A stretch of 64,000 bases of DNA from Capitulum mitella (lineage: Eukaryota > Arthropoda > Thecostraca > Pollicipedomorpha > Pollicipedidae), in NCBI GenBank assembly GCA_030062745.1, contig CP099844.1, positions 19,096,596-19,160,595 on the forward strand, read 5' to 3'. Below are positions 1-64,000 of the stretch, one piece after another; position 1 is the stretch's first letter, and each line of letters opens with the position of its first letter. The notes under the pieces were generated by a model. The model did not search any database and was not told the origin of the DNA. It worked only from the letters and a program-made list of their open reading frames with translations. The position numbers and the translations under genes are program-made.

Positions 1-1720
1 GCGTCGTCTGCAAGCAGCACGATTGGCCCCTCTGTGGTGGCGGCATGAACAGCTGTTGAGCCTTGACTCGCTCCCATCCGAGGTTTGGCAGTCCCATACC
101 AAGCGATGCGGCCGCACGGTGACGCCATCCCCTCGTGTGGAGGTGGGAGGTTTCTGTTTTTGTGTTGGCCGGCTCCGCCCATCGGGACAAGCTAGTCATG
201 CTAGCCCATGGTTGCTTCCATAGAGCGCTTGGCATTGACTAGAGAGGAGCCCTCCTCCCTGAGCTTTTGGCTTTCGTGGAGTGAACGCAGCTTACGTTTT
301 AATGCTGCCGACGCGTCTAATGCAGGGAGCGCAGCTGTTTTGTGTGATTTGGTTTAATCTCTTGTTTATCTTAATTTATCCGCCGTGAGAAACATTGTTA
401 AAACATTTTTTCGCGCATGCATGGATATTTTATTTACTTACTTATTTATTTCTGATGAGTTGCATTCGCAAGCTAAGTATGGTTTTCGCTTTTGCACTTT
501 TTCCAAGTATGCCATTGTCAGAATCATTACTTGCACTCATTTCAGAGGTAAGGTTAGTCCCAGACAGTTTTGGTCAGTTGGTTTAAATGTAACACGATAA
601 ATGAATTGTTTTTGAAATTTCATTAGCCTTTGCTTACTTTCAGTCCACTGGCCTTGTGCTCCATATGAAGGGTTAAGTCATACGAGGGTCATCTTTTTTG
701 GTGCCCAGTTTTAGGAGTTTTAACCCTGGTATGTTTGAAAATGTTCTCCGACTTACCTGTTTATAGTATGGAGAGCCCTGTCTTCAGATTAAATTAATAC
801 GCGCGGGTCCGGAGTTTGAGAACGAGGGAGCGAGGACGATTAGGAAACTACTGTAGCATTTCACATTGCGCACTCGCTCGCAGTAACATGATTTGAGACG
901 TTCTCAGGAGTTTGCAATCTGATATCTCTTTACCCAATAAACGACCCAATTGTATGCTGAAGATTGAAATCTCCATTATGTTCTGGCCATTTTTGTTTTG
1001 GTCAGCTGTTTGAATTTCAAAGACACTTCAACGTTTCAAACAGACATAGTCTTCAGGTTATCCTTGTGGTGAACACGAGTGGTGAAAATATGTCCTTGTC
1101 GCTAATGTGCTGCAGTAAAAGTAATGCAAACTCCATTAACGCCAAACACCATTAACGCCAAGAAGACGCGTCGTTGACTGGTTGAACATACGAAGGACGA
1201 GGTTCTCTTAGTTTTGCTTATTTTGGGCCATAGTTTTTTTTTAAATTTTGCTTGAGATATTAGTAGCCCCTTGAGTTTTGCCGGGAAAACAAATGTTTAT
1301 CGATCTACAAGCCGGAAAAGTCTGCTTCAGGCAGCCCCCTCCCCCTGGCCCTCGCGTTTTGCGGTCTAACGGAGGGTCCGCTGTGCGGTCCGCTTGTCTC
1401 ACCGTTCGTCTTGCGTGCGTCTTCTGGCGGTTTCACTGTCGCACTCTGGTGCCCATTTTCACCAGTGTTTGTATTACATTGCACCTGAGATATGCAATAA
1501 CCTTAGCACATCACTGCTATCCAGGTTCATTGTAAGGGGAGCAACAGAACGGAATCTTTACCATCCTTATCGCGACAAATTAATTTCTGTTATCATTGCC
1601 ATCGTATCAGTGAATCATTTGGGCTCCGCCTCAGTTAAACGTCATGATAAGAATCGCGACAGCTGCTGAGTTGGCGTATTATCTGGTCATTGCAGACCTG
1701 AAATTTATTCCTGTTGTACT
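1..1720. other. Non-coding, no gene recognised
   Basis: No open frame here matches a family I recognise, and none has flanking splice sites that join to the transporter exons downstream. The first 240 bases are GC-richer than what follows but encode nothing recognisable. I read the stretch as intron or 5' flank of the transporter that begins to be visible at 7101. Confidence 0.5.
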
Positions 1721-2720
1721 CCGACCCCGACTGGGCGGGGTGAACCCCCCCCCCCCGGTTTTTCAGAGATTGCGAGAGAACAAACAAACGCAGTGCTGTC
1801 ATATATTGTGCACCTTTTGCTTGATTACTGTTGCATTTTGCGTCGGTTTTGATTTCAGATGGAGTCAGGTGTCTGGCCCGGGTCAGATCAAGTGGACCTA
1901 TGTCCAAAAACGTTGAGCGCACTGTAACTTGTTCAGAAAACAAGATACCACATTAAAACTGCCAGGAACTAAAGATCTTGACTGATGAAGCAAATCTGCG
2001 GTCTCAGATTTTTGCAGAACCTTCCGGGTCATTGACCTAAGGTCAGGCCCATTTTCAGGACATGCGGCCATTTTTTTGGAAATTGACGGAACTTTGTATG
2101 ATATTTTGAATGTGAGATGATGCAGACACCCATTGGCCATCATTGGATAGAGTGTCAGTGACTTCCAACGATTGGCCTGAGGTCATATCACCAATAACTG
2201 TTACGAGCCAAAATGCGCCTCCGTCAGAATCGGCAATGACTAACTTAGAAGGGATAAAAATGGCTGAACTGCCTTTGGCAACTGTGAATAATACCGAGAA
2301 GCGTAAAAAGTTCCAAAAATTGCGTATTTTGGAAATGAACACGCTTTCGCAAATAAAGCTCCGCCAATTGCATAAAGTAATACCTAAAGAATTGTTTCAA
2401 AAATTCAGCATGGAAAGCCATAACAAGAACCATTAGCACCAAAAAACACTAACTGACAAGGCTTATCTTACCAAAATAAAGGAACACTAGAATTCGTTTC
2501 CGTTAATTCTACTCCGGCACCCGCGGTGCAATAGCGCGAAAATCGCCCTGTCTTTAACTCAGCCTTTCCGCATGTTGAAAAAAAATCGGAGAAATTAGAC
2601 GTGTAACGGCATCTGCATACTTTCACCTATTCGTTGTTGCCTTGACATAGACTATGAATCACTTCCCTTGAGATCCAAGAAGTTTCTCTGCTCCATGTAG
2701 TCTGCTGTGAGAAAACATAT

Positions 2721-3366
2721 TGTTACGCTTCACCGTCGCCGTCCGCATCAGGACCTAATCAACAAGCCAACCGAAAAGACCTTCTGGATCTCGGAAACGA
2801 GCCTTCTATTAATTGTCCTCAATCGACCGGACCAACAAAAATACAGCTAACGACGGAGCACACCGGCTTGCCACAAACAGATCTGTGGCTACATGTCTCC
2901 ACCAGCAAGGAGACTTATTGAGAAAGAAGTGTGCGATGAGATGTCAGGAAAGGACAAGGATTACGTCTCAGGGAGTAAACCCTGAGCCAGCGCGCACAGG
3001 AAGGATGGGGGAGGAGAAGGAGTGCGCCTCAGAGAGTAGCCCTGAGCCAGCGCGCACGGGAAGAATGGGGAGGACACAAAGTGCGCCTCAGAGTGTAGCC
3101 CTGAGCCAGCGCGCACGGGAGCGAGTCGGGGGGCCGACTGCCCATCGCTTGCCGACCCGCTACTGAGGTCAGGTTAGGATCACGTGGTCAGGGGTCAGCC
3201 GGCCAGTGAGGGAGAGGGACGAGCGCGGGAAGCAAAAGCGCATGCGAGGAAAGAAAGTACCGCATCTGTAGCCAAGAATCTAACTCGTTTCACCTGCATG
3301 AGTAGCAAGCACCTTACCAGTCCGCTAGCATACCATGCATAAATAACGACTCTGCGATAGAACATA
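2721..3366. mobile_element. Nested insertion inside interspersed repeat copy 1
   Basis: The other copy of the host repeat (58541-59725) runs directly from 'gagaaaacatat' to 'atagggc'. Here those flanks are separated by about 640 bases. Similar short words (aacatat and aacataat) sit on both sides, which could be a target duplication. The insert holds a three-copy 60-base tandem repeat. No inverted termini were seen, so its class is unknown. Confidence 0.45.
2965..3123 (+). repeat. 60-bp tandem repeat, about 2.7 copies
   Basis: The word CCTGAGCCAGCGCGCAC recurs at 2981, 3041 and 3100, a period of 59-60 bases, with purine-rich sequence between. A frame runs through it because the period is divisible by three, but nothing suggests a real protein. 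Confidence 0.8.
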
Positions 3367-3944
3367 ATATATAGGGCTAAATGGCAAACATATTACCCAG
3401 AAGTAAAACTGCGAGCGGTTTCGACCTTTCTTGTCACGAGCTTTCCAACATCACGCGTATTTTTTCGTGCAACCAACCGCTCGCGAGTTAAAAAGAGGGT
3501 CAGCCCCTCCCCCCGCCGCAGTCGGGCGTGCATGACGCCGACTGCCAGTCGGGCGCGGGTTAATAAAACGTTCACCAAGACGATATTTGCAAGGTGTGAC
3601 ATTAACTGATCGTGTAAACGCTAAAATGCATCGAACTGCAAATAAAAGTAGAAAATTGCTTCCATCCCGTTCCTTGTATGCCGATGCGGGCATTACTGTT
3701 CCTCAGCCATGTTACCTGAACTCATGATAGACGACCGAACATTGCAGTCATTCCATCCCATCTTGCAAGGAATTCTCATTGTCCGAATTCACCTGCTCAT
3801 GCTGCAATGCAGCTTAAATGCGTCTTTACAGAATGATTTTGCTGGGCTATTTTTAGTTTATCATCGTTTTCATCCGCGTTCCCGAGTCGCCTTAAATTCC
3901 CCCTTTCCGTCCGTTGCGTTGACTGCGGAAACGAACCAGCCCCG

Positions 3945-4310
3945 TCATGACGTCACGTGTCGCCGTCAGTCACGTCATGGTATCGCCTGTCGCCATCAAT
4001 CGCATCATAACGTCACCTCTCGTAGTCAGTCGCACCTTGACATCACCTCCCATACTCAGTCGCGCCAGGACGCCACCCCTCACTGTCATTCGCATCGTAA
4101 CGTCACCTCTCGGACGTCAGCCGCGTCATGTTTTCATTTCTCGCCGTCAGTCGTACCATCGCCACCTTTCGGCCATCGGTCGGGTCATCACGTCGCCCTT
4201 GCCCTTAAGTCGGGTCATGGCGTCACTTTTGGCCGTCACTGAGGTCGTGACGTCGCGTCTGGCCCTGAGTCGGGTCCTGACGTTACGTCTCGGCCGTCAG
4301 TTGGGCGACA
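3945..4310 (+). repeat. 33-bp minisatellite
   Basis: A degenerate unit of about 33 bases built on 'cgtcacctctcgccgtcagt' repeats around eleven times. The period divisible by three keeps one frame open and gives an artificial His/Arg/Ser-rich 11-residue protein repeat. I treat it as a non-coding minisatellite. Confidence 0.75.
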
Positions 4311-7100
4311 GCGCAGGGCCCCAGTGCGCCGTGTCGGCGGACGGCGCCTGGTTAGGACGAAGGCCTGTCTATGTGGCCGCGAAGCCTGCCACCACGTGCC
4401 TGGCCTTGTGAAGTGTACACCGGTGGACGGTGCGTTATCGATCCGGCCAGGTGTGCGGCGCGGCGGCACCGTGCCGACCCTACGCGGTACGCACCGCTTG
4501 CGTGCCACCGATCCGCTGCAGGCCATGGAAGAACGAGTGGTGGTGGGGTGGGCTCAGTTCATGCAAAAGTGGGCTTTGCTGTAGTTAGGACAGCTGTTGG
4601 CGATTCAAAATGGACGTTTATAACAATCTTGGGAAATTTTCTTGCTTAAGTTTTGAGAATCTTCGAATAAGTAAGTGAATACAAAATAATGTTTAAAGAA
4701 GGAAATCAAAACAGTTGGTCGTGGTCCGAAGGGAAGCTCATTTCTATAGGGTTACATAATGGTTAAGGAGGTTGTGATTCCCGTGGGGTATCTCAATTGC
4801 CATCATCGATCTTCCATGTTGGCTGTGTTGCAGAGGCTAACGGGTCATTACCCCATAGTGCATTTATGTCGCATGCCTTAATGGGGCTCATCTTTCAAGC
4901 AGAGGTTGGTCCTTATGCATAAATCTTCACAGCCGCCATGGCAGTTATCTGTAAGCGCTGTCTGTCAGGGAAAACAACGCCTACAAATAAAAAAGCCTAT
5001 TGAATGCGGCCCGCAGACCGCGTTATACAACGCTTAGATGAAACGTTCTGCTTACGCTTCTTATTCTTATTTAGGCCAGGAAAGTTGCAAAAGGATTATG
5101 AGTACATGAATGTAGAAATTGGACGATATCAGTTGGCAACCGCATTGGTAGTAGACATTGGGCAGAAGACAGTAGGGAAAAAGCCATGCAATGTAGGAAA
5201 AAATGAAATTTTGACGCTGGTTAGGATACCTTTGAGGGCTGCGTCCAAAAGGAGCCCACAGACCGTCACGCATACTCTTAAGAGCGTCGCTGGTCAGACA
5301 CGGGATCCACCAGCGGAGCGCCAGCTGACCGCAGCGGCTGCGTTTAACGCTCCTCGGATTGTTCCCCCAGGCGGTAACAGCTGATGCCGCATTTCAGCCG
5401 ATTATGGTCAGTGCGAGGTGAAATTTTCGGTCTGGGATTGAATGAAATTACGTTAATGAAATGGAGTAAGAAATATCCGAAAGTACCCTTGTTTTTGGAT
5501 GTTTGCTGGAAAGGGGTGATTTCTTCGTGATGACTACATCAGTGTGCTGTTTTTGTTATGTTTCGATGTCTGTTCATAAACGTTTGGGGTCATGCGCTTC
5601 GAACAGTCTGATTTATGCGTGTTCACTTTTTGCCGGAAAAAAGTATGGAAGCTGACTCTTAGACGTGTTTTTATCGATTTCTGAACTGATAAATGCCAGT
5701 AAATCTAGAAATTCGAACGCATGGACGTGCGTCATGCCCTTCGTGATGTTAACCATATCTGACTTGACGATATGGTTATGCGCCGGTCTCTTGAGAAGCG
5801 CAGTTGAGTCGTCAGATAAAAGAAGCTTGTCTAGAACTTGGAATGCATAAGCAAACATGGATTTGTTTCATAGGATTTCCCTGGGTGCCCATCTGAGTGT
5901 CACGTTTGTTCGCAACACGATCATGTTACCCGGGAAAGCAGACGCTGGCCTGGAGCCGATGACGTCATGTTTAGCGGAAAAACACACTTCAGTTACGCAG
6001 ACACTCATGGTTACCGTGAATCGTTTGTCATTCATTTGCAACGCCGGCGGCGTTTGTTGAGATTGCCAGTCAACGCGTGGCACGATTCAAACCGTACGAC
6101 GTCATATGAAGGAATTTAAGCACGTGGCAGTTACATGTCGTTCCTGCTGAAACCTGAGTGAGACTTCTTTTTTATTTGTTACTGTTCATCACTCCATTCG
6201 TGGGATAGGACGACCCTTCGATGGCGTTGTCCCTTTTCGTGTTCTTATGCCTACATTTAAAACGTATTTTCGCAATGCCTGAATGTTGCTGTGCATGCGC
6301 TGTTAAAGAAACAAATAATTTCCAATCCAAGGTGTTCAGAAATTCCCTAAACATACGTCCCATTCGCTAAAGTTCTTTTCAGACCGAACGAGTTTGCACC
6401 CGATGAAATCGACAAGCCTGTGATGTGATGTCTTAAAAAGCTTAATCCCCTTTTTCGGCTTGTCGTATCTTGTGATTTTAAGCCCAGCTCCCTTTCGTTT
6501 GAAGTCTCATTCTGTTCTGTTGCGGAACGATGAATGTTTCTTTGCGTATCGGCGTTCATTGTTTTATGCTGTTTTATGAACGTTTCATAACATTTTGATA
6601 AAGAGGTGACACAGAGGTCATTTTGAATATGGGATATTTGTGGCGCAGCGAAACGTAATGATTATTTGATGTCTTGAATATCATGTCGAACGCAGTTATA
6701 TCCTGCCGTGTGTACACTTAAAGGTCATGTGACCCAAAATGGGGAAGCATGATTTGTCTTCTGCCGATAATGACTGCAGTAACCCCCTTCTTTGACAGCC
6801 GACCGCGCCGTCATATGGCATTCCATCTTACTGTTGGTTTAAAAGTGTCATTGCCTTTTTTAATACGTCTCGTGAACCTCTCCTGTGAAGATGCCAGCGG
6901 CGTTCCGGTAAATATGCTTCACTCAAGGCTCTCCGGTTTGTGCAGGCGCTCTGGCACCGTGTGCCGTCGGGGGCAGTGGGCGCCGCCAGCTCGCCGTTGA
7001 CAGTCGTTTGTCTTCAGGCAGGTACAGCAGGCCGCGGCCGCGCCGGGCGCGCATGCGCCGTGCTTCCCCGGTGAACCGTTTCTGTATGGGTCATCCGCAG
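4311..7100. other. Non-coding, probably transporter intron
   Basis: No recognisable exon is present. The polypyrimidine tract and AG at 7091-7100 form the acceptor of the first visible transporter exon. A search by eye for the missing first transmembrane segments of the transporter found nothing on the plus strand. Confidence 0.5.
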
Positions 7101-10100
7101 GTGAACCTGTACTCTGGCGCGGTGTTCATCCAGCAGGCGCTGCGCTGGTCGATCTGGTGGTCGGTGCTGCTCATCCTGCTGGTGACTGTGCTGACCACTG
7201 TGCTGGGTGGGCTGGCGGCGGTCATATACACGGACACGCTGCAGTTCTTCATCATGATCATCGGATCGCTTGTCGTCATGGGCAAAGGTGAACGCCGGGC
7301 GACAGACCCCTGGGAGGCGACTGCGTAGGTCGGTGGAAACAGGAGAGGCGTATGTGCGTCACAAATAGGGACATATGGGAGGAGCGAAGTGAAAATTGGA
7401 TGCGAGAGTCAGGTGGTGATAGTGATGGAAGGGAAAGAATACTCGTGGCGGAGCAAGTAAATATGCGCGTAGGTACGTCTTGAATGGCAAATGAGTACAC
7501 CCCAAAGGGCGGAGTAGCATGTTAAGTTCTGGGCTCCCCGCATTAGTGGTAGAGCTCTTTGTTAGCAGCCAGATGCCATTTGGCTTCAATTCTGTGTGGA
7601 TGTTTACCCAGCTCTATTCCGTAAGGACAAGTACTGACTTCATTCAGCTAGCGGTGACGTTGGCGGTTATTACTCTGGTGACTTTTAGTGTTTGGTGACG
7701 TTTAGTAGAAGTTGTCCACGCTAGTTATAAAGTCATGCAAAGGACAGTCACATTGGTGAAGATTCTTCTAGACCAAACCATAACGAAAGTGTATGCAGAA
7801 TCTTGTCCTCGTTCGTCGTTTCCTGACATGTGGAACAAAGATGAATCGACACATCGTCTGTGCAGAGATGCTTTTAAGATGAATTTGGCCAACAAAAACA
7901 CGACAGAAGCAGAACGAAAGCGGAAGCATAATAAGCAAAACAATCGGCTCTTCGGCTTTATACACTCTAAATTCAACAAAAACACGGCAGAGCAGAACGA
8001 AAGCGAAAGCATAATAAACAAAACAATCGGCTCTTCGGCTTTATGCTTTCGACAGAGTCCATGGTATGATGAACTGCGGGTTGTGGTTGACGAGAACGAC
8101 CTAAGACAAACTTCAGGTAACCAAAGGTAGAGCCACTAGTATTTTTGGTGTTGCAGTTGCAGCACAAGTAATCTTGAAATTGAACAATAAGTCTGTGACA
8201 GTGCATGGAAAGAATAGGCTTAAATTTTCTCCCGACAACACGAACAATTTGAGCGTAATGTCATCCTCGCATGTATTATTCCCAAAACCTTGTCTTCGTC
8301 GCCGTGGCTTTGGTGGAAAGTGTCGCAACAAGGATCTAACCCGGCCAGGGATAGATTTTGATGTATATGTGTAAGCAAATAATCCGGACTGTGTATAACG
8401 GGAACAGGTACCGGATCTTTGGAACGGTTATAGCGCTTATCATGGAAATAAACTTCATGTTTATCCCGTCCACGATCTTAAAGATGTGTCCATTTCTCAA
8501 AGCAGTTTTGCTGTAACGTGCCAAAACGTAGCTGCGTGGTAAAGCATAAAAAAACTGTTTTGAAAAATGTTATGAAACGTCAAGAAATGTATGAAAAGCG
8601 TAAGTAAAATTGTGTAGGGTGGTGATCGATACCGTCTGCGGTATGGACACTGGGGTGATGGATACCATCTGCGGCGTGCTGGGCTCAGTGCATCCCAGCT
8701 CCGAAGACGCCCGGTACTGGACAGTGCAGATGCGGCGTTGTACGGACCTGACCAGTCGTGTGCGAGAGACCGACTGCCGAGGAATGACTGACCGGGAGAG
8801 GTGTCTTGCAGCGTTCTCCCTGGTCGGCGGCTACAACGAACTCCAGGAACGCTACATCCAGGCGATCCCGTCGCGCACGGTGCCCAACACCACGTGCGGC
8901 CTGCCAGCTATGGTGCGTCCCACGCCATGCGGACGGCGACACGGGCCCGGCTGGTCTCCTCTTGGGGGGGGGGGACATGTTACGGCACGCTTGACCACGC
9001 CGTCTCTCCCTCCGTCGGGTCAGGGTCTGGTGTTGTCAGTTTCGTACCAGCACGCTACACTAATGACGGCCGGCGGTCGCGCCACAGGATTGTTCTCATC
9101 GTCCGCGCGTTCTCTGCGTGTGTGGATATTGGCTTGGCTGGATATTTTGGATTTTTTTGGGGGGGACTGACATCGGATTTCAGACCGTTTCTTTGTAGTC
9201 ATTGCCATGGGCCTAATCCCTGAATATTGGAGGGGTCCGGACCCCGATATCCTCCGCGGTCGTCAGCCATGGCCCGCTCAGTGGTTTTGCAGATTAATTT
9301 CGCTTGCCTAACGCGCCGATGTGTTTAGGGGCTTCAGCGCAGATTGCCCGTGTTTTGAAAGAGCCACGATTCATCGGACCTGGCGATATTGGCGTGAGTT
9401 GATGGCTGTGCCAGCTTTTGGCGGCCGGACAGCCGTCTCATGACCGCCCGCCTGCGCCCAGGACTCGTGGGTAATGTTGCGCGACCCGATCAACTCGGAC
9501 ATGCCATGGCCTGGCTTCATCCTCGGCCAGACGCCGGCCTCGATTTGGTACTGGTGCGCCGACCAGGTGAGGCGCCTCTGCCGGCCTGCCGCCTCTAGTC
9601 GCGCGCGTCGCCGGAGCCGGACGCTGACTCCGGATTCTCTCTCTCCGGATTCTCGGATTCTCTCCGGATGACTCCGCCCGGATACACCGCTGGCCGCTAG
9701 CCCGGCCCCCCCCCCCCGCCGCCGCCGCATGCTTTCTGGACTGCACAGTGTCCATGTCGTGTGGATCGTCTTAGTCGTGGTTCTCTGATTCGTGACTCGT
9801 TGGATGAGTGGAGGCGACATTCTTGTGGATGGTCTGAGGGCGTCAAATTCTTTTGGCGAATTATATTTTCATACTCATTGCCAGTGCAATTGCCTCAGCG
9901 TTCATGAAAAGGGTAATGGTGAGGTACTGGTCTCTGAGACCCTGCCTGCTGCATAATGTTATGCAGTGCTTCCCGCGGTCTCTGATTTTGGCGTGTGAAT
10001 TTGACATTCGCACACTCAGCTCGGCTCAGCGTACGCCCCGTCTTTTGGCGGGTCACGAGGTGAGACTCTTCGGTCGCCGTCATCCCCTTTGCACCAGCCA

Positions 10101-13100
10101 GCTGTGCGTCATTAACCACGTCTGAGCACGTGCCGACTGCGGCCAGCTGATTCTGAACGGCAGGCGGTCCCAGAACAGCTGACTGGGCGGGAGGAAGTGT
10201 GCGCCGGTAACGTCCCCTGATGCCGTCGCGGGGGGCCGGGTATCTGAAACTGGTTTTGTGCCGGCGTCTCGCCCGGACCAAGATGTCCATTGTTGATATT
10301 CAGGTGTCAGACTTTCTGAATGTCCGGCATTTTGATATGAGCAAGTCAAATGGCGGAGGCCCCGAGACGTCGCAGGGCGGTCTTTGCCAAGACGCCGGCT
10401 CCGCGCCGGACGTGGCACGGCAGACATGTGACCCTGGTCGTGTTTCAGGGACAGGGACGGACGCGTGCCCCGAGGGCCGCGTAGCCCTGGGCCGCCGTTT
10501 GGGCCAGGGCCCCTGCGTCGGGGACGAGTTGGATTACGGCTGACCGCCGGTAGATGGATACTGACTAGGCCTGTCTTTGTCCGTGCATCGCTAAACACAC
10601 CTGTCCGAATGAAGAGAGCACGCTGATGTTTGTTGAGAGAAAGTGGGAGTCTCATTCGTTGCTGTTGAGTGTGATCAGTGATGGATCGTTTTGGGGAAAT
10701 CGTTTGTAGTTGGTTGGCAAGTCGGCCAAAGCTTTTTTGACCAGCTGTGACAGCTTCGGAGGTGTGGGCTTAAGGACAGAGGCGTCAGTGACGCATTGTT
10801 GATGGTTGGGAAAGCAGACATAGGGGGTACAGATTGGTCACGATGAGAACGAGTGGACGGTTGGGTTGTTTTGTTATTCACCGTTTATTCTTGGCATTGT
10901 CAAAAGCCCTGGTTTGATTCGAACCGTCAGGCGTAATCCGGCTGGTATCTGAAAAGACACAGGCGTGCTTTCGTCGTGATTAATTGTGCCCGCCGCCGCT
11001 TCAGATGATGGTGCAGCGGGCTCTGTCCGCCAAGTCTCTGTCGCACGCTCAGGGCGCCACCCTGATGGCCGGCTACATCAAGATCCTGCCCGTCTTCATC
11101 ATGGTGCTGCCGGGAATGATCAGCCGGGTCCTGTTCACGGACGAGGTCAGCTTTTGCGTCCCCCGCGTCATGCACGCGCCGGCTGGCACCGTGCTCACAG
11201 GCGATACCTGCTTTTACGTCCATTGAATGGAATGCGCTGGCTGGCACTGCGTCCTTGTGAGTGGCCTCAGCTTGTGTTCTCCACATCGCGCACTCTCACT
11301 CCTGACCGTATATAACCACAGCAATGCCTTCCTGAGTATTTCGTATTAGAAATGCTTGCTTAATAGCACCGCTTTCACGGACATGCTAAATCTTAATTCT
11401 CAGTGGTCCTTAAATATGGCACGCCTTTTAGTGTTCATTGCCTCTTAGACGAAGACCCAGTGGCTGTAAAAGCAACGGTCCCAACGCGAGCTCATGCGAT
11501 AACTCGATGAGTACCTCGATGCATAAAATCCCGAACCAATTCACCGGCGTTCATATTACATTTTCTACCCGGTTTATAGACTGTTGGCTAGGAAAGTCAT
11601 TTCTTTTTACGGATAAACAAGGCTGGTAAATCAGGAAAAGCTTGAGACCCATCGTCAATTCTGGACGGAATGCTGAATAATCGTAAGATTTCGACGCGTG
11701 TAACATCCAAGGTCAGGCTGTTTGTTGAAGTCTTTCACAAGCCGTCTGAACTGCTGACTAGTGCTGATACGCCGATGACTGGGATTTCCTGCCAATGATC
11801 AAGCCGTCTCGTCATTCTGCGTTTCCTCCGCTAAACGCTTATCACTCAGTTCGCTTTTGTGTTGCGATGTTTTCATCTTGAGTTTGCTTAGCGACTCGGT
11901 TTTCAGATGTTTTCACACATTTTGACAAGCAGATGTTTCATTGTTCGTAGCATTTCATGAAGATTTTTGATGTAGTCTACGCTCTAAGGCTCTTTTGTTC
12001 ATGAGTGAAATGCCACGAAATGGGAAGTCCAATCACCAGCCATGATGTCTGCCCTCGGAAGAGTTTGATTTCGTCTTCCGTTCTGCATGCAGTTCAGTTT
12101 TATGTAAATACAGCATGAGACAAAAGCGTGTTCAGTATCGCGACAGTCTGGTTAACCGCTCGATATTTACCAGGTTGGTTGTGTCCTGCCTGAGGAATGT
12201 GAGCGGATCTGCGGAAACCCGGTCAGCTGCTCCAACATAGCCTATCCCAAACTGGTCCTGAGCATCATGCCACAAGGTAAAAAGCTGGTCTTTTGGTGTC
12301 ATCGAACCTTCCAGCGTAGACTCGCCATGTGATGAGGCATGTTGCTTTCTCAGTTTGTTTCTTTACCGGTAGTTTTTCTTAATTTCTTCCGTAAAACGTA
12401 CCCGAAGTGTGACTTACGTAGCAAAGTTTGATAGCGGCCGTGTAATGTTATTTTGAGTTTCATTTTAATTGTTGCGCTAGCACTCCAAAATTTCGTAAGA
12501 TACGCGTTTTCTCTGGGTACTCATACAAAACTTGTAAAAAGGCGAAGTTATTCAGGAACATGACATACTTTTTAGTCCTGATACCATTTCGTCTTCATAT
12601 AGTTTTGTTCTTTTCCACGGTGATGTAGCAGAAAAGAATGTCTTGAAATCCTTCCCGTCCTCCAGTTTTTTTTTTACAGCATGGCGTACGTTCAGTGCCC
12701 ATGTTGTTAGTTGACCTTGCATCCATCTTAGGTTGACGTCAAGCTTGAATGGGCCAGAAAGACAAAAAGGTAACCATTTTGTTGTGGTTCAGCCGCTTCC
12801 ATAGTTTGACTGAAGTCTTTGTCCCAAAGGTTTCATCATTGTGAATGATATCACTCACTGGCTGTTTGCTGCGTTGTCAGTGACGTATGCAAACGCTAGT
12901 ATGCTGGAGAAGCGACATGGTCTTATTCGACTTTTACTGCGTCGTTTTCTTGTAAGTTTGAATGCTTCGTAGTGTCCGGAAATGTCGATTTCTGACCGTG
13001 CCGTACCCTCGCTCTGACCAGGCATGCGTGGAGTCATGATCTCGGTCATGCTGGCTGCGCTGATGTCCGACCTCACCTCCATCTTCAACTCGGCGTCCAC

Positions 13101-16100
13101 CCTGTTCACCATGGACGTGTACGGTCGTTTTCGGTCAAAAACCTCCGAGCGCCATAAGATCATGGTCGGCAGGTGGGTGCGATTTATCTCGTTCTCGGCG
13201 CGCTTGATGCCAGTGGTGAGGATCAGAAAACCACATCCCCGTCGTCGCCTGCATAAGCACGGGAATCCCGTCTGTTAATGTGACGCGGTTAGTCGTGGCG
13301 ATGTAAGGGAAAAACCAGATCACAACCGTTTCTGCGTCGCTGGTTCGCCGAGGTCGTGGCACGTTGCATTTCTCGTTGCGTCGCATGGTCCTCCCCATCG
13401 GCGGCGCATTTAACAGACCACGGCCGTAGCCCGTACTGCGAAACTGAATTACGCAACTGTCGCGTGGGAGGCGTATCTGGGTGAGACCATCTGTCTACGT
13501 TCAGCGCCCATGTGACCGGCGTGTTGCAGCCTCCGGACCGGCGCCTCGCGTGACCGGCTGCACTGAGGACACGAACCGCACGCGATGACGTGCGCGCGGG
13601 CTATGATCGGCGGCCGTGTTCCAGGCTATTCGTCGGCTTCATGGTGCTGATCAGCATCGCCTGGATCCCGCTGATCGACAAGGCGCAGGGCGGCCAGCTG
13701 TTCCTGTACATCCAGTCCATCTCGGCCTACCTGGCGCCGCCCATAGCCTCCGTTTACACCATGGCCGTCCTGTGGAAACGCATGAACGAGGCGGTACGCA
13801 TTACGCGCGCGCCATGATTGTGTTGAATCCGATACATGAACAGAGTGGCGCAGTGTCTGCGGGTCCTCACTAAGTGGTGAACAAATGGATTCGTTTGGGG
13901 AAAATGCTGGCATTCCGCATGAACCATTTGAGAGCGTCGGACAGAATGAGAAGGATTTCTCATGTTACGTAAACAGTTTTGGAGGCGAGATTAATGTGGT
14001 GCCTCACTTCTGCGAAATTAGCTCGAGCCAACCCCCCATGTATCCTTATCACACCATCAAGCCAGCGGGAGATTACCAAATGCCCGGCGGATTTGTCACC
14101 CTAGGTGTTTGACGTTTGTCTGTCTCTGTCCCGTGGTAGTAAGATCCCAGGACCGGCTGGAAAACAAAAACGTGGCATCGAGTATTACATAAGAATCTCA
14201 TGAGACATTTTGATGCAACAGAAGGCCACATGTACCCATCGGAGTCGCACCACTCATAACGGTGTCACTCGATGTCTCATACATACACAAATATATACAC
14301 ATGTGCGTGCAGACGCACAGTCGTGCGTATTCTTACAACTACACTTACGGTTGATGTACAAAATCAGAATTACACAGCCGCCGATGTGTTGCACTCTCCA
14401 GGCTGGATGTTGTGAAGATGAGTGGCATACCCTTTTATCTCTGCGGTATTAATCTTAACTCCTCTTAAAGGCCGCTAGTGAAGTGCCATCTATCTCGCTC
14501 TCTTGTAGTCTGTTCCGTAAAGTTGGGATTATTCGACTAAGGAAATCACATCCTGTGCATGTATTATCCTTCGCTTCATTTATCCCCATTATTCGTGCTT
14601 CCTCCAGTTCAAATTTATGCCCCTGGTTTTCCCTCGTTCTAAGATCTGAAACATGTCATAAGCATCTAGTTTATCGACGTCCTTCAACAATTTGAAAACC
14701 TCAGTCTTATCTGTCCTGTGGCGCCTGTAATATAAAGAATATAAGTGCAGAGTTACCAGCCTCTCTGAATATTTCACCCCTCCATTCCACGATAACTGGA
14801 TGCAGCGTTCCAAATGCAGTTATATATATGCGCAGTTTAGCCTCACAGTTACTTCCTTACTTTTATATAAAACGCTCCTATGCACCGCACCGAACATCCT
14901 AGGTGCACGTTTGGATTAGGAGGACGGGCCTTGACCTCTCGTCCGTGCCATGCCTGATTTCGCGTTTCGTTATGGTAAGGGACCTGCTCGGCAGGTTGTG
15001 CCATATGTGATGGACCAGTGGTTGTGACCGTTTCTACAAGGTTGATACAGAGAGAAAGCATGAGTTGCTGCATCAAGTTCTGCTGATTTTTCGGCCTCAA
15101 GCGGGGCGGCGAGTAACGTTTTCTCATTCGAACTTGTCCCTGGAATCATGAACTGCTCGTGGTTTTGTGATTTATGTGTTGTCGGATCTCATTGCAGCGA
15201 TCAGAGTGTACGACGGACGACTGGTTACCTGTGCCGACAGGGAGCATTCTGGGGCCTGATGAGCGGCTTTGTGGTGGGCGTGATCCGAATGGCGTTGGAC
15301 TTTGCCTACATGCTGGACACCCCAAAGTGCTGGGAAACGGAGGACACCAGACCGTCCATTGTGACTGGGGTATGTGTTCACTGCCTTTTGGTATAACTGC
15401 ATTGTCTTTCCGTAGTGCGGCTTACCTGATATTCATTATTCAGTATTCACCGTTGAGGATTCCTTAGACGACTGTTGCACTGTCGTGCAATCAGAAGTTT
15501 ATCGGGACGTACTTAGCGACGTATTACGACAATCTTCTTGTCATATGTGCTATAACTATCAGTTTTCGAAAATGCATTGTTCGGAGAAAGAATGAGTGAT
15601 TTTACGGTTTGGAGAGTCCGTGCATGATGCACAACGGGCTCAAGTGTTTCACTTCCATGTGTTGGAAGCTTTACAGAGCTTCGTAGAGTGCACTGCTGGT
15701 GCGCGGTGGACGCACTGCTGACACCAGCTGTGTCCCCAGATGCACTACATGTACTTTGCCATGATGCTGTTCTGGCTGACGGCCGCGGTGGCGGCGATCG
15801 TCTCGCTGATGACGTCACCGCCGGAGTCTTGGCGCGTGGTGCGCACCACGTTCTTCACGCGCTTCTCGGAGGAGGCGCGCGAGGATGAGCAGCCGCCGCC
15901 GGCCGACCCGGCCGAGGCCACCAAACTCACACTGGAGACGGAACCGGACAGACCAGGTACGTGGTGCACAACACTGATGGGATCTGATTCTCGGCCCAGG
16001 TGCGATAGGCCCCGGGCAGGTATGATAGGTCCCGGGAAGGACTGGTAGGAGGTCCCGGGTAGGACTGGTGGGGGGCTCCGGGCAGGACCGGCAGGAGGAT

Positions 16101-17705
16101 CCCTGACAGGACTGGTGGGAGGTGCCGTGCAACCGGTACTAAGTCCCTGACAGGGCTGTTGAGTGGATTCCCGGATGATCGTGGGCCAGGGGATTTGGCG
16201 TAATGAGAGTGGGCCGGTAGGCAACGGTCCGTGTCAGGACGGACAAATAATTCTGGACGGGCTACAGTCTACCTCGGTGCTTTTGTTTGTAACATGCAGG
16301 CACACGTATAGTTGCGATATGCTCCCGAAAAGATGTCCATGACTGCAGCATTGTATTGAGGGGATTATCTGTTTGGCGAACAGCTTACGCTGACACTAAT
16401 GGTTCTGGATGTATAATGACATTAACGATCCTGAACATTTAGGATATCAAACCGCTGAGCCGAATCATAAGCCCCTAGCATCGCGTTGAAAAATGATCGA
16501 AACGTTTTGACCGAGCTTGCAATACGTCCTCACAAACAAGCAAAATGGAGAGAGATATGTGGAGCCCATTCTCTACGAATCCAGCCCCCTTTGTGAGTTC
16601 GAGCACACGCTATCCTCCGGAAATGGAAGTTGTGGCATTGGGTTATGGGTGTTTAAGATGAAAAGGCGTCTGTCGAACGAGCTCCAGCTCACGCCCGGCG
16701 GCATACTGATATAAGCTCCCGATTCTTCGGTGTTCTCTACTACTCTACCGTGCGTGACCACCCATATGGTCGACGTTCGCACAGCAACCACGGGGTCTGG
16801 CTTTTAAAGCTTGTCTGTCGTGCTCTGAAACTGTTTCCAAGCCTTGGCTCCCTTACACGTGATGTTGCGCGTATCTACAGGTTCTATCCTACCTGTTTGA
16901 TAGAACGAACAGGGTTATGAGTCAAATCTGTTTACCCTCAAAGGCGCCCGTGACGTATGGCCTTGTGCCCCCGGACTGTAATCATTCGTGGCTGTTGTCT
17001 GCTCTCCGGAGCCGTCTGGGACTGATATGCCTGCTGACTGTGGCCGCCCGCGACTGATATGATGTGGTAACTGCAACCGTGTTTTGGAAATGCAAAGCTG
17101 ATCTCGACTTCGTCCACTTGCTTTCTGTACGTATGTTCGTTTGTTTTGTATTGTGATGTGTGGTGGGAGTGGCTGGCTGATGGGCTCACCATCCGCCAAC
17201 TGCCTCCTCGGGGGCTAGGGCAAAGGGTCGCTTTCACCTTTCGCCTCTTACCCTTAGTTTGTGTTCGACACGTTTTCATTCATTTTTCACTCATTCTCCC
17301 CTTCCCCCTTCGTTAGTTTTGTAATATGATGTTTGTTGTCGCGCAATAAATACGTACTGATGGAGGCGTCGTGTCTGCAGCTGTGTGTGACCGTTCCTCA
17401 CGCCGCCGCCAGACCCGACGCTGCTGCGGCGCGCCTACAACTGGCTGTGCGGCTACGAGAGCGCGGCCGCCGAGCAGGTGCACGCGGCCGAGCTGCAGCG
17501 CCACCTGGCAGAGGTCAGCAGCATCCGGCAGCCGCGCCTGCACCGCATCGTGCTGAACAGTCTGCTGGCCGTGGTGCTGGCCACCGGCGTCGGCCTGCTG
17601 GCCTTCTTCACGGTGAACCCGTTCCCGGCGTCCGTCTACCGGCAGGTGCAGGCCAACAAGCTGCGTTCCATGGGCTACCCGTCCCCCTGGCCGGAGGAGC
17701 TCTAG
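7101..17705 (+). CDS. Sodium/glucose cotransporter (SLC5/SGLT family), 3' ten exons, 5' partial
   Basis: Na+-coupled sugar transporter of the plasma membrane. Exons are 7101-7287, 8812-8912, 9462-9566, 11005-11145, 12174-12276, 13022-13172, 13625-13793, 15241-15369, 15740-15956 and 17413-17705. All have AG and GT borders and matching phases, and they sum to 1596 nt (531 residues plus TAG). The product aligns along its length with human SGLT1 from the [12 protein letters not shown] segment. Family landmarks are present: [29 protein letters not shown] (sugar-site Tyr/Trp), GYIKILPVF (Lys), [15 protein letters not shown] (sodium-site helix) and [12 protein letters not shown] (Gln). The last exon holds the final membrane helix ([17 protein letters not shown]). 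About the first 160 residues of the family are missing and must lie upstream of the window. Which SGLT paralogue this is (glucose, myo-inositol or other) cannot be settled by eye. The substrate-site residues are intact, so it looks functional. Confidence 0.95.
7891..8060 (+). repeat. 84-bp tandem duplication in transporter intron
   Basis: The word AACAAAAACACG starts copies at about 7891 and 7975. Both copies then share 'gcagaacgaaagc' and 'aaacaatcggctcttcggct'. It lies between the first two visible transporter exons. Confidence 0.7.
15957..16190 (+). repeat. Degenerate 20-25-bp minisatellite after an SGLT donor
   Basis: Immediately downstream of the donor at 15957, units such as CAGGTGCGATAGGCCCCGGG and CAGGTATGATAGGTCCCGGG repeat and then drift into GGACTGGTRGGAGGTCCCGGG variants. 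The first two units recreate a CAG|GT donor word. See the findings on junction-seeded repeats. Confidence 0.6.
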
Positions 17706-17814
17706 CGGCGGCTGAGCCGGCGCCGGCGGGCTGGACTGCCACCGGCCCACTGCGCCAGACCGCCGCCCGCTGCGGACGGCCCCAGGCCCGGCCAATATGA
17801 CGGCGCTAGGTCCC

Positions 17815-18030
17815 CGTGGACGGCTTCAGCTGGCTGTCGAGGGCCTCGCAACGTGCGGCGGCGGGCCCCAGATTGCTGTGCACAGTCCAGGCTTGCTGCG
17901 GGCATTCCCAGCTCGCTGCGGACGGCCCAGCTCGCCGTGGACGGCGTCAGATCGCTGCGGAGATCCCCAGTTCGCCCTGGTCATCCCCAGCTCGCTGTGG
18001 ACGGCCCAGCTCGTTGCGGACGGCCGGCTG
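17815..18030 (+). repeat. 20-24-bp minisatellite in transporter 3' UTR
   Basis: Units of the form CCCAGCTCGCTGYGGACGG recur from about 17815 to 18030, starting 110 bases after the transporter stop. Several incidental open frames run through it. It probably lies in the 3' untranslated region; I saw no clear AATAAA after it. Confidence 0.6.
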
Positions 18031-19379
18031 CGTTCAGCGAGGGACGAATCGCGCACGTTGTACGCTGGCGCAGCTCGGCGGAGAGACAGTTCAGCGCGCC
18101 GTTTCGTCGTGTGTGACGGTTGTGCACAGGAGACATTGCGTGCCAGTCCGTCGCCACATGGCAGCGGTGTGTTCATCAGACGTGCGTGCGCTCACCGAAC
18201 GTGGCAGCTAAGGCGTTTAGTTATGTCTAGCTTGGACCGACGTTTTAGCTGATGCCTGGTTTGAATCGCGCCGTATCGCTTGGTTTCGTTGCCGAATCCA
18301 GTGTCGAATCCGAATCCAAGGAAGCTGTACCCTCTTGGGCTAGGTTACTCGTTGTTTATGTTGACGCGACAGTCCAAACATTTCGTGCGATCCGGTCTCC
18401 CACACCTCCCCGGCAAGTTCATGTGAAGTTCCGACATTGCTTCTAAGTTGCAATGTAGCTTTTAGCACGGGTGGCGGAATGCTTGAAGTTTTATCGGCTT
18501 AACCTGGGTATTGCAGTTGTCGTTTGGAGGAAAACAGAGCCCATAGAGCCAGATAGACATATCCGGCCAGTCATCCTCGTGAAGACAAGGATTCCGCCCC
18601 CACGACTGTTTGCGGCCAGCTGCTGCTAATTTAACGATGTAAGGCTACGGGGTATCGTCGGTCTCCTGTTAAGCGTTTGAGATTAAGTCGGCATGGTAAG
18701 CACCTGCATAGACCAGAAGAGCCGTCCACAGAATAGCGCATTTCGTGTTGCTTTTGTGTGTCGTCCGAAGACTTCACGGAAACCTCGTCCGCTAGCTGAC
18801 TGGTTAACCTCCCTTGCCCAAAGTATGCGAGGCCTCGGTCTCTGCGTGTTATCTCACTGTATGCTGTGCTTCATGTGCTGCAAGCCTGTGCCTACGGAAC
18901 CGATGTGCGGCGAGGTACTCAGTGAAACGCGTCAGCCCACAGGCTGCACAAAGTAGCGTATAGTTTTGTACGCCGGCGCGGAAGTGGAGCCATGTCTGGA
19001 GTGATGTTGGTCACGCTGCGACGTCGTCAGCGGCCACGTCCTTCGTGAGGGCCGCGGCCGCCCTGCTCTTCACCGCGTCACAGCGAGCAAAAACAGCAAA
19101 TACAGTGTCTGTCCGGCAACGCGTGTTTCGAGACCGCCTCGCTCTCAGCCTAGAGCCTGTTGGGGGCGCGCATTTACCGAACAGCGTCAGACATTCGGGT
19201 CGCTGGGCCGCGCGCGTCAGCGGCGTTTCCCGCATCAGGGTAACGTCCGCGTCAGCACAAGGGAGGCTTTGGATGCTTCCTGGCACCTGGCAGGCCAAGT
19301 TTAAACAACTAGCCATGAATCATAGCGTAATAGGTGAGGAGCCCCGGAATACGGGAAATGTATCTTCCACCTAGTGCAC
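18031..19379. other. Intergenic, nothing recognised
   Basis: This lies between the transporter 3' end and the foldback element near IST1. No exon-like segment or family match was seen on either strand, and no laminin-G-like coding on the minus strand. Confidence 0.5.
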
Positions 19380-19625
19380 GGAATCTTCATCTCGCCCCTT
19401 CCAGTTATGCCATCAAATGTCATAAAATACATCGACGCACAAGCAAGAACGTAGGAACAACATCCAGAAAATGTGTGTGGGGGGGAGGCAGAGACGTCCC
19501 ACATCTCTGCCCCTCCCCCCCCCACACATTTCTGGATGTTCCTACGTTCCTGCTTGTGCGTCTGTGTCTGATGACATCATTTGATTGCATAAATGGAAGG
19601 GGTGAGATGAAGATTTCATCTAATG
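19380..19625. mobile_element. Foldback element (long imperfect inverted repeat)
   Basis: The left arm (about 19384-19495) and right arm (about 19500-19620) are near-perfect reverse complements meeting at a short centre. Matching words include GACGCACAAGC with GCTTGTGCGTC, ACATCCAGAAA with TTTCTGGATGT, and AATCTTCATCTC with GAGATGAAGATT. The arms are 110-120 bases. The RNA or single strand would form a long hairpin. It resembles a foldback or MITE-type transposon remnant. Confidence 0.75.
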
Positions 19626-20388
19626 TTAAATTTTCAAAAAATGAGGACATAGTCGCCCGCCTCCCTGTTCCTACGCCCATGCGCACAAGTAAAAACATCA
19701 CAAAAGCTGAACAGCCAGTGTGCTTTGGGGAATTCCAGTTGTGCCAGGCAAAGACCCATGAAACTACATACATCGATTTGCACAGTGATCAATCAGTGCC
19801 AAGATATCGTCAGCCCTGTTCTCCACATCACCACATTCCTCGGCCCATTATTGTTGCCATCCACCGCAGAAAGCTGACAGAAAACACGCAAGTTATCTTA
19901 TATATTACGCATAAGCAGTTTTGACAACAGCACCAATAACGTCGGAACCGCAGTGGAGATGGGGGAGGGGCAAACATAGTTTTTACCTTGTTTCTTTTCA
20001 TGCACCAACACAGGGTTAATATTAACTGTTGCCCAAAGCTGTTTGGCAGATGCCCGATGTCCCCCCCGGTCCCTATGCTCCTAAAGGGCACACTATGACA
20101 AAAATGCCTGGAGACACTGGAATCTAAAAGAAGAGGCAATCCACTGCCATAACTGGACGGCAGCAACAAACACCATTTCAAAAAACCTTGCTGACAAACC
20201 TCACATCAGTCCTCTATTTCATGTGTATCATACACAATGAAAACATAAATAAGGAAAATTTGGCCAGCCTGAATTGACAAAGTAATTAGTGCCCCAAGAA
20301 AGATTTTCATTTATATCCAGGCACCTAGTACCCATGAAGGGACTGGGTGAGTATTTGAAAATAACTGAATGAGAATGAAAAAAAAATC

Positions 20389-20417
20389 CACTCTTTAAAA
20401 TGACATTTTAAAGAGTG
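20389..20417. repeat. Perfect 14-bp palindrome
   Basis: CACTCTTTAAAATG, then A, then CATTTTAAAGAGTG. It lies 340 bases beyond the IST1 polyadenylation signal. Confidence 0.7.
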
Positions 20418-20756
20418 CATGTGACAAGAGCCATTATAAGAAGTGCAGATTTTATGTGGAGCAATAGTATTTCACATTCCACATAATCAATGCAGCCACC
20501 ATATTGGATACCTGCTCCTCAAATTTTGTTACCCTTTCTTTTGTAAATCTGTTGGATTGGTCTTCATAAACAGATCCCCATTGAATTCTTACAAGCTCAA
20601 AAAAAAAAAACATGCACATAAGTGGTGCTTCAAAATTTTCTAAAAAAAGATCAAAACAGCAGAAATACCAGCCACATATTTACTGACTTTTTTAAATGGC
20701 AGATGCCATAGGTTTTTCATGTTTGTGTGCCAGGCAGGCCATAACTGTATCACTGT

Positions 20757-20762
20757 TTTATT
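20757..20762 (-). terminator. Candidate polyadenylation signal of IST1
   Basis: TTTATT on the plus strand reads AATAAA on the minus strand, 180 bases downstream of the IST1 stop. This is a normal position for the end of a short 3' UTR. Confidence 0.5.
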
Positions 20763-20941
20763 AAACATTTTAAACATGAAACTTTGCAGTTCCAGCACAG
20801 TCAACACATTTCCAAGAAACAGCAGGGAGAACCACAAATCCAAGCCCAAGCTAAACCTAACAGTGTTATGTTGGTTGTATGCCTGCTCTGCCAAACACAT
20901 GGTACATAATGCACAAAGTGGTAATGGCCCACTAGCCAAGC

Positions 20942-21994
20942 TTACTTCCTCTTCTTCAAGGCCTCAAATCTCTTGGTCAGGTCATCAAAGTTGGTATCTT
21001 CATCAGGGTTTCCTGGCTGCACTGGAGGACCTCCTGGGCTTGGCAGTCCAAATGTATTTGAACCAGAGGGCACATCTGGGAGGTTCAAGGCATCATCCAC
21101 CTTGGATCTAGGAGCTGGCTTGGGATAGTTGAAGTCTGTGTTGAGCTGCTTCTCTGATGGGCCTGCAGACACATTGTATGGATTGTAAGGAGCAGGTGGA
21201 GCAGAGTGTGATGGATTTGGGCCAGGAGGAGCCTGGAGTGTTGCTGGATCAACAAAGCCCAGTGGAGGTGGTGGCTTTGATTCATCAGAAGGAACAACAG
21301 GCAAGTTGAACCCTGCAGCCATGGGTGGTTCTGAGAATCCTCCAGCAGTACCACCAGCACCACTGCTTCCTGCACCATCACCACTGTTCAGGTCATTGAA
21401 ATTGATAAGCACCCCATCTGCATTGTGCAGTTCATCATCCTTCATCACTTGTGGATCTGGCTCATATGCAACATTGTAGTTCCTTGCGATCTCAATCAGA
21501 TATCGTTCCACCAGAATCTTTGGTGGTGCTTGAACTGACATTTTGTGCATCAGCTTTGGTGAAACAGTGCCAACACTGTTTTCCCTGCTTCCTTGCACAT
21601 ACTCTTTTCCATATTTCAGACCAAGCTGGGCTGCAATGACTTGCAGCTCAGCCACATCAGCCTGCATGCGTGGTGCAACCCATAGGATGCTTGAGATGGG
21701 CTCAGCCAAGCCTTCATCTAGGCCCTTCATCTGCTGGATCAAACCCATTCTTGCCAACAGCATATCACAGTAACACTCAATGATTTCCATTGCTTCCACA
21801 AGATAGTCCTCACGGATGATGTGCTCCACACGGATCTTTGCCCTTTCAGCCTTCCCTGCAGCGATGTAATCGGCAATTTCTTTCCTGGCTTTCAGTGCCA
21901 GTTCAGTCTTCTTTTTTTCCAGCAATTTGAGCCTATTCACCGCCAAGCGGAGATTTGTCTTGAGTTTGTTATAGTTTGGCCCTGAGCTGAACAT
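20942..21994 (-). CDS. IST1: IST1 homologue (ESCRT-III associated), intronless
   Basis: Cytosolic regulator of ESCRT-III and the VPS4 ATPase, used in endosomal sorting and cytokinetic abscission. The single exon encodes 350 residues. I chose the ATG at 21994, not an upstream non-ATG frame extension, because MFSSGPNYNKLKTNLRL aligns without gaps to the human start and the context AAGATGT is good. Residues 1-185 form the helical Ist1 domain, with LLEKKKTELALKARKEIADY, IRVEHIIREDYLVEAMEI and VQAPPKILVERYLIEIA. A Pro/Gly-rich linker follows. The C-terminus has the MIT-interacting motif DFDDLTKRFEALKKRK-like signature (DDLTKRFEALKK). The frame is fully intact. The lack of introns, and codons less GC-biased than those of both neighbours, suggest a retrotransposed copy that is still under selection; this is an inference. 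Confidence 0.95.
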   Translation of the reverse strand: MFSSGPNYNKLKTNLRLAVNRLKLLEKKKTELALKARKEIADYIAAGKAERAKIRVEHIIREDYLVEAMEIIECYCDMLLARMGLIQQMKGLDEGLAEPISSILWVAPRMQADVAELQVIAAQLGLKYGKEYVQGSRENSVGTVSPKLMHKMSVQAPPKILVERYLIEIARNYNVAYEPDPQVMKDDELHNADGVLINFNDLNSGDGAGSSGAGGTAGGFSEPPMAAGFNLPVVPSDESKPPPPLGFVDPATLQAPPGPNPSHSAPPAPYNPYNVSAGPSEKQLNTDFNYPKPAPRSKVDDALNLPDVPSGSNTFGLPSPGGPPVQPGNPDEDTNFDDLTKRFEALKKRK

Positions 21995-24900
21995 CTTGAA
22001 TAGCAAGACTAGTGATAATTAATACTGCGGACTTTGACGATCTTGAAAGCCACAGCAGAAACTGGTGAACAAGGAATGAATTTCTCAGCCTCGCATGCCG
22101 AACTCAACAGAAAATCCGCCTGTCTCTGGTAAACACCACTCAGGTCGTTGGCTCCTCCTTCGACGGCTTAGAATATTTTCAAGTGCAGCATCCACCCGGA
22201 ACAAAAATACCCCAATGGTGGCCAGAAATCCGAATACTGACCAAACGCAGCTGGAGCCTCGCACGAACGCGCCCGATTGTGGCTCAACGACTTATCTTCA
22301 GTCGCAACACAAAGCCGACGCCTCGGTCCTGCAGCAATGATTCAGGCAAGGCGAATCAGGGCTGAGTCAGAGCCAGCTTATGGCGCAGCTCCAATGCCGC
22401 TTTCCTTATGACGTTATACACCCACAAACAGCGAACTTCTGCGCAACTTTCAGTACCCCGCAGTTGGCAAAACGAATAGTCTTACAAATAAAAATGTTAA
22501 AATTGCTAAGTTTCATTGTAATGCTCCTTGCACGAATGACGTCATACAGTTCTGGATGACTTAGAAACAAACGCCGAACCAGGGTTCAAAGAACACACCT
22601 TTTCCTCCCCCTTCGAAATTTTGTCCTGAATACGGTGGCAGACAGACAAGCCATTCTAAAGGTGCTCAAAATGCGACCAACGTATCTTTTGGCCGCCTAA
22701 TCTCGGGAAAATTTTATAGCGGTTCTGCTCTTTTTTTCTCTGGAATGGGAATTGATCGTAATAGGGAAAAAGCTTTATACATTTAGTCTGTTGGTTCCTT
22801 GATGTGGAATCCACATGGAATCACTATCATTTGTTGCTATTCTGGCTTGGAAAGCTGTAAAGAATAATGAGGCCACGAAGCCGTGCGCGGCTCCATGCGC
22901 ACACATCAGGGAGCCGTCCTTGAAGCGCCGCCGCTAGGGGGCAGTGTGAGCCGCTGCCTGGGCGGCCGCCAGGAGGCGGCAAGGGCTGTGCCCCGGCGTT
23001 GCGGCCGCCAGGTGGTGTCTGCGTGTGTAGCCCGACCATCGAGGCAATTCGCACTGTGGCTTCCTTGGGGTAGGGCGTGCGGGTATTGGGCTAAAGAGGG
23101 TAACGGCATTTAGGGGGTGGGACTTTCCCTATCTTGCGCATTGAGTTTTGGTGTTCATCATTGTTCATCATATGTGTTCGTCCGCATTACTTGAATGTAA
23201 ATGTTCGCTCTTAATATAACCTTTGAGAATTAACTGTGAGTTTCCCCTCCTGCTTACGATCTGCAGAGGCTCCTCTACGGTGAACGCTAATCAGCCAACC
23301 GGGTTGCACGTAACGACCGTGTGGCAGGCGGTGCAGAAGCGGTAGCCCTGTGTTTGTTGAAAGGAGACCTCAACAGTGGACCGAGTCATGAACGGGAAGC
23401 TGGGAGGTCTGGCGTCGCCGACTGGTGCAAAGCGCGGGTCGGTGGCGCTGTAAAAACGCGTGTCTGGCTTAAAATGCGCGTGCATGTCAACAAAGCCGGA
23501 ATTTGGCAGTTCAATTCGTAATAAGTCAAAAATAGGTTTTACAAGGCCCACGGACTTTGGGTGTGATTATGAAAATAGCGAAATCTCTTCATACCGGAAC
23601 ACACTTGTGTTTACACTTAAGGAGCGTGTATATCGACTTCCGACTCGATTTGCACAAAACAGGCCCCCCTGTGTAAATCACGGCACCTCCAACGCGGAGC
23701 GCTGTGCCGGCCTCCATGTCCCGGAGTTGGCCCGCACGGCGAGCCAACTCGGGAGGCGCCCGAAACTCTCAGCAGAGGAGGTCGACCTGTCCGCATCAAC
23801 GGTCTCGAGGCTGGGCGGTGCGGCGTCAGCACCGGCCTCATCTCAGACACGAAGGAGGCGTCAGCACCGATATCAGCTCAGGTACGTAGGCGGCCTTAGC
23901 ACCGATATGCACTCAGGAACTCAAGGCTCGTCAGCACCGACTGCCACCTGCCACCATGGCAGCTTCATTCGATAGACAAACCAAATTTTGGAATATCCGG
24001 CCGACACCCAGTCTGTGTGAGGCTGTCGGCCTTCCGCTCCAGGAAGGCGCCACCGTGCCTTACTGCGCCACGCTCCATTATCTCCTAATCGTGTTAGATG
24101 ATTGATAGACAAAGAATATTTTCTGAGCGAGACAGCATGGCTGCAGATTTGATCCCTTCCTCTTCCTCTCTGTCAGCGGTACGGACGTGTGGTGTGTCTG
24201 TGAGGTTTCAGTGCAAGTTTGAAATAATTTTCTGCCTTGTGTTACCCGTGTGTAACTGTGCTATCAATACTGTTGAGCAAAATTGTTCCTATACAGTGCC
24301 TCCGTTGTGAAATTACGCCTCCCATTTGACCAGAATAGAGATAATGCGCTCGCGCGTTTTTATGCGCGCTCGTTTTGTTGTGGTAGAGCCATTGCCTTCT
24401 TTGTGCCACCATTTGCCGGGCTTTATTACGCCAGTAGCACAATCGGGCAGGACTAGCTAACCGTGTGCTGATGGTTGTTCCAGTGTTTCGAACGTTTTTG
24501 GGACCTATTTCAAGCGATAATCACGGGGGATTTCAGCTGCAGAAGGGACACCTTGAGAGTGAAGCAGAAATGTCGCCAGAGCCTTCTTGGAAGGACTGCA
24601 GCCTTTAGACCTCTCCCCTCGCGGAGCCTGTTCAGCCCCGTCGTCCACTGGCCGCGGGAACTTACGAAAAACATAATTTTTTCCCATTCACCATGTAATC
24701 AGTGCCCCAAGTCTCACAGGCAGTCCCCACGCTGAATCTCCTAAGAACGAGGACCTCCTATGAGTCTTGCGGGTAAATGTGTTTCAGATTTTAGCCCATT
24801 CATTCAGAGGGAGTGGCTTGCTGCTGAACGCACTCACTCTGCTCATAGGAGCAATGTGAGCTCGCTGTGTCCTTCTCCATCGGGGGATTTAACTGTCACT
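21995..24900. other. Between perlecan and IST1, nothing recognised
   Basis: Includes the probable IST1 5' UTR just above 21994. GC-rich patches at 22880-23050 and 23690-23960 encode no recognisable domain; the second carries a few copies of TCGGTGCTGAC on the minus strand. I looked here on the minus strand specifically for laminin-G or EGF modules that would extend perlecan and saw none. Confidence 0.5.
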
Positions 24901-25808
24901 GCAGGACTTTGCTCCGTAACTGACATGCTAAAACGGACCCTGAAGGGCAGAATTCACCCTTTTCAAATCCCAAAACCCTTTTGATGTCCGTGACCTTACT
25001 TCGACATTCAGGAAACCCAGGACTATTGTATCTTCGGGCTCAAGAGGAAAACATTTCTGGATTACAAGAGGGGTATGGGTCCCAAACCCAATCGATGAAC
25101 CTATGAAGCCACCTCCATATGGCTGTCCAGCATCTTGTCGGGATCTGAAGACCTCTCCCGACCTGTTTGTAAGTACTGGCAAAAAGAAATAAAAGTGAAA
25201 CTGTTCATAATATACCAGATAGTGGTTCATTATGCTTTTACCGCCGCAAAGTACCTGGAACTTTGTATCGTTTCTATGGTGGCGCAATTGGCCATATCAT
25301 GTGGCGCAAATATGGCAGGGTTCCCAATGGCGCCTTTTGCAGTGTGTTGCTAGAAACTGAGTAACAAACGGTTGACAAAGAATGAAGTTTTAAAACACCG
25401 GATATTATGGTGGTCAAAAAACCAGGGAAGGTGTATGGGAAAGAAATAAGACAATTTGCCCCATATCAAAGTCAAAGTGTCCGTTTTTCGAAAAGGTGGT
25501 GCAAATTGGGCAGATTCCCCTACTGTTGGTCTTGTGCCAACCCCAATCGACCCCCAGGCTGGCCTTGATCTGTGACAACAGCACCACTGGTGCTCATCTT
25601 TCACGTGGCAAAAGACACATGCATGGACGCCTAATCTGTGTTCAAATAAGTTTATTTCGAATATTGCCGTTAACAAAAACACCAATGATCGCTGTTGGTG
25701 CCCTGCTTCCTAGATGATTACCCGACTTGATCATTCCAGAGGAAGGTTTCCAAAAAACGTGTTACGTCACATTTATCAGTCACGTCACCATTCGCCTGCG
25801 CGACGAAG

Positions 25809-25880
<72 letters not shown>

Positions 25881-26141
25881 CATTATACACAAGGTAGTGG
25901 AAAGCAGTGGCAGTAAAGCAGGACACGAGTCAGAAGTTGACTGGCAGTGACTGATCAGCGAGTTCGTCGCAGGGAAGCGAGAGCGGCGGTAGACCCAGCG
26001 AAGAAGAGTATGCCCCTTACACTCCTACCGGCCTTCATCAAGCACTCGCGGCTACCGCTCGTTCGCTTCGCTGCTGTTTCAGAGTTTCTGCGCGCCCAAA
26101 AACCACCGGTTTGCCGGAAGCCCAGCGCGCGCGACGAGCCA
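24901..26141. other. Region downstream of the perlecan stop
   Basis: Probably holds the perlecan 3' UTR. A minus-strand AATAAA (TTTATT at 25651-25656) lies about 490 bases after the stop. A long TA microsatellite interrupts it. Two sub-regions (about 24950-25100 and 25400-25600) share a short word, CAAMCCCAATCGA, and look like interspersed repeat rather than coding sequence. Confidence 0.4.
25812..25877. repeat. (TA)n microsatellite
   Basis: An uninterrupted TA dinucleotide run of about 66 bases, 270 bases beyond the perlecan stop codon. Confidence 0.97.
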
Positions 26142-26359
26142 TCACTCCTTGGCCACCTCCTCCTCGGCTTCGGCCGGCGCGGCGTCGGCGTCGGCGCCGG
26201 CGGCCGCGGCGTCGTACTGCAGCTCGCAGCGGGCCTCGTCCGAAGCGTCGGCGCAGTCCGGCTGGCCGTCGCAGAAGGCGGCGATCGACAGACACTCGCC
26301 CGACATGCACGGGAACTCGTCCGGCGCGCAGGTGGCGCCCTCCGTTTGAGAGGCGCCGG
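26142..26359 (-). CDS. HSPG2: Perlecan terminal exon: C-terminal LDLa and acidic tail
   Basis: The acceptor CTTCCAG at 26360 joins in phase to the preceding Ig exon. It encodes an LDLa module with all six cysteines and the calcium-site motif ([26 protein letters not shown]), then an Ala/Asp/Glu-rich tail ending EAEEEVAKE and TGA at 26142. No good donor precedes the stop; the only GT candidates (in CTGCAGTACG and GAGGAGGTGG) are weak and would break the usual module phase. So this reads as a true last exon, which is unusual for perlecan. Confidence 0.85.
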
Positions 26360-29300
26360 CTGGAAGCGGGACGCGTGACGTCAGAGGCCTCGGCGGATCG
26401 GCTCGGCCCGGACACGGTCGGCTCCACCTGGCGGCTCTCCTAACACACCCCCGGCGGAAAGGGTGAGCCAGCCTTCCCACACGCACACTGATACAAGGTG
26501 ACGACACGCCGCTCCTTAACTCTTTATTTATTTATCTATTTATTTTTTTCATCGTCAACAGAGTATTTTCCCTTAAAGGCCATGTCAGTGATATGAAACC
26601 ACAATATAATCCGTACACTCAAATCCCCCTAAAACATACACCAAATAACACGCAAAAAGACTTGCTGATACCGCACCGGTTTCCAAAAAGCTCAACAGCA
26701 AAGTGGACTGCAAATGCCGTGCAGAATGGCGCGCAGATTCGTGCCAAAGAGCCCTGTATCAGGTCTGCTTACGCTGGACAGTGAGCCGGATGATGTCTTG
26801 CTGGCGGCGGCCGTACTGGTCCTGTATGGCGCAGATGTACACACCGGACGCCGACTCGTCCACGTCCGTCAGTCTGGCAGAGAGAGCGACGATCGTCACG
26901 TGACCGAAGAGACCGCGAGACGGCAGGGCAGACAGCGGCGGACACACGGGAACTAGCAGGACGCCTCAAACCAGGAGAAAATGAGCTGAAAGTGACGCAA
27001 AATACGGCGCACCGTCCTCTGCCCGTTTGAACCTCCGCGGCTGTTTTATTACAGAAATATGTGTGGCGAGTAAATCAACGCAGAGCTATGTGTTTCAAGG
27101 AGCTGGAGCATTTCAGGGGTCTGATGACTGGTAAACAATGAACAGTTGGCATAGAACGCCAAAGTTCGGAAGAACGTCAGGTAGTGGGCACATCCAGAAT
27201 CCTGACGCATGTCTCAGGAAGCGGACCTGCCTCAGAGTGGTGTCCTGCCTCAGGAGGCGGACCTGCCTCAGAGGGATGTCCTGTCTCAGGAGGCGGACCT
27301 TCCTCAGAGTGCTGTCCTGTCTCAGGAGGCGGACCTACCTCAGAGTGCTGTCGTCTGAGACGGCGCTGTCGGGCAGCGGCTGGTCCTCTCTGGACCAGCT
27401 GATGCGGCCGTTGAAGCCGGACGAGTCACAGCGCAGGGCCACAGACGAGCCCACGTACGCCACCACGTCCCGGTCGAAGGCCACGATCCGCGCGCCCTCT
27501 GGGGGCCGCCAGGTGCGGTCAGATGCTATCTAACCATCATTTCTCACAGAGTGATTTCATCGTCATCTGTGATGGCTGGCGCACTCGATGTCTCCACCTG
27601 CCAACGCGACGGTCAGACCCAAGCACTACACATCACCAGCAAGCGTCAAAATTTTCACCCAACATTCTCTCGCAAGTCTCAAGACCACCTCCGGCAGGCC
27701 CCGCGCCCTTTCATCTCATCACTGGCGATCTCGAGCGTTGCTCACCGCTGACGATGACTTCAGCCACACCCTGGGCCTGGCCGGCCGAATTTTCGGCGGA
27801 GCAGACGTAACGGCCTTCGTCCGACACCGCAATACCACCGAACTGAAACAAACAGCACACGTCTGCCACTGGCCGTACAAATGGAAACACGAGCGCGCAG
27901 CGCTGCATGAGAGAAGTATGCCAATAGAAATGCGGAGCACACCTCAGGATTGTAGACGAACACATCGAAGTCAACCCGAATGGTCGAAAAAGGGTAGCCA
28001 TCCTCGGTAGTTAAATGGAGAAGCATGGCAGCTATAGTGAGAACAGCAGTCTGAATCGCATGACACAAAATGTTCCATAGGCCTCAGACGACACAAACAA
28101 GCCCAATGTTACATGTGCCACAAGGCAAGCGCTGTTTTGTTATGAAACGGCAACGGAGTCGGCCTCGGCCATCACTGACGGTGAGTACGCCGTCGATGAC
28201 GGACACGGTGTCCGGCAGCTGGCCGTCCACCCTGTCCCAGCGCACGACCACCGGCTGGTCGCCGGTAACGGAGCAGTCGATGCTGACGGTCTGGCCGGGC
28301 TGCACCACCTGGCGCACCGGGTCCAGCTGCACCCGCGGCGGCTCTGGGGCAGGGGACAGACAGGCCGGCCATGACCGGGGCAGAGGCGGCGCCACCGGCC
28401 AGGTGTTCACGTCCCGGCCCGAAGCACTGACCAGACCGGGCGACTGACACCATACAGGCGCTCACGGTCCGGCCCGGAGCATCGGCCGGACCGGGCGACT
28501 GACACCATACGGGCGCTCACGGCCCGGCCCGGAGCATCGGCCAGACCGGGCGACTGACCAGTACCACACAGGAGCGGCATGTTGCTCATAGTCACACTCG
28601 CGACGGTGGTGATTCTTACATCCTGATGCAGTTTTCTACGGCTTTGCTTTTTTATTAAGTTTCTTTGGTAAAATCACAAAAATGTGCCATCCCGGTGGAT
28701 ACCACGAAAACATTTCAAAGTTTCCGCAAGTGTATTAAGATAAACGACATACAATAGTGGATACCAGGCGTACGAAAAACTACAATACGTTCTTAAACAG
28801 TGTGTCCAGGGAAAGCCATAACACAAGATCGGAATAGTCTAGCCAGCAGGTGAAATGGGTACTTCCAGGGGCGTAGCCAGGGTTTCGCACGGGGTGGGGG
28901 CCAAATCGGATCAAGGGGCCCTCGTAATCAATGGGGGCCCTCGCCAAGGGCGGATCCAGCATTTCGCCAAGTCGGGGGGAGGTGGAGGTGAATAGTCAGT
29001 GCGGGGACCCCGGTTTTCTGCCATTCAGATATGAAAAATGATATAATTTTGCTTTTTTACTATATAAAACAACCGAGGAAATTAAAACACGTCACCTTAT
29101 GTGGGAAAATTTGTCGTTTTGTTCTCGAACAAAGTGGTCAAAATGTGTTAAAAACGGCGAGATTTTAGACGGTTCCGTCCTTCCCTCCATCTCAAATGTC
29201 ATGTCTGTATCTGGTCCAGGAACCCGCCCGTCCCCACCCCCCATCCCGCAGCTTCTGGGGATTTTTTGTCAGCTTATTTTAGGTTTCCTCTTGCAGTTAC

Positions 29301-32300
29301 AGGGACACTTTTGGTGGTCTGGGGCCGTCTGCCGTGCCAAGACCCTCTAGTGGTCTCAGGTTCCTTTTACAGCTTCACGTGTCCCGCGGGACGTCTCAGG
29401 CGCTCATTTGGCAGTTTCAGGGGCACCTCGGACAGTCTAAGGGACTCATCTGGCAGTTTCAGGGACGCTTAAGCCATCTCGGGTCCCCTCCTGTTGTCCC
29501 TGGAACGTTTTTGTCGTCTGAGGAGCCCATCAGGCACTAAAAAAGGCCCTCCATAAGTCTCTCTCTGCCGAGACAGAGGCACCTCTGGCAATCCTCTAGG
29601 TCCTTTGGCCGTTTCAGGAACAGTCCGGACGTCTCAATGTCTAGTAGTTTCAGGGGCCCCTCTGGTCGTCTCTATTGCTAGAGACTTTTAGTTAGCAGTC
29701 TCAAAGGTCCCTCTTTGGCAGTCTCAGTGGACCCGGTGTGGTCCTGGGTACCCCTCCTTGTCGTCTCTGGGAAACATTTTTGCCATCCCAGGGCCCTCTG
29801 GCAGTTACGAAAGACCTTTTGGCGATTTCAGGGTCCCTGTGCGGTGTTATGCCTCTGAACGTCTCCGGTGGTCCCCATGGCCGTATCAGGGGTTTTCCTC
29901 TGTTACATGAGGTATATCTGGCAGTCTTTTAGGGCCCCTCTACCCGTAACAAGAGGCTTTTGCTGGCGCTTCAGGGGCCTCACTGTCAGTCTCAGGGGGA
30001 CTGTCCGTGTCAGGAGCCCGTTTATTATGCTCGGGGACCCTCTGGCCGTCCAGTGCCCCCATAAAAGCCAAATACTGTCTCAGAGGCCCTTTATCGTCTT
30101 TGCTTCGCAGGGGCCCTGCAACCTTTTTGGCGACCTCAGGGGTCATCTGCGGTGTACGGGCCCATCTTGCCGTCTCGGAAACCATCTGACCTTCCCGGGA
30201 GCCCTTGACAGCATCAAGAACCCCTCAAGGTTTCAAAAAGGCCAGTAGCCCATTTATGGCTCCTCTCGAGGTTGAGAAGGTAACCGACGAATCCCCGTTC
30301 AGGGGGCCCCTACTCTGGCTGGCCAGAGTCTCCTTATGCCGTACTAGGCACCCTCTTAAGTTTTTTCCTTCTCAGGTGCCTCTCTGGCAATTTTAGCGGT
30401 TTCCAATTTTAGCACCCTTTGCCGTGCTGGGGCCCCTTCCGGTCCCAGGGGCCCTTGAAGAGTTTCAAGGGCCCTTCTTTCCATCTTAGGGGCCATCTTC
30501 CCGTGTCAGGGTCTCATTAACCCTCCTGGAGGCCCTCTGACTACATCAAGAACAAGACATTCAGCTTTTCACTCACAGGGGCCCCCTAGGGACTCAGTCC
30601 TTATCTTGCCCGTCTCAGGGAACCTATAAGCCATCTGATGGTCTCAAGAATGCTCTGTCGTGTTTGGGCCCTTTTGTGGTCTCAGGGGCCTCTTTGGGAG
30701 CTTTAGGGGCCCTCTATGGGTGTCAGCAGGTCATCTAACCCTCCAGGAGGCCTCCCTGACTGCATCAAGAGCCCGCCATGTTCTTTTAGAGACCCTGTAA
30801 AGCTCATACGGGCCTCTTCGGGGCTCCTTTTAAGTTTGACAGGGGCCCCTTCTCAGGCCTCAGGGGGGAGGGGGCGATCACCCCAGTTGCTCCCCCTTTG
30901 GATCCGCGACTGGCCCTCGGAATCAGTGGGGCCCCATGTGGCTAAAATTACTGTCGGTTTGTAAAGGGGCCCCGCTGAAGTGTAAACGGGGCCATGCTCT
31001 CATGGAAAGACGTTCCTACCGACCTGGCGGGTGCCTCTTACAGGTCGGCAGGGACATCTTTACAGGACAGCAGGGGCCCCTGAATGACAGTTTAGGGGCC
31101 CCTGTTGGCCAGGGGGGGGCCACTGCCTGTCTGTAGAGTACACCCTATCTGTCTGTAAAGGGCCCCTGTCGACCTCTGGAGGCAGGGGCAGGGGCGTTCT
31201 TCATAGCATTCAGACCGGCATCAGGTTCCTTCAGAGGCTCACAGGGGCCCTTTATGGGCCGACAGGGGGCCCTCCCCAGACAAGCAGTGAACTCCCCTCC
31301 AAGCCAGCAGCGGCCCGTAAACGCTCATTTATATCACGGGCCTCTCTTCATAGCACACAAAGCCTTCTTGTTTATTCAGAGTACGTTTTCTTTAGATTCG
31401 TAAGCCTTCTTTAATGCTTAAAATGTTCTTATTTTGCTTTGTCTGTTTCGGACAGTGTAAGACGCCGTGCGGGCGCCTCACGCTATCCAAAGAACTGAGG
31501 CCCCAGGGGGGCCCGCACGGCTGCCAGGGAGCCCCGCTTGGCCTCCAGGGGGCCATGGCCCCTTTGCCCCGCTTGGCTACGCCAGTGGGTACTTCAAAAT
31601 CAGCACTCAAAAGTCTTTGGCCGTCCAGTCTGCGCGTTGAGAGTTTCTGAGAAACTGTTCATCCATAACGGGCGTTTGCAGAGCACGCGGATCACCGATC
31701 AATCAAACGCATCACGTTGAACGAATGGAGCCACATCGTCCATGTGGCCTTGGGCAAACCAGTCATGACGTAACTCGGCTCTAGATTCTCGCTGTCCTTC
31801 TGGACTGGACTATATGGTATTGTGTTTGTGGAGAACACTGAGCCCGTGGTGCTACGGTACTTACACCAGGGAGATATACAACACTCTAGGACGACTGAGT
31901 TAGCCGCACACTGCAGTGCTCATTGCGAAGACATGCAACATGGTCCAAAACTCAGAACACTTACCGATGACCTTCAAGGTCGCATCTGCCTGGAAAAGCA
32001 CGACCTCCGAGGGACCCAATCCCAGGCAGGTGTAGGTGCCCTCGTCGTTCTTCTTCACGTCGTTGATGTAGAGGGTGCCGCCGCGAATCACATGGTCGGA
32101 TGGCATAGGCAGGCCATCGGATCGAATCCATGCAATGGAGATGTCCCGATTTGATCCTATAGAGTATTGCCAGGATCAGAATCGATAGCGTTCATCTTTC
32201 ATCATGGATCGATTGCATCGCGTCGTCGAGGATTTAAGTGTGCCAAAATTAATATTACGTGGTAGATGCTCCGCAGTGTAACGACATATCGCAGTGTAAA

Positions 32301-35300
32301 TCACTGGCTTCTTACGCGACGGCGCACGGTGCAGCCAACAAATGATCAAATATTTAACCATAGCGACCAGCTAGTTTCATGCAGTCTGAGCACAGCGTTA
32401 TGACTTCCGACGAAAATTCAGATAAGACACGTTACAATTTTTCTCTCCAATGCTACACTGGTATGCATTTCATTTTGCTCACAATGGCAAGTGACGTTTC
32501 GCACGAGGAGAAACTGCATCTGGGGGACGACTTTTCCCCGTGGGGGCCTATCGAACATCAGATGTGAGCCCGTGCTCTGCTGGGATCCGACCTCTAAAGA
32601 CAGGGACCCCTTCACGCCGGACCTACCTTCCACCAGACAGGTGAGCTCTGCGCGGCCGGACAGAGGCACGACGTACACCTCCTCCGAGGGGTGCACGCCG
32701 CCTGCGGTCACGGGCGGCCGGCCACCACCGCCGCGGCCGACGCCGCCGCCACCACTGCCGCCTCCGTCACCTCCGCCTCCGCCGCCGCCACCTGCCCCGG
32801 CGGCAGGCTCCACAACGAGCCGGATGCGCTCGGCGGTCCGACCGGCCTCGCTCTCGGCAGAGCAGACGTACACTCCGGCGGCGGTGAGCGGCGTGGCGGC
32901 GAAGTCGAGCTGCGTGTAGCCCGGGCGGCCGGAGGCGCCCGACCAGTCGGCGCCGCCGCTCCAGAACACGGACGGCGCCGGCTTGCCCGAGGCCGAGCAG
33001 CGCAGCTCGAGCGGATCACCCTCCAGCACCCTGGCAAAGGCGGGGGTAGGGGGTTACGCAGCCTAAGCGGATCACCCTCCGACACTCCAGCAGAGGAGAG
33101 GGGGAGGAGGTTACACAGATTTTGTACTTGGAGGAAGACGGGAATAGATGGGTTTTATACGTTGGACTGCCACGATCGTAAGAAATGGTCGTAGAGAGGG
33201 AAAGCGACAGGCGACATGCACTGAGACTTCTGATCTCTTTGGAAAGCTTTTTCAGAGTAATGTGCAGGGCCCATTTACTCGGGGCAGAGGAAGAAGATGA
33301 ATTTCACCCATTGCTGTAAAAACAACTCGAACTTAAAGGTGTCTAAAATTGTGGGCATCATACAGTTATCATTAGCGAGGCAACCTATTCTAGCTTCGCA
33401 GTTTCCCATACCTGACCACCAGCTAAAGCTCCGTCAGCTTTTTTGAGATTCTCACCAATGAACGAACGGCAGACGCAGGAAACAGCTCCCTCGCCTGTCC
33501 ACACTACAACACGGAGGCGGTTATCTCCCGTTCAGTGCAGTACTGACCCACAGACGCCTCCGGCATCATCACCTGAGCAGGGACGGGTGGTCGATGACGA
33601 CCACAGGGGGCACCAGAACTTCCAGGCGGGCTGTGGCAGTCGCCTCTCCGGCAGTGTTGGACGCCGTGCAGACGTACTCTCCCTCTTCATCCCCAGTAAC
33701 CCGGATGAACCTGGCAACAATGGCAAAAACACGACATTGCTGCTAAATTCAGATCGCGATTCCCGGGGAATCGCTGCTGAGTAAAGGTCTTTGTTCAGAA
33801 ATCGACACAATACAGCGGCGTAAAATGGCGATATAGTCGCCGAAGTCATTCTCCATGATAAGCACAAGAGTCCAGATGTACCAGCCAAAGGGAGAGAGCA
33901 GCTAAAGCGATGACCTGGAGCCGGGCGGTTCGCTCGGCGCCGGCCTGATGACGCTGCTGACCTGATGACGCCGCCGGGCAGGATCTGGGCGGTGCGCGGT
34001 AGCTGGCCGCCATCTGCCCTGGTCCAGGTCAGCTGTGGCGCCGGGTCGCCGGCCGTGACGCGGCACTGGAACAGCACCGAGCCGCCGACCGACACTTGCT
34101 GCGCCTCGGATGGGTAGATCTCCAGTCGGGGCGGCTCCAGCGCTGCCGAGTAAACCGTAATCGTCACCCACTAAAACATCGCGCACGCACGCACACCGTC
34201 ACTAACGGCTATTCCATGAGCCCGGAAATTCAGAGGTGGCGGCAAAGACGCCACTAAAACAGTCGTGGTATGCACGATTCTTTAATCAGTTATGGTCCAC
34301 CAGTTCTCATGTCGGTATTTCGGCCACTCACGCTGCACGTCGACGACGGCCGACGCCTGGAGCCGGCCGGCCGTGCAGACGTAGACGCCGCGCTCGGCCG
34401 TGGTGACGTCACGCAGGATCAGCGAGCCGCCCACCTGCTGGGCCGAGTCCGGCAGCGGCTGGCCCGGCCGCGACCAGCGAGGCGATTCCCCGTCTGCGCC
34501 GCACGGACCACATTCAGGTTAGAGGTCAGAGGCCGGGTCGCGCTGGACCAGAGATTAGGTCGCATATCGGGTCAGAGGTCAAATCAGGGGTCAGGTCAGA
34601 ATCTAAAGGCGAGATGAATGGTCAGATGTGCCTTCAGAAGCCAGATGTGAGACGAGGCCAGCCCACGCCCAGTAGTGGCCAGGTCAGCGGTTAGGTCTCA
34701 GAGGGCAGGTCAGTTCATATCAGAAAACAGGTGAAGTCGGAAGTCGGGTCAGGGCTCGGAACAGAAGTCAGGTCAGACTGAATGTCAGATAAGAGGCCAG
34801 GAGTAAGGTCAGATCCGTTCAGAGGCTGTTTCATGCCACGCCAGTGGCCATTAAAGCAAAATAAAGTTCAGTATTCAGAGGTCATTTCAGACCAGGTCCA
34901 AGGTCAGGAAAGGTCACGTCAAGTCATACGCCAGGCTGGAGGCCAGACGAGATGTCAGATTAGGTCAGATTAGAGGTCAGGTCAGAGTTAAAACCATAGA
35001 TCAGACCAGAGGTCAGGCAAGACTTTGGATGTCAGGTCAGAGGCCAGGGTAAGAGGTCAGGCCAGAAGTCGACGTCTCTGCAGAGACGGATTCCTGCCAG
35101 CGGTGTCATCAAAGGGAGACGGTGGCCGTGGAGAACAGCAGATGTACGTTGCCCGCTCGCTTGTCAACTTAGTTTTGAAATTCAGTTTTTCGCCCATAAG
35201 GTTTTCGCACCAGATTTCCCATTGACAGCAGCATCTGCATATCGGCAGCCAAAGCATCCCACCATGTAAAAAAAAAAAAAAAAACACTGTGGCGTTTCAG

Positions 35301-38300
35301 AGGCTCAGTGACCGCAACAGCTGGCTAGCCATTACCTGACGTCAGACACTGCAGCTCGACGGTGTCCCCCTGTCGCACGGTCTGGCGGTCTGGCTTGATG
35401 TTCAGGACAGGAGTAGGTCCGGCCACACGCACCTCCACCCGGGCCTCCAGCTCCTCCCTGCTAAGGGGCGGAGATAAACGCCATCAGCCGGGCAGTCCGT
35501 CCCATTCTGACAGCATGCCAAACTGACCTCATTCTCAAGCGAACTGTGCAGTACGTGAAGCCGAAAAAATCTTTTGACTCCTGTAAGCTAGCAGTTATTT
35601 TTGGTGGTGTTGTCGTTGACTGTGTGGTAAGCGGATGGCCCCGGCTCGAATTTCTAGGGTACGGTCCTGTTGTTGGCGCTTAGGATAATAGCAGTATAAA
35701 GGCGCGGATCAGGCTGAGAGTTAAAAGTGAAGAGTACCTAACCTGCCGGCTTCATAAACTCAGCATGAGCACACTGGAATTGCTAAAAAAAGGCCTGAAT
35801 GTTCCCGCAGTTTCCATGTTCATGATCACGATTATGATTCCTGTCCGTTATTTGAACGCTAAGAGCATGATACGACCAGAAAGTGCCCGTTCTAAAAATA
35901 TTGTTGTGAAGCGTCTTAGCCTCACGTGATATACTTGCCTATTATCATCGTCATACTGCGAGCGTATCAGACAGACGGGACTTTTATGCGACCGGCAGGT
36001 CATCATGTAACCTACAGACTGAGGATTGTGTTACCGTTGCCCGGCGGAATCGACAATGGTGCAGACGTAGACACCTGCGTCGACCGACTGGGCGTCCTTG
36101 ATGGTGAGCACTCCGGCTTCCTCGCTCGCGCTCTGGGGCGCATCAAATGCGGGCGTTACGCAAGACTGGAAAGGCTGGCTGACTTGGTTTGGACGCATAA
36201 AAAAGACTGGTATCAATTCAACTTCCGGTGAGCAAATCGGTTTGCGAACAACAGTTCACCTGCTATGGCAGCTTAAAAATTCACCTGCATTCAACAGAGC
36301 ACTGGGAGCAGCTGTACGTAATCCCTAATGAGGTCATCCTCCATTCTGTCACGACTGTCGGCGTTTTTCAATGGTTAGCATTCGCATCAGAAATATGCAC
36401 GAAAATCATTGCATCAAAATGCAAGCAGCAGAACCGGCAATTCCTCACTTTTCTCCGGATTCCTCCGCCTAAGGTACTGGACGGAAGTGGTACCGAGGGC
36501 TTTGGCTGCAACAGCAATGTACCTGAGCTATCTGGCCGTAGCAGCGGCCATACCTGGGGCAGCCGCCGTCCTTCGCCGCGGCTCCAGAAGACGCCGGCGT
36601 CGGGCCGGGCCGAGCGGCACGCCAGCCGCACCGTGTCGCCGGCCTGGACCAGCGCGCTGTTCGGGTCGATGCGGCCGAGTGGCGGCGGCGGCGGCACCCG
36701 CCCCGACTCCGTCACGTAGATGACGGTGCGCTTCGCGTCGGTGCCGGCCGAGTTCGTGGCCGTGCACGTGTACTCCGCCTCGTGCTCCTTCCGCACGGCG
36801 CTGATCAACAGCACGCCGCCTATGACGTTCACCTGAAGAGGACGTGCACCAACGTACATTTAGTACCTTCTACAGTACCTTTATACCATAGCCTGAGAAC
36901 GAGCAAATTGAAAGGTATCTGACGATGGTACGGCATGGAGATGCTACGCGAAGTGCTACTGAACAAGACGACAATGGTGTTGGCTTATCATGCACGGAAA
37001 AATAACGTGCCTATGGCAATCGACTCTTAAACAGATGTAGATTCCTGACCAACTTCAGCTAGGACTAACATTCCCATGACAGCAACTAATCAACACGTTT
37101 TAAGCAATGTTTATGTTTTTTATATTGCCTTGAAAAACTATGCATGTACGTTTGTGTTTATGTGAATCCGCATACTCCAGGCCAATGAGCCAAAGATATC
37201 GACATGCGCGTTAAGTTCGACTGGGACAGTGAGCCGGGCCCCCAGCTGCCCTGCCCGTGCGGCGGGGGCGGCCGGGAGTGGCTGCGCGCCGCCGGGCCGG
37301 CACTGACGTCCGACTGCAGGACGCCGCCGCGGCCGCCGGACCACGTCAGCGCCGGTGCCGGGATGCCCTCGGCCTCGCAGTCGAACTGCGCCTGGTCGCC
37401 GGCGCGCAGCTGCAGGTAGCGCGGCGTGATGCTCACTCGCGGCGGCACCAGCGGCTCGTCACCTGCGGGGCGGGGTCATGAGCTTCCCGAGCGATCGCGT
37501 CGCCTGGTGGCCCGGTTAGGCTTGCCATTCGGAAAACATGTCGCTGCGTGTACAACGTCCTATGCCGAGGGAAAACGTCATGTCCTGGAAAGCAGACCTC
37601 AACGGGAAATTGACCAAACTGACATTTCATTGGAAAGATGTTTGGACTCTGCACGATGACAGTGACTGCTCCATAGGAGTAGGAGGTACGTCGACACAAT
37701 TTCCTACATTCTCTTCGTGTCCCACAGGAGTCCTACGGCATTACGGAACTCAAAGCGCCTCAGAACATTTCAGTAGGGTCACATTCATTCCGCCCGCTTC
37801 AGGGCTGCTGTCTCCGGTTGTCCGCGCCCGCAGGCCGGCCGGTCGGCGCCGCTACCTTCGATTTCGCAGGTCTCGCCGGAGAAGTTGGGCCTGCAGGTGC
37901 AAAGGACCGTGCCGTCGTCCGCCAGTGCGCAGCTCTGCTCATGGCCGCTGCACGGACACCGGCGGCACGCGTCCTCCGCGTCCCGGTAATGGCCCGCCGC
38001 GCAGTCCTGTCCGGACGGATCGGAAGGTCTTGGGTTCGATTCTCGATAGGGGCGCAGCGGGAAACTGGCAAGCGTGACAGCGGGGGGGGGGGGGCGTGAC
38101 GCGGAATGACGACAGGTCAATGTGGCGGAAATTGGCCGCATCGCCCACCAGCATGTAGACAATATAGACAAAAAAGGAAAACTCACTGTGTTGCTTCATC
38201 CTTCAGGAATGAACCACACACCCGTCCGAGGACCAGGAGAACTGTTACCTGCTGATATCTGGGCTGATGATATAAAAATGGCATAGGTCGAGTTTTTTAA

Positions 38301-41300
38301 GCCTTCTTTTACATTATGCAAAATAATGTTCTCAAAACAATCTTGCAACTCTCCTCACAGTCACAGCTTTATTTCTCCTGGTTTAAATGAATTGTCCGTC
38401 CTAACGTTTACAGTTACACTCGATTTTCCAACAGAGAGCTCAAGGGTTTCGCCCGATTATCCGCCGAGAGCTGGATGCTCCCGCTCAGTTGTGGTACCTG
38501 ACAGGAGAGGCCCTGGTACTCCGGGGGACAGCGGCACTGTTCCACCTCCTCCACACGGCCCTGCAGCGTATACTGAGGACAGGAGACAACACTGCTGTCG
38601 TGCCTACCCTCCGTGAACAGCACGAGATGTTATGCAAGAGAGTCCTAGCCGACGATATGTACGTCTTAAAAGTCACGGAAAGACAAACAATGGAGTGCTT
38701 GATGTGACGTTTATGTACATCATATTCAGTGTGCAAGCAGAAACCGCGGCTACATCACGCTTTTGCCGCAGGCAATTTCTTAACGGTCGCCAGTATGTTC
38801 AGAGTTAAGTGCTACAGGGAGAAGGAGGAAAAGTAAGCAAACCTTCACCTCCAAGTATCTCAGGGTCAAGGGAAAAGTAACTTGTTTTCCCAAAGTACGG
38901 CATGAAAATTCATGCACTCATTTCAAAATGTGACCAATAACGTATGTAAAGCAAAAGCACGACATACTTGGTGGCGTCTAGTTTAAAAGCTCAGGGCGCA
39001 ATCCCAGCAAAGTGCCCGCAAAGCCTGTCGAACACATCGAAAAACGTTCGTCTCGTGCCACCCCAGAGCGCGCTCGTGCGGCTCCAGCAGCGCCCCGGCT
39101 GTGGCCGGCCGGGCAGCAGGCTCACGGTTGGTATGGCCGTGTCCAGCACCACGTTGCTAATGTGGGTGTAGAGCGGCTCCAGGCCCCCTGCGGCGGCGGC
39201 CGGCCCGGCGGCGGCTGGCGGCGTGGCGCGCACCAGCAGAGCGTCCACCTCGGCCAGCACCTGCATCAGCAGCTCGCGCGTGACGGCCGCGCCCGTCTGG
39301 CCGTCCCGCCAGCCGGCCTCCGGCGACAGCTGCACCGAGTACGAGCCCGGCCTGAAACCAGCGCAGCGTGGCAGCGGCGCCAGCACGGACACGGCGCCAC
39401 CGTCAGCACGGAGGCGAGGAAACAGCGAGATCCGAGCGGCTGGTCTGACGCGACGCGACGACTGTCTACGACCGCTAATCTAGCCAACAACCACTATAAA
39501 ACAGCGGCGACTCTGCGCCTCGCCCGGCTCGCAACGGAGGGGAGGCGCCCACGGCACCTCTCCTCCGGGACAAGCCAGGCTCCTGCACGGTACCCGGCGC
39601 TCCGGACTTAGGGCCGCTGCCGGCTCCTCACCTGCCGTCGGTCTCCGGCGGCGCCGGGTTCTGCCACTCGATCTGGGCGCCGCCGCCGACGATGACGATC
39701 TCAGGGTGGTCGTCGGGCGCGGCGCTCCGCAGGGCCGGGTCCAGCTCCATACGCTGGCGCACCGTCAGTGTGCCGCCGTACGACGCCAGCTGGGTCGAAA
39801 ACGATGACGTCAAACGGCGCCAGCCAGCGTCAGACGGGATCAGACGGCGTCAGAAGGTGTTAAACGGCGTCAGACGACGTCAACCAGCGTTAGGAGGCGT
39901 TAGCCAGCGTCAGACAACATCAGTCAGCGTCAGACGACGTTAGACGGCGTCAGACAACGCTAAACAGCATCATACGGCTGACGTTTGAAATCCAGAAATT
40001 CAGACATGTACAAACCACGCAATGTCATAAGTTCTAATGGTGTGGCGTCGGTCGTGCTATCTTCTGATATCAGCCGTGAAGGACACGATCGCCAGCTGTC
40101 CTGCTGCTCCCTCTGTCGCCAGAGTGCTGGACAGTCCAGCAGAGAGCTCTCGGCACTGGTCAGCAGTGGTCAGTATGTCGGAGCAGCTGGGTGCTGACCT
40201 TGTCGCCGGTGAAGAGATCGGGCAGGGACCAATAGAGCGGAGTTCCCAGCTCGGCCGCCTCCAGGTGGAAGCCGACCTCGTTGTCAGCAGCGCTGAAGTC
40301 GTCCACCTGCTCGCTGGCCACCACGACGTCGCCATCTCTGCCAACAACGCAGGCTGCGTCTCCGCTGATGTGGCATTCCGACAGGTGAGGAGTTTGGAAC
40401 GTCTATGTGAGTTATGGAGCTGGGCCATGCACTGCAGCAGCTGGCAGTGTCAGAGCTCAAACATCGGAAGTGGTCATAAGTGAGCAGCACGAGAAGTTTA
40501 ATGGACACAGACGCAAATTATAAATGAGTACTTAACGTGTGTAACAGAATTAAAGTCGCCAGACGTGGCGAAGCTGGCGATAACCTCTCATGACGTCCAT
40601 TCATTGCCCCAGGAACAAATCAGCGAACGCCGACTTGGACCTCAACATCAACCCTGCCTGGTTGCCATCCTGAATGTCGGCCAGCTGACCTGTTGGCGAC
40701 GCTGAAGCCGTGCTCTTCGTCGACGACCTGCATCGGGAGCTGGGTGCGGTAGACCGGGGCGACAGAGCACTGCTGGCTGACCCCGGAGCAGTAGCAGCGC
40801 GAGCAACCCTCATTCGGGTCCGTGCCGAGACCGAACGAGCCCGGCTGGCATCGGTCACACCGGTCTCCCTGGACATTGGCCTGCGGTGACGATACATCGG
40901 TCATCCTTCACATTGGCCTGTGGTGACGACACACCGGTCTCCCTGGACACTGGCCTGTGGTGACGACACACCGGTCTCCCTGCACACTGGCCTGTGGTGA
41001 CGACACACCGGTCTCCCTGGACACTGGCCTGTGGTGACGACACACCGGTCTCCCTGCACACTGGCCTGTGGTGACGACACACCGATATCCCTGGACACTG
41101 GCCTGTGGTGACGACACACCGGTCTCCCTGCACACTGGCCTGTGGTGACGACACACCGGTCTCCCTGGACACTGGCCTGTGGTGACGACACACCGGTCTC
41201 CCTGGACACTGGCCTGTGGTGGTAGGTATTCCGGTCACGCCGATCACACCCTGTACACTGGCCAGTGATGAGGGATACACGTTGCGGTGACGGGTACAGC

Positions 41301-44300
41301 GGCCTCTCGCTGGACACAGCGCGCTGTGCCGGCGGCGCACGTCTGAGCCGGCCGGCCGCGCTCCCAGCCCTGCACCGGCGGCCCACCTTGCAGGCGCACT
41401 GCAGTCGGGAGTCGCACTCGGCGGTCAGACTGCCGCGCGGGTCGCAGCTGCACTGCCGGCTGGGTCCGGGCCGGCACGGCAGGCCGCGGCTCGGGTCGCC
41501 CGTGTAGCCCGGCAGGCACAGCTCGCACCGCTGGCCGGCCGTGTTCTCGCGGCAGTTCTGCGGCGGCAGGAGCCGGTCACTGGCGGCACGCGGCCGCCGC
41601 CGACAGGCGTCCGTCAGCAGCAGGTGGTGGTCACGAGCGTCGGGCAGCGATCAGCGACGTTCGGCGTGAGTCGTCTGTACACGTCTGGTATATATGGATA
41701 TGTATGGTGACTATAATGGTGGTCACCAGTATGCGCAGGGATTGCTAGGGCACAGCGGCAGCCACCGGCACGCGGCAGCGAGTGGCGATACTGAACTGTA
41801 ACATGTAGAACAATGAACCTTATAGACGTGATCTTAAAAACAAAAGCATGGGTATGACAGACAGCCGCACGTGACTGTGGGCATCGCTGAAAAAGAAACT
41901 ATTTCACGGAGGAAAAACAAAACCGTTTGAAACGCCATATTATTACAGAGGGCATGACGGGCTGCTTACCAGGCACTCTCCCGTCTCCGCGTCACACTCG
42001 TTACTCCGGCCGCCGCATTCACACTGCACACACTGTCTCAGGTAGAGGCCGCTCAGCGAACGGGTGTAGCCCACGTCACAGTCCTCGCACGACAAACCCT
42101 GCAACACAACAGTGAACATCGTCAGTAACGTGCAGCCCACGTCACAGTCCTCTCACGACAAACCGTGCAGCACAACAAATGACGTCATTAAGGTGCAGCC
42201 CATGTGATAGTTCTTGCATGACAAAACCTGCAACAGAACAATCAAAGGGCTCAGTAAGGCGTTCACAACTTCGCAAACTCGCAGGAAAAAGCCCGGCAAC
42301 ACGACGCAATCAGCACGGTGTAGCCCGAGTCTCACAACTCAAAGAACAACTCTGCAACGGAAAGCAGAAAGAACTCAGCAACCTGCAACCCAATATTCCC
42401 ACTATACAGTCCATCAAACTGTCCTCGACACTGTTCCACGATCGCGTCGCGTCCTTTGCAGGGAGCAGCCGGCAAATTTTATGATCAACACTCTGCCGGC
42501 CAGCCGTCTGTCAATCGATGGCACTATTCCCTGGTATCCGGGGCCGGGCCGGGCGGGGGCGTACCCTGTATCCGGGCGGGGACGTACCCTGTATCCGGGC
42601 GGGCAGATGCACTGCTCCACGGCGTACGCCCGCTCCTGTCCAGTGGGTCGCGGCGAGGCCACGTCGAGCTCCACATTGGCTAGCCTGTCCGCGGAAACGC
42701 AGGTCAATTGTCGCCCAGTCACAGCCCAGAGGCAGGCGACGCCACAGCGGACATGTCGCTCAGTGTCGAGCACTGTGAGAGACGCGTGGTAGAAGCCAAC
42801 ATATCGGACCTTTCTGACGGTAAATAAGACCAGTATTCACCGCACTGTGTTACAGTTGCTGGTTGCGTAAAGGTCTAATGTAGTGTCGACGATTGCCACT
42901 CACGTCATCCATACCGCACACTACGGACCATCGCCATTATCTCAGTACCCAACCAACCATCAGCCCTGACCCTGAGCAGCCATCAACCCTGATCCAGCCA
43001 TCGGCCTTCCTCACATCGCCTGGGTGGCGGCCGGACTGTTGGCGGCCTTGATGATGATGTAGTCGAGATCGGCCAGCGCCATCAGCAGGTGCTCCCGATC
43101 CACGGGCCCGCCATCGTCGCGCCGCCACGCCTGCTCGCGGATCGGCACCTCCAGTCGCGTGGCCGCGTTGGCCGGCACGCCGCCGGCCGTCACGTGCATC
43201 AGACGAACGTCGTTACCCTGGCAACGACAGCGGGTGGTGAGGACGGTCCTCCATCCTCTTGATGACATATTTTGGCGTTAATTGACAGTATAAAGGAAAA
43301 TGCGGTAAAAGGACAATATGCAGACGACGTAGACGGGGAGGGAGTGCTCGCATCGACAATCCTCGTAGGTAGGTAGTGGTAGGTAGTGTGCACGTGGTGG
43401 TGAAGCACGTAGGTAGTGAAGCACGTGACCAAACGTTGCAGCACGGAATTGATAGGAAAAACTCACGAAGATTTCGATGTCTGGGTATTGGCCGTATGTT
43501 TGTCCCTGTCCGTCCGACGAGTAACTCTGGGTGAAGCGAAGGAAGCCGCCATAGGATGTGACCTTGTCGCCCAAGAACCGGGCAGGCAAGTCCCAGTATA
43601 GGGGCTGTAACCAGACAGTCATTGTCAATCGGAGAGGTCACCTCGTCAACGAGAAGCCGAGCAGGCAGGTCCCGGTGCGGTGGCTGGAACAAGGCAGTCA
43701 TTTTCAGACGGAGAGATCATCTCGTCGTCCAGGAAGAGAACAGTTAAGTCCCAGTGCAGAGGCTGGAGGCGGATTGACTTAGCCTATCTCGGACTATCAG
43801 CTGCCGTACTTGGCGTCCAGCCGGCGTACAACGGCTAGAAACGGACCGACGTCTCTAACACAAAACAGTTCAGAATTCATCTTCCCGGAAAATGGTCGAA
43901 GATGGCACACGTAAATCCTTGTCGACAGCCTTGAAGCCCTGACCATCTGCACCTGACTGAAACTAGCAGAAGCTAAAACAAACGTTTCCATTTCGGCCCC
44001 AAACCAGACGTTTTTCGGGATGCCACCAACGCTGAGATAACCCGGTAGGGATGCGATTGGCTTGACCGCAAAGTCGGTCAGCTGCTCATCCACAGTGCTC
44101 GGCAGGCGTCGGCAGCCTCAAACAGCCGGCCGCGCCGCCGCCGCCGCCGCCGCCGCCGACCGGGCTCGGAAACTGCCCTCACCCCGCCGGTGCCACGGTC
44201 CAGCTGCTTGAACACGAGCTGCCGGCTGGCCAGGTCGACGCTGACGCCGTCGTACTCGGTCTCCCCGAGGTAGTCGGCCATGGTGACGCCGTGGGACTCG

Positions 44301-47300
44301 CTGGTGAACACGGCCGACTCCTGGGGACAAGGCACGTCCGCTGCCGGTCACTGGCTGATGTGCCGCTCCGATGTCTATCCATAAGTCTTTAGTCCAGTCA
44401 TATGTTCAGTGCCGACTCATAAGATGGGGCAAGCGATGACGAGCATGAGAAGGAACGCTGGGCTAGTGATATTTCATATCGACTCCAGGAGCTCGATTAC
44501 TACGTAAGGAGTGATTTCAGAAATTTTGCGATAGTTCTGTACTGGTTTATCTAGGCTCCCAGGCTTGAACATAAAACACTAAGCTGTCTGTTGATTCAGC
44601 AAAAAATAGACCTGTAACCACCACACATGCTCATCTGAATTTGTTTCCGTAAGTGGTAACGCTAGGTTACTTAGCGTCTGAATTTTACCGCGGTGAAGGC
44701 TCGTCACATTATTATTCTTGAAGTATGTAACCATAATCGTTTAGTCCTATGTTGCTTATTCGCAGTTAAGTGGGAACATCGGAGCAAAACGGGACACACA
44801 GCAGAAAGCGAGCGTTGCACCAACCTGCCGACGGTGCCAGTCGGATGAGCTGCACTGGTCGGTGACGCCCATGCAGAAGCAGTTGATGCAGCCGTGCTGG
44901 TTCTCTTCACTGAGGTGGAAGGCGCGCGCCACGCATCTGTCACACCGGCGGCCCGTCACAAACTCCTGCGGCAGACAGCAGAGCTCGGATCAGCCGCAGC
45001 AGACGGCAAACTTGGGATCAACCCAGCCATATTGTGAATCATGGGATCAACTGCAACAGACGTCAGTGAACAAATTTGGAACAGCCCTCGGGAAACGACA
45101 GAGTTGGGCAAAAGAGGTCGGGCTCGTCGCGTTATTGTCAAAGCTGGATCAACCGCGGCAGGATGACAGAAACTGGATCAGTTGCAAATGACGGCGGGTC
45201 AGATGTAAGACTTTGCTTTGAAGGCAGACGGCGGTGTGGCCAGACACCGAGCGTCCGACTGCCACCGGGGAAACGGCGGGCCCGAGCCTAAGAGATCGTG
45301 TCAGCAGAACATCTTGAAGCAGTCAATGGGTAAACGAGATTAAAGAGGACGGTTTTGGTCCGTTCATGCCGATTATGTTTACATTTTGGTTTCCTGGCCC
45401 CACAAAATCAACCACGATATTATTATTCAACAAATTTCAGCGTGCAAACCACCCGCCAGAGACAAAAATATCTCAGTCACAAGCTGTAGAGCATACATGT
45501 CTACACACGCTGCCACACAAACCCTAGGTCTCGTCACAATTAATCCGGCACCACCTGGTGTGTTTTTGTACCGCGACTACCTCCAAGTGTGTCAAAAAAG
45601 GCACCCCCTTCTGTCGTAGGATCTGACCGTCGGATCTAAACCGGTCTACCACCAATCGATGGTCTTGAGTCTTGCAATTTAGAAAATATTGTGTTAGCCC
45701 TGTTCACATGACTGATGACGTCACAGGTCACGTAAAACGTGATCGAAAAAACTGACATCGGTCTGTATTTCATATCATCGGTAATTATGGTTTCAGAGCC
45801 ATTAATTGGGCATCAAAAGAAAACTCACGCTCTTCTGCATCAGATGCGTGCCAAAATGTTAAAAAATGCCACGTTGAGGTCAACCTAGGTTAGGCGAAAT
45901 ATTGGTCTTGCTTTATGCGTCAAAGATCGATACGTACTCACAGCCGTTTTGATCTACGTGACAGGAAGAATAAAAGTAAAACTTTCTTATGGTCAGTTTT
46001 GCATTATCTGCGTTTCATCCAGTCAAGGTCAGTCTAGGTCAGGTCAGACAAGGTTGCATTATTCTTACTGAAAAAGGGCAAACATTACTCGTTGCGATTC
46101 TTATCTGCGTCAACCACAGAATTGAAATAACATCTCATGATCATTAAATATGCTCTGTCTGCGCTTTAGAGGGTCGAGGTCAAGCCAAGTTATGACAAAT
46201 GGTCATTTTTCTTTTTCTGACTAAGAACAATAATTGTTCTTTGCTGCTACTGAACGATCTTCCTCAGACAATGTTGTATTTCATTTCGTTTTGACATCTG
46301 CCTGACGTGACCTGACCTGACATGACCTGACGTTGCATTTGGTGAACTTTGCTAAGAAGCGCATATAGATTTGCTTGTCCGACTTGAACGATGGGGAAAG
46401 TCAGCGGCAACAACTTCTATGAACCACAAAGTGAATTAGTCCAATTGTCATCATGCATGTGACCTAGCATGCATTGTTGACATATTACGACTGTATATCC
46501 TTTTGGAGACCGTTTCCTTTGCAAATCCAAATAAACCATGCATTGTACTGGCAAATATAAAAAACCAAGCATGTTCGCGCCACCGCCTGAACAGGCACAA
46601 ACAAGCATGCAAGGATACATTTGTGACGTCATATCTCCATGACCTGAACTGGCAGAAGAATGGTTTTGATGTTAAAATATGTACAGTCAGCTGATGTAAA
46701 GGTACTGAAAATTTGGTTGGGCTGACTCTAACAGTTCAGAAGTTCTTCAAGAAAACCGACGGGGGTGTCCTATTTGACACCCTCAGGCGGTGCCGTGTTA
46801 AGCGATGCACGGCAAAGAAGTACTTGTTCGGTCATTTGGTCCTAGCGCCTTCATTATTTAGGTCATGACATAAAACATACATATACCTATATGACGGGAA
46901 ATGTGTCTTTTACATCATGGTCTAAATAATGCAGGTACTGTACGAAAGCTTCTGCAAAGTGATGGAACATAACGATGTCCATGTCCGTGCAAAAAAAAAC
47001 AAGGTCGGTGGTCGAAGCGCGTCAGTGGGTAAACGTGGTCAAAAAGAACGGTTTTGGTCAGTTTATGAAAATAATGTTTACAGTCTGGTCTCCTGATCCC
47101 ACGAAATCAGCTGCGATGTTGTCACGGCCTAAATAGTGCAGGTGCAATAAGAAAGCTTGTACAAGGTGATAGAATGTCACAATGTCCGTCCATGTGCGTG
47201 CAAAAAATGAGATCGGTGCAGATGACCGAGTATGACGTTGCAGTTCCAATCGATGACTTAGGATATGTCAGTACACGGACCAGCCGAGGAAAACGTCAGT

Positions 47301-50300
47301 GTGTGCACAAGGTCAAACGAGCTGGGACCTCGGCCGCTCCAGGGTACCAGCATCACGTCCCAGATCCTGCTGAATTTGGCGAAGGAAAAGGGCACATCCG
47401 GAGCAGGTCTCCGATAAGCGGCGCAGACCGAGAAGCTCCGGCCGGAGCGACTCACTAACTATTACACATAATTTTTCGAGTGTAAGGTACATACGGACTT
47501 TTCTTACAGTGGCGGACCTGGGAAAATGCTGAATGCGCGAACTTGCGAGGTCAAAACTAGGGATGCGTCGGTTCGGGATTCTTGTGACCCGACTGGACAT
47601 CGGATATGACGGGTTGGAGTGCCGGGTATCCGGTCGGGTACCGGATAATATGGTTCCCTGTTGTTATCTACTATTTGTTGCTGAAAAATGGAATGAAAAG
47701 ACTGACCTGAAAAAGAGGGATCTGAAAAACTGAAAAATATTGAACAAAAGATATCAACAGTTTGTTGTGAGTTTTCCACATGTTTCATTGCAAGAAAAGA
47801 ATAGACAAAGAACACAGCGATGACAGAGGAGCACACCATCTCTAACTTTAGGCAAAAGGCAAAGGCTCCAGAATACGCAGAATGTCATAGCACTTGGAAT
47901 ACCTAGAATACCTGCCTTGATAAGCATTCTACAAAATTGCTTATGTATGTTCACTGAAGCATATTGTTCCTTAATGCATTTGTACAAGAATATCTGAGAC
48001 AGACAAAAACGTTTGGAAAACAGAAAGATGATGCACCACGAAATGGGTTGCCGAACATATGCTGGCTGTTGCTGTACTTGTTGAGCTTGAGTCCCACCCT
48101 TATTAATTATGTTTCAACCCTTCCGACATAAGAAGAAAAAGTAGTGCTCCAGACGGACCTAGGGACTGTCAGTTACATCGACAATCAATCTAACAAGGTA
48201 CGCTGCTCATGAAACAGTTTCGTAGATTAGAACATTAGACATTAGAACGTATCGATCGTGCACCGGAAGGTCAAATACTTAGCAATATCCGGCCGGGTCA
48301 CATAAATATCCGGCCAGATACCTGATACCGGATAATCCCAAATATCCGGCCAGATATTCGGCCGGAGCGGATATCCGGTGCATTCCTAGTCAAAATGATA
48401 CTAAAGTTGCCTGATTTACCCTCCTCAGATCCTGAACCAACAGCACGAAAGCACAAAATAGTTTGGCATTATGACGAAATGAAATCTGGCGAACTTTTCA
48501 ATCACCCCTACGATGTTTTTTGGCCTAAACCCCCCCCCCCCTCCCCCCAATACGTTGTAACCTTCCAAAACTGGCCGGTCGGATCCATCTTGATTACCCC
48601 AACGCAGGCTTTTGGTTCTATAGCCGTGATTTGCCGTTGCTGGTGCATGCTATAACACTTATCAGCATGAGTGTAGCAGCTCATAAGACAGGCAGGGCGG
48701 AGGCCCTGCCAACTTGGAGGTACCAGACGCCAGCTAGAGGATTTTAACACAGATTCTACAGTGTAGGGAAAGAAGTCACCTCTAGATGTCCCTGGCCCTA
48801 TGAACATTAAAAACGGTGTAACGCCCGTATCGTTCCGGATAAAATTAAAAACGAAACGTCATGGATCCGCACTGGAGATGATAAATGCGCCTCATATTTG
48901 ATAACACGGCTGTCCTTTTGGTCAAAAATATTCGACCATAAGTATTGGTCTAGACTGAAAGTATTGTCTGCTACTGGAGCCATAAAAAAATGCCATGATT
49001 AGGTGCTCTGAATCACCCACGAAACAGGGAGAGCTACTGACCTTACACTCGCAGAGTCCTGTCCTGGGGTCAGGGTCGTCCGTCAGCGACCCGACCGGGT
49101 TGCACTCGCCACCTGCCGGGTCATTGCAGGGATCAAATGAGTCATCCCGTCATATGAAGAGTCTCTCAACCTCGCGGAGGTTTTATGAGGTATCCACGCC
49201 TACAAAAGCACGGCACTGCAGTCGCTGGCGTTCTGTGGGACCAGCGGCCGCGGCCGCCTGGTCTCCGCGCCTGCAGGCTCTCAGACGACAGACTGAGCAT
49301 TTGTCCACCTCGTATGGGTCAGACGCCGACTCTGTTTGTCCTTTTGAAATATTTTCAGAAAAACCACGCGCTTCAGGCATAAACTTACCTTCGGTATCAG
49401 CAGCTTCTCTGGGGCGGATCGGGGGGGGGAGAGAAAAGGCTATCACCCAAAGACCAGGGTCGGACAAAACACTTCGCATTTGTCCGATGACAGAGATAAG
49501 AAAGTAGATAACAGGGACGTATGAGCATTCAGAAAAAGTGGGGGGAGGGCAGGCAAGGACGCTTTTCCTCGTGGGGCTAATGTTAAATTTCCTAAAACGT
49601 AGGGTGCCACGGCTCCCCTGGCCCCTCTCCGTTCATAAGCCCGTGAAAGACAACAGCGGACCGGCGGATACCGGTCCCACTCTGACCTTTGACACACGGC
49701 TGTCCCCGCGTCGGCTGACCCCTGTAGCCCGGGGCGCACTTCTGACAGCGGCGACCCACGTGACCCGGGTCACAATTGCAGGTCACCTGGTCGTCGGCGT
49801 CCAGGTAACAGGTCCTCCCGAACCTGGGAGCGCCAATACGTCCGGTCAGACTCTGCTCAGGAGCAGATGATGCGGTTGTTCATGTACGATATCTTAATGT
49901 TTGCATCACATGCGTACACATGGAATCTTTCATCCGTATAAGCATGTCATAGATAATGTTTCGGTTTGGAACTTGACGCGATTTTTGCTTTCCGAAGTAG
50001 AAATGTTAATAAGTTAATAAGACAAGACATCAGTCCACTTTTTGACCCGATTCAGCCCGTGGAAGCAAAACATTGGATTGGTTTATAACTAAGAAGAACA
50101 CAGAATTCTTTGCTATGGTCGACCGCAAGCATCTGGTTGGCTTTGACTTTGTTTGACAGGTTTGACTGGACCAATAATTTATAAATTTCGTAAACATCTA
50201 GGACATTTTTAATCCATATGACGTCTGAGTATCGTGAAATGTAAGTTATTCAGATGAGCCAGACTGGTCTTTTACTGCCAAAATTCTGAACAAGCCTCTG

Positions 50301-53300
50301 GTCAATAGACCAAATAGAATGGGTTTCATTCAGGTCCCAAGATATGGTGCTCTTGTAATTTAGCCGTGCAGTTATGAAAACATTACAGTCTGCCGAGCCA
50401 GCCTTCCCTGGCCACGATCAATCTCTCTCCTCTCCATTCTTGCTTCGAGAGGACGGCAGCACGGGACTGCTCCTGTGTACGTCCGTCAAACTATTCGACG
50501 AAAGTTTCGCGGCGCAGGATCGTCACTTGAGAAATACGAGCCACTTTCTGCGGTACAGCATGTGCACTGCGGCACAGCATAAGCATGGCGCGCATTCCCA
50601 ACATCACGTCACTGTGAGTCACCCACGAGCAACTGACGGGACCGTGGAACTGCAAACGGCTACTGGGGCACGGCCAGCAGGATACTCTGACTGGTACTGG
50701 GGGCCCGGACACGGGCACGGTCTGCAGGGGCTGGTACTGTAGTCCCCTGCAGGGGGCGTACTGACTGGTACTGGGGACCCAGACACGGGCACGGTCTGCA
50801 GGGGCTGGTACTGTAGTCCCCTGCAGGGGGCGTACTGACTGGTACTGGGGACCCAGACACGGGCACGGCCTGCAGGGGCTGGTACTGTAGTCCCCTGCAG
50901 GGGGCGTACTGACTGGTACTGGGGGCCCGGACACGGGCACGGCCTGCAGGGGATGCCGCGGCGAGGGTCGCCATACTCCCCCGGACGGCACTCGGCCGGC
51001 GGCTGCACGCAGCGGCCCAGCCAGCGGCCGCCCGGCTCACGCTGGTAGCCCGGGGCACAGTCCTGCCGGCACAGGGGAACAGTGTCGGAGCCACGGTGCG
51101 CACCACACCCCGACCCATGTCACTAACGTGGTCCGTCGAACGAAATAAGATGGGGCGGGAAGTGCAGAGTGCGTCAGTTCCTGTGTTCCACGCTTTCGTG
51201 TCATCAGAAGGAGTTCCTTCACTCTTTATGATATTCCGGTGTGTCCGGGAAAACATTCTCTCCCATCCCACGGGACAGTCCGGTGCGGCAGCGAGTTTTT
51301 GAAGTTACAAAACAGTCCGGTGTAGCCGGGAATTTTTGACCTCACAGGACTGTTCGGTGTAGCCGAGTTTCTCACTTCACAGGACAGTCCGGTGTAGCCG
51401 GGAGTCTCTCACCTCACAGGACAGTCCGGTGTAGCCGGGAGTCTCTCACCTCACAGGACTGCCCGGTGTAGCCGGGAGTTTTTGACCTCACAGGACTGTC
51501 CGGTGTAGCCGAGTTTCTCACCTCACAGGACAGTCCGGTGTAGCCGGGAGTCTCTCGCCTCACAGGACTGCCCGGTGTAGCCGGGAGTTTTTGACCTCAC
51601 AGGACTGTCCGGTGTAGCCGGGCGTTTCTCACCTCACAGGACAGTCCGGTGTAGCCGAGTCTCTCACCTCACAGGACAGTCCGGTGTAGCCGGGAGGACA
51701 GCGACAGTGCTCCACCAGGGCCGCCGGACCCCGAGACGTCTCCGTCGCGGTGGCGGTGTCCACGCGGACCGAGCTGATCATCGCCCGGCCGCTGTCTGGA
51801 GCGGGATACGCCCTGTCGCGCCGCCGCGCAGCGTCAGCCCAGCCACCGGTCGATCGTAGTCATGACCAGTCCATCCCCAAAACTCTGACTTATGCTGCTG
51901 GCTTTTCGACCACATGACGAACAAATGTCGGATTAAGCGAGCAGTCGCTCTCACGGTGTCAGTCTGCTTGGCATTAAAGTGAAAAAGGTTGGTCACGGCC
52001 ACAGGTGATCCAGCAGGCCAATAAACCAGCGCAAGTTCCTGTCATTTAGATCACTTGGATGATAAAAATAAACCGACCTTTGGGCTAAAAAATAATATAT
52101 TCGCAACCAAACTTTCTGCTTACGGATATTGGTTTGTAACACGGGTTTTGTTAACAATCGATGTCGTACCATGGATTCAAGAAATAAAAAAAATCGTTTC
52201 CCGGCTTTGTTTAGTGCTAGATAGATGAATGCGCAATCGAATGTCGTGGGTCCCAGTCTATAAAACTGAGTCCATCAATGTTGACTGGCCATAAGTAATT
52301 CAAATGTTGCACTATTAATGATTTTCTAAATTTTCCTGCATTTTTGTTCCGTTTTTTTACCGAATGAGGAAGGCATCGATGTTTTCCAGCACCATCATGA
52401 TGTCTTCTCTTGAAGCAACCACGTCGTCTCTGCCTCTTGTGACCAGAAAGAAGTTGCCTTCGGTGATTTTGATGTCGTAGAAGCCGTTCGATGGTTTAAC
52501 ATCCGCCCTATACCACATCGTCAGAGAGTTTCCCTGTGAAACAAAGTAGCACGGCACACGTGGCAGCATGAAAATCCATATGATGAATGTATGCACATCT
52601 GCAGTTTGCCAAGACCAGCGAAACATTTTCATGCTCTCAATGGAAGGGAAACAGAGAGAAGAGTACGTCAAGAATCAAGAACAAGCCGACTAACCCGTCC
52701 AGACGAATTACCGTCAAACAACAAGCATTCCAACATGCCATCTCTTGAGACCAATCTGGGAAATATGACAGTATCACCTAGTTAGAACAACAGCCATGGA
52801 TGAACATTTCTGAAACTGAACGTGGGAGACTGAGTAGGATTTCATGTCGTTTCTCTCTAGTCATTCTTGTAAATGCAAAATGATATCTCGTAAAAATATA
52901 TGACAAATGGGGGTATCTAAATCTTCCTAACTCTTCAGGGCTTCCAGCCATGGTTACAAAAATACTTGGACGAAACACGGACGAAGAGACAGACTGGAAA
53001 ATGGATAGCTGTCCTCATGGCCTCCGATTTCATCTCGCGCAGGCAGGAGAAAGAAAACGGCCAACCGATAGCAGTTTTGCCAAACCTTTCATGGACAAGG
53101 TCCTAGTCTTTACTGCTGAACCAGAAATCGTGTTCGCTCCGTCGCGCCGTTGACAGGGCGACTACCTTGATAACGACTTCAGGAAACTCGTCGTCCGGCG
53201 TGGGGCTCATCTGGAAGCGGATGTAGCCGCCGTAGCTGTTGAGCTGGCGGCCACTGTGAGAGTCCGGCAGGCCGAAGTAGAGGGCTCCGTCGAACACCGG

Positions 53301-56300
53301 AGAAGGGCGGGCCTGACGTCACACGGGCGTGTTCGTGACGTCACGTCAGGCGTCACAGCAGCGAACACGGCGACCGGACACGTGTGAAGATGTGGTTGTG
53401 TCAGAACGTTTGCATGCATAGAGCCACCAGTTAGGTTAAACATGTACCGTGAGAGGTTTGTTCAGGAGGACCTGCCTCCGTCCACGAACGGCGCACGTCA
53501 AAGCATTTAGCTTCATTCGATATCTGTCGACACTTATGCATATCAAATACATTACATCATTTAATCAGGAAGGTTTCATAAGACGCGTCTGCGCACACTG
53601 ATTACGGCTTGCTTCACCGTCGAGGGCTCAGCGCAGCCCAATCCTTATCAATGGCGTTCCTTCTCACTGAAACTCGCCACTGCTGCCCGTTCAAGGCGAC
53701 AGCGCCTCGTGCTGCACCGCTGAACACCGCTCAACAGAACACTGCCTGGGAACTCCGGCTCAGATCTCCCCCGGACAGACAGCCTCAGAGCGAGGGTTCC
53801 GCTGAGTCGACAGTGCTCACCAGAATCTCACCGCTGGCGCCCGGGTACGCCCGTTCCCGAGTGGTCGTTATGGACCAGCCAGGATACAGGGTGTCCACCG
53901 ACCAGATGACGACGTTCCTCGGGTCCGGGGCGGGCAGCTGCGGGACCGAGGACCGGTCAGCTTCGGCAGCGCCGCGCTTCAACAGCCAGGCACTCAGAGC
54001 ACCACACGGTGCGACAGAAATCATCTGGACTCTCTGCGGTTCGCTCCAAAACAACACACATGCGTGCACTGGTGAATGACGAGTGGCGTGATTCGCGGCG
54101 AGGTATCTCGCGGTTAACAGCGGACAGCGACGCCCGTCATCGGCTGACTTTACTACGCGTCATCCCGACCTCCAGTCCATCCCCGACATCATCTAAACTC
54201 CCGCCCTCGGGAAGACACAACCGGGACGAAACTCCGGCCGGCTTTACCTCGGTAACGGAGAGGGACGAGCTGTAGCAGTTGTCGGTGGCGCCGAAGCAGA
54301 AGCAGCGCTGGCAGTCGTCGTTGGTGAGCGCGGCGTTGTTGAAGTCGGGCGGCTGGCAGAGGCCGCCGTTCGTCACCACCACATTCGTGTCCGGGATGGA
54401 GAACACGACGCCCTTGGCGTTGATGGCCTCGCATGAGTAGGCACCTTGGTCGGCCTCGGACGCGTTCGGACAGGTCAGTATGCCCCGGCCATTCTCACTG
54501 CAACGTTCAAACGCGGCAGTAGTGTCATCACGATGTCCCAACGGAGAGCTGGTGGCGTTCTAGAATTCCAGAACTGACCAATGATGTTGCAATCTTTCAC
54601 CCGGACCAGTAATGTTGCGACGTTCCATAGTAACGTCAACGGCATTAAAATGTAAATTTAAACGTCCATCGGTGAGTCAATGACCTTCCAATGGCCAAAG
54701 TTACATCGCAGTATCATTGATATTATGAAGTCCCATCGGAAGATCGGTGATGCTGCAACGTCCCAACGAACATTCACGCGCCCCAACTTCCATCGCTGGT
54801 CAGTAACGCCCCATTGTTCCTCCAGCAGGTCAATGTCGTTGCGTTCGACGACAGCAGGCGCTCTCCTCCCCCAGCCTTCTTGTTTAACTTCATGGCACAA
54901 ACGGCGTTCCAGCGGTCTAACCAGTGCTGTGATGACGCGCTGCACGAACGTACCTCTCCTGGCGACACTTGGAGGGCACGTGGTTCCAGTTCCGCCGCCA
55001 GGAGATCTCGGGCGTCGGCTGGCCCACCGCCCGACACTGGATGATGAACACGTCGCCGACGGAAATGACCAGTACAGCCGGCGGCGGTTCGATGATGACC
55101 GGCGCCGCTGAGGCCCAGAGCCGCGCAGGTCAGACCGAGCAAGGCTGCGGGGTCACGGAGCTGAATACGTCTGAACGTGAAATTCTGAGAAACGCCTGCC
55201 GTCCTATCAAGCAGAATTTTGCACGGAAATCGTAACGAGCAGTTGGCCGAGTCTCCGAATGAACTCCGCAGCCGTGCAAGAAAAAAATGCATTCCAGATG
55301 CTCTGATGGGGCCTGTATTCCTGATAGTGCTGTATCAGGAATATGTGGTCTGGAAAAAAATCCACCGAACTTTTTCTGTCATCGATAAACAAACATCATC
55401 AAAACATTCCATATGATCAATTCTCATCTGGTATTATGATCCCGAACAAACAAAGCAGCTCTATGGAGGGGATCCATACCGATTGACAAAACACTGTTCG
55501 TAACTACCACCGGGCAACAACGAGTCAAAAAGGAACCATACGAAAAACCCAAACATCATAAAAACATCACGGAAGGCTAAAAATCGTGTGCATCTCAAAG
55601 CACACATGCAGAGGTAAAACCAGCTGAAGTAACCAGGGCTCCGCAAAGTGTTCGATAAGCATGGAAGGCCTGAATGCCTGCATACCTGAACTGACTGCAT
55701 CTGAAATCTCCACCGCCGACCAGACATGTTACCTAGCTGGTGACGTCTGACCTAACTCAGCTGATCCCGCTGACGCCCCGCCCCGTACTGACCACATCCG
55801 ACCTCGTCACTGCCGTCCAAACAGTCGGCCCGACCGTCGCACTGAAACGTCCGCGGAACACACTGCTGTCCGGACGGCGTGTCCGAGGCGCACTGGAACT
55901 CACTGGCCCGGCACTCAGAACCTGCGGGGAGCGGCGCGATTGAAGAGAGACTAGAGATTTCAAGATTCACTGATTCAGTAAAGACTCAAGGGAGGGGATG
56001 GTGTCCAGCTGGCCAGACTTTTGAATTCCCTCGCTCGTCCCGGTAATTCAGAGCTACACAACTGATGAACATAAATGGACATAAATGTCACTGTAGTCCA
56101 CCGGCGGGAGTCTGAACCTAGTCACTCGATCTTATCTTAGCGGCTAACAGTGCCACACTGTACGTCGTCTATCGCGAACAGCAGCCCGGGAGATGGGTGC
56201 CAGGCAGCCCGTGCACGCGGCGCGTCAGAGGGCGCCTCCCTGCGAGCCCACCTGCGACGCCGTCTCCGCAGTTCTCCTCGTCGGTGTTGTCTCCGCAGTC

Positions 56301-59300
56301 GTTGTCTCCGTCGCAGCGCCAGTGCTTCATCACGCACCTGTTGTTGCGGCACCGCAGCTCGTTCGGCTGGCAGCCGCTCTGGCCTGGGACAAAGACGGAA
56401 ATCGGCCAGAGTCGCCGGTGTTAAATTAGGTCACGCGTTAAGCTGCGGCAGTGGCGCAGCGTTGTGCCGCGGTCGGTTATATGGGTCGCCATTTTTTCCG
56501 AGTCTTTTGAACGATGGGCCCGGGGATAGAAATTTTGAGAGGCTTCCGATGCGTGTGAAGCATACAAAGCATATAAAGCATACAAGGCTTGGGGATAAAG
56601 CAAAGAAAAGGAAAAACGAGGCTGGCCTAACTTTGGAAATACTTCCGGCTTTCGAAAGGGTTCCACTAACGAGTCGTACCTCCATTGGGGAATACCTGGA
56701 TCGAATACCACGGATGGACTTATCTGCCGTGTGACTGTTGAGTGCCACGTATTTAATGCACTGGACTTCAGCCACAACGCTGACTTTCCGCTATCATCGA
56801 AAGATATGGGCGTATCCAGACCTCAGCCCCAAAAGGGACCAACTGTTAACAGAATGAACGAATGGCGGGGTTGCTATCGTAAACATTTGAATGACATCAT
56901 TACAGCCTTTGCCATTGAATACTAATATTTATCTCGAGATCGGGAAAATGAAACAATTTTGAGCGACCTTGAAACCACCATAAAGCATCGCGTCTTGGCT
57001 CCCTGACTGTCAAACCATCAGCGATCACAGGCCTGAAGCTCGTATTCGCGTCAGACGAGCAAGACACATGAAGGTCACTGTTCTTCCGCGGCTGAAGATC
57101 GACGACGCCAAAACCGTCACTCGCAGGCAACGGGAATTACGTGTCCGTCTTTGGCAGCTGTCCGAAAGCGTGATGCTACCGCTGCATACGCGGAAAGGGA
57201 ATAACCACGCGGAACGAACCGCAGATAAGGCGGCACTCTTTTCCAGCAAATTTAGCGTGCTAGAAATTTACATATTTACGTGAAGAACCCCGCCTACGTC
57301 GCACAACTCAGGAACGCATCACCAGCGACTTGATTTTGGGTCGTGAATGGCACAGATCAGCTCGCGTCCTGCAGGCGCAGGCTGCCAGTCCACGGTCGCC
57401 GCTGTTCTGGTACCCCGCGCGGGAACTCACTGCAGCTGTACTCGTCAGAGCCGTCCGGACAGTCGGTCACGCCGTCGCAGACGACGCTCTTCCTGACGCA
57501 GGAGCCGTCGGCGCAAGTGGCTTCGTCCGACGCGCACGCCAGCCTCCCTGTGGGCAGGCGATGGGTCTCCGGGTCACCAGGTCACCAGGTCACAGGACGC
57601 CTTATTCTGTTGGTGGCTTCTGGTCCACCAGGGAGAAGTTGTGGGCTTGCCTTTTGTCAAGCACATGCGCTCTGGTGCAAAAGTTTGACGATATGTTTTG
57701 AAACGTTTTGGGTGTCATCCAGTGGAGAGCATTTATTAATCGGGCTTACTTTTTGTCGAGCATATACGTTTTGGTCTAAATATTATGTTCTGAAACGTCT
57801 TGGGCATTATCCATGGGAGAGCATGCGATACATTGAACCCCGACAGTGTTATATTTCTAAGTACATAACCATAATTCTAGTAGGAGGGGGCAGAGAACAT
57901 TTCTGTTTTGGATTTTCATGCTGGTCCACCACTGCTTATCTTAAAACTGCCAGTAACAAAAATAAGCAATGCAGTCATGTCATCACACCGACGTTTTTAC
58001 AGACATGTTTGTGCCGACTGACAAGTTATATAATGCGAATGCTAAGGAGAGAGTTCAGGGGACAAGATAGACGTATAATTTAGAGGTAGCACAACATACA
58101 GCCCCATCTTTCCAGATGTGCACAGCGCTGCTGCTTTGTCTGTTTTGCAATGAATTAGAGCAGAAATCTTTTTATTACTCTCTTGACGACTAGAGTAATG
58201 AGGTATTGCGTACACAGCTTCGAATAACAAAAAATGAAATGCTTCGAAAAAAATGGTCCAAATACTCAAACTGTAAACGTCCCCCACAGAAAAAATCGCC
58301 AGAAACCTTCCGGAACATCAGCTCAGACTATCTTCAAGCGCGTAAAAACTAAACATCTGCACGCCGGAAACACATACCAGCCGTATGGTGGCCGGGACAG
58401 ACTGGCAGGATATGAATGAAATAGGTATAAGACTATCTCACTAACACTTGTCGTCGACATAGCGTGAGAAATAAAAATAAAATTTTTTATATAAAGCCAT
58501 CCTCCGACTTTTGACAACTTGTATGACCTTTGACACGTTGACCCGCCCCCGACTGGGGGGTGGTTGACCGCCCCCCCTGAGATTTCTCTGAAATTGCGAG
58601 AGAATGAACCAAAGCAGCTCCACAAAACTTTGTGTACCTTTTGCTTGGTTACTTTTACACCTTGTATCTAATTTTTGATCTCAGGTCAAGTAAGGTGTCT
58701 GACATAGGTCGGGTCAAGTGGACCTATGTCTAAAAAAGCTTAGCGCCCCGTAACTTTTTCGCAAAACATGATATCACAATAAGACTTTCAAGGGCTAGGG
58801 ATTTTGATAAATGCAACAAATCTCTTATCTCAGATTTTTTTCAAATGCTCGGGTCATGACCTAAGGTAAAGCCCGTTTCAACATAAGTCGTCATTTTTTC
58901 GAAAATTGGCGGAACTTTCTGAAACAATTTGAATGTGGGGAGATCCCGGCATCCAGTTTCCGTCAGTGGGCAAAGTTTTAATGACCTCCAACCACTGACC
59001 TGAGGTCAGGTCACGAACAACTATTATGAGTCAGAATGCACTGACACCAAAATCGGCGATTTATGACTCAGATCGGGTTGAAACCGGCAGAACTGGCTCG
59101 CACAGTTACGTCTAGTACCATGAAGTTCAAAAAGTTCCAAACAATTGCATATTTGAGGAAAAGACAGACCTTCGCGAATAAAGCTCCTCCAGTTGTGTAG
59201 ACTGATAACTACAGTTTTTCCAAAATTTAAGCGTGAGAAATCATCCCAAGAACCCCTAGCATCAACAAACATCACCTGGAGTGGCACATGTCGCAAAAAC

Positions 59301-59816
59301 AGAAGAACGCCAAAAATAGTTCTCGTTAATTTCATACCGCCTTGCAGCGCTGCGAAAATCACGGTGTCTTTAATCCAACGTTTCCGTGTACACAGTAAAG
59401 ACATGAGAGAAATTAGGCATGTATCGGCATCTGCGGACTTTTACTTGTCCGCTGGTGCCTTTATCTGGACTTCGTTAGTCACAGCCCTTGAGGCCGTTTC
59501 TCGGTCTCATGCAATGGGCTAAGAGAAAACATATATAGGGCGTAAATGGCCTACATATTATCCAAAACTACAAATGAGACCAGTTTCGAGTTCTGCTCGT
59601 GACGAGCTTCCCAGCGGTGTGCTTAATTTTATTATGCAACCAACCGTTCGTGAGTTCCAGGGGCGGTCCATCCCCCCCCCTTCCCAGTCGAGTGTGCATG
59701 GCGGTGACCCACAGTCGGGCGCGGGTTAAATACCAATATGAAATTGAAACGCAATGCTAATTTATATACTCAAAAGGTACAAATAGTAAAGTAATATAGT
59801 AGTAAAGTAGGGTGCA

Positions 59817-59868
<52 letters not shown>

Positions 59869-60084
59869 GTGTAGGCATGCAAATATACACGTATATTTGG
59901 AAGTAAAACATATCAAAACGGCATCAAAAAGGTTGTGCAATAGCAACCTGGAGGTTAACGAGACAAAACGGCATCAGCATCGTCTCCCAGCCGCTGCTCC
60001 CTCGGGCGCCTGCTCACCCCGCTGGGCGTCCGCTCCGCTGGTCATCACCAGCAGCAGCACCAGCACCAGCGCTGGCAGCCTCAT
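26142..60084 (-). CDS. HSPG2: Perlecan-type basement membrane proteoglycan core protein (40 coding exons)
   Basis: Secreted basement-membrane scaffold protein. Exons in transcript order (high-low): 60084-60018, 57547-57431, 56383-56252, 55921-55793, 55107-54954, 54497-54248, 54033-53821, 53312-53166, 52533-52361, 51791-51668, 51062-50914, 49823-49687, 49112-49042, 44965-44825, 44320-44183, 43604-43467, 43217-43015, 42684-42588, 42098-41970, 41557-41387, 40880-40690, 40337-40199, 39789-39632, 39351-39126, 38572-38498, 38006-37856, 37462-37308, 36832-36554, 36132-36035, 35460-35336, 34493-34332, 34142-33962, 33710-33573, 33030-32627, 32156-31965, 28343-28180, 27842-27746, 27498-27339, 26873-26773 and 26359-26142. 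All 39 junctions agree in phase and the sum is 6294 nt (2097 residues plus TGA). The laminin-IV and laminin-EGF section follows human perlecan domain III closely. There is no SEA module and no laminin-G domain V. Exon 11's donor lies in a repeat and is the least certain border. Confidence 0.93.
26773..28343 (-). CDS. HSPG2: Perlecan Ig modules 8-9
   Basis: Exons 28343-28180, 27842-27746, 27498-27339 and 26873-26773. Signatures are [20 protein letters not shown] with [13 protein letters not shown], and [20 protein letters not shown] with [19 protein letters not shown] 3.6-kb intron with a hAT-like element separates them from Ig7. The donor at 27339 is copied three more times downstream, only the true one retaining GT. 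Confidence 0.92.
27225..27375 (-). repeat. 36-bp tandem repeat copying the exon 38 donor (4 copies)
   Basis: Exact 36-base period: the exon-end word CTCTGAG sits at 27339, 27303, 27267 and 27231. On the minus strand the true copy reads ACTCTGAG|GTAGGT; the others read |GAAGGT and |GCAGGT. So three decayed donor copies follow the used one. Confidence 0.85.
28400..28558. repeat. 54-bp tandem repeat, about 3 copies
   Basis: The word CGGGCGACTGAC recurs at 28438, 28492 and 28547 (period 54-55). It lies in the intron just upstream of the Ig8 exon but does not copy the exon border. Confidence 0.75.
28866..31587. mobile_element. hAT-like non-autonomous element, 2.7 kb
   Basis: The left end CAGGGGCGTAGCCAGGG and the right end (reverse complement CACTGGCGTAGCCAAG) form imperfect terminal inverted repeats. 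An identical 8-base target duplication, GGTACTTC, flanks both sides (28858-28865 and 31588-31595). A CAGGG terminus with an 8-bp duplication is the hAT pattern. The interior has no transposase; most of it is a degenerate tandem array. It sits in the intron between the Ig7 and Ig8 exons. Confidence 0.85.
29260..31320. repeat. Degenerate tandem array inside the hAT-like element
   Basis: About 2 kb of drifting 30-40-base units containing versions of TCTCAGGGGCCCCTCTGGCAGT. Short spurious frames run through it. The array is bounded by non-repeated element ends on both sides. Confidence 0.7.
31965..37462 (-). CDS. HSPG2: Perlecan Ig modules 2-7
   Basis: Exons 37462-37308, 36832-36554, 36132-36035, 35460-35336, 34493-34332, 34142-33962, 33710-33573, 33030-32627 and 32156-31965 encode six I-set Ig domains (domain IV), each split across two exons. 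Strand-F signatures are [63 protein letters not shown] and [10 protein letters not shown]. The 32.6-33.0-kb exon carries a long Gly-rich linker between Ig6 and Ig7 with one Ser-Gly in acidic-poor context (DGGGSGGGG). Vertebrate perlecan has 14-21 Ig here, so this domain IV is short. Confidence 0.92.
33005..33100 (-). repeat. 55-bp duplication of the exon 34 acceptor region
   Basis: GCGGATCACCCTCC occurs at 33011 inside the exon and again at 33066 in the intron, each followed by an acceptor-like CTGGCA or CTCCAGCAG stretch. On the minus strand the upstream copy would encode SEGDPLRLR next to the true [10 protein letters not shown]. Confidence 0.7.
34540..35070. repeat. (GGTCAGA)-type degenerate short tandem repeats
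   Basis: Dense repeats of AGGTCAGAGGTCAGGTCAG variants fill this intron between the exons of Ig4. Confidence 0.75.
35600..35720 (+). mobile_element. Possible tRNA-derived SINE fragment
   Basis: TGTGGTAAGCGGATGG resembles an RNA polymerase III A box, and GGCTCGAATTTC about 14 bases later resembles a B box. The spacing is shorter than in a real tRNA, so a degenerate SINE head is the best reading. No A-rich tail was identified. Confidence 0.3.
37856..38006 (-). CDS. HSPG2: Perlecan last laminin-EGF module
   Basis: A single exon (phase 0 in, 1 out) encoding [20 protein letters not shown] and [16 protein letters not shown]. It closes the domain III-like section and switches to phase 1, the phase used by the following Ig exons. 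A tRNA-promoter-like word on the plus strand begins about 20 bases beyond its acceptor. Confidence 0.9.
38498..40880 (-). CDS. HSPG2: Perlecan LE half-module plus laminin-IV module 3
   Basis: Exons 40880-40690, 40337-40199, 39789-39632, 39351-39126 and 38572-38498. They start with [19 protein letters not shown] and [13 protein letters not shown], then the third L4 domain: [60 protein letters not shown]. The end is [13 protein letters not shown]. An Ala/Pro-rich insert ([14 protein letters not shown]) sits in the 39.2-kb exon. The 40.9-kb exon acceptor is the seed of an exact 37-bp repeat ladder. Confidence 0.92.
39790..39990. repeat. GCGTCAGACGG-type short tandem repeats
   Basis: Degenerate 11-13-base units (CGTCAGACGGCGTCAGACGACGTCA and variants) begin within about 30 bases of the exon 23 acceptor at 39789 and extend 180 bases into the intron. 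Confidence 0.75.
40870..41255 (-). repeat. 37-bp tandem repeat copying the exon 21 acceptor (about 10 copies)
   Basis: Exact 37-base period: border equivalents at 40880 (used), 40917, 40954, 40991, 41028, 41065, 41102, 41139, 41176 and 41213. On the minus strand each unit reads TCACCACAG|GCCAGTGTCCAGGG, that is an acceptor plus codons resembling the true start ANVQGDRC (copies give ASVQGDRC). The copies are nearly identical, so the expansion is recent. Confidence 0.93.
41387..42098 (-). CDS. HSPG2: Perlecan laminin-EGF array 2
   Basis: Exons 42098-41970 and 41557-41387, both phase 0-0. They encode [38 protein letters not shown], then [18 protein letters not shown] and [21 protein letters not shown]. 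The array is shorter than in human perlecan: the CFLDTDG-type LE module between these segments is absent. The first exon's acceptor is repeated three times upstream. Confidence 0.9.
42098..42235 (-). repeat. 64-66-bp repeat copying the exon 19 acceptor (3 copies)
   Basis: Border equivalents at 42098 (used), 42164 and 42228. Each copy has TTGCAG or TGCACG followed by GGTTTGTCGTG-like sequence and then GTGACGTGGGCTGCAC. Copies get more divergent with distance from the exon. Confidence 0.8.
42528..42605 (-). repeat. 23-bp repeat copying the exon 18 donor (3 copies)
   Basis: CCTGTATCCGGGCGG occurs at 42588 (exon end) and 42565, with a decayed copy at 42530. On the minus strand the first two both read GGATACAGG|GTACG, so the donor word is duplicated intact. 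Confidence 0.8.
42588..44320 (-). CDS. HSPG2: Perlecan laminin-IV module 2
   Basis: Exons 44320-44183, 43604-43467, 43217-43015 and 42684-42588 encode the second L4 domain, about residues 669-860. Strong matches to human are [30 protein letters not shown] and [20 protein letters not shown]; the end is [11 protein letters not shown]. The 43.6-kb exon acceptor and the 42.6-kb exon donor each lie in a tandem repeat (see the repeat entries). Confidence 0.92.
43590..43775 (-). repeat. 79-bp repeat copying the exon 16 acceptor (3 copies)
   Basis: Exact 79-base spacing of the border: 43604 (used), 43683 and 43762. Each copy carries a CAG or CCAG acceptor and codons resembling [15 protein letters not shown] (the second copy would read [15 protein letters not shown]). 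Because 79 is not a multiple of three, the copies cannot be read as one exon. Confidence 0.85.
44825..51062 (-). CDS. HSPG2: Perlecan laminin-EGF array 1
   Basis: Exons 51062-50914, 49823-49687, 49112-49042 and 44965-44825 encode laminin-type EGF modules (about residues 502-668), with [42 protein letters not shown] and [22 protein letters not shown]. The first exon jumps from LGRCV to [10 protein letters not shown], skipping about 30 residues that human perlecan has there, so one LE module is internally shortened. The last exon leads into the second L4 module. The 49.0-to-45.0-kb intron carries a hAT-like element and other repeats. Confidence 0.87.
45300..45440 (+). repeat. Interspersed repeat fragment shared with 47025-47125
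   Basis: GTCARTGGGTAAACG, ACGGTTTTGGTC, AATGTTTACA and CCCACRAAATCA occur in the same order and spacing in both places. They are two diverged copies of one repeat in the same intron. Confidence 0.6.
46010..46335. repeat. AGGTCA-rich low-complexity repeats
   Basis: Short words AGGTCAGGTCAG and, further on, TGACCTGACCTGACATGACC. This is intronic low-complexity sequence. Confidence 0.55.
47025..47125 (+). repeat. Second copy of the 45.3-kb interspersed repeat
   Basis: Aligned to 45320-45430 as described there. A related block (GAAAGCTT...GTGATRGAA...AATGTCC) is itself duplicated around 46950 and 47150. Confidence 0.6.
47558..48388. mobile_element. hAT-like non-autonomous element, 0.83 kb
   Basis: The left end TAGGGATGCGTCGG and right end (reverse complement TAGGAATGCACCGG) are inverted repeats. 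Flanking 8-mers are GTCAAAAC (47550-47557) and GTCAAAAT (48389-48396), a target duplication with one mismatch. Sub-terminal sequence is rich in ATCCGGCC words at both ends. No transposase frame. It lies in the intron between the 49.0 and 45.0-kb perlecan exons. Confidence 0.8.
50690..50965 (-). repeat. 74-bp repeat copying the exon 11 donor (about 3.5 copies)
   Basis: CGTACTGACTGGTACTGGGG recurs at 50757, 50831 and 50905. On the minus strand each unit encodes [16 protein letters not shown] residues followed by a GTCAGTACG donor. The exon could therefore end at any of several copies; I chose the first (50914) because its phase fits exon 12. Confidence 0.85.
51230..51710 (-). repeat. 36-bp repeat copying the exon 10 donor (about 11 copies)
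   Basis: GGTGTAGCCG occurs eleven times at 33-38-base steps. On the minus strand each unit reads GGCTACACCGGACTGTCCTGTGAG|GTGAGAGA-like: the codons for GYTGLSCE plus the donor. Variants end in GTGAGAAA or GTCAAAAA but all keep GT. Only the copy at 51668 borders the real exon. Confidence 0.92.
51668..54033 (-). CDS. HSPG2: Perlecan laminin-IV module 1
   Basis: Exons 54033-53821, 53312-53166, 52533-52361 and 51791-51668 encode the first laminin-IV type A (L4) domain, about residues 283-502. Markers are [20 protein letters not shown] and [16 protein letters not shown]; the end is [13 protein letters not shown], the split laminin-EGF half that follows an L4 domain. Codon use in the 52.4-kb exon is less GC-biased than elsewhere in the gene. 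The last exon's donor starts a tandem repeat ladder at lower coordinates. Confidence 0.9.
54248..55107 (-). CDS. HSPG2: Perlecan Ig module 1
   Basis: Two exons (55107-54954 and 54497-54248) split one I-set Ig domain. The first Cys is in [20 protein letters not shown], and the second strand pair is in [16 protein letters not shown]. The segment [20 protein letters not shown] lines up with the human perlecan Ig1 residues. The second exon runs on into [13 protein letters not shown], the Cys-rich lead into the first laminin-IV module, exactly as in vertebrates. Confidence 0.9.
54545..54830. repeat. Degenerate 35-40-bp repeats in the Ig1 intron
   Basis: Drifting units of the type GTTGCRACGTYCCATCGG and CAGTRATGTTGC fill the intron between the two halves of Ig1, adjoining the acceptor of exon 6 (CTGCAACGTTC at 54498). 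Confidence 0.5.
55793..60084 (-). CDS. HSPG2: Perlecan 5' part: signal peptide and LDLa modules 1-3
   Basis: Exon 1 starts with ATG at 60084 in good context (CTCGCCATGA) and encodes [20 protein letters not shown], a clear signal peptide with cleavage near ADA-QRG. Exons 2-4 each hold one LDLa module with six cysteines and the calcium-site motif: [20 protein letters not shown] and [10 protein letters not shown]. All three exons are phase 1-1, the usual mobile-module phase. The mature N-terminus therefore begins almost directly with LDLa. Mammalian perlecan has a heparan-sulphate-bearing SEA region first and four LDLa; neither the SEA nor a fourth N-terminal LDLa is visible here. Confidence 0.9.
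57635..57830 (+). repeat. Two-copy tandem duplication of about 95 bp
   Basis: GGGCTTGCCTTTTGTCAAGCACAT at about 57638 and GGGCTTACTTTTTGTCGAGCATAT at about 57740 start the two diverged copies. Both end in GGAGAGCA. Confidence 0.65.
58541..59725 (+). mobile_element. Interspersed repeat with terminal inverted repeats, copy 2
   Basis: This is the uninterrupted copy of the family at 1721-3563. It starts ACCCGCCCCCGACTGG and ends CAGTCGGGCGCGGGT, inverted repeats of about 15 bases. It lies in the first intron of perlecan. No coding capacity was seen. Confidence 0.65.
59819..59864. repeat. (TA)n microsatellite
   Basis: About 46 bases of TA repeat in perlecan intron 1, just below the signal-peptide exon. 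Confidence 0.97.
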
Positions 60085-61042
60085 GGCGAGCGGTGGCGGT
60101 CAGCACGCCGCGGCCGGCCGGCACTGCAGGGCGCACTGACCGCCTGCAGGACCGGCGGCCAGGCCGCGGCCGCCAGGGCGGGGGCGGGGGCGGGCGCTGC
60201 AGCGGCCGCCGCGCTGCTGGCCGGCATGCCGCTCACAGAGACATAAATAAATACGCCGGGAAGGACATCGGATGCCGATACTCTGCAGCCACTGCAGGGT
60301 GACGATCGTCAGCAGCTGAGGTCAGGCTGGTGATCGGTGGCAGCTGCCGGCGGAGGTCAGGCTGAAGATTTGTGACTGCTGCCAGCTGAGATCAGGCTGA
60401 TGCCGTCCAGTCGTGGTCAAACCGGGGATGAACTGGTAACTTCGGACAATCGTCGGTGGACTTTTGCTAAAACCTAAAAATAAAAACAATAAATATGTGA
60501 AACAGCAAAATAATACCGAGTATTCATGTTTTAACGATGCTTGCTTCGGCCCGGTAATCTTCCACATCCAAATCGCAGTACCGTACAACAATTTCTGTTG
60601 TCTTTTTGTCGCCAATAATCATTTACTTTTTTGGAATTAGGGCTGAGAGACTTATCTTGAATACCAGTAATGTTTCCATCTGTAATGGAATAAATTGCTG
60701 TTGGGGAACGGATATCACTGACATGCCACATCACATGCTCTTGTTTGTTTCGCATAGGTTGTTTTTCAGGGACGTAGCCAAGAGCGGGGGGAATGGGGGC
60801 CGTGGCCGTCCCTGAGCCAAGCGGTCTGCACTAGATATTTGGTGATTTTGCAGGAGTGCGGAAGTGACCATATATACGTTGCAACAGCGAACATTTCATG
60901 CTTTTCCTGTGCGTTAAATATTAGGTCAGTTACATAAAATTGTTCCTTTTTCCTATAAATTTCGTCATATGCCAGTAGCGTATGTCAAAATTTGACATTC
61001 ACTCCTCCCCCAAGGAAAATACTTGCTACATGCCTGTTATCG

Positions 61043-61046
<4 letters not shown>
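60085..61046. other. Region upstream of perlecan ATG
   Basis: The first 150 bases above the ATG are very GC- and CpG-rich (minus-strand 5' UTR or promoter-proximal). No TATA box is obvious. At 60768 a CAGGGACGTAGCCAAG word resembles the hAT-like terminus found at 28866 and may be a solo end. Nothing else was recognised. Confidence 0.4.

Positions 61047-61137
<91 letters not shown>
61047..61137. repeat. (TC)n microsatellite
   Basis: About 90 bases of TC with a single CG interruption. Confidence 0.97.
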
Positions 61138-62384
61138 GGTACACTTCTTTTCATTTCAGAAGCAATGCGGTTTGGGATCTCAAACCATGACATACCATTT
61201 ACATCGGTGATCTCCGCCTAATTCGTCACGAAGCGGAATTGTAGTTGCACGCGCGGTGTAATGCGTCCGTTTATTTTCTGACGGCCATTTAAGTTCCTGA
61301 ACAATCTCGGCCCGGTTTAGCCGTTAGCCAAGATGAGTTGCTTCTAAAAGAGCGTATTTCCTCAAAAGATAGCATTGAGCCCTGAAATAGCACGCGAAGC
61401 GATCAAAACTGTTTACTGACTCACAGGCTTCAGTAGACGGAATGCATTTTTTTCTACTTCGCGACCCACCAAGAGGGTGAAACGTCCTTCAGCACGTCTT
61501 TACGGCAATCCTTCGTCCCCATCCGTTCCAATTTGCCGCTGTACCTTGTTCATTCAACCGATACGGAATTCCCCGTTCACTGTGGGTCGACTTGTTCGGA
61601 GACCTCCACGCGTCGATTTTAGCTGCGTAGGGAGCCTGTATGTATTTTGTCTTGAAGTCATGTCCACAGCATCTATGAGGAGCGGAAAATGAATATTTTT
61701 CAGATATCATTATTTTACGTGGGTTAAAAGGCCCTGCTGGCGTCTTAAACTCGTTACATTGATCCAATACGTTACCACCCATCTGACCATTTTAGACTGC
61801 TACTGAAGCGTCTCAAAATGCTAAAATCACTGCCAAAGCATGAAGAAAATCGAAATTGCCTGCACATCGTAAATCATTGACACCGTTCAGACGCAAGCCG
61901 CTTCGGCTCGCAACCATCTGCCGTTCACCAGCGCTGGCGAACGGGCCTCGGACGGCCGCCAGCGAAACTGACGCTCGTCCGTTCAGCTGGCGGCCGTCTG
62001 AAGCCCGTGAGCCCGAGCTACCGCTGCCGTCGGTCTGTGCCGGACCGGCTGCGTCGACTGGCGGCCGCCGGCCGGACCGCCGCCACGCCCGCCACGGCCT
62101 GCTGGCGCTGTGATGCCCCCCAGCCGGCCTGGCTACGTCATCCCCACGGCGGCCGTATCAAAACTCGAGCATTCCGGCCGGGCACGGGCCGGACCGGCCG
62201 GCAGACGGGGCAGCTGCCGTCTCCGGCGCTGGGACCTCTGCTGCCGGCGGATATCCGGCAGAAGGCACTGCCATCAGCCGCGGAGACCCACATTTAGCCA
62301 CCGCTCACCAGAAAGGCGCAGAGCGAGGACAAGTCAGTGGGCGGTTAGAAACATCCAAACTCAATTCATAGTTCCAGTCATTAT
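61138..62384. other. No gene recognised; GC-rich patch at 61900-62300
   Basis: The patch has GC-rich, CpG-rich sequence and open frames on both strands, but no recognisable domain and no convincing exon borders. It could be a promoter island or an exon of an unknown gene. Confidence 0.35.
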
Positions 62385-62800
62385 AATCATTGGCCTCATC
62401 ATCATCAGCAGCAGCAACATCAACATCACCATCACCATCATTAGCATGATCTCCATCATCACCACCACCACTTCACAATCGTCGTCGCCATCACTATCAT
62501 CGTCGTCGTCGAGGGGCGCAGCCAGGATTTTCTTAAGAGGGGGCCCCTTCTTAAGAAAATCCTCCGGGGGCCGGAGCTCATACGATGCTCAAATGAGTAC
62601 TAAAATCATACCAAAACCGCCTGCTGGGCAGACGATGTGCAATGAGTTTAAATAAAAAATGCAGCCTAAGGGGGAGGGGCGAGTCCTTCCTCCTCTGGCT
62701 GGGTGTCGTCATCGTCGTCACCGTCGTCGCCGTCATCATCATCACCATCATCATCATCATTGTCATCACGACAACCATCATCATCACATCAATGATAACA
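62385..62800. repeat. ATC/CAT trinucleotide repeats in two blocks
   Basis: Imperfect CATCATCAC repeats at 62395-62512 and 62700-62790, separated by the palindrome at 62525 and a hAT-terminus-like AGGGGCGCAGCCAGG at 62511. Confidence 0.8.
62525..62562. repeat. 14-bp perfect inverted repeat
   Basis: GGATTTTCTTAAGA and TCTTAAGAAAATCC with a ten-base GC-rich loop. Together with the adjacent AGGGGCGCAGCCA word it looks like the end of a small inverted-repeat transposon. Confidence 0.7.
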
Positions 62801-63034
62801 ATAATGAAATAGACATGTCACGTGATGTAAATCGTTGTACCTCACTGATCTGCATCCTTTACCAAGGGTGTCGATGTCTGTAAATGATTGGGGGGCCGAG
62901 CCGAGGGCTTGACAACCTAACCTCCCCAAATGTGAGTTTCCCATCGGATATATCCCGTTTTATTTTGACCAACGGAAATTTACGACTTTTATTGTCACTC
63001 TTTATCAAATAAAGAATTGCACATATCCCCATGC

Positions 63035-63097
<63 letters not shown>

Positions 63098-63118
63098 AGA
63101 GAGAGGGGAGAGAGGGGG
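63035..63118. repeat. (TA)n-(GA)n compound microsatellite
   Basis: A short TA run passes directly into a long GA run with GGGGA interruptions. Confidence 0.95.
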
Positions 63119-64000
63119 GATAGGTAAATAGCTTTAGAGTTTATTATCTACTTTCTGCCTATTTCTTATCTACTGCGGTCGTTCTTTTAGCCATTATGAC
63201 TCATTTCCCTTAAAACCGGCAGAAAACTGCGAGGGGACAAACCGACATTGGGGGGCCCAAATCAACATTGGGTTGAACAAGGCCCTGTCAAAAGAATACA
63301 CTAGACATTCCCTGTCCTCCAGAATTTTAAAAAGCTCCTATGACCTATTCACGGAACGGTGTTGCAGATCCTCACAAGCAACTTTGTTGTGAGGACGCAC
63401 AGGCTCCTGGGCTCAAGCGTTCGTGCATTGTGTCTAATCGTGTGCCTGTCGGGCGTCCGACGGTTGTCTCTCAACAGGCAAATCTTTCATAGTCTAGGCG
63501 GATTTTGGCGGATACTGTGCCGCGCTTGGCGGTGCATCCAAATTCAGATATGGCAGCCCCGTTACGGATTATCGATTTGTTGCGGGACTTTCCTCATGGC
63601 AGGGGCGGTATGATTACTAGATGGGTAGCGGGGCTGCGGAGATTATATCGTTAAACTTGTAGAACATAATATGATTATGTTTTGAATTTGGCTGTTGTAA
63701 TGACAGGTACGTTTGGATTGAATTCCGGCAAGCAAGTTGTTCTAAATCTGTATTCAGCGACGTTGGAACGTTGAAGGACTACAAGAGCTGTCGTGCGGCC
63801 TTGTTGCGGTAATTTGTTCTCATGCAGTGCATTACGAACTGATTTCATTGTGTAGAGGATTTGTCTTCTACTGAAATTTTTGGAAGCTGATTGGCTGTCT
63901 CCTAGCTTCTATGGCCTATTGTATCCAAGCCCTGACCTGCAGGCCCTCCCATTGCAAATGCTGTGCCATTTACTCAAAACCCCTTATTGTAATTGGTTGC
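63119..64000. other. Nothing recognised
   Basis: No exon-like segment, domain match or repeat was recognised on either strand. Confidence 0.4.

What the first reader, a model, noticed from the sequence alone, without database searches (positions are those of the whole stretch)
27225..51710. Tandem repeats repeatedly seeded on perlecan exon-intron junctions
Seen: at least eight junctions of one gene (exons 10, 11, 16, 18, 19, 21, 34 and 38) are copied in tandem, with units of 23, 36, 36-37, 54-79 bp and 2 to about 11 copies. Each unit contains the exon's border codons plus the donor or acceptor. Donors and acceptors are both affected. The repeats lie on the intron side with the true site always at the exon end of the ladder. 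One or two could be chance; eight in one gene suggests a mechanism, for example duplication by a polymerase or repair event favoured at junction sequence, or selection keeping expansions out of exons so that only their intron side survives. Known background: tandem duplication across AG|GT is a proposed route to new introns.
Basis: partly seen in the sequence, partly recalled or inferred. Interest (0 to 1): 0.85.

Follow-up and report, generated by a model that had tools for sequence, protein, structure and literature searches.

The report
Exon-edge tandem repeats in a barnacle
In this barnacle-like genome, short stretches of DNA at the edges of gene segments have been copied many times over into the neighbouring introns, a pattern also described in lancelets, and their positions hint at where such duplications start.

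Summary
The ladders are real. The eighth ("exon 34", 28400-28558) starts 53 bp inside its intron. The pattern is not perlecan-specific: in laminin and myosin genes of the same genome, 9 of 28 arrays span a junction, 3.8 expected under uniform seeding (p=0.006).

The stronger signal is wider than the junction. Of 30 arrays in genes other than perlecan, 27 overlap an exon or lie within 80 bp of one, 14.7 expected (p=2e-7; the 80-bp cut was chosen after seeing distances). Within that zone the junction is not significantly preferred (9 against 6.5, p=0.18), except in perlecan. Introns without strong arrays show a GC halo, 0.64 beside exons, 0.47 at 150-250 bp.

These are "mirages", boundary-spanning minisatellites known from amphioxus, mechanism unclear. 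My reading: tandem duplication starts in GC-rich, exon-centred zones; selection removes frame-breaking copies inside exons; boundary copies survive because the exon-proximal splice site is still used. Why exons are the centre is inferred; recombination confined to conserved exons is one candidate. No RNA, reads, alleles or related barnacle genomes were available.

The parts
26146..57547 (-). perlecan-like gene (LDLa, laminin IV, laminin-EGF and Ig exons; N-terminal end at high coordinates), 39 exons modelled; ends of the gene not established
   Evidence: codon/splice model; P0001 'basement membrane-specific heparan sulfate proteoglycan core protein-like' from Pollicipes pollicipes, 59% identity over 76% of a 555-aa query, tblastn; domain names other than laminin IV/EGF are from reading the sequence
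51269..51696 (-). donor ladder, unit 36/37, about 11.6 copies, exon overlap 29 bp (..GYTGLSCE|GTGAGA); higher-order periods 109 and 146
51668..51812 (-). exon whose donor is laddered (5' end uncertain: 51795-51829)
50687..50952 (-). donor ladder, unit 74, 3.6 copies, exon overlap 39 bp
50914..51062 (-). exon whose donor is laddered (laminin-EGF; donor position uncertain by a few bases)
43574..43767 (-). acceptor ladder, unit 79, 2.5 copies, exon overlap 31 bp (too diverged for the decoy count)
43467..43604 (-). exon whose acceptor is laddered (laminin IV, PLYWDLPARFLGDK..)
42549..42603 (-). donor ladder, unit 23, 2.4 copies, exon overlap 16 bp
42588..42692 (-). exon whose donor is laddered (..CPPGYR|; 5' end uncertain)
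42063..42245 (-). acceptor ladder, unit 63, 2.9 copies, exon overlap 36 bp
41970..42098 (-). exon whose acceptor is laddered (GLSCEDCDVGYTR..)
40856..41221 (-). acceptor ladder, unit 37, 9.9 copies, exon overlap 25 bp; 9 of 9 decoy acceptors found keep AG
40690..40880 (-). exon whose acceptor is laddered (ANVQGDRCDRCQPGSFGLG..)
27210..27352 (-). donor ladder, unit 36, 4.0 copies, exon overlap 14 bp; 0 of 3 decoy donors found keep GT
   Evidence: exon end by model only
27339..27502 (-). exon (Ig-like by reading) whose donor is laddered
39808..39955 (-). near-exon array (periods 10 and 40), 18 bp inside the intron from the acceptor at 39789

Best explanation
These are mirage-type minisatellites: tandem duplications of 16-83 bp that start within a GC-rich zone made of each exon plus roughly 80 bp on either side, and then grow by further tandem exchange. 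Inside exons only duplications that keep the reading frame survive. Across a boundary any length survives, because splicing still uses the exon-proximal site and the extra copies fall in the intron. In the intron flank they are free. The exon copy is held fixed by selection, so the result looks like a ladder leaning on the junction. Shown: the ladders, the exon-centred excess in the genes sampled, the GC halo, both boundary types, and a frame bias in a very small sample. Inferred: that splicing ignores the decoys, and that the zone is where duplication starts. Most speculative: the cause. I favour recombination or break repair concentrated on exons because in a hyper-polymorphic animal only exons and their close flanks are alike enough between homologues; GC-biased conversion there would also make the halo.
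For: Position: 27 of 30 arrays in genes other than perlecan overlap or lie within 80 bp of an exon, 14.67 expected, p=1.6e-7; all 39 arrays: 36 against 19.9, p=5.6e-10. The cut of 80 bp was chosen after seeing the distances, but a test without a cut agrees (28 arrays, folded collapsed position, KS p=1e-7). The 19 non-junction arrays among those 28 are also crowded at exons (KS p=1e-7) and give no clear sign of an exon copy, so the centre is the exon, not the AG|GT. Well-preserved arrays (best TRF row at least 90% matches) behave alike: 14 arrays, 7 junction, all within 63 bp. Both sides: junction arrays 9 donor, 7 acceptor. Specificity: 56 short-unit arrays (8 bp or less, TRF score 30 or more) in introns of perlecan, the laminin stretches and six myosin stretches show a weak bias (median folded position 0.34, p=0.03), against 0.06 and p=7e-12 for the 28 long-unit arrays by the same measure. 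GC: introns without strong arrays (131) fall from 0.637 at 1-20 bp to 0.469 at 151-250 bp; exon GC correlates with array density over 14 stretches (Spearman 0.78, p=9e-4). Frame: 5 of 6 arrays inside modelled exons have units divisible by three. Higher-order periods in 51269-51696 fit exchange of several units. Barnacles can be hyper-polymorphic: pi about 5% in coding regions and about 20% at fourfold sites in Balanus improvisus (PMC8270832, passages including part of the abstract).
Against: No recombination, polymorphism or read data for this genome, so the cause is untested. Some arrays lie far from any exon found: four in L049, where no exon was supported by homology (two of the four are in GC-rich DNA), 7890-8044 in the window (counted), and a degenerate repeat tract seen by eye at about 29290-31300 that TRF hardly scores. 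Within perlecan the junction is preferred even inside the 80-bp zone (7 of 9 against 2.8, p=0.004), and pooled over 36 near arrays p=0.01. GC and distance are collinear: flank GC alone explains much (2dLL 23.5, against 28.6 for distance and 34.7 for both). Short-unit arrays have a weak exon bias too (p=0.03). Three muscle-type myosin stretches (L046, L047, L048) have no array in the span counted. The frame test is tiny. The null assumes introns had today's length minus extra copies; much shorter ancestral introns would raise the expectation.
Confidence: 0.5

Rival explanations
1. GC-driven instability: GC-rich DNA slips or breaks more; exons and their flanks are the GC-rich part of these genes, so arrays follow GC and no exon-specific process is needed.
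For: Array units average GC 0.63 against 0.55 for alternative positions in the same introns (28 arrays); flank GC alone gives 2dLL 23.5; exon GC tracks array density.
Against: Distance fits better than GC and keeps an effect next to it (1.89, se 0.69), while flank GC then weakens (8.0, se 4.3) (30 arrays). Some arrays have GC near 0.4 or lower (L037 6398-6459, two in L049, window 7890-8044).
Confidence: 0.25
2. A junction-specific process: splice-junction sequence itself promotes duplication.
For: 7 of 9 perlecan arrays span a junction (p=6e-5), more than the 80-bp zone predicts (p=0.004); pooled over 36 near arrays, 16 span it against 9.3 (p=0.01).
Against: In the other genes, junction spanning is not significantly preferred within the zone (9 of 27 against 6.5, p=0.18), and arrays without a clear exon copy are about as strongly enriched.
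Confidence: 0.12
3. Survival bias: duplications arise everywhere, but those near exons persist because deletions that would remove them tend to cut into the exon and are purged.
For: Would give exon proximity without a hot zone; not excluded by any search.
Against: Arrays with best-row identity of at least 90% are as exon-proximal as the others (14 arrays, all within 63 bp), and short-unit arrays in introns of these genes show only a weak bias.
Confidence: 0.1
4. Geometry only: introns are short, so random units often touch a junction.
For: Per-array chance is indeed 2-35%, so some junction arrays are expected.
Against: Observed junction counts and positions exceed that null in both sets.
Confidence: 0.05

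Closest known systems
'Mirage' minisatellites of amphioxus (Adh3: Canestro et al. 2002, not held, seen only as cited; globins: PMC3087553, passages including part of the abstract; PGBD5 and TnC: PMC3902484, one passage)
   Same: Minisatellite-like tandem copies of an exon-intron boundary, at both 5' and 3' boundaries, units of 10-72 bp (Adh3) and about 150-160 bp (globins), many but not all copies with intact AG/GT.
   Different: Different phylum (barnacle-like arthropod, inferred); junction arrays in five genes sampled here (perlecan, three laminin-like, one myosin), up to seven in one gene; tested here against a positional null and found to be part of a wider exon-centred zone. Splicing, haplotype and somatic instability not tested here.
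Intron gain by tandem duplication of an AGGT-bearing exon segment (Rogers model, ATP2A1, as told in PMC4974935, passages)
   Same: Tandem duplication carrying splice signals.
   Different: Here the unit includes existing intron sequence and enlarges an existing intron; no new intron is seen.
Internal tandem repeats at exon-intron boundaries of human duplicated genes (PMC2812944, passages)
   Same: Minisatellites of about 30 bp at boundaries.
   Different: There they alter transcripts of recent paralogues; here the conserved protein appears unaffected, by homology only.

Membership tests
mirage minisatellites | tandem repeat spanning an exon-intron boundary, exon sequence present in the intron copies | tested here: met
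   7 of 9 arrays in perlecan, 9 of 28 in laminin and myosin genes; exon end checked by homology for 13 of these 16 (6, 7), the other 3 by codon model and reading; exon-edge copy ranks 1 of 37 in 12 of the 16, 2 in three, 6 in one
mirage minisatellites | both 5' and 3' boundaries affected | tested here: met
   9 donor, 7 acceptor
mirage minisatellites | normal splicing despite decoy sites | not testable with these tools
   no RNA; only indirect: the Pollicipes protein has single copies. Of the decoys found, 55 of 73 keep the dinucleotide (29/32 acceptor, 26/41 donor, with the L041 donor rows corrected)
mirage minisatellites | copy number differs between haplotypes or cells | not testable with these tools
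   one haplotype only
mirage minisatellites | concerted evolution inside the cluster | tested here: inconclusive
   higher-order periods 109/146 in 51269-51696; no tree of units made
intron gain by AGGT duplication | new intron made from a duplicated exon segment | tested here: not met
   units contain intron sequence; with extra copies removed (one unit left) 177-964 bp of intron remain for the 16 junction arrays

The most novel reading that the evidence does not exclude
In hyper-polymorphic animals (barnacles, and independently lancelets), homologues are alike enough for strand exchange only in exons and the first ~80 bp around them, so meiotic repair is funnelled onto exons; it leaves a GC halo and, as failed repairs, tandem duplications. 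Mirages would then be footprints of exon-confined recombination and predictable from heterozygosity.
Probability: 0.22. Interest if true: 0.75.

Novelty: new member of a known kind. Interest (0 to 1): 0.52.

Why it matters
Mirages have been described in lancelet genes with no known cause (PMC3087553 calls the mechanism unclear). Finding them densely in what appears to be a barnacle, with a positional null that separates junction, exon flank and deep intron, turns a curiosity into a testable process. It offers a source of intron growth and decoy splice sites, and it links the birth of minisatellites to the base-composition halo around exons.

Tried and rejected
First annotation pass used a codon/splice model alone and over-called junction arrays because it likes splice sites inside repeats. 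Homology removed L037 2443 and L038 5688 and left L033 6040, L035 8402 and L038 ~4291 as touching only; these three are non-junction at a 5-bp overlap (the first two count at 1 bp). Dropped before the count because a flanking exon was missing or doubtful: L034 8389-8566, L035 9701-9851, L038 14-228, L041 917-1000, four arrays in L049, two in L050; also L015 2116-2176 and L018 2906-2988 from the 8 of 30 small loci that I looked at (L020 there repeats L039), and the arrays of L001 and L002 (no gene established). Every array with score under 80 or unit under 15 was left out. L034 573-1041 and 1004-1193 were merged. Flanking exons known by codon model only: L036 5659, L044, L045 and the two window arrays added; myosin exons are codon-model exons in stretches picked by Pfam hits. 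A hidden exon copy in the non-junction arrays was looked for: none ranks first, two rank 2 and 4 of 37 (L037 6398, L036 5659), the rest 11 to 37. My L041 donor coordinate was two bases high; the overlap is 15, not 17, and the class is unchanged. Two tracts too degenerate for TRF (29290-31300 and 34512-35065) were not entered. An impression of long open frames through myosin introns, from a column, was checked on L048 and dropped: no frame of 300 aa or more. Genome-wide sampling of other families was wanted but the genome search answered only twice. The transporter-like (SLC5) identity of the window's plus-strand gene is from reading the sequence, no family search. PMC4039745 (passages) links an intronic C. 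elegans minisatellite to alternative splicing; it is not boundary-spanning.

Earlier description in print, searches: (10 of 10). They brought up boundary minisatellites in lancelets and human duplicated genes; (barnacle, genome, minisatellite, intron) returned none. I read only some of the listed papers, so this is no proof of absence elsewhere.
Full report
What the sequence is. The window is C6:19096596-19160595 of a 477-Mb, 16-contig genome. A perlecan-like gene lies on the minus strand at about 57.5-26.1 kb. The best of 42 proteins found with part of it is a Pollicipes pollicipes perlecan-like protein, 59% identical over 76% of a 555-residue query. One laminin exon elsewhere in the genome is 85% identical to an Amphibalanus amphitrite protein. 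I therefore take the animal to be a barnacle of neither species; that is inference.

The observation. I modelled the exons from codon usage (third-position GC 0.857) and splice signals and checked part of them with the Pollicipes protein. Seven arrays overlap an exon edge by 14-39 bp. In each of the seven the intron copies carry that exon's border, which scores first among 37 exon edges compared. Six of the seven exon ends are confirmed by the Pollicipes protein, which has one copy of each border. The eighth array, at 28400, starts 53 bp inside the intron.

Is it special to perlecan? No. I fetched stretches around laminin-EGF hits and myosin hits, chosen by Pfam family and not by repeats. The gene model alone over-called junction arrays, so ends in laminin loci were checked with homologues. 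For each array I removed the extra copies to get the collapsed intron and asked how often a unit of that length, dropped uniformly, would cross a junction by at least 5 bp. Laminin and myosin genes: 9 of 28, 3.79 expected, p=0.006; overlaps of 1, 3 and 8 bp give 11, 10 and 9 observed with p 0.002, 0.004 and 0.001. Perlecan: 7 of 9, 1.57 expected, p=6e-5. A clear example outside matrix genes is a myosin gene (L041 6317-6713): the exon end ..GYPSR, placed by reading the sequence, is followed by 45-bp units (7.9 copies) that repeat CCGTCCAG|GTGGGC.

Junction or neighbourhood? The arrays that do not cross a junction are also packed against exons: in the laminin and myosin genes 16 of 19 lie within 62 bp of an exon and the rest at 63, 84 and 164 bp. 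None of them ranks its own exon edge first. With two more arrays from the window's plus-strand gene, 27 of 30 lie within 80 bp or overlap, 14.67 expected, p=1.6e-7. The 80-bp cut was chosen after seeing the distances; the test without a cut gives p=1e-7 for 28 arrays. Given the zone, crossing the junction is not significantly favoured (9 of 27 against 6.54, p=0.18). In perlecan it is (7 of 9 against 2.80, p=0.004), but that gene was chosen for the pattern. Pooled, 16 of 36 against 9.34, p=0.01. So the safest statement is an exon-centred zone, with a possible extra preference for the junction.

Controls. Short-unit arrays (8 bp or less) in introns of these genes: 56, median folded position 0.34, p=0.03, a weak bias. 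The 28 long-unit arrays by the same measure: 0.06, p=7e-12. Better-preserved arrays (best TRF row at least 90% matches) are as exon-proximal as the others: 14, with 7 junction. Donor and acceptor sides are both used (9 and 7 junction arrays).

GC. In 131 introns without strong arrays GC falls from 0.637 beside exons to 0.469 at 151-250 bp, then 0.495 at 251-500; exons are 0.663. Exon GC tracks array density over 14 stretches (Spearman 0.78). A conditional model of 30 arrays gives 2dLL 23.5 for flank GC, 28.6 for distance, 34.7 for both GC terms and distance. The two are collinear and I cannot separate cause.

Filter by selection. Six arrays lie inside modelled exons; five have units divisible by three, and the sixth (L034 4610-4651) may be intronic, since one of my two models ends that exon before it. 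Decoy sites: of those found, 55 of 73 keep AG or GT, 29 of 32 acceptors and 26 of 41 donors (L041 donor rows corrected; the 43574 ladder was too diverged to score). Intact decoys suggest that splicing tolerates them, but there is no RNA here. The 40856 ladder has no stop over part of its length, so inclusion of some copies in transcripts cannot be excluded.

Known kind. PMC3087553 (passages including part of the abstract) describes 'mirages' in amphioxus globin genes, at both boundaries, with haplotypes of different copy number and unclear mechanism, and cites the Adh3 case (paper not held). PMC3902484 (one passage) adds PGBD5 and TnC. The arrays here meet the structural definition. Splicing and instability features were not testable.

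Mechanism. Shown in the genes sampled: exon-centred positions, halo, both sides, frame bias (tiny sample). Inferred: duplication starts across the exon and its flanks, and selection and splicing leave what we see. Speculative: recombination confined to exons in a hyper-polymorphic species. Balanus improvisus has pi about 5% in coding regions and about 20% at fourfold sites (PMC8270832); amphioxus is, from memory, also very polymorphic. Against: arrays far from any exon found in L049 and at window 7890-8044, the degenerate tract at 29290-31300, myosin stretches without arrays (L046-L048), and the absence of any polymorphism data for this genome.

Noticed in passing
introns of the perlecan, laminin and myosin genes (window, L033-L039, L041-L043, L046-L048): A GC halo: 131 introns without strong arrays fall from GC 0.64 next to exons to 0.47 at 151-250 bp.
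   Followed up: partly
window 29290-31300 (intron 28346-31965): About 2 kb of degenerate ~20-30-bp repeats (..ctctggcagtctcaggggccc..), almost invisible to TRF, far from exons.
   Followed up: partly
window 34512-35065: Degenerate ~12-bp ggtcagaggtca repeat filling much of an intron and starting about 19 bp from the exon at 34493.
   Followed up: partly
window 40856-41221: The 37-bp unit reads as a 37-residue peptide repeat (ASVQGDRCVVTTGQC..) through part of the array; a few copies could be translated if an upstream decoy acceptor were used.
   Followed up: no
L039 2223-2283 and 4111-4176, L041 4094-4152, window 26162-26214 and 39191-39219: Arrays inside modelled exons with units of 30, 24, 24, 21 and 15 bp, all divisible by three.
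   Followed up: partly
junction arrays in window, L034-L041: Decoy acceptors found keep AG (29/32) more often than decoy donors keep GT (26/41); no test made.
   Followed up: no
L046, L047, L048 against L033-L039 and the perlecan gene: Array density differs between genes: none in the span counted in three myosin stretches, 0.33-0.81 per kb in laminin-like and perlecan genes, and it rises with exon GC.
   Followed up: partly
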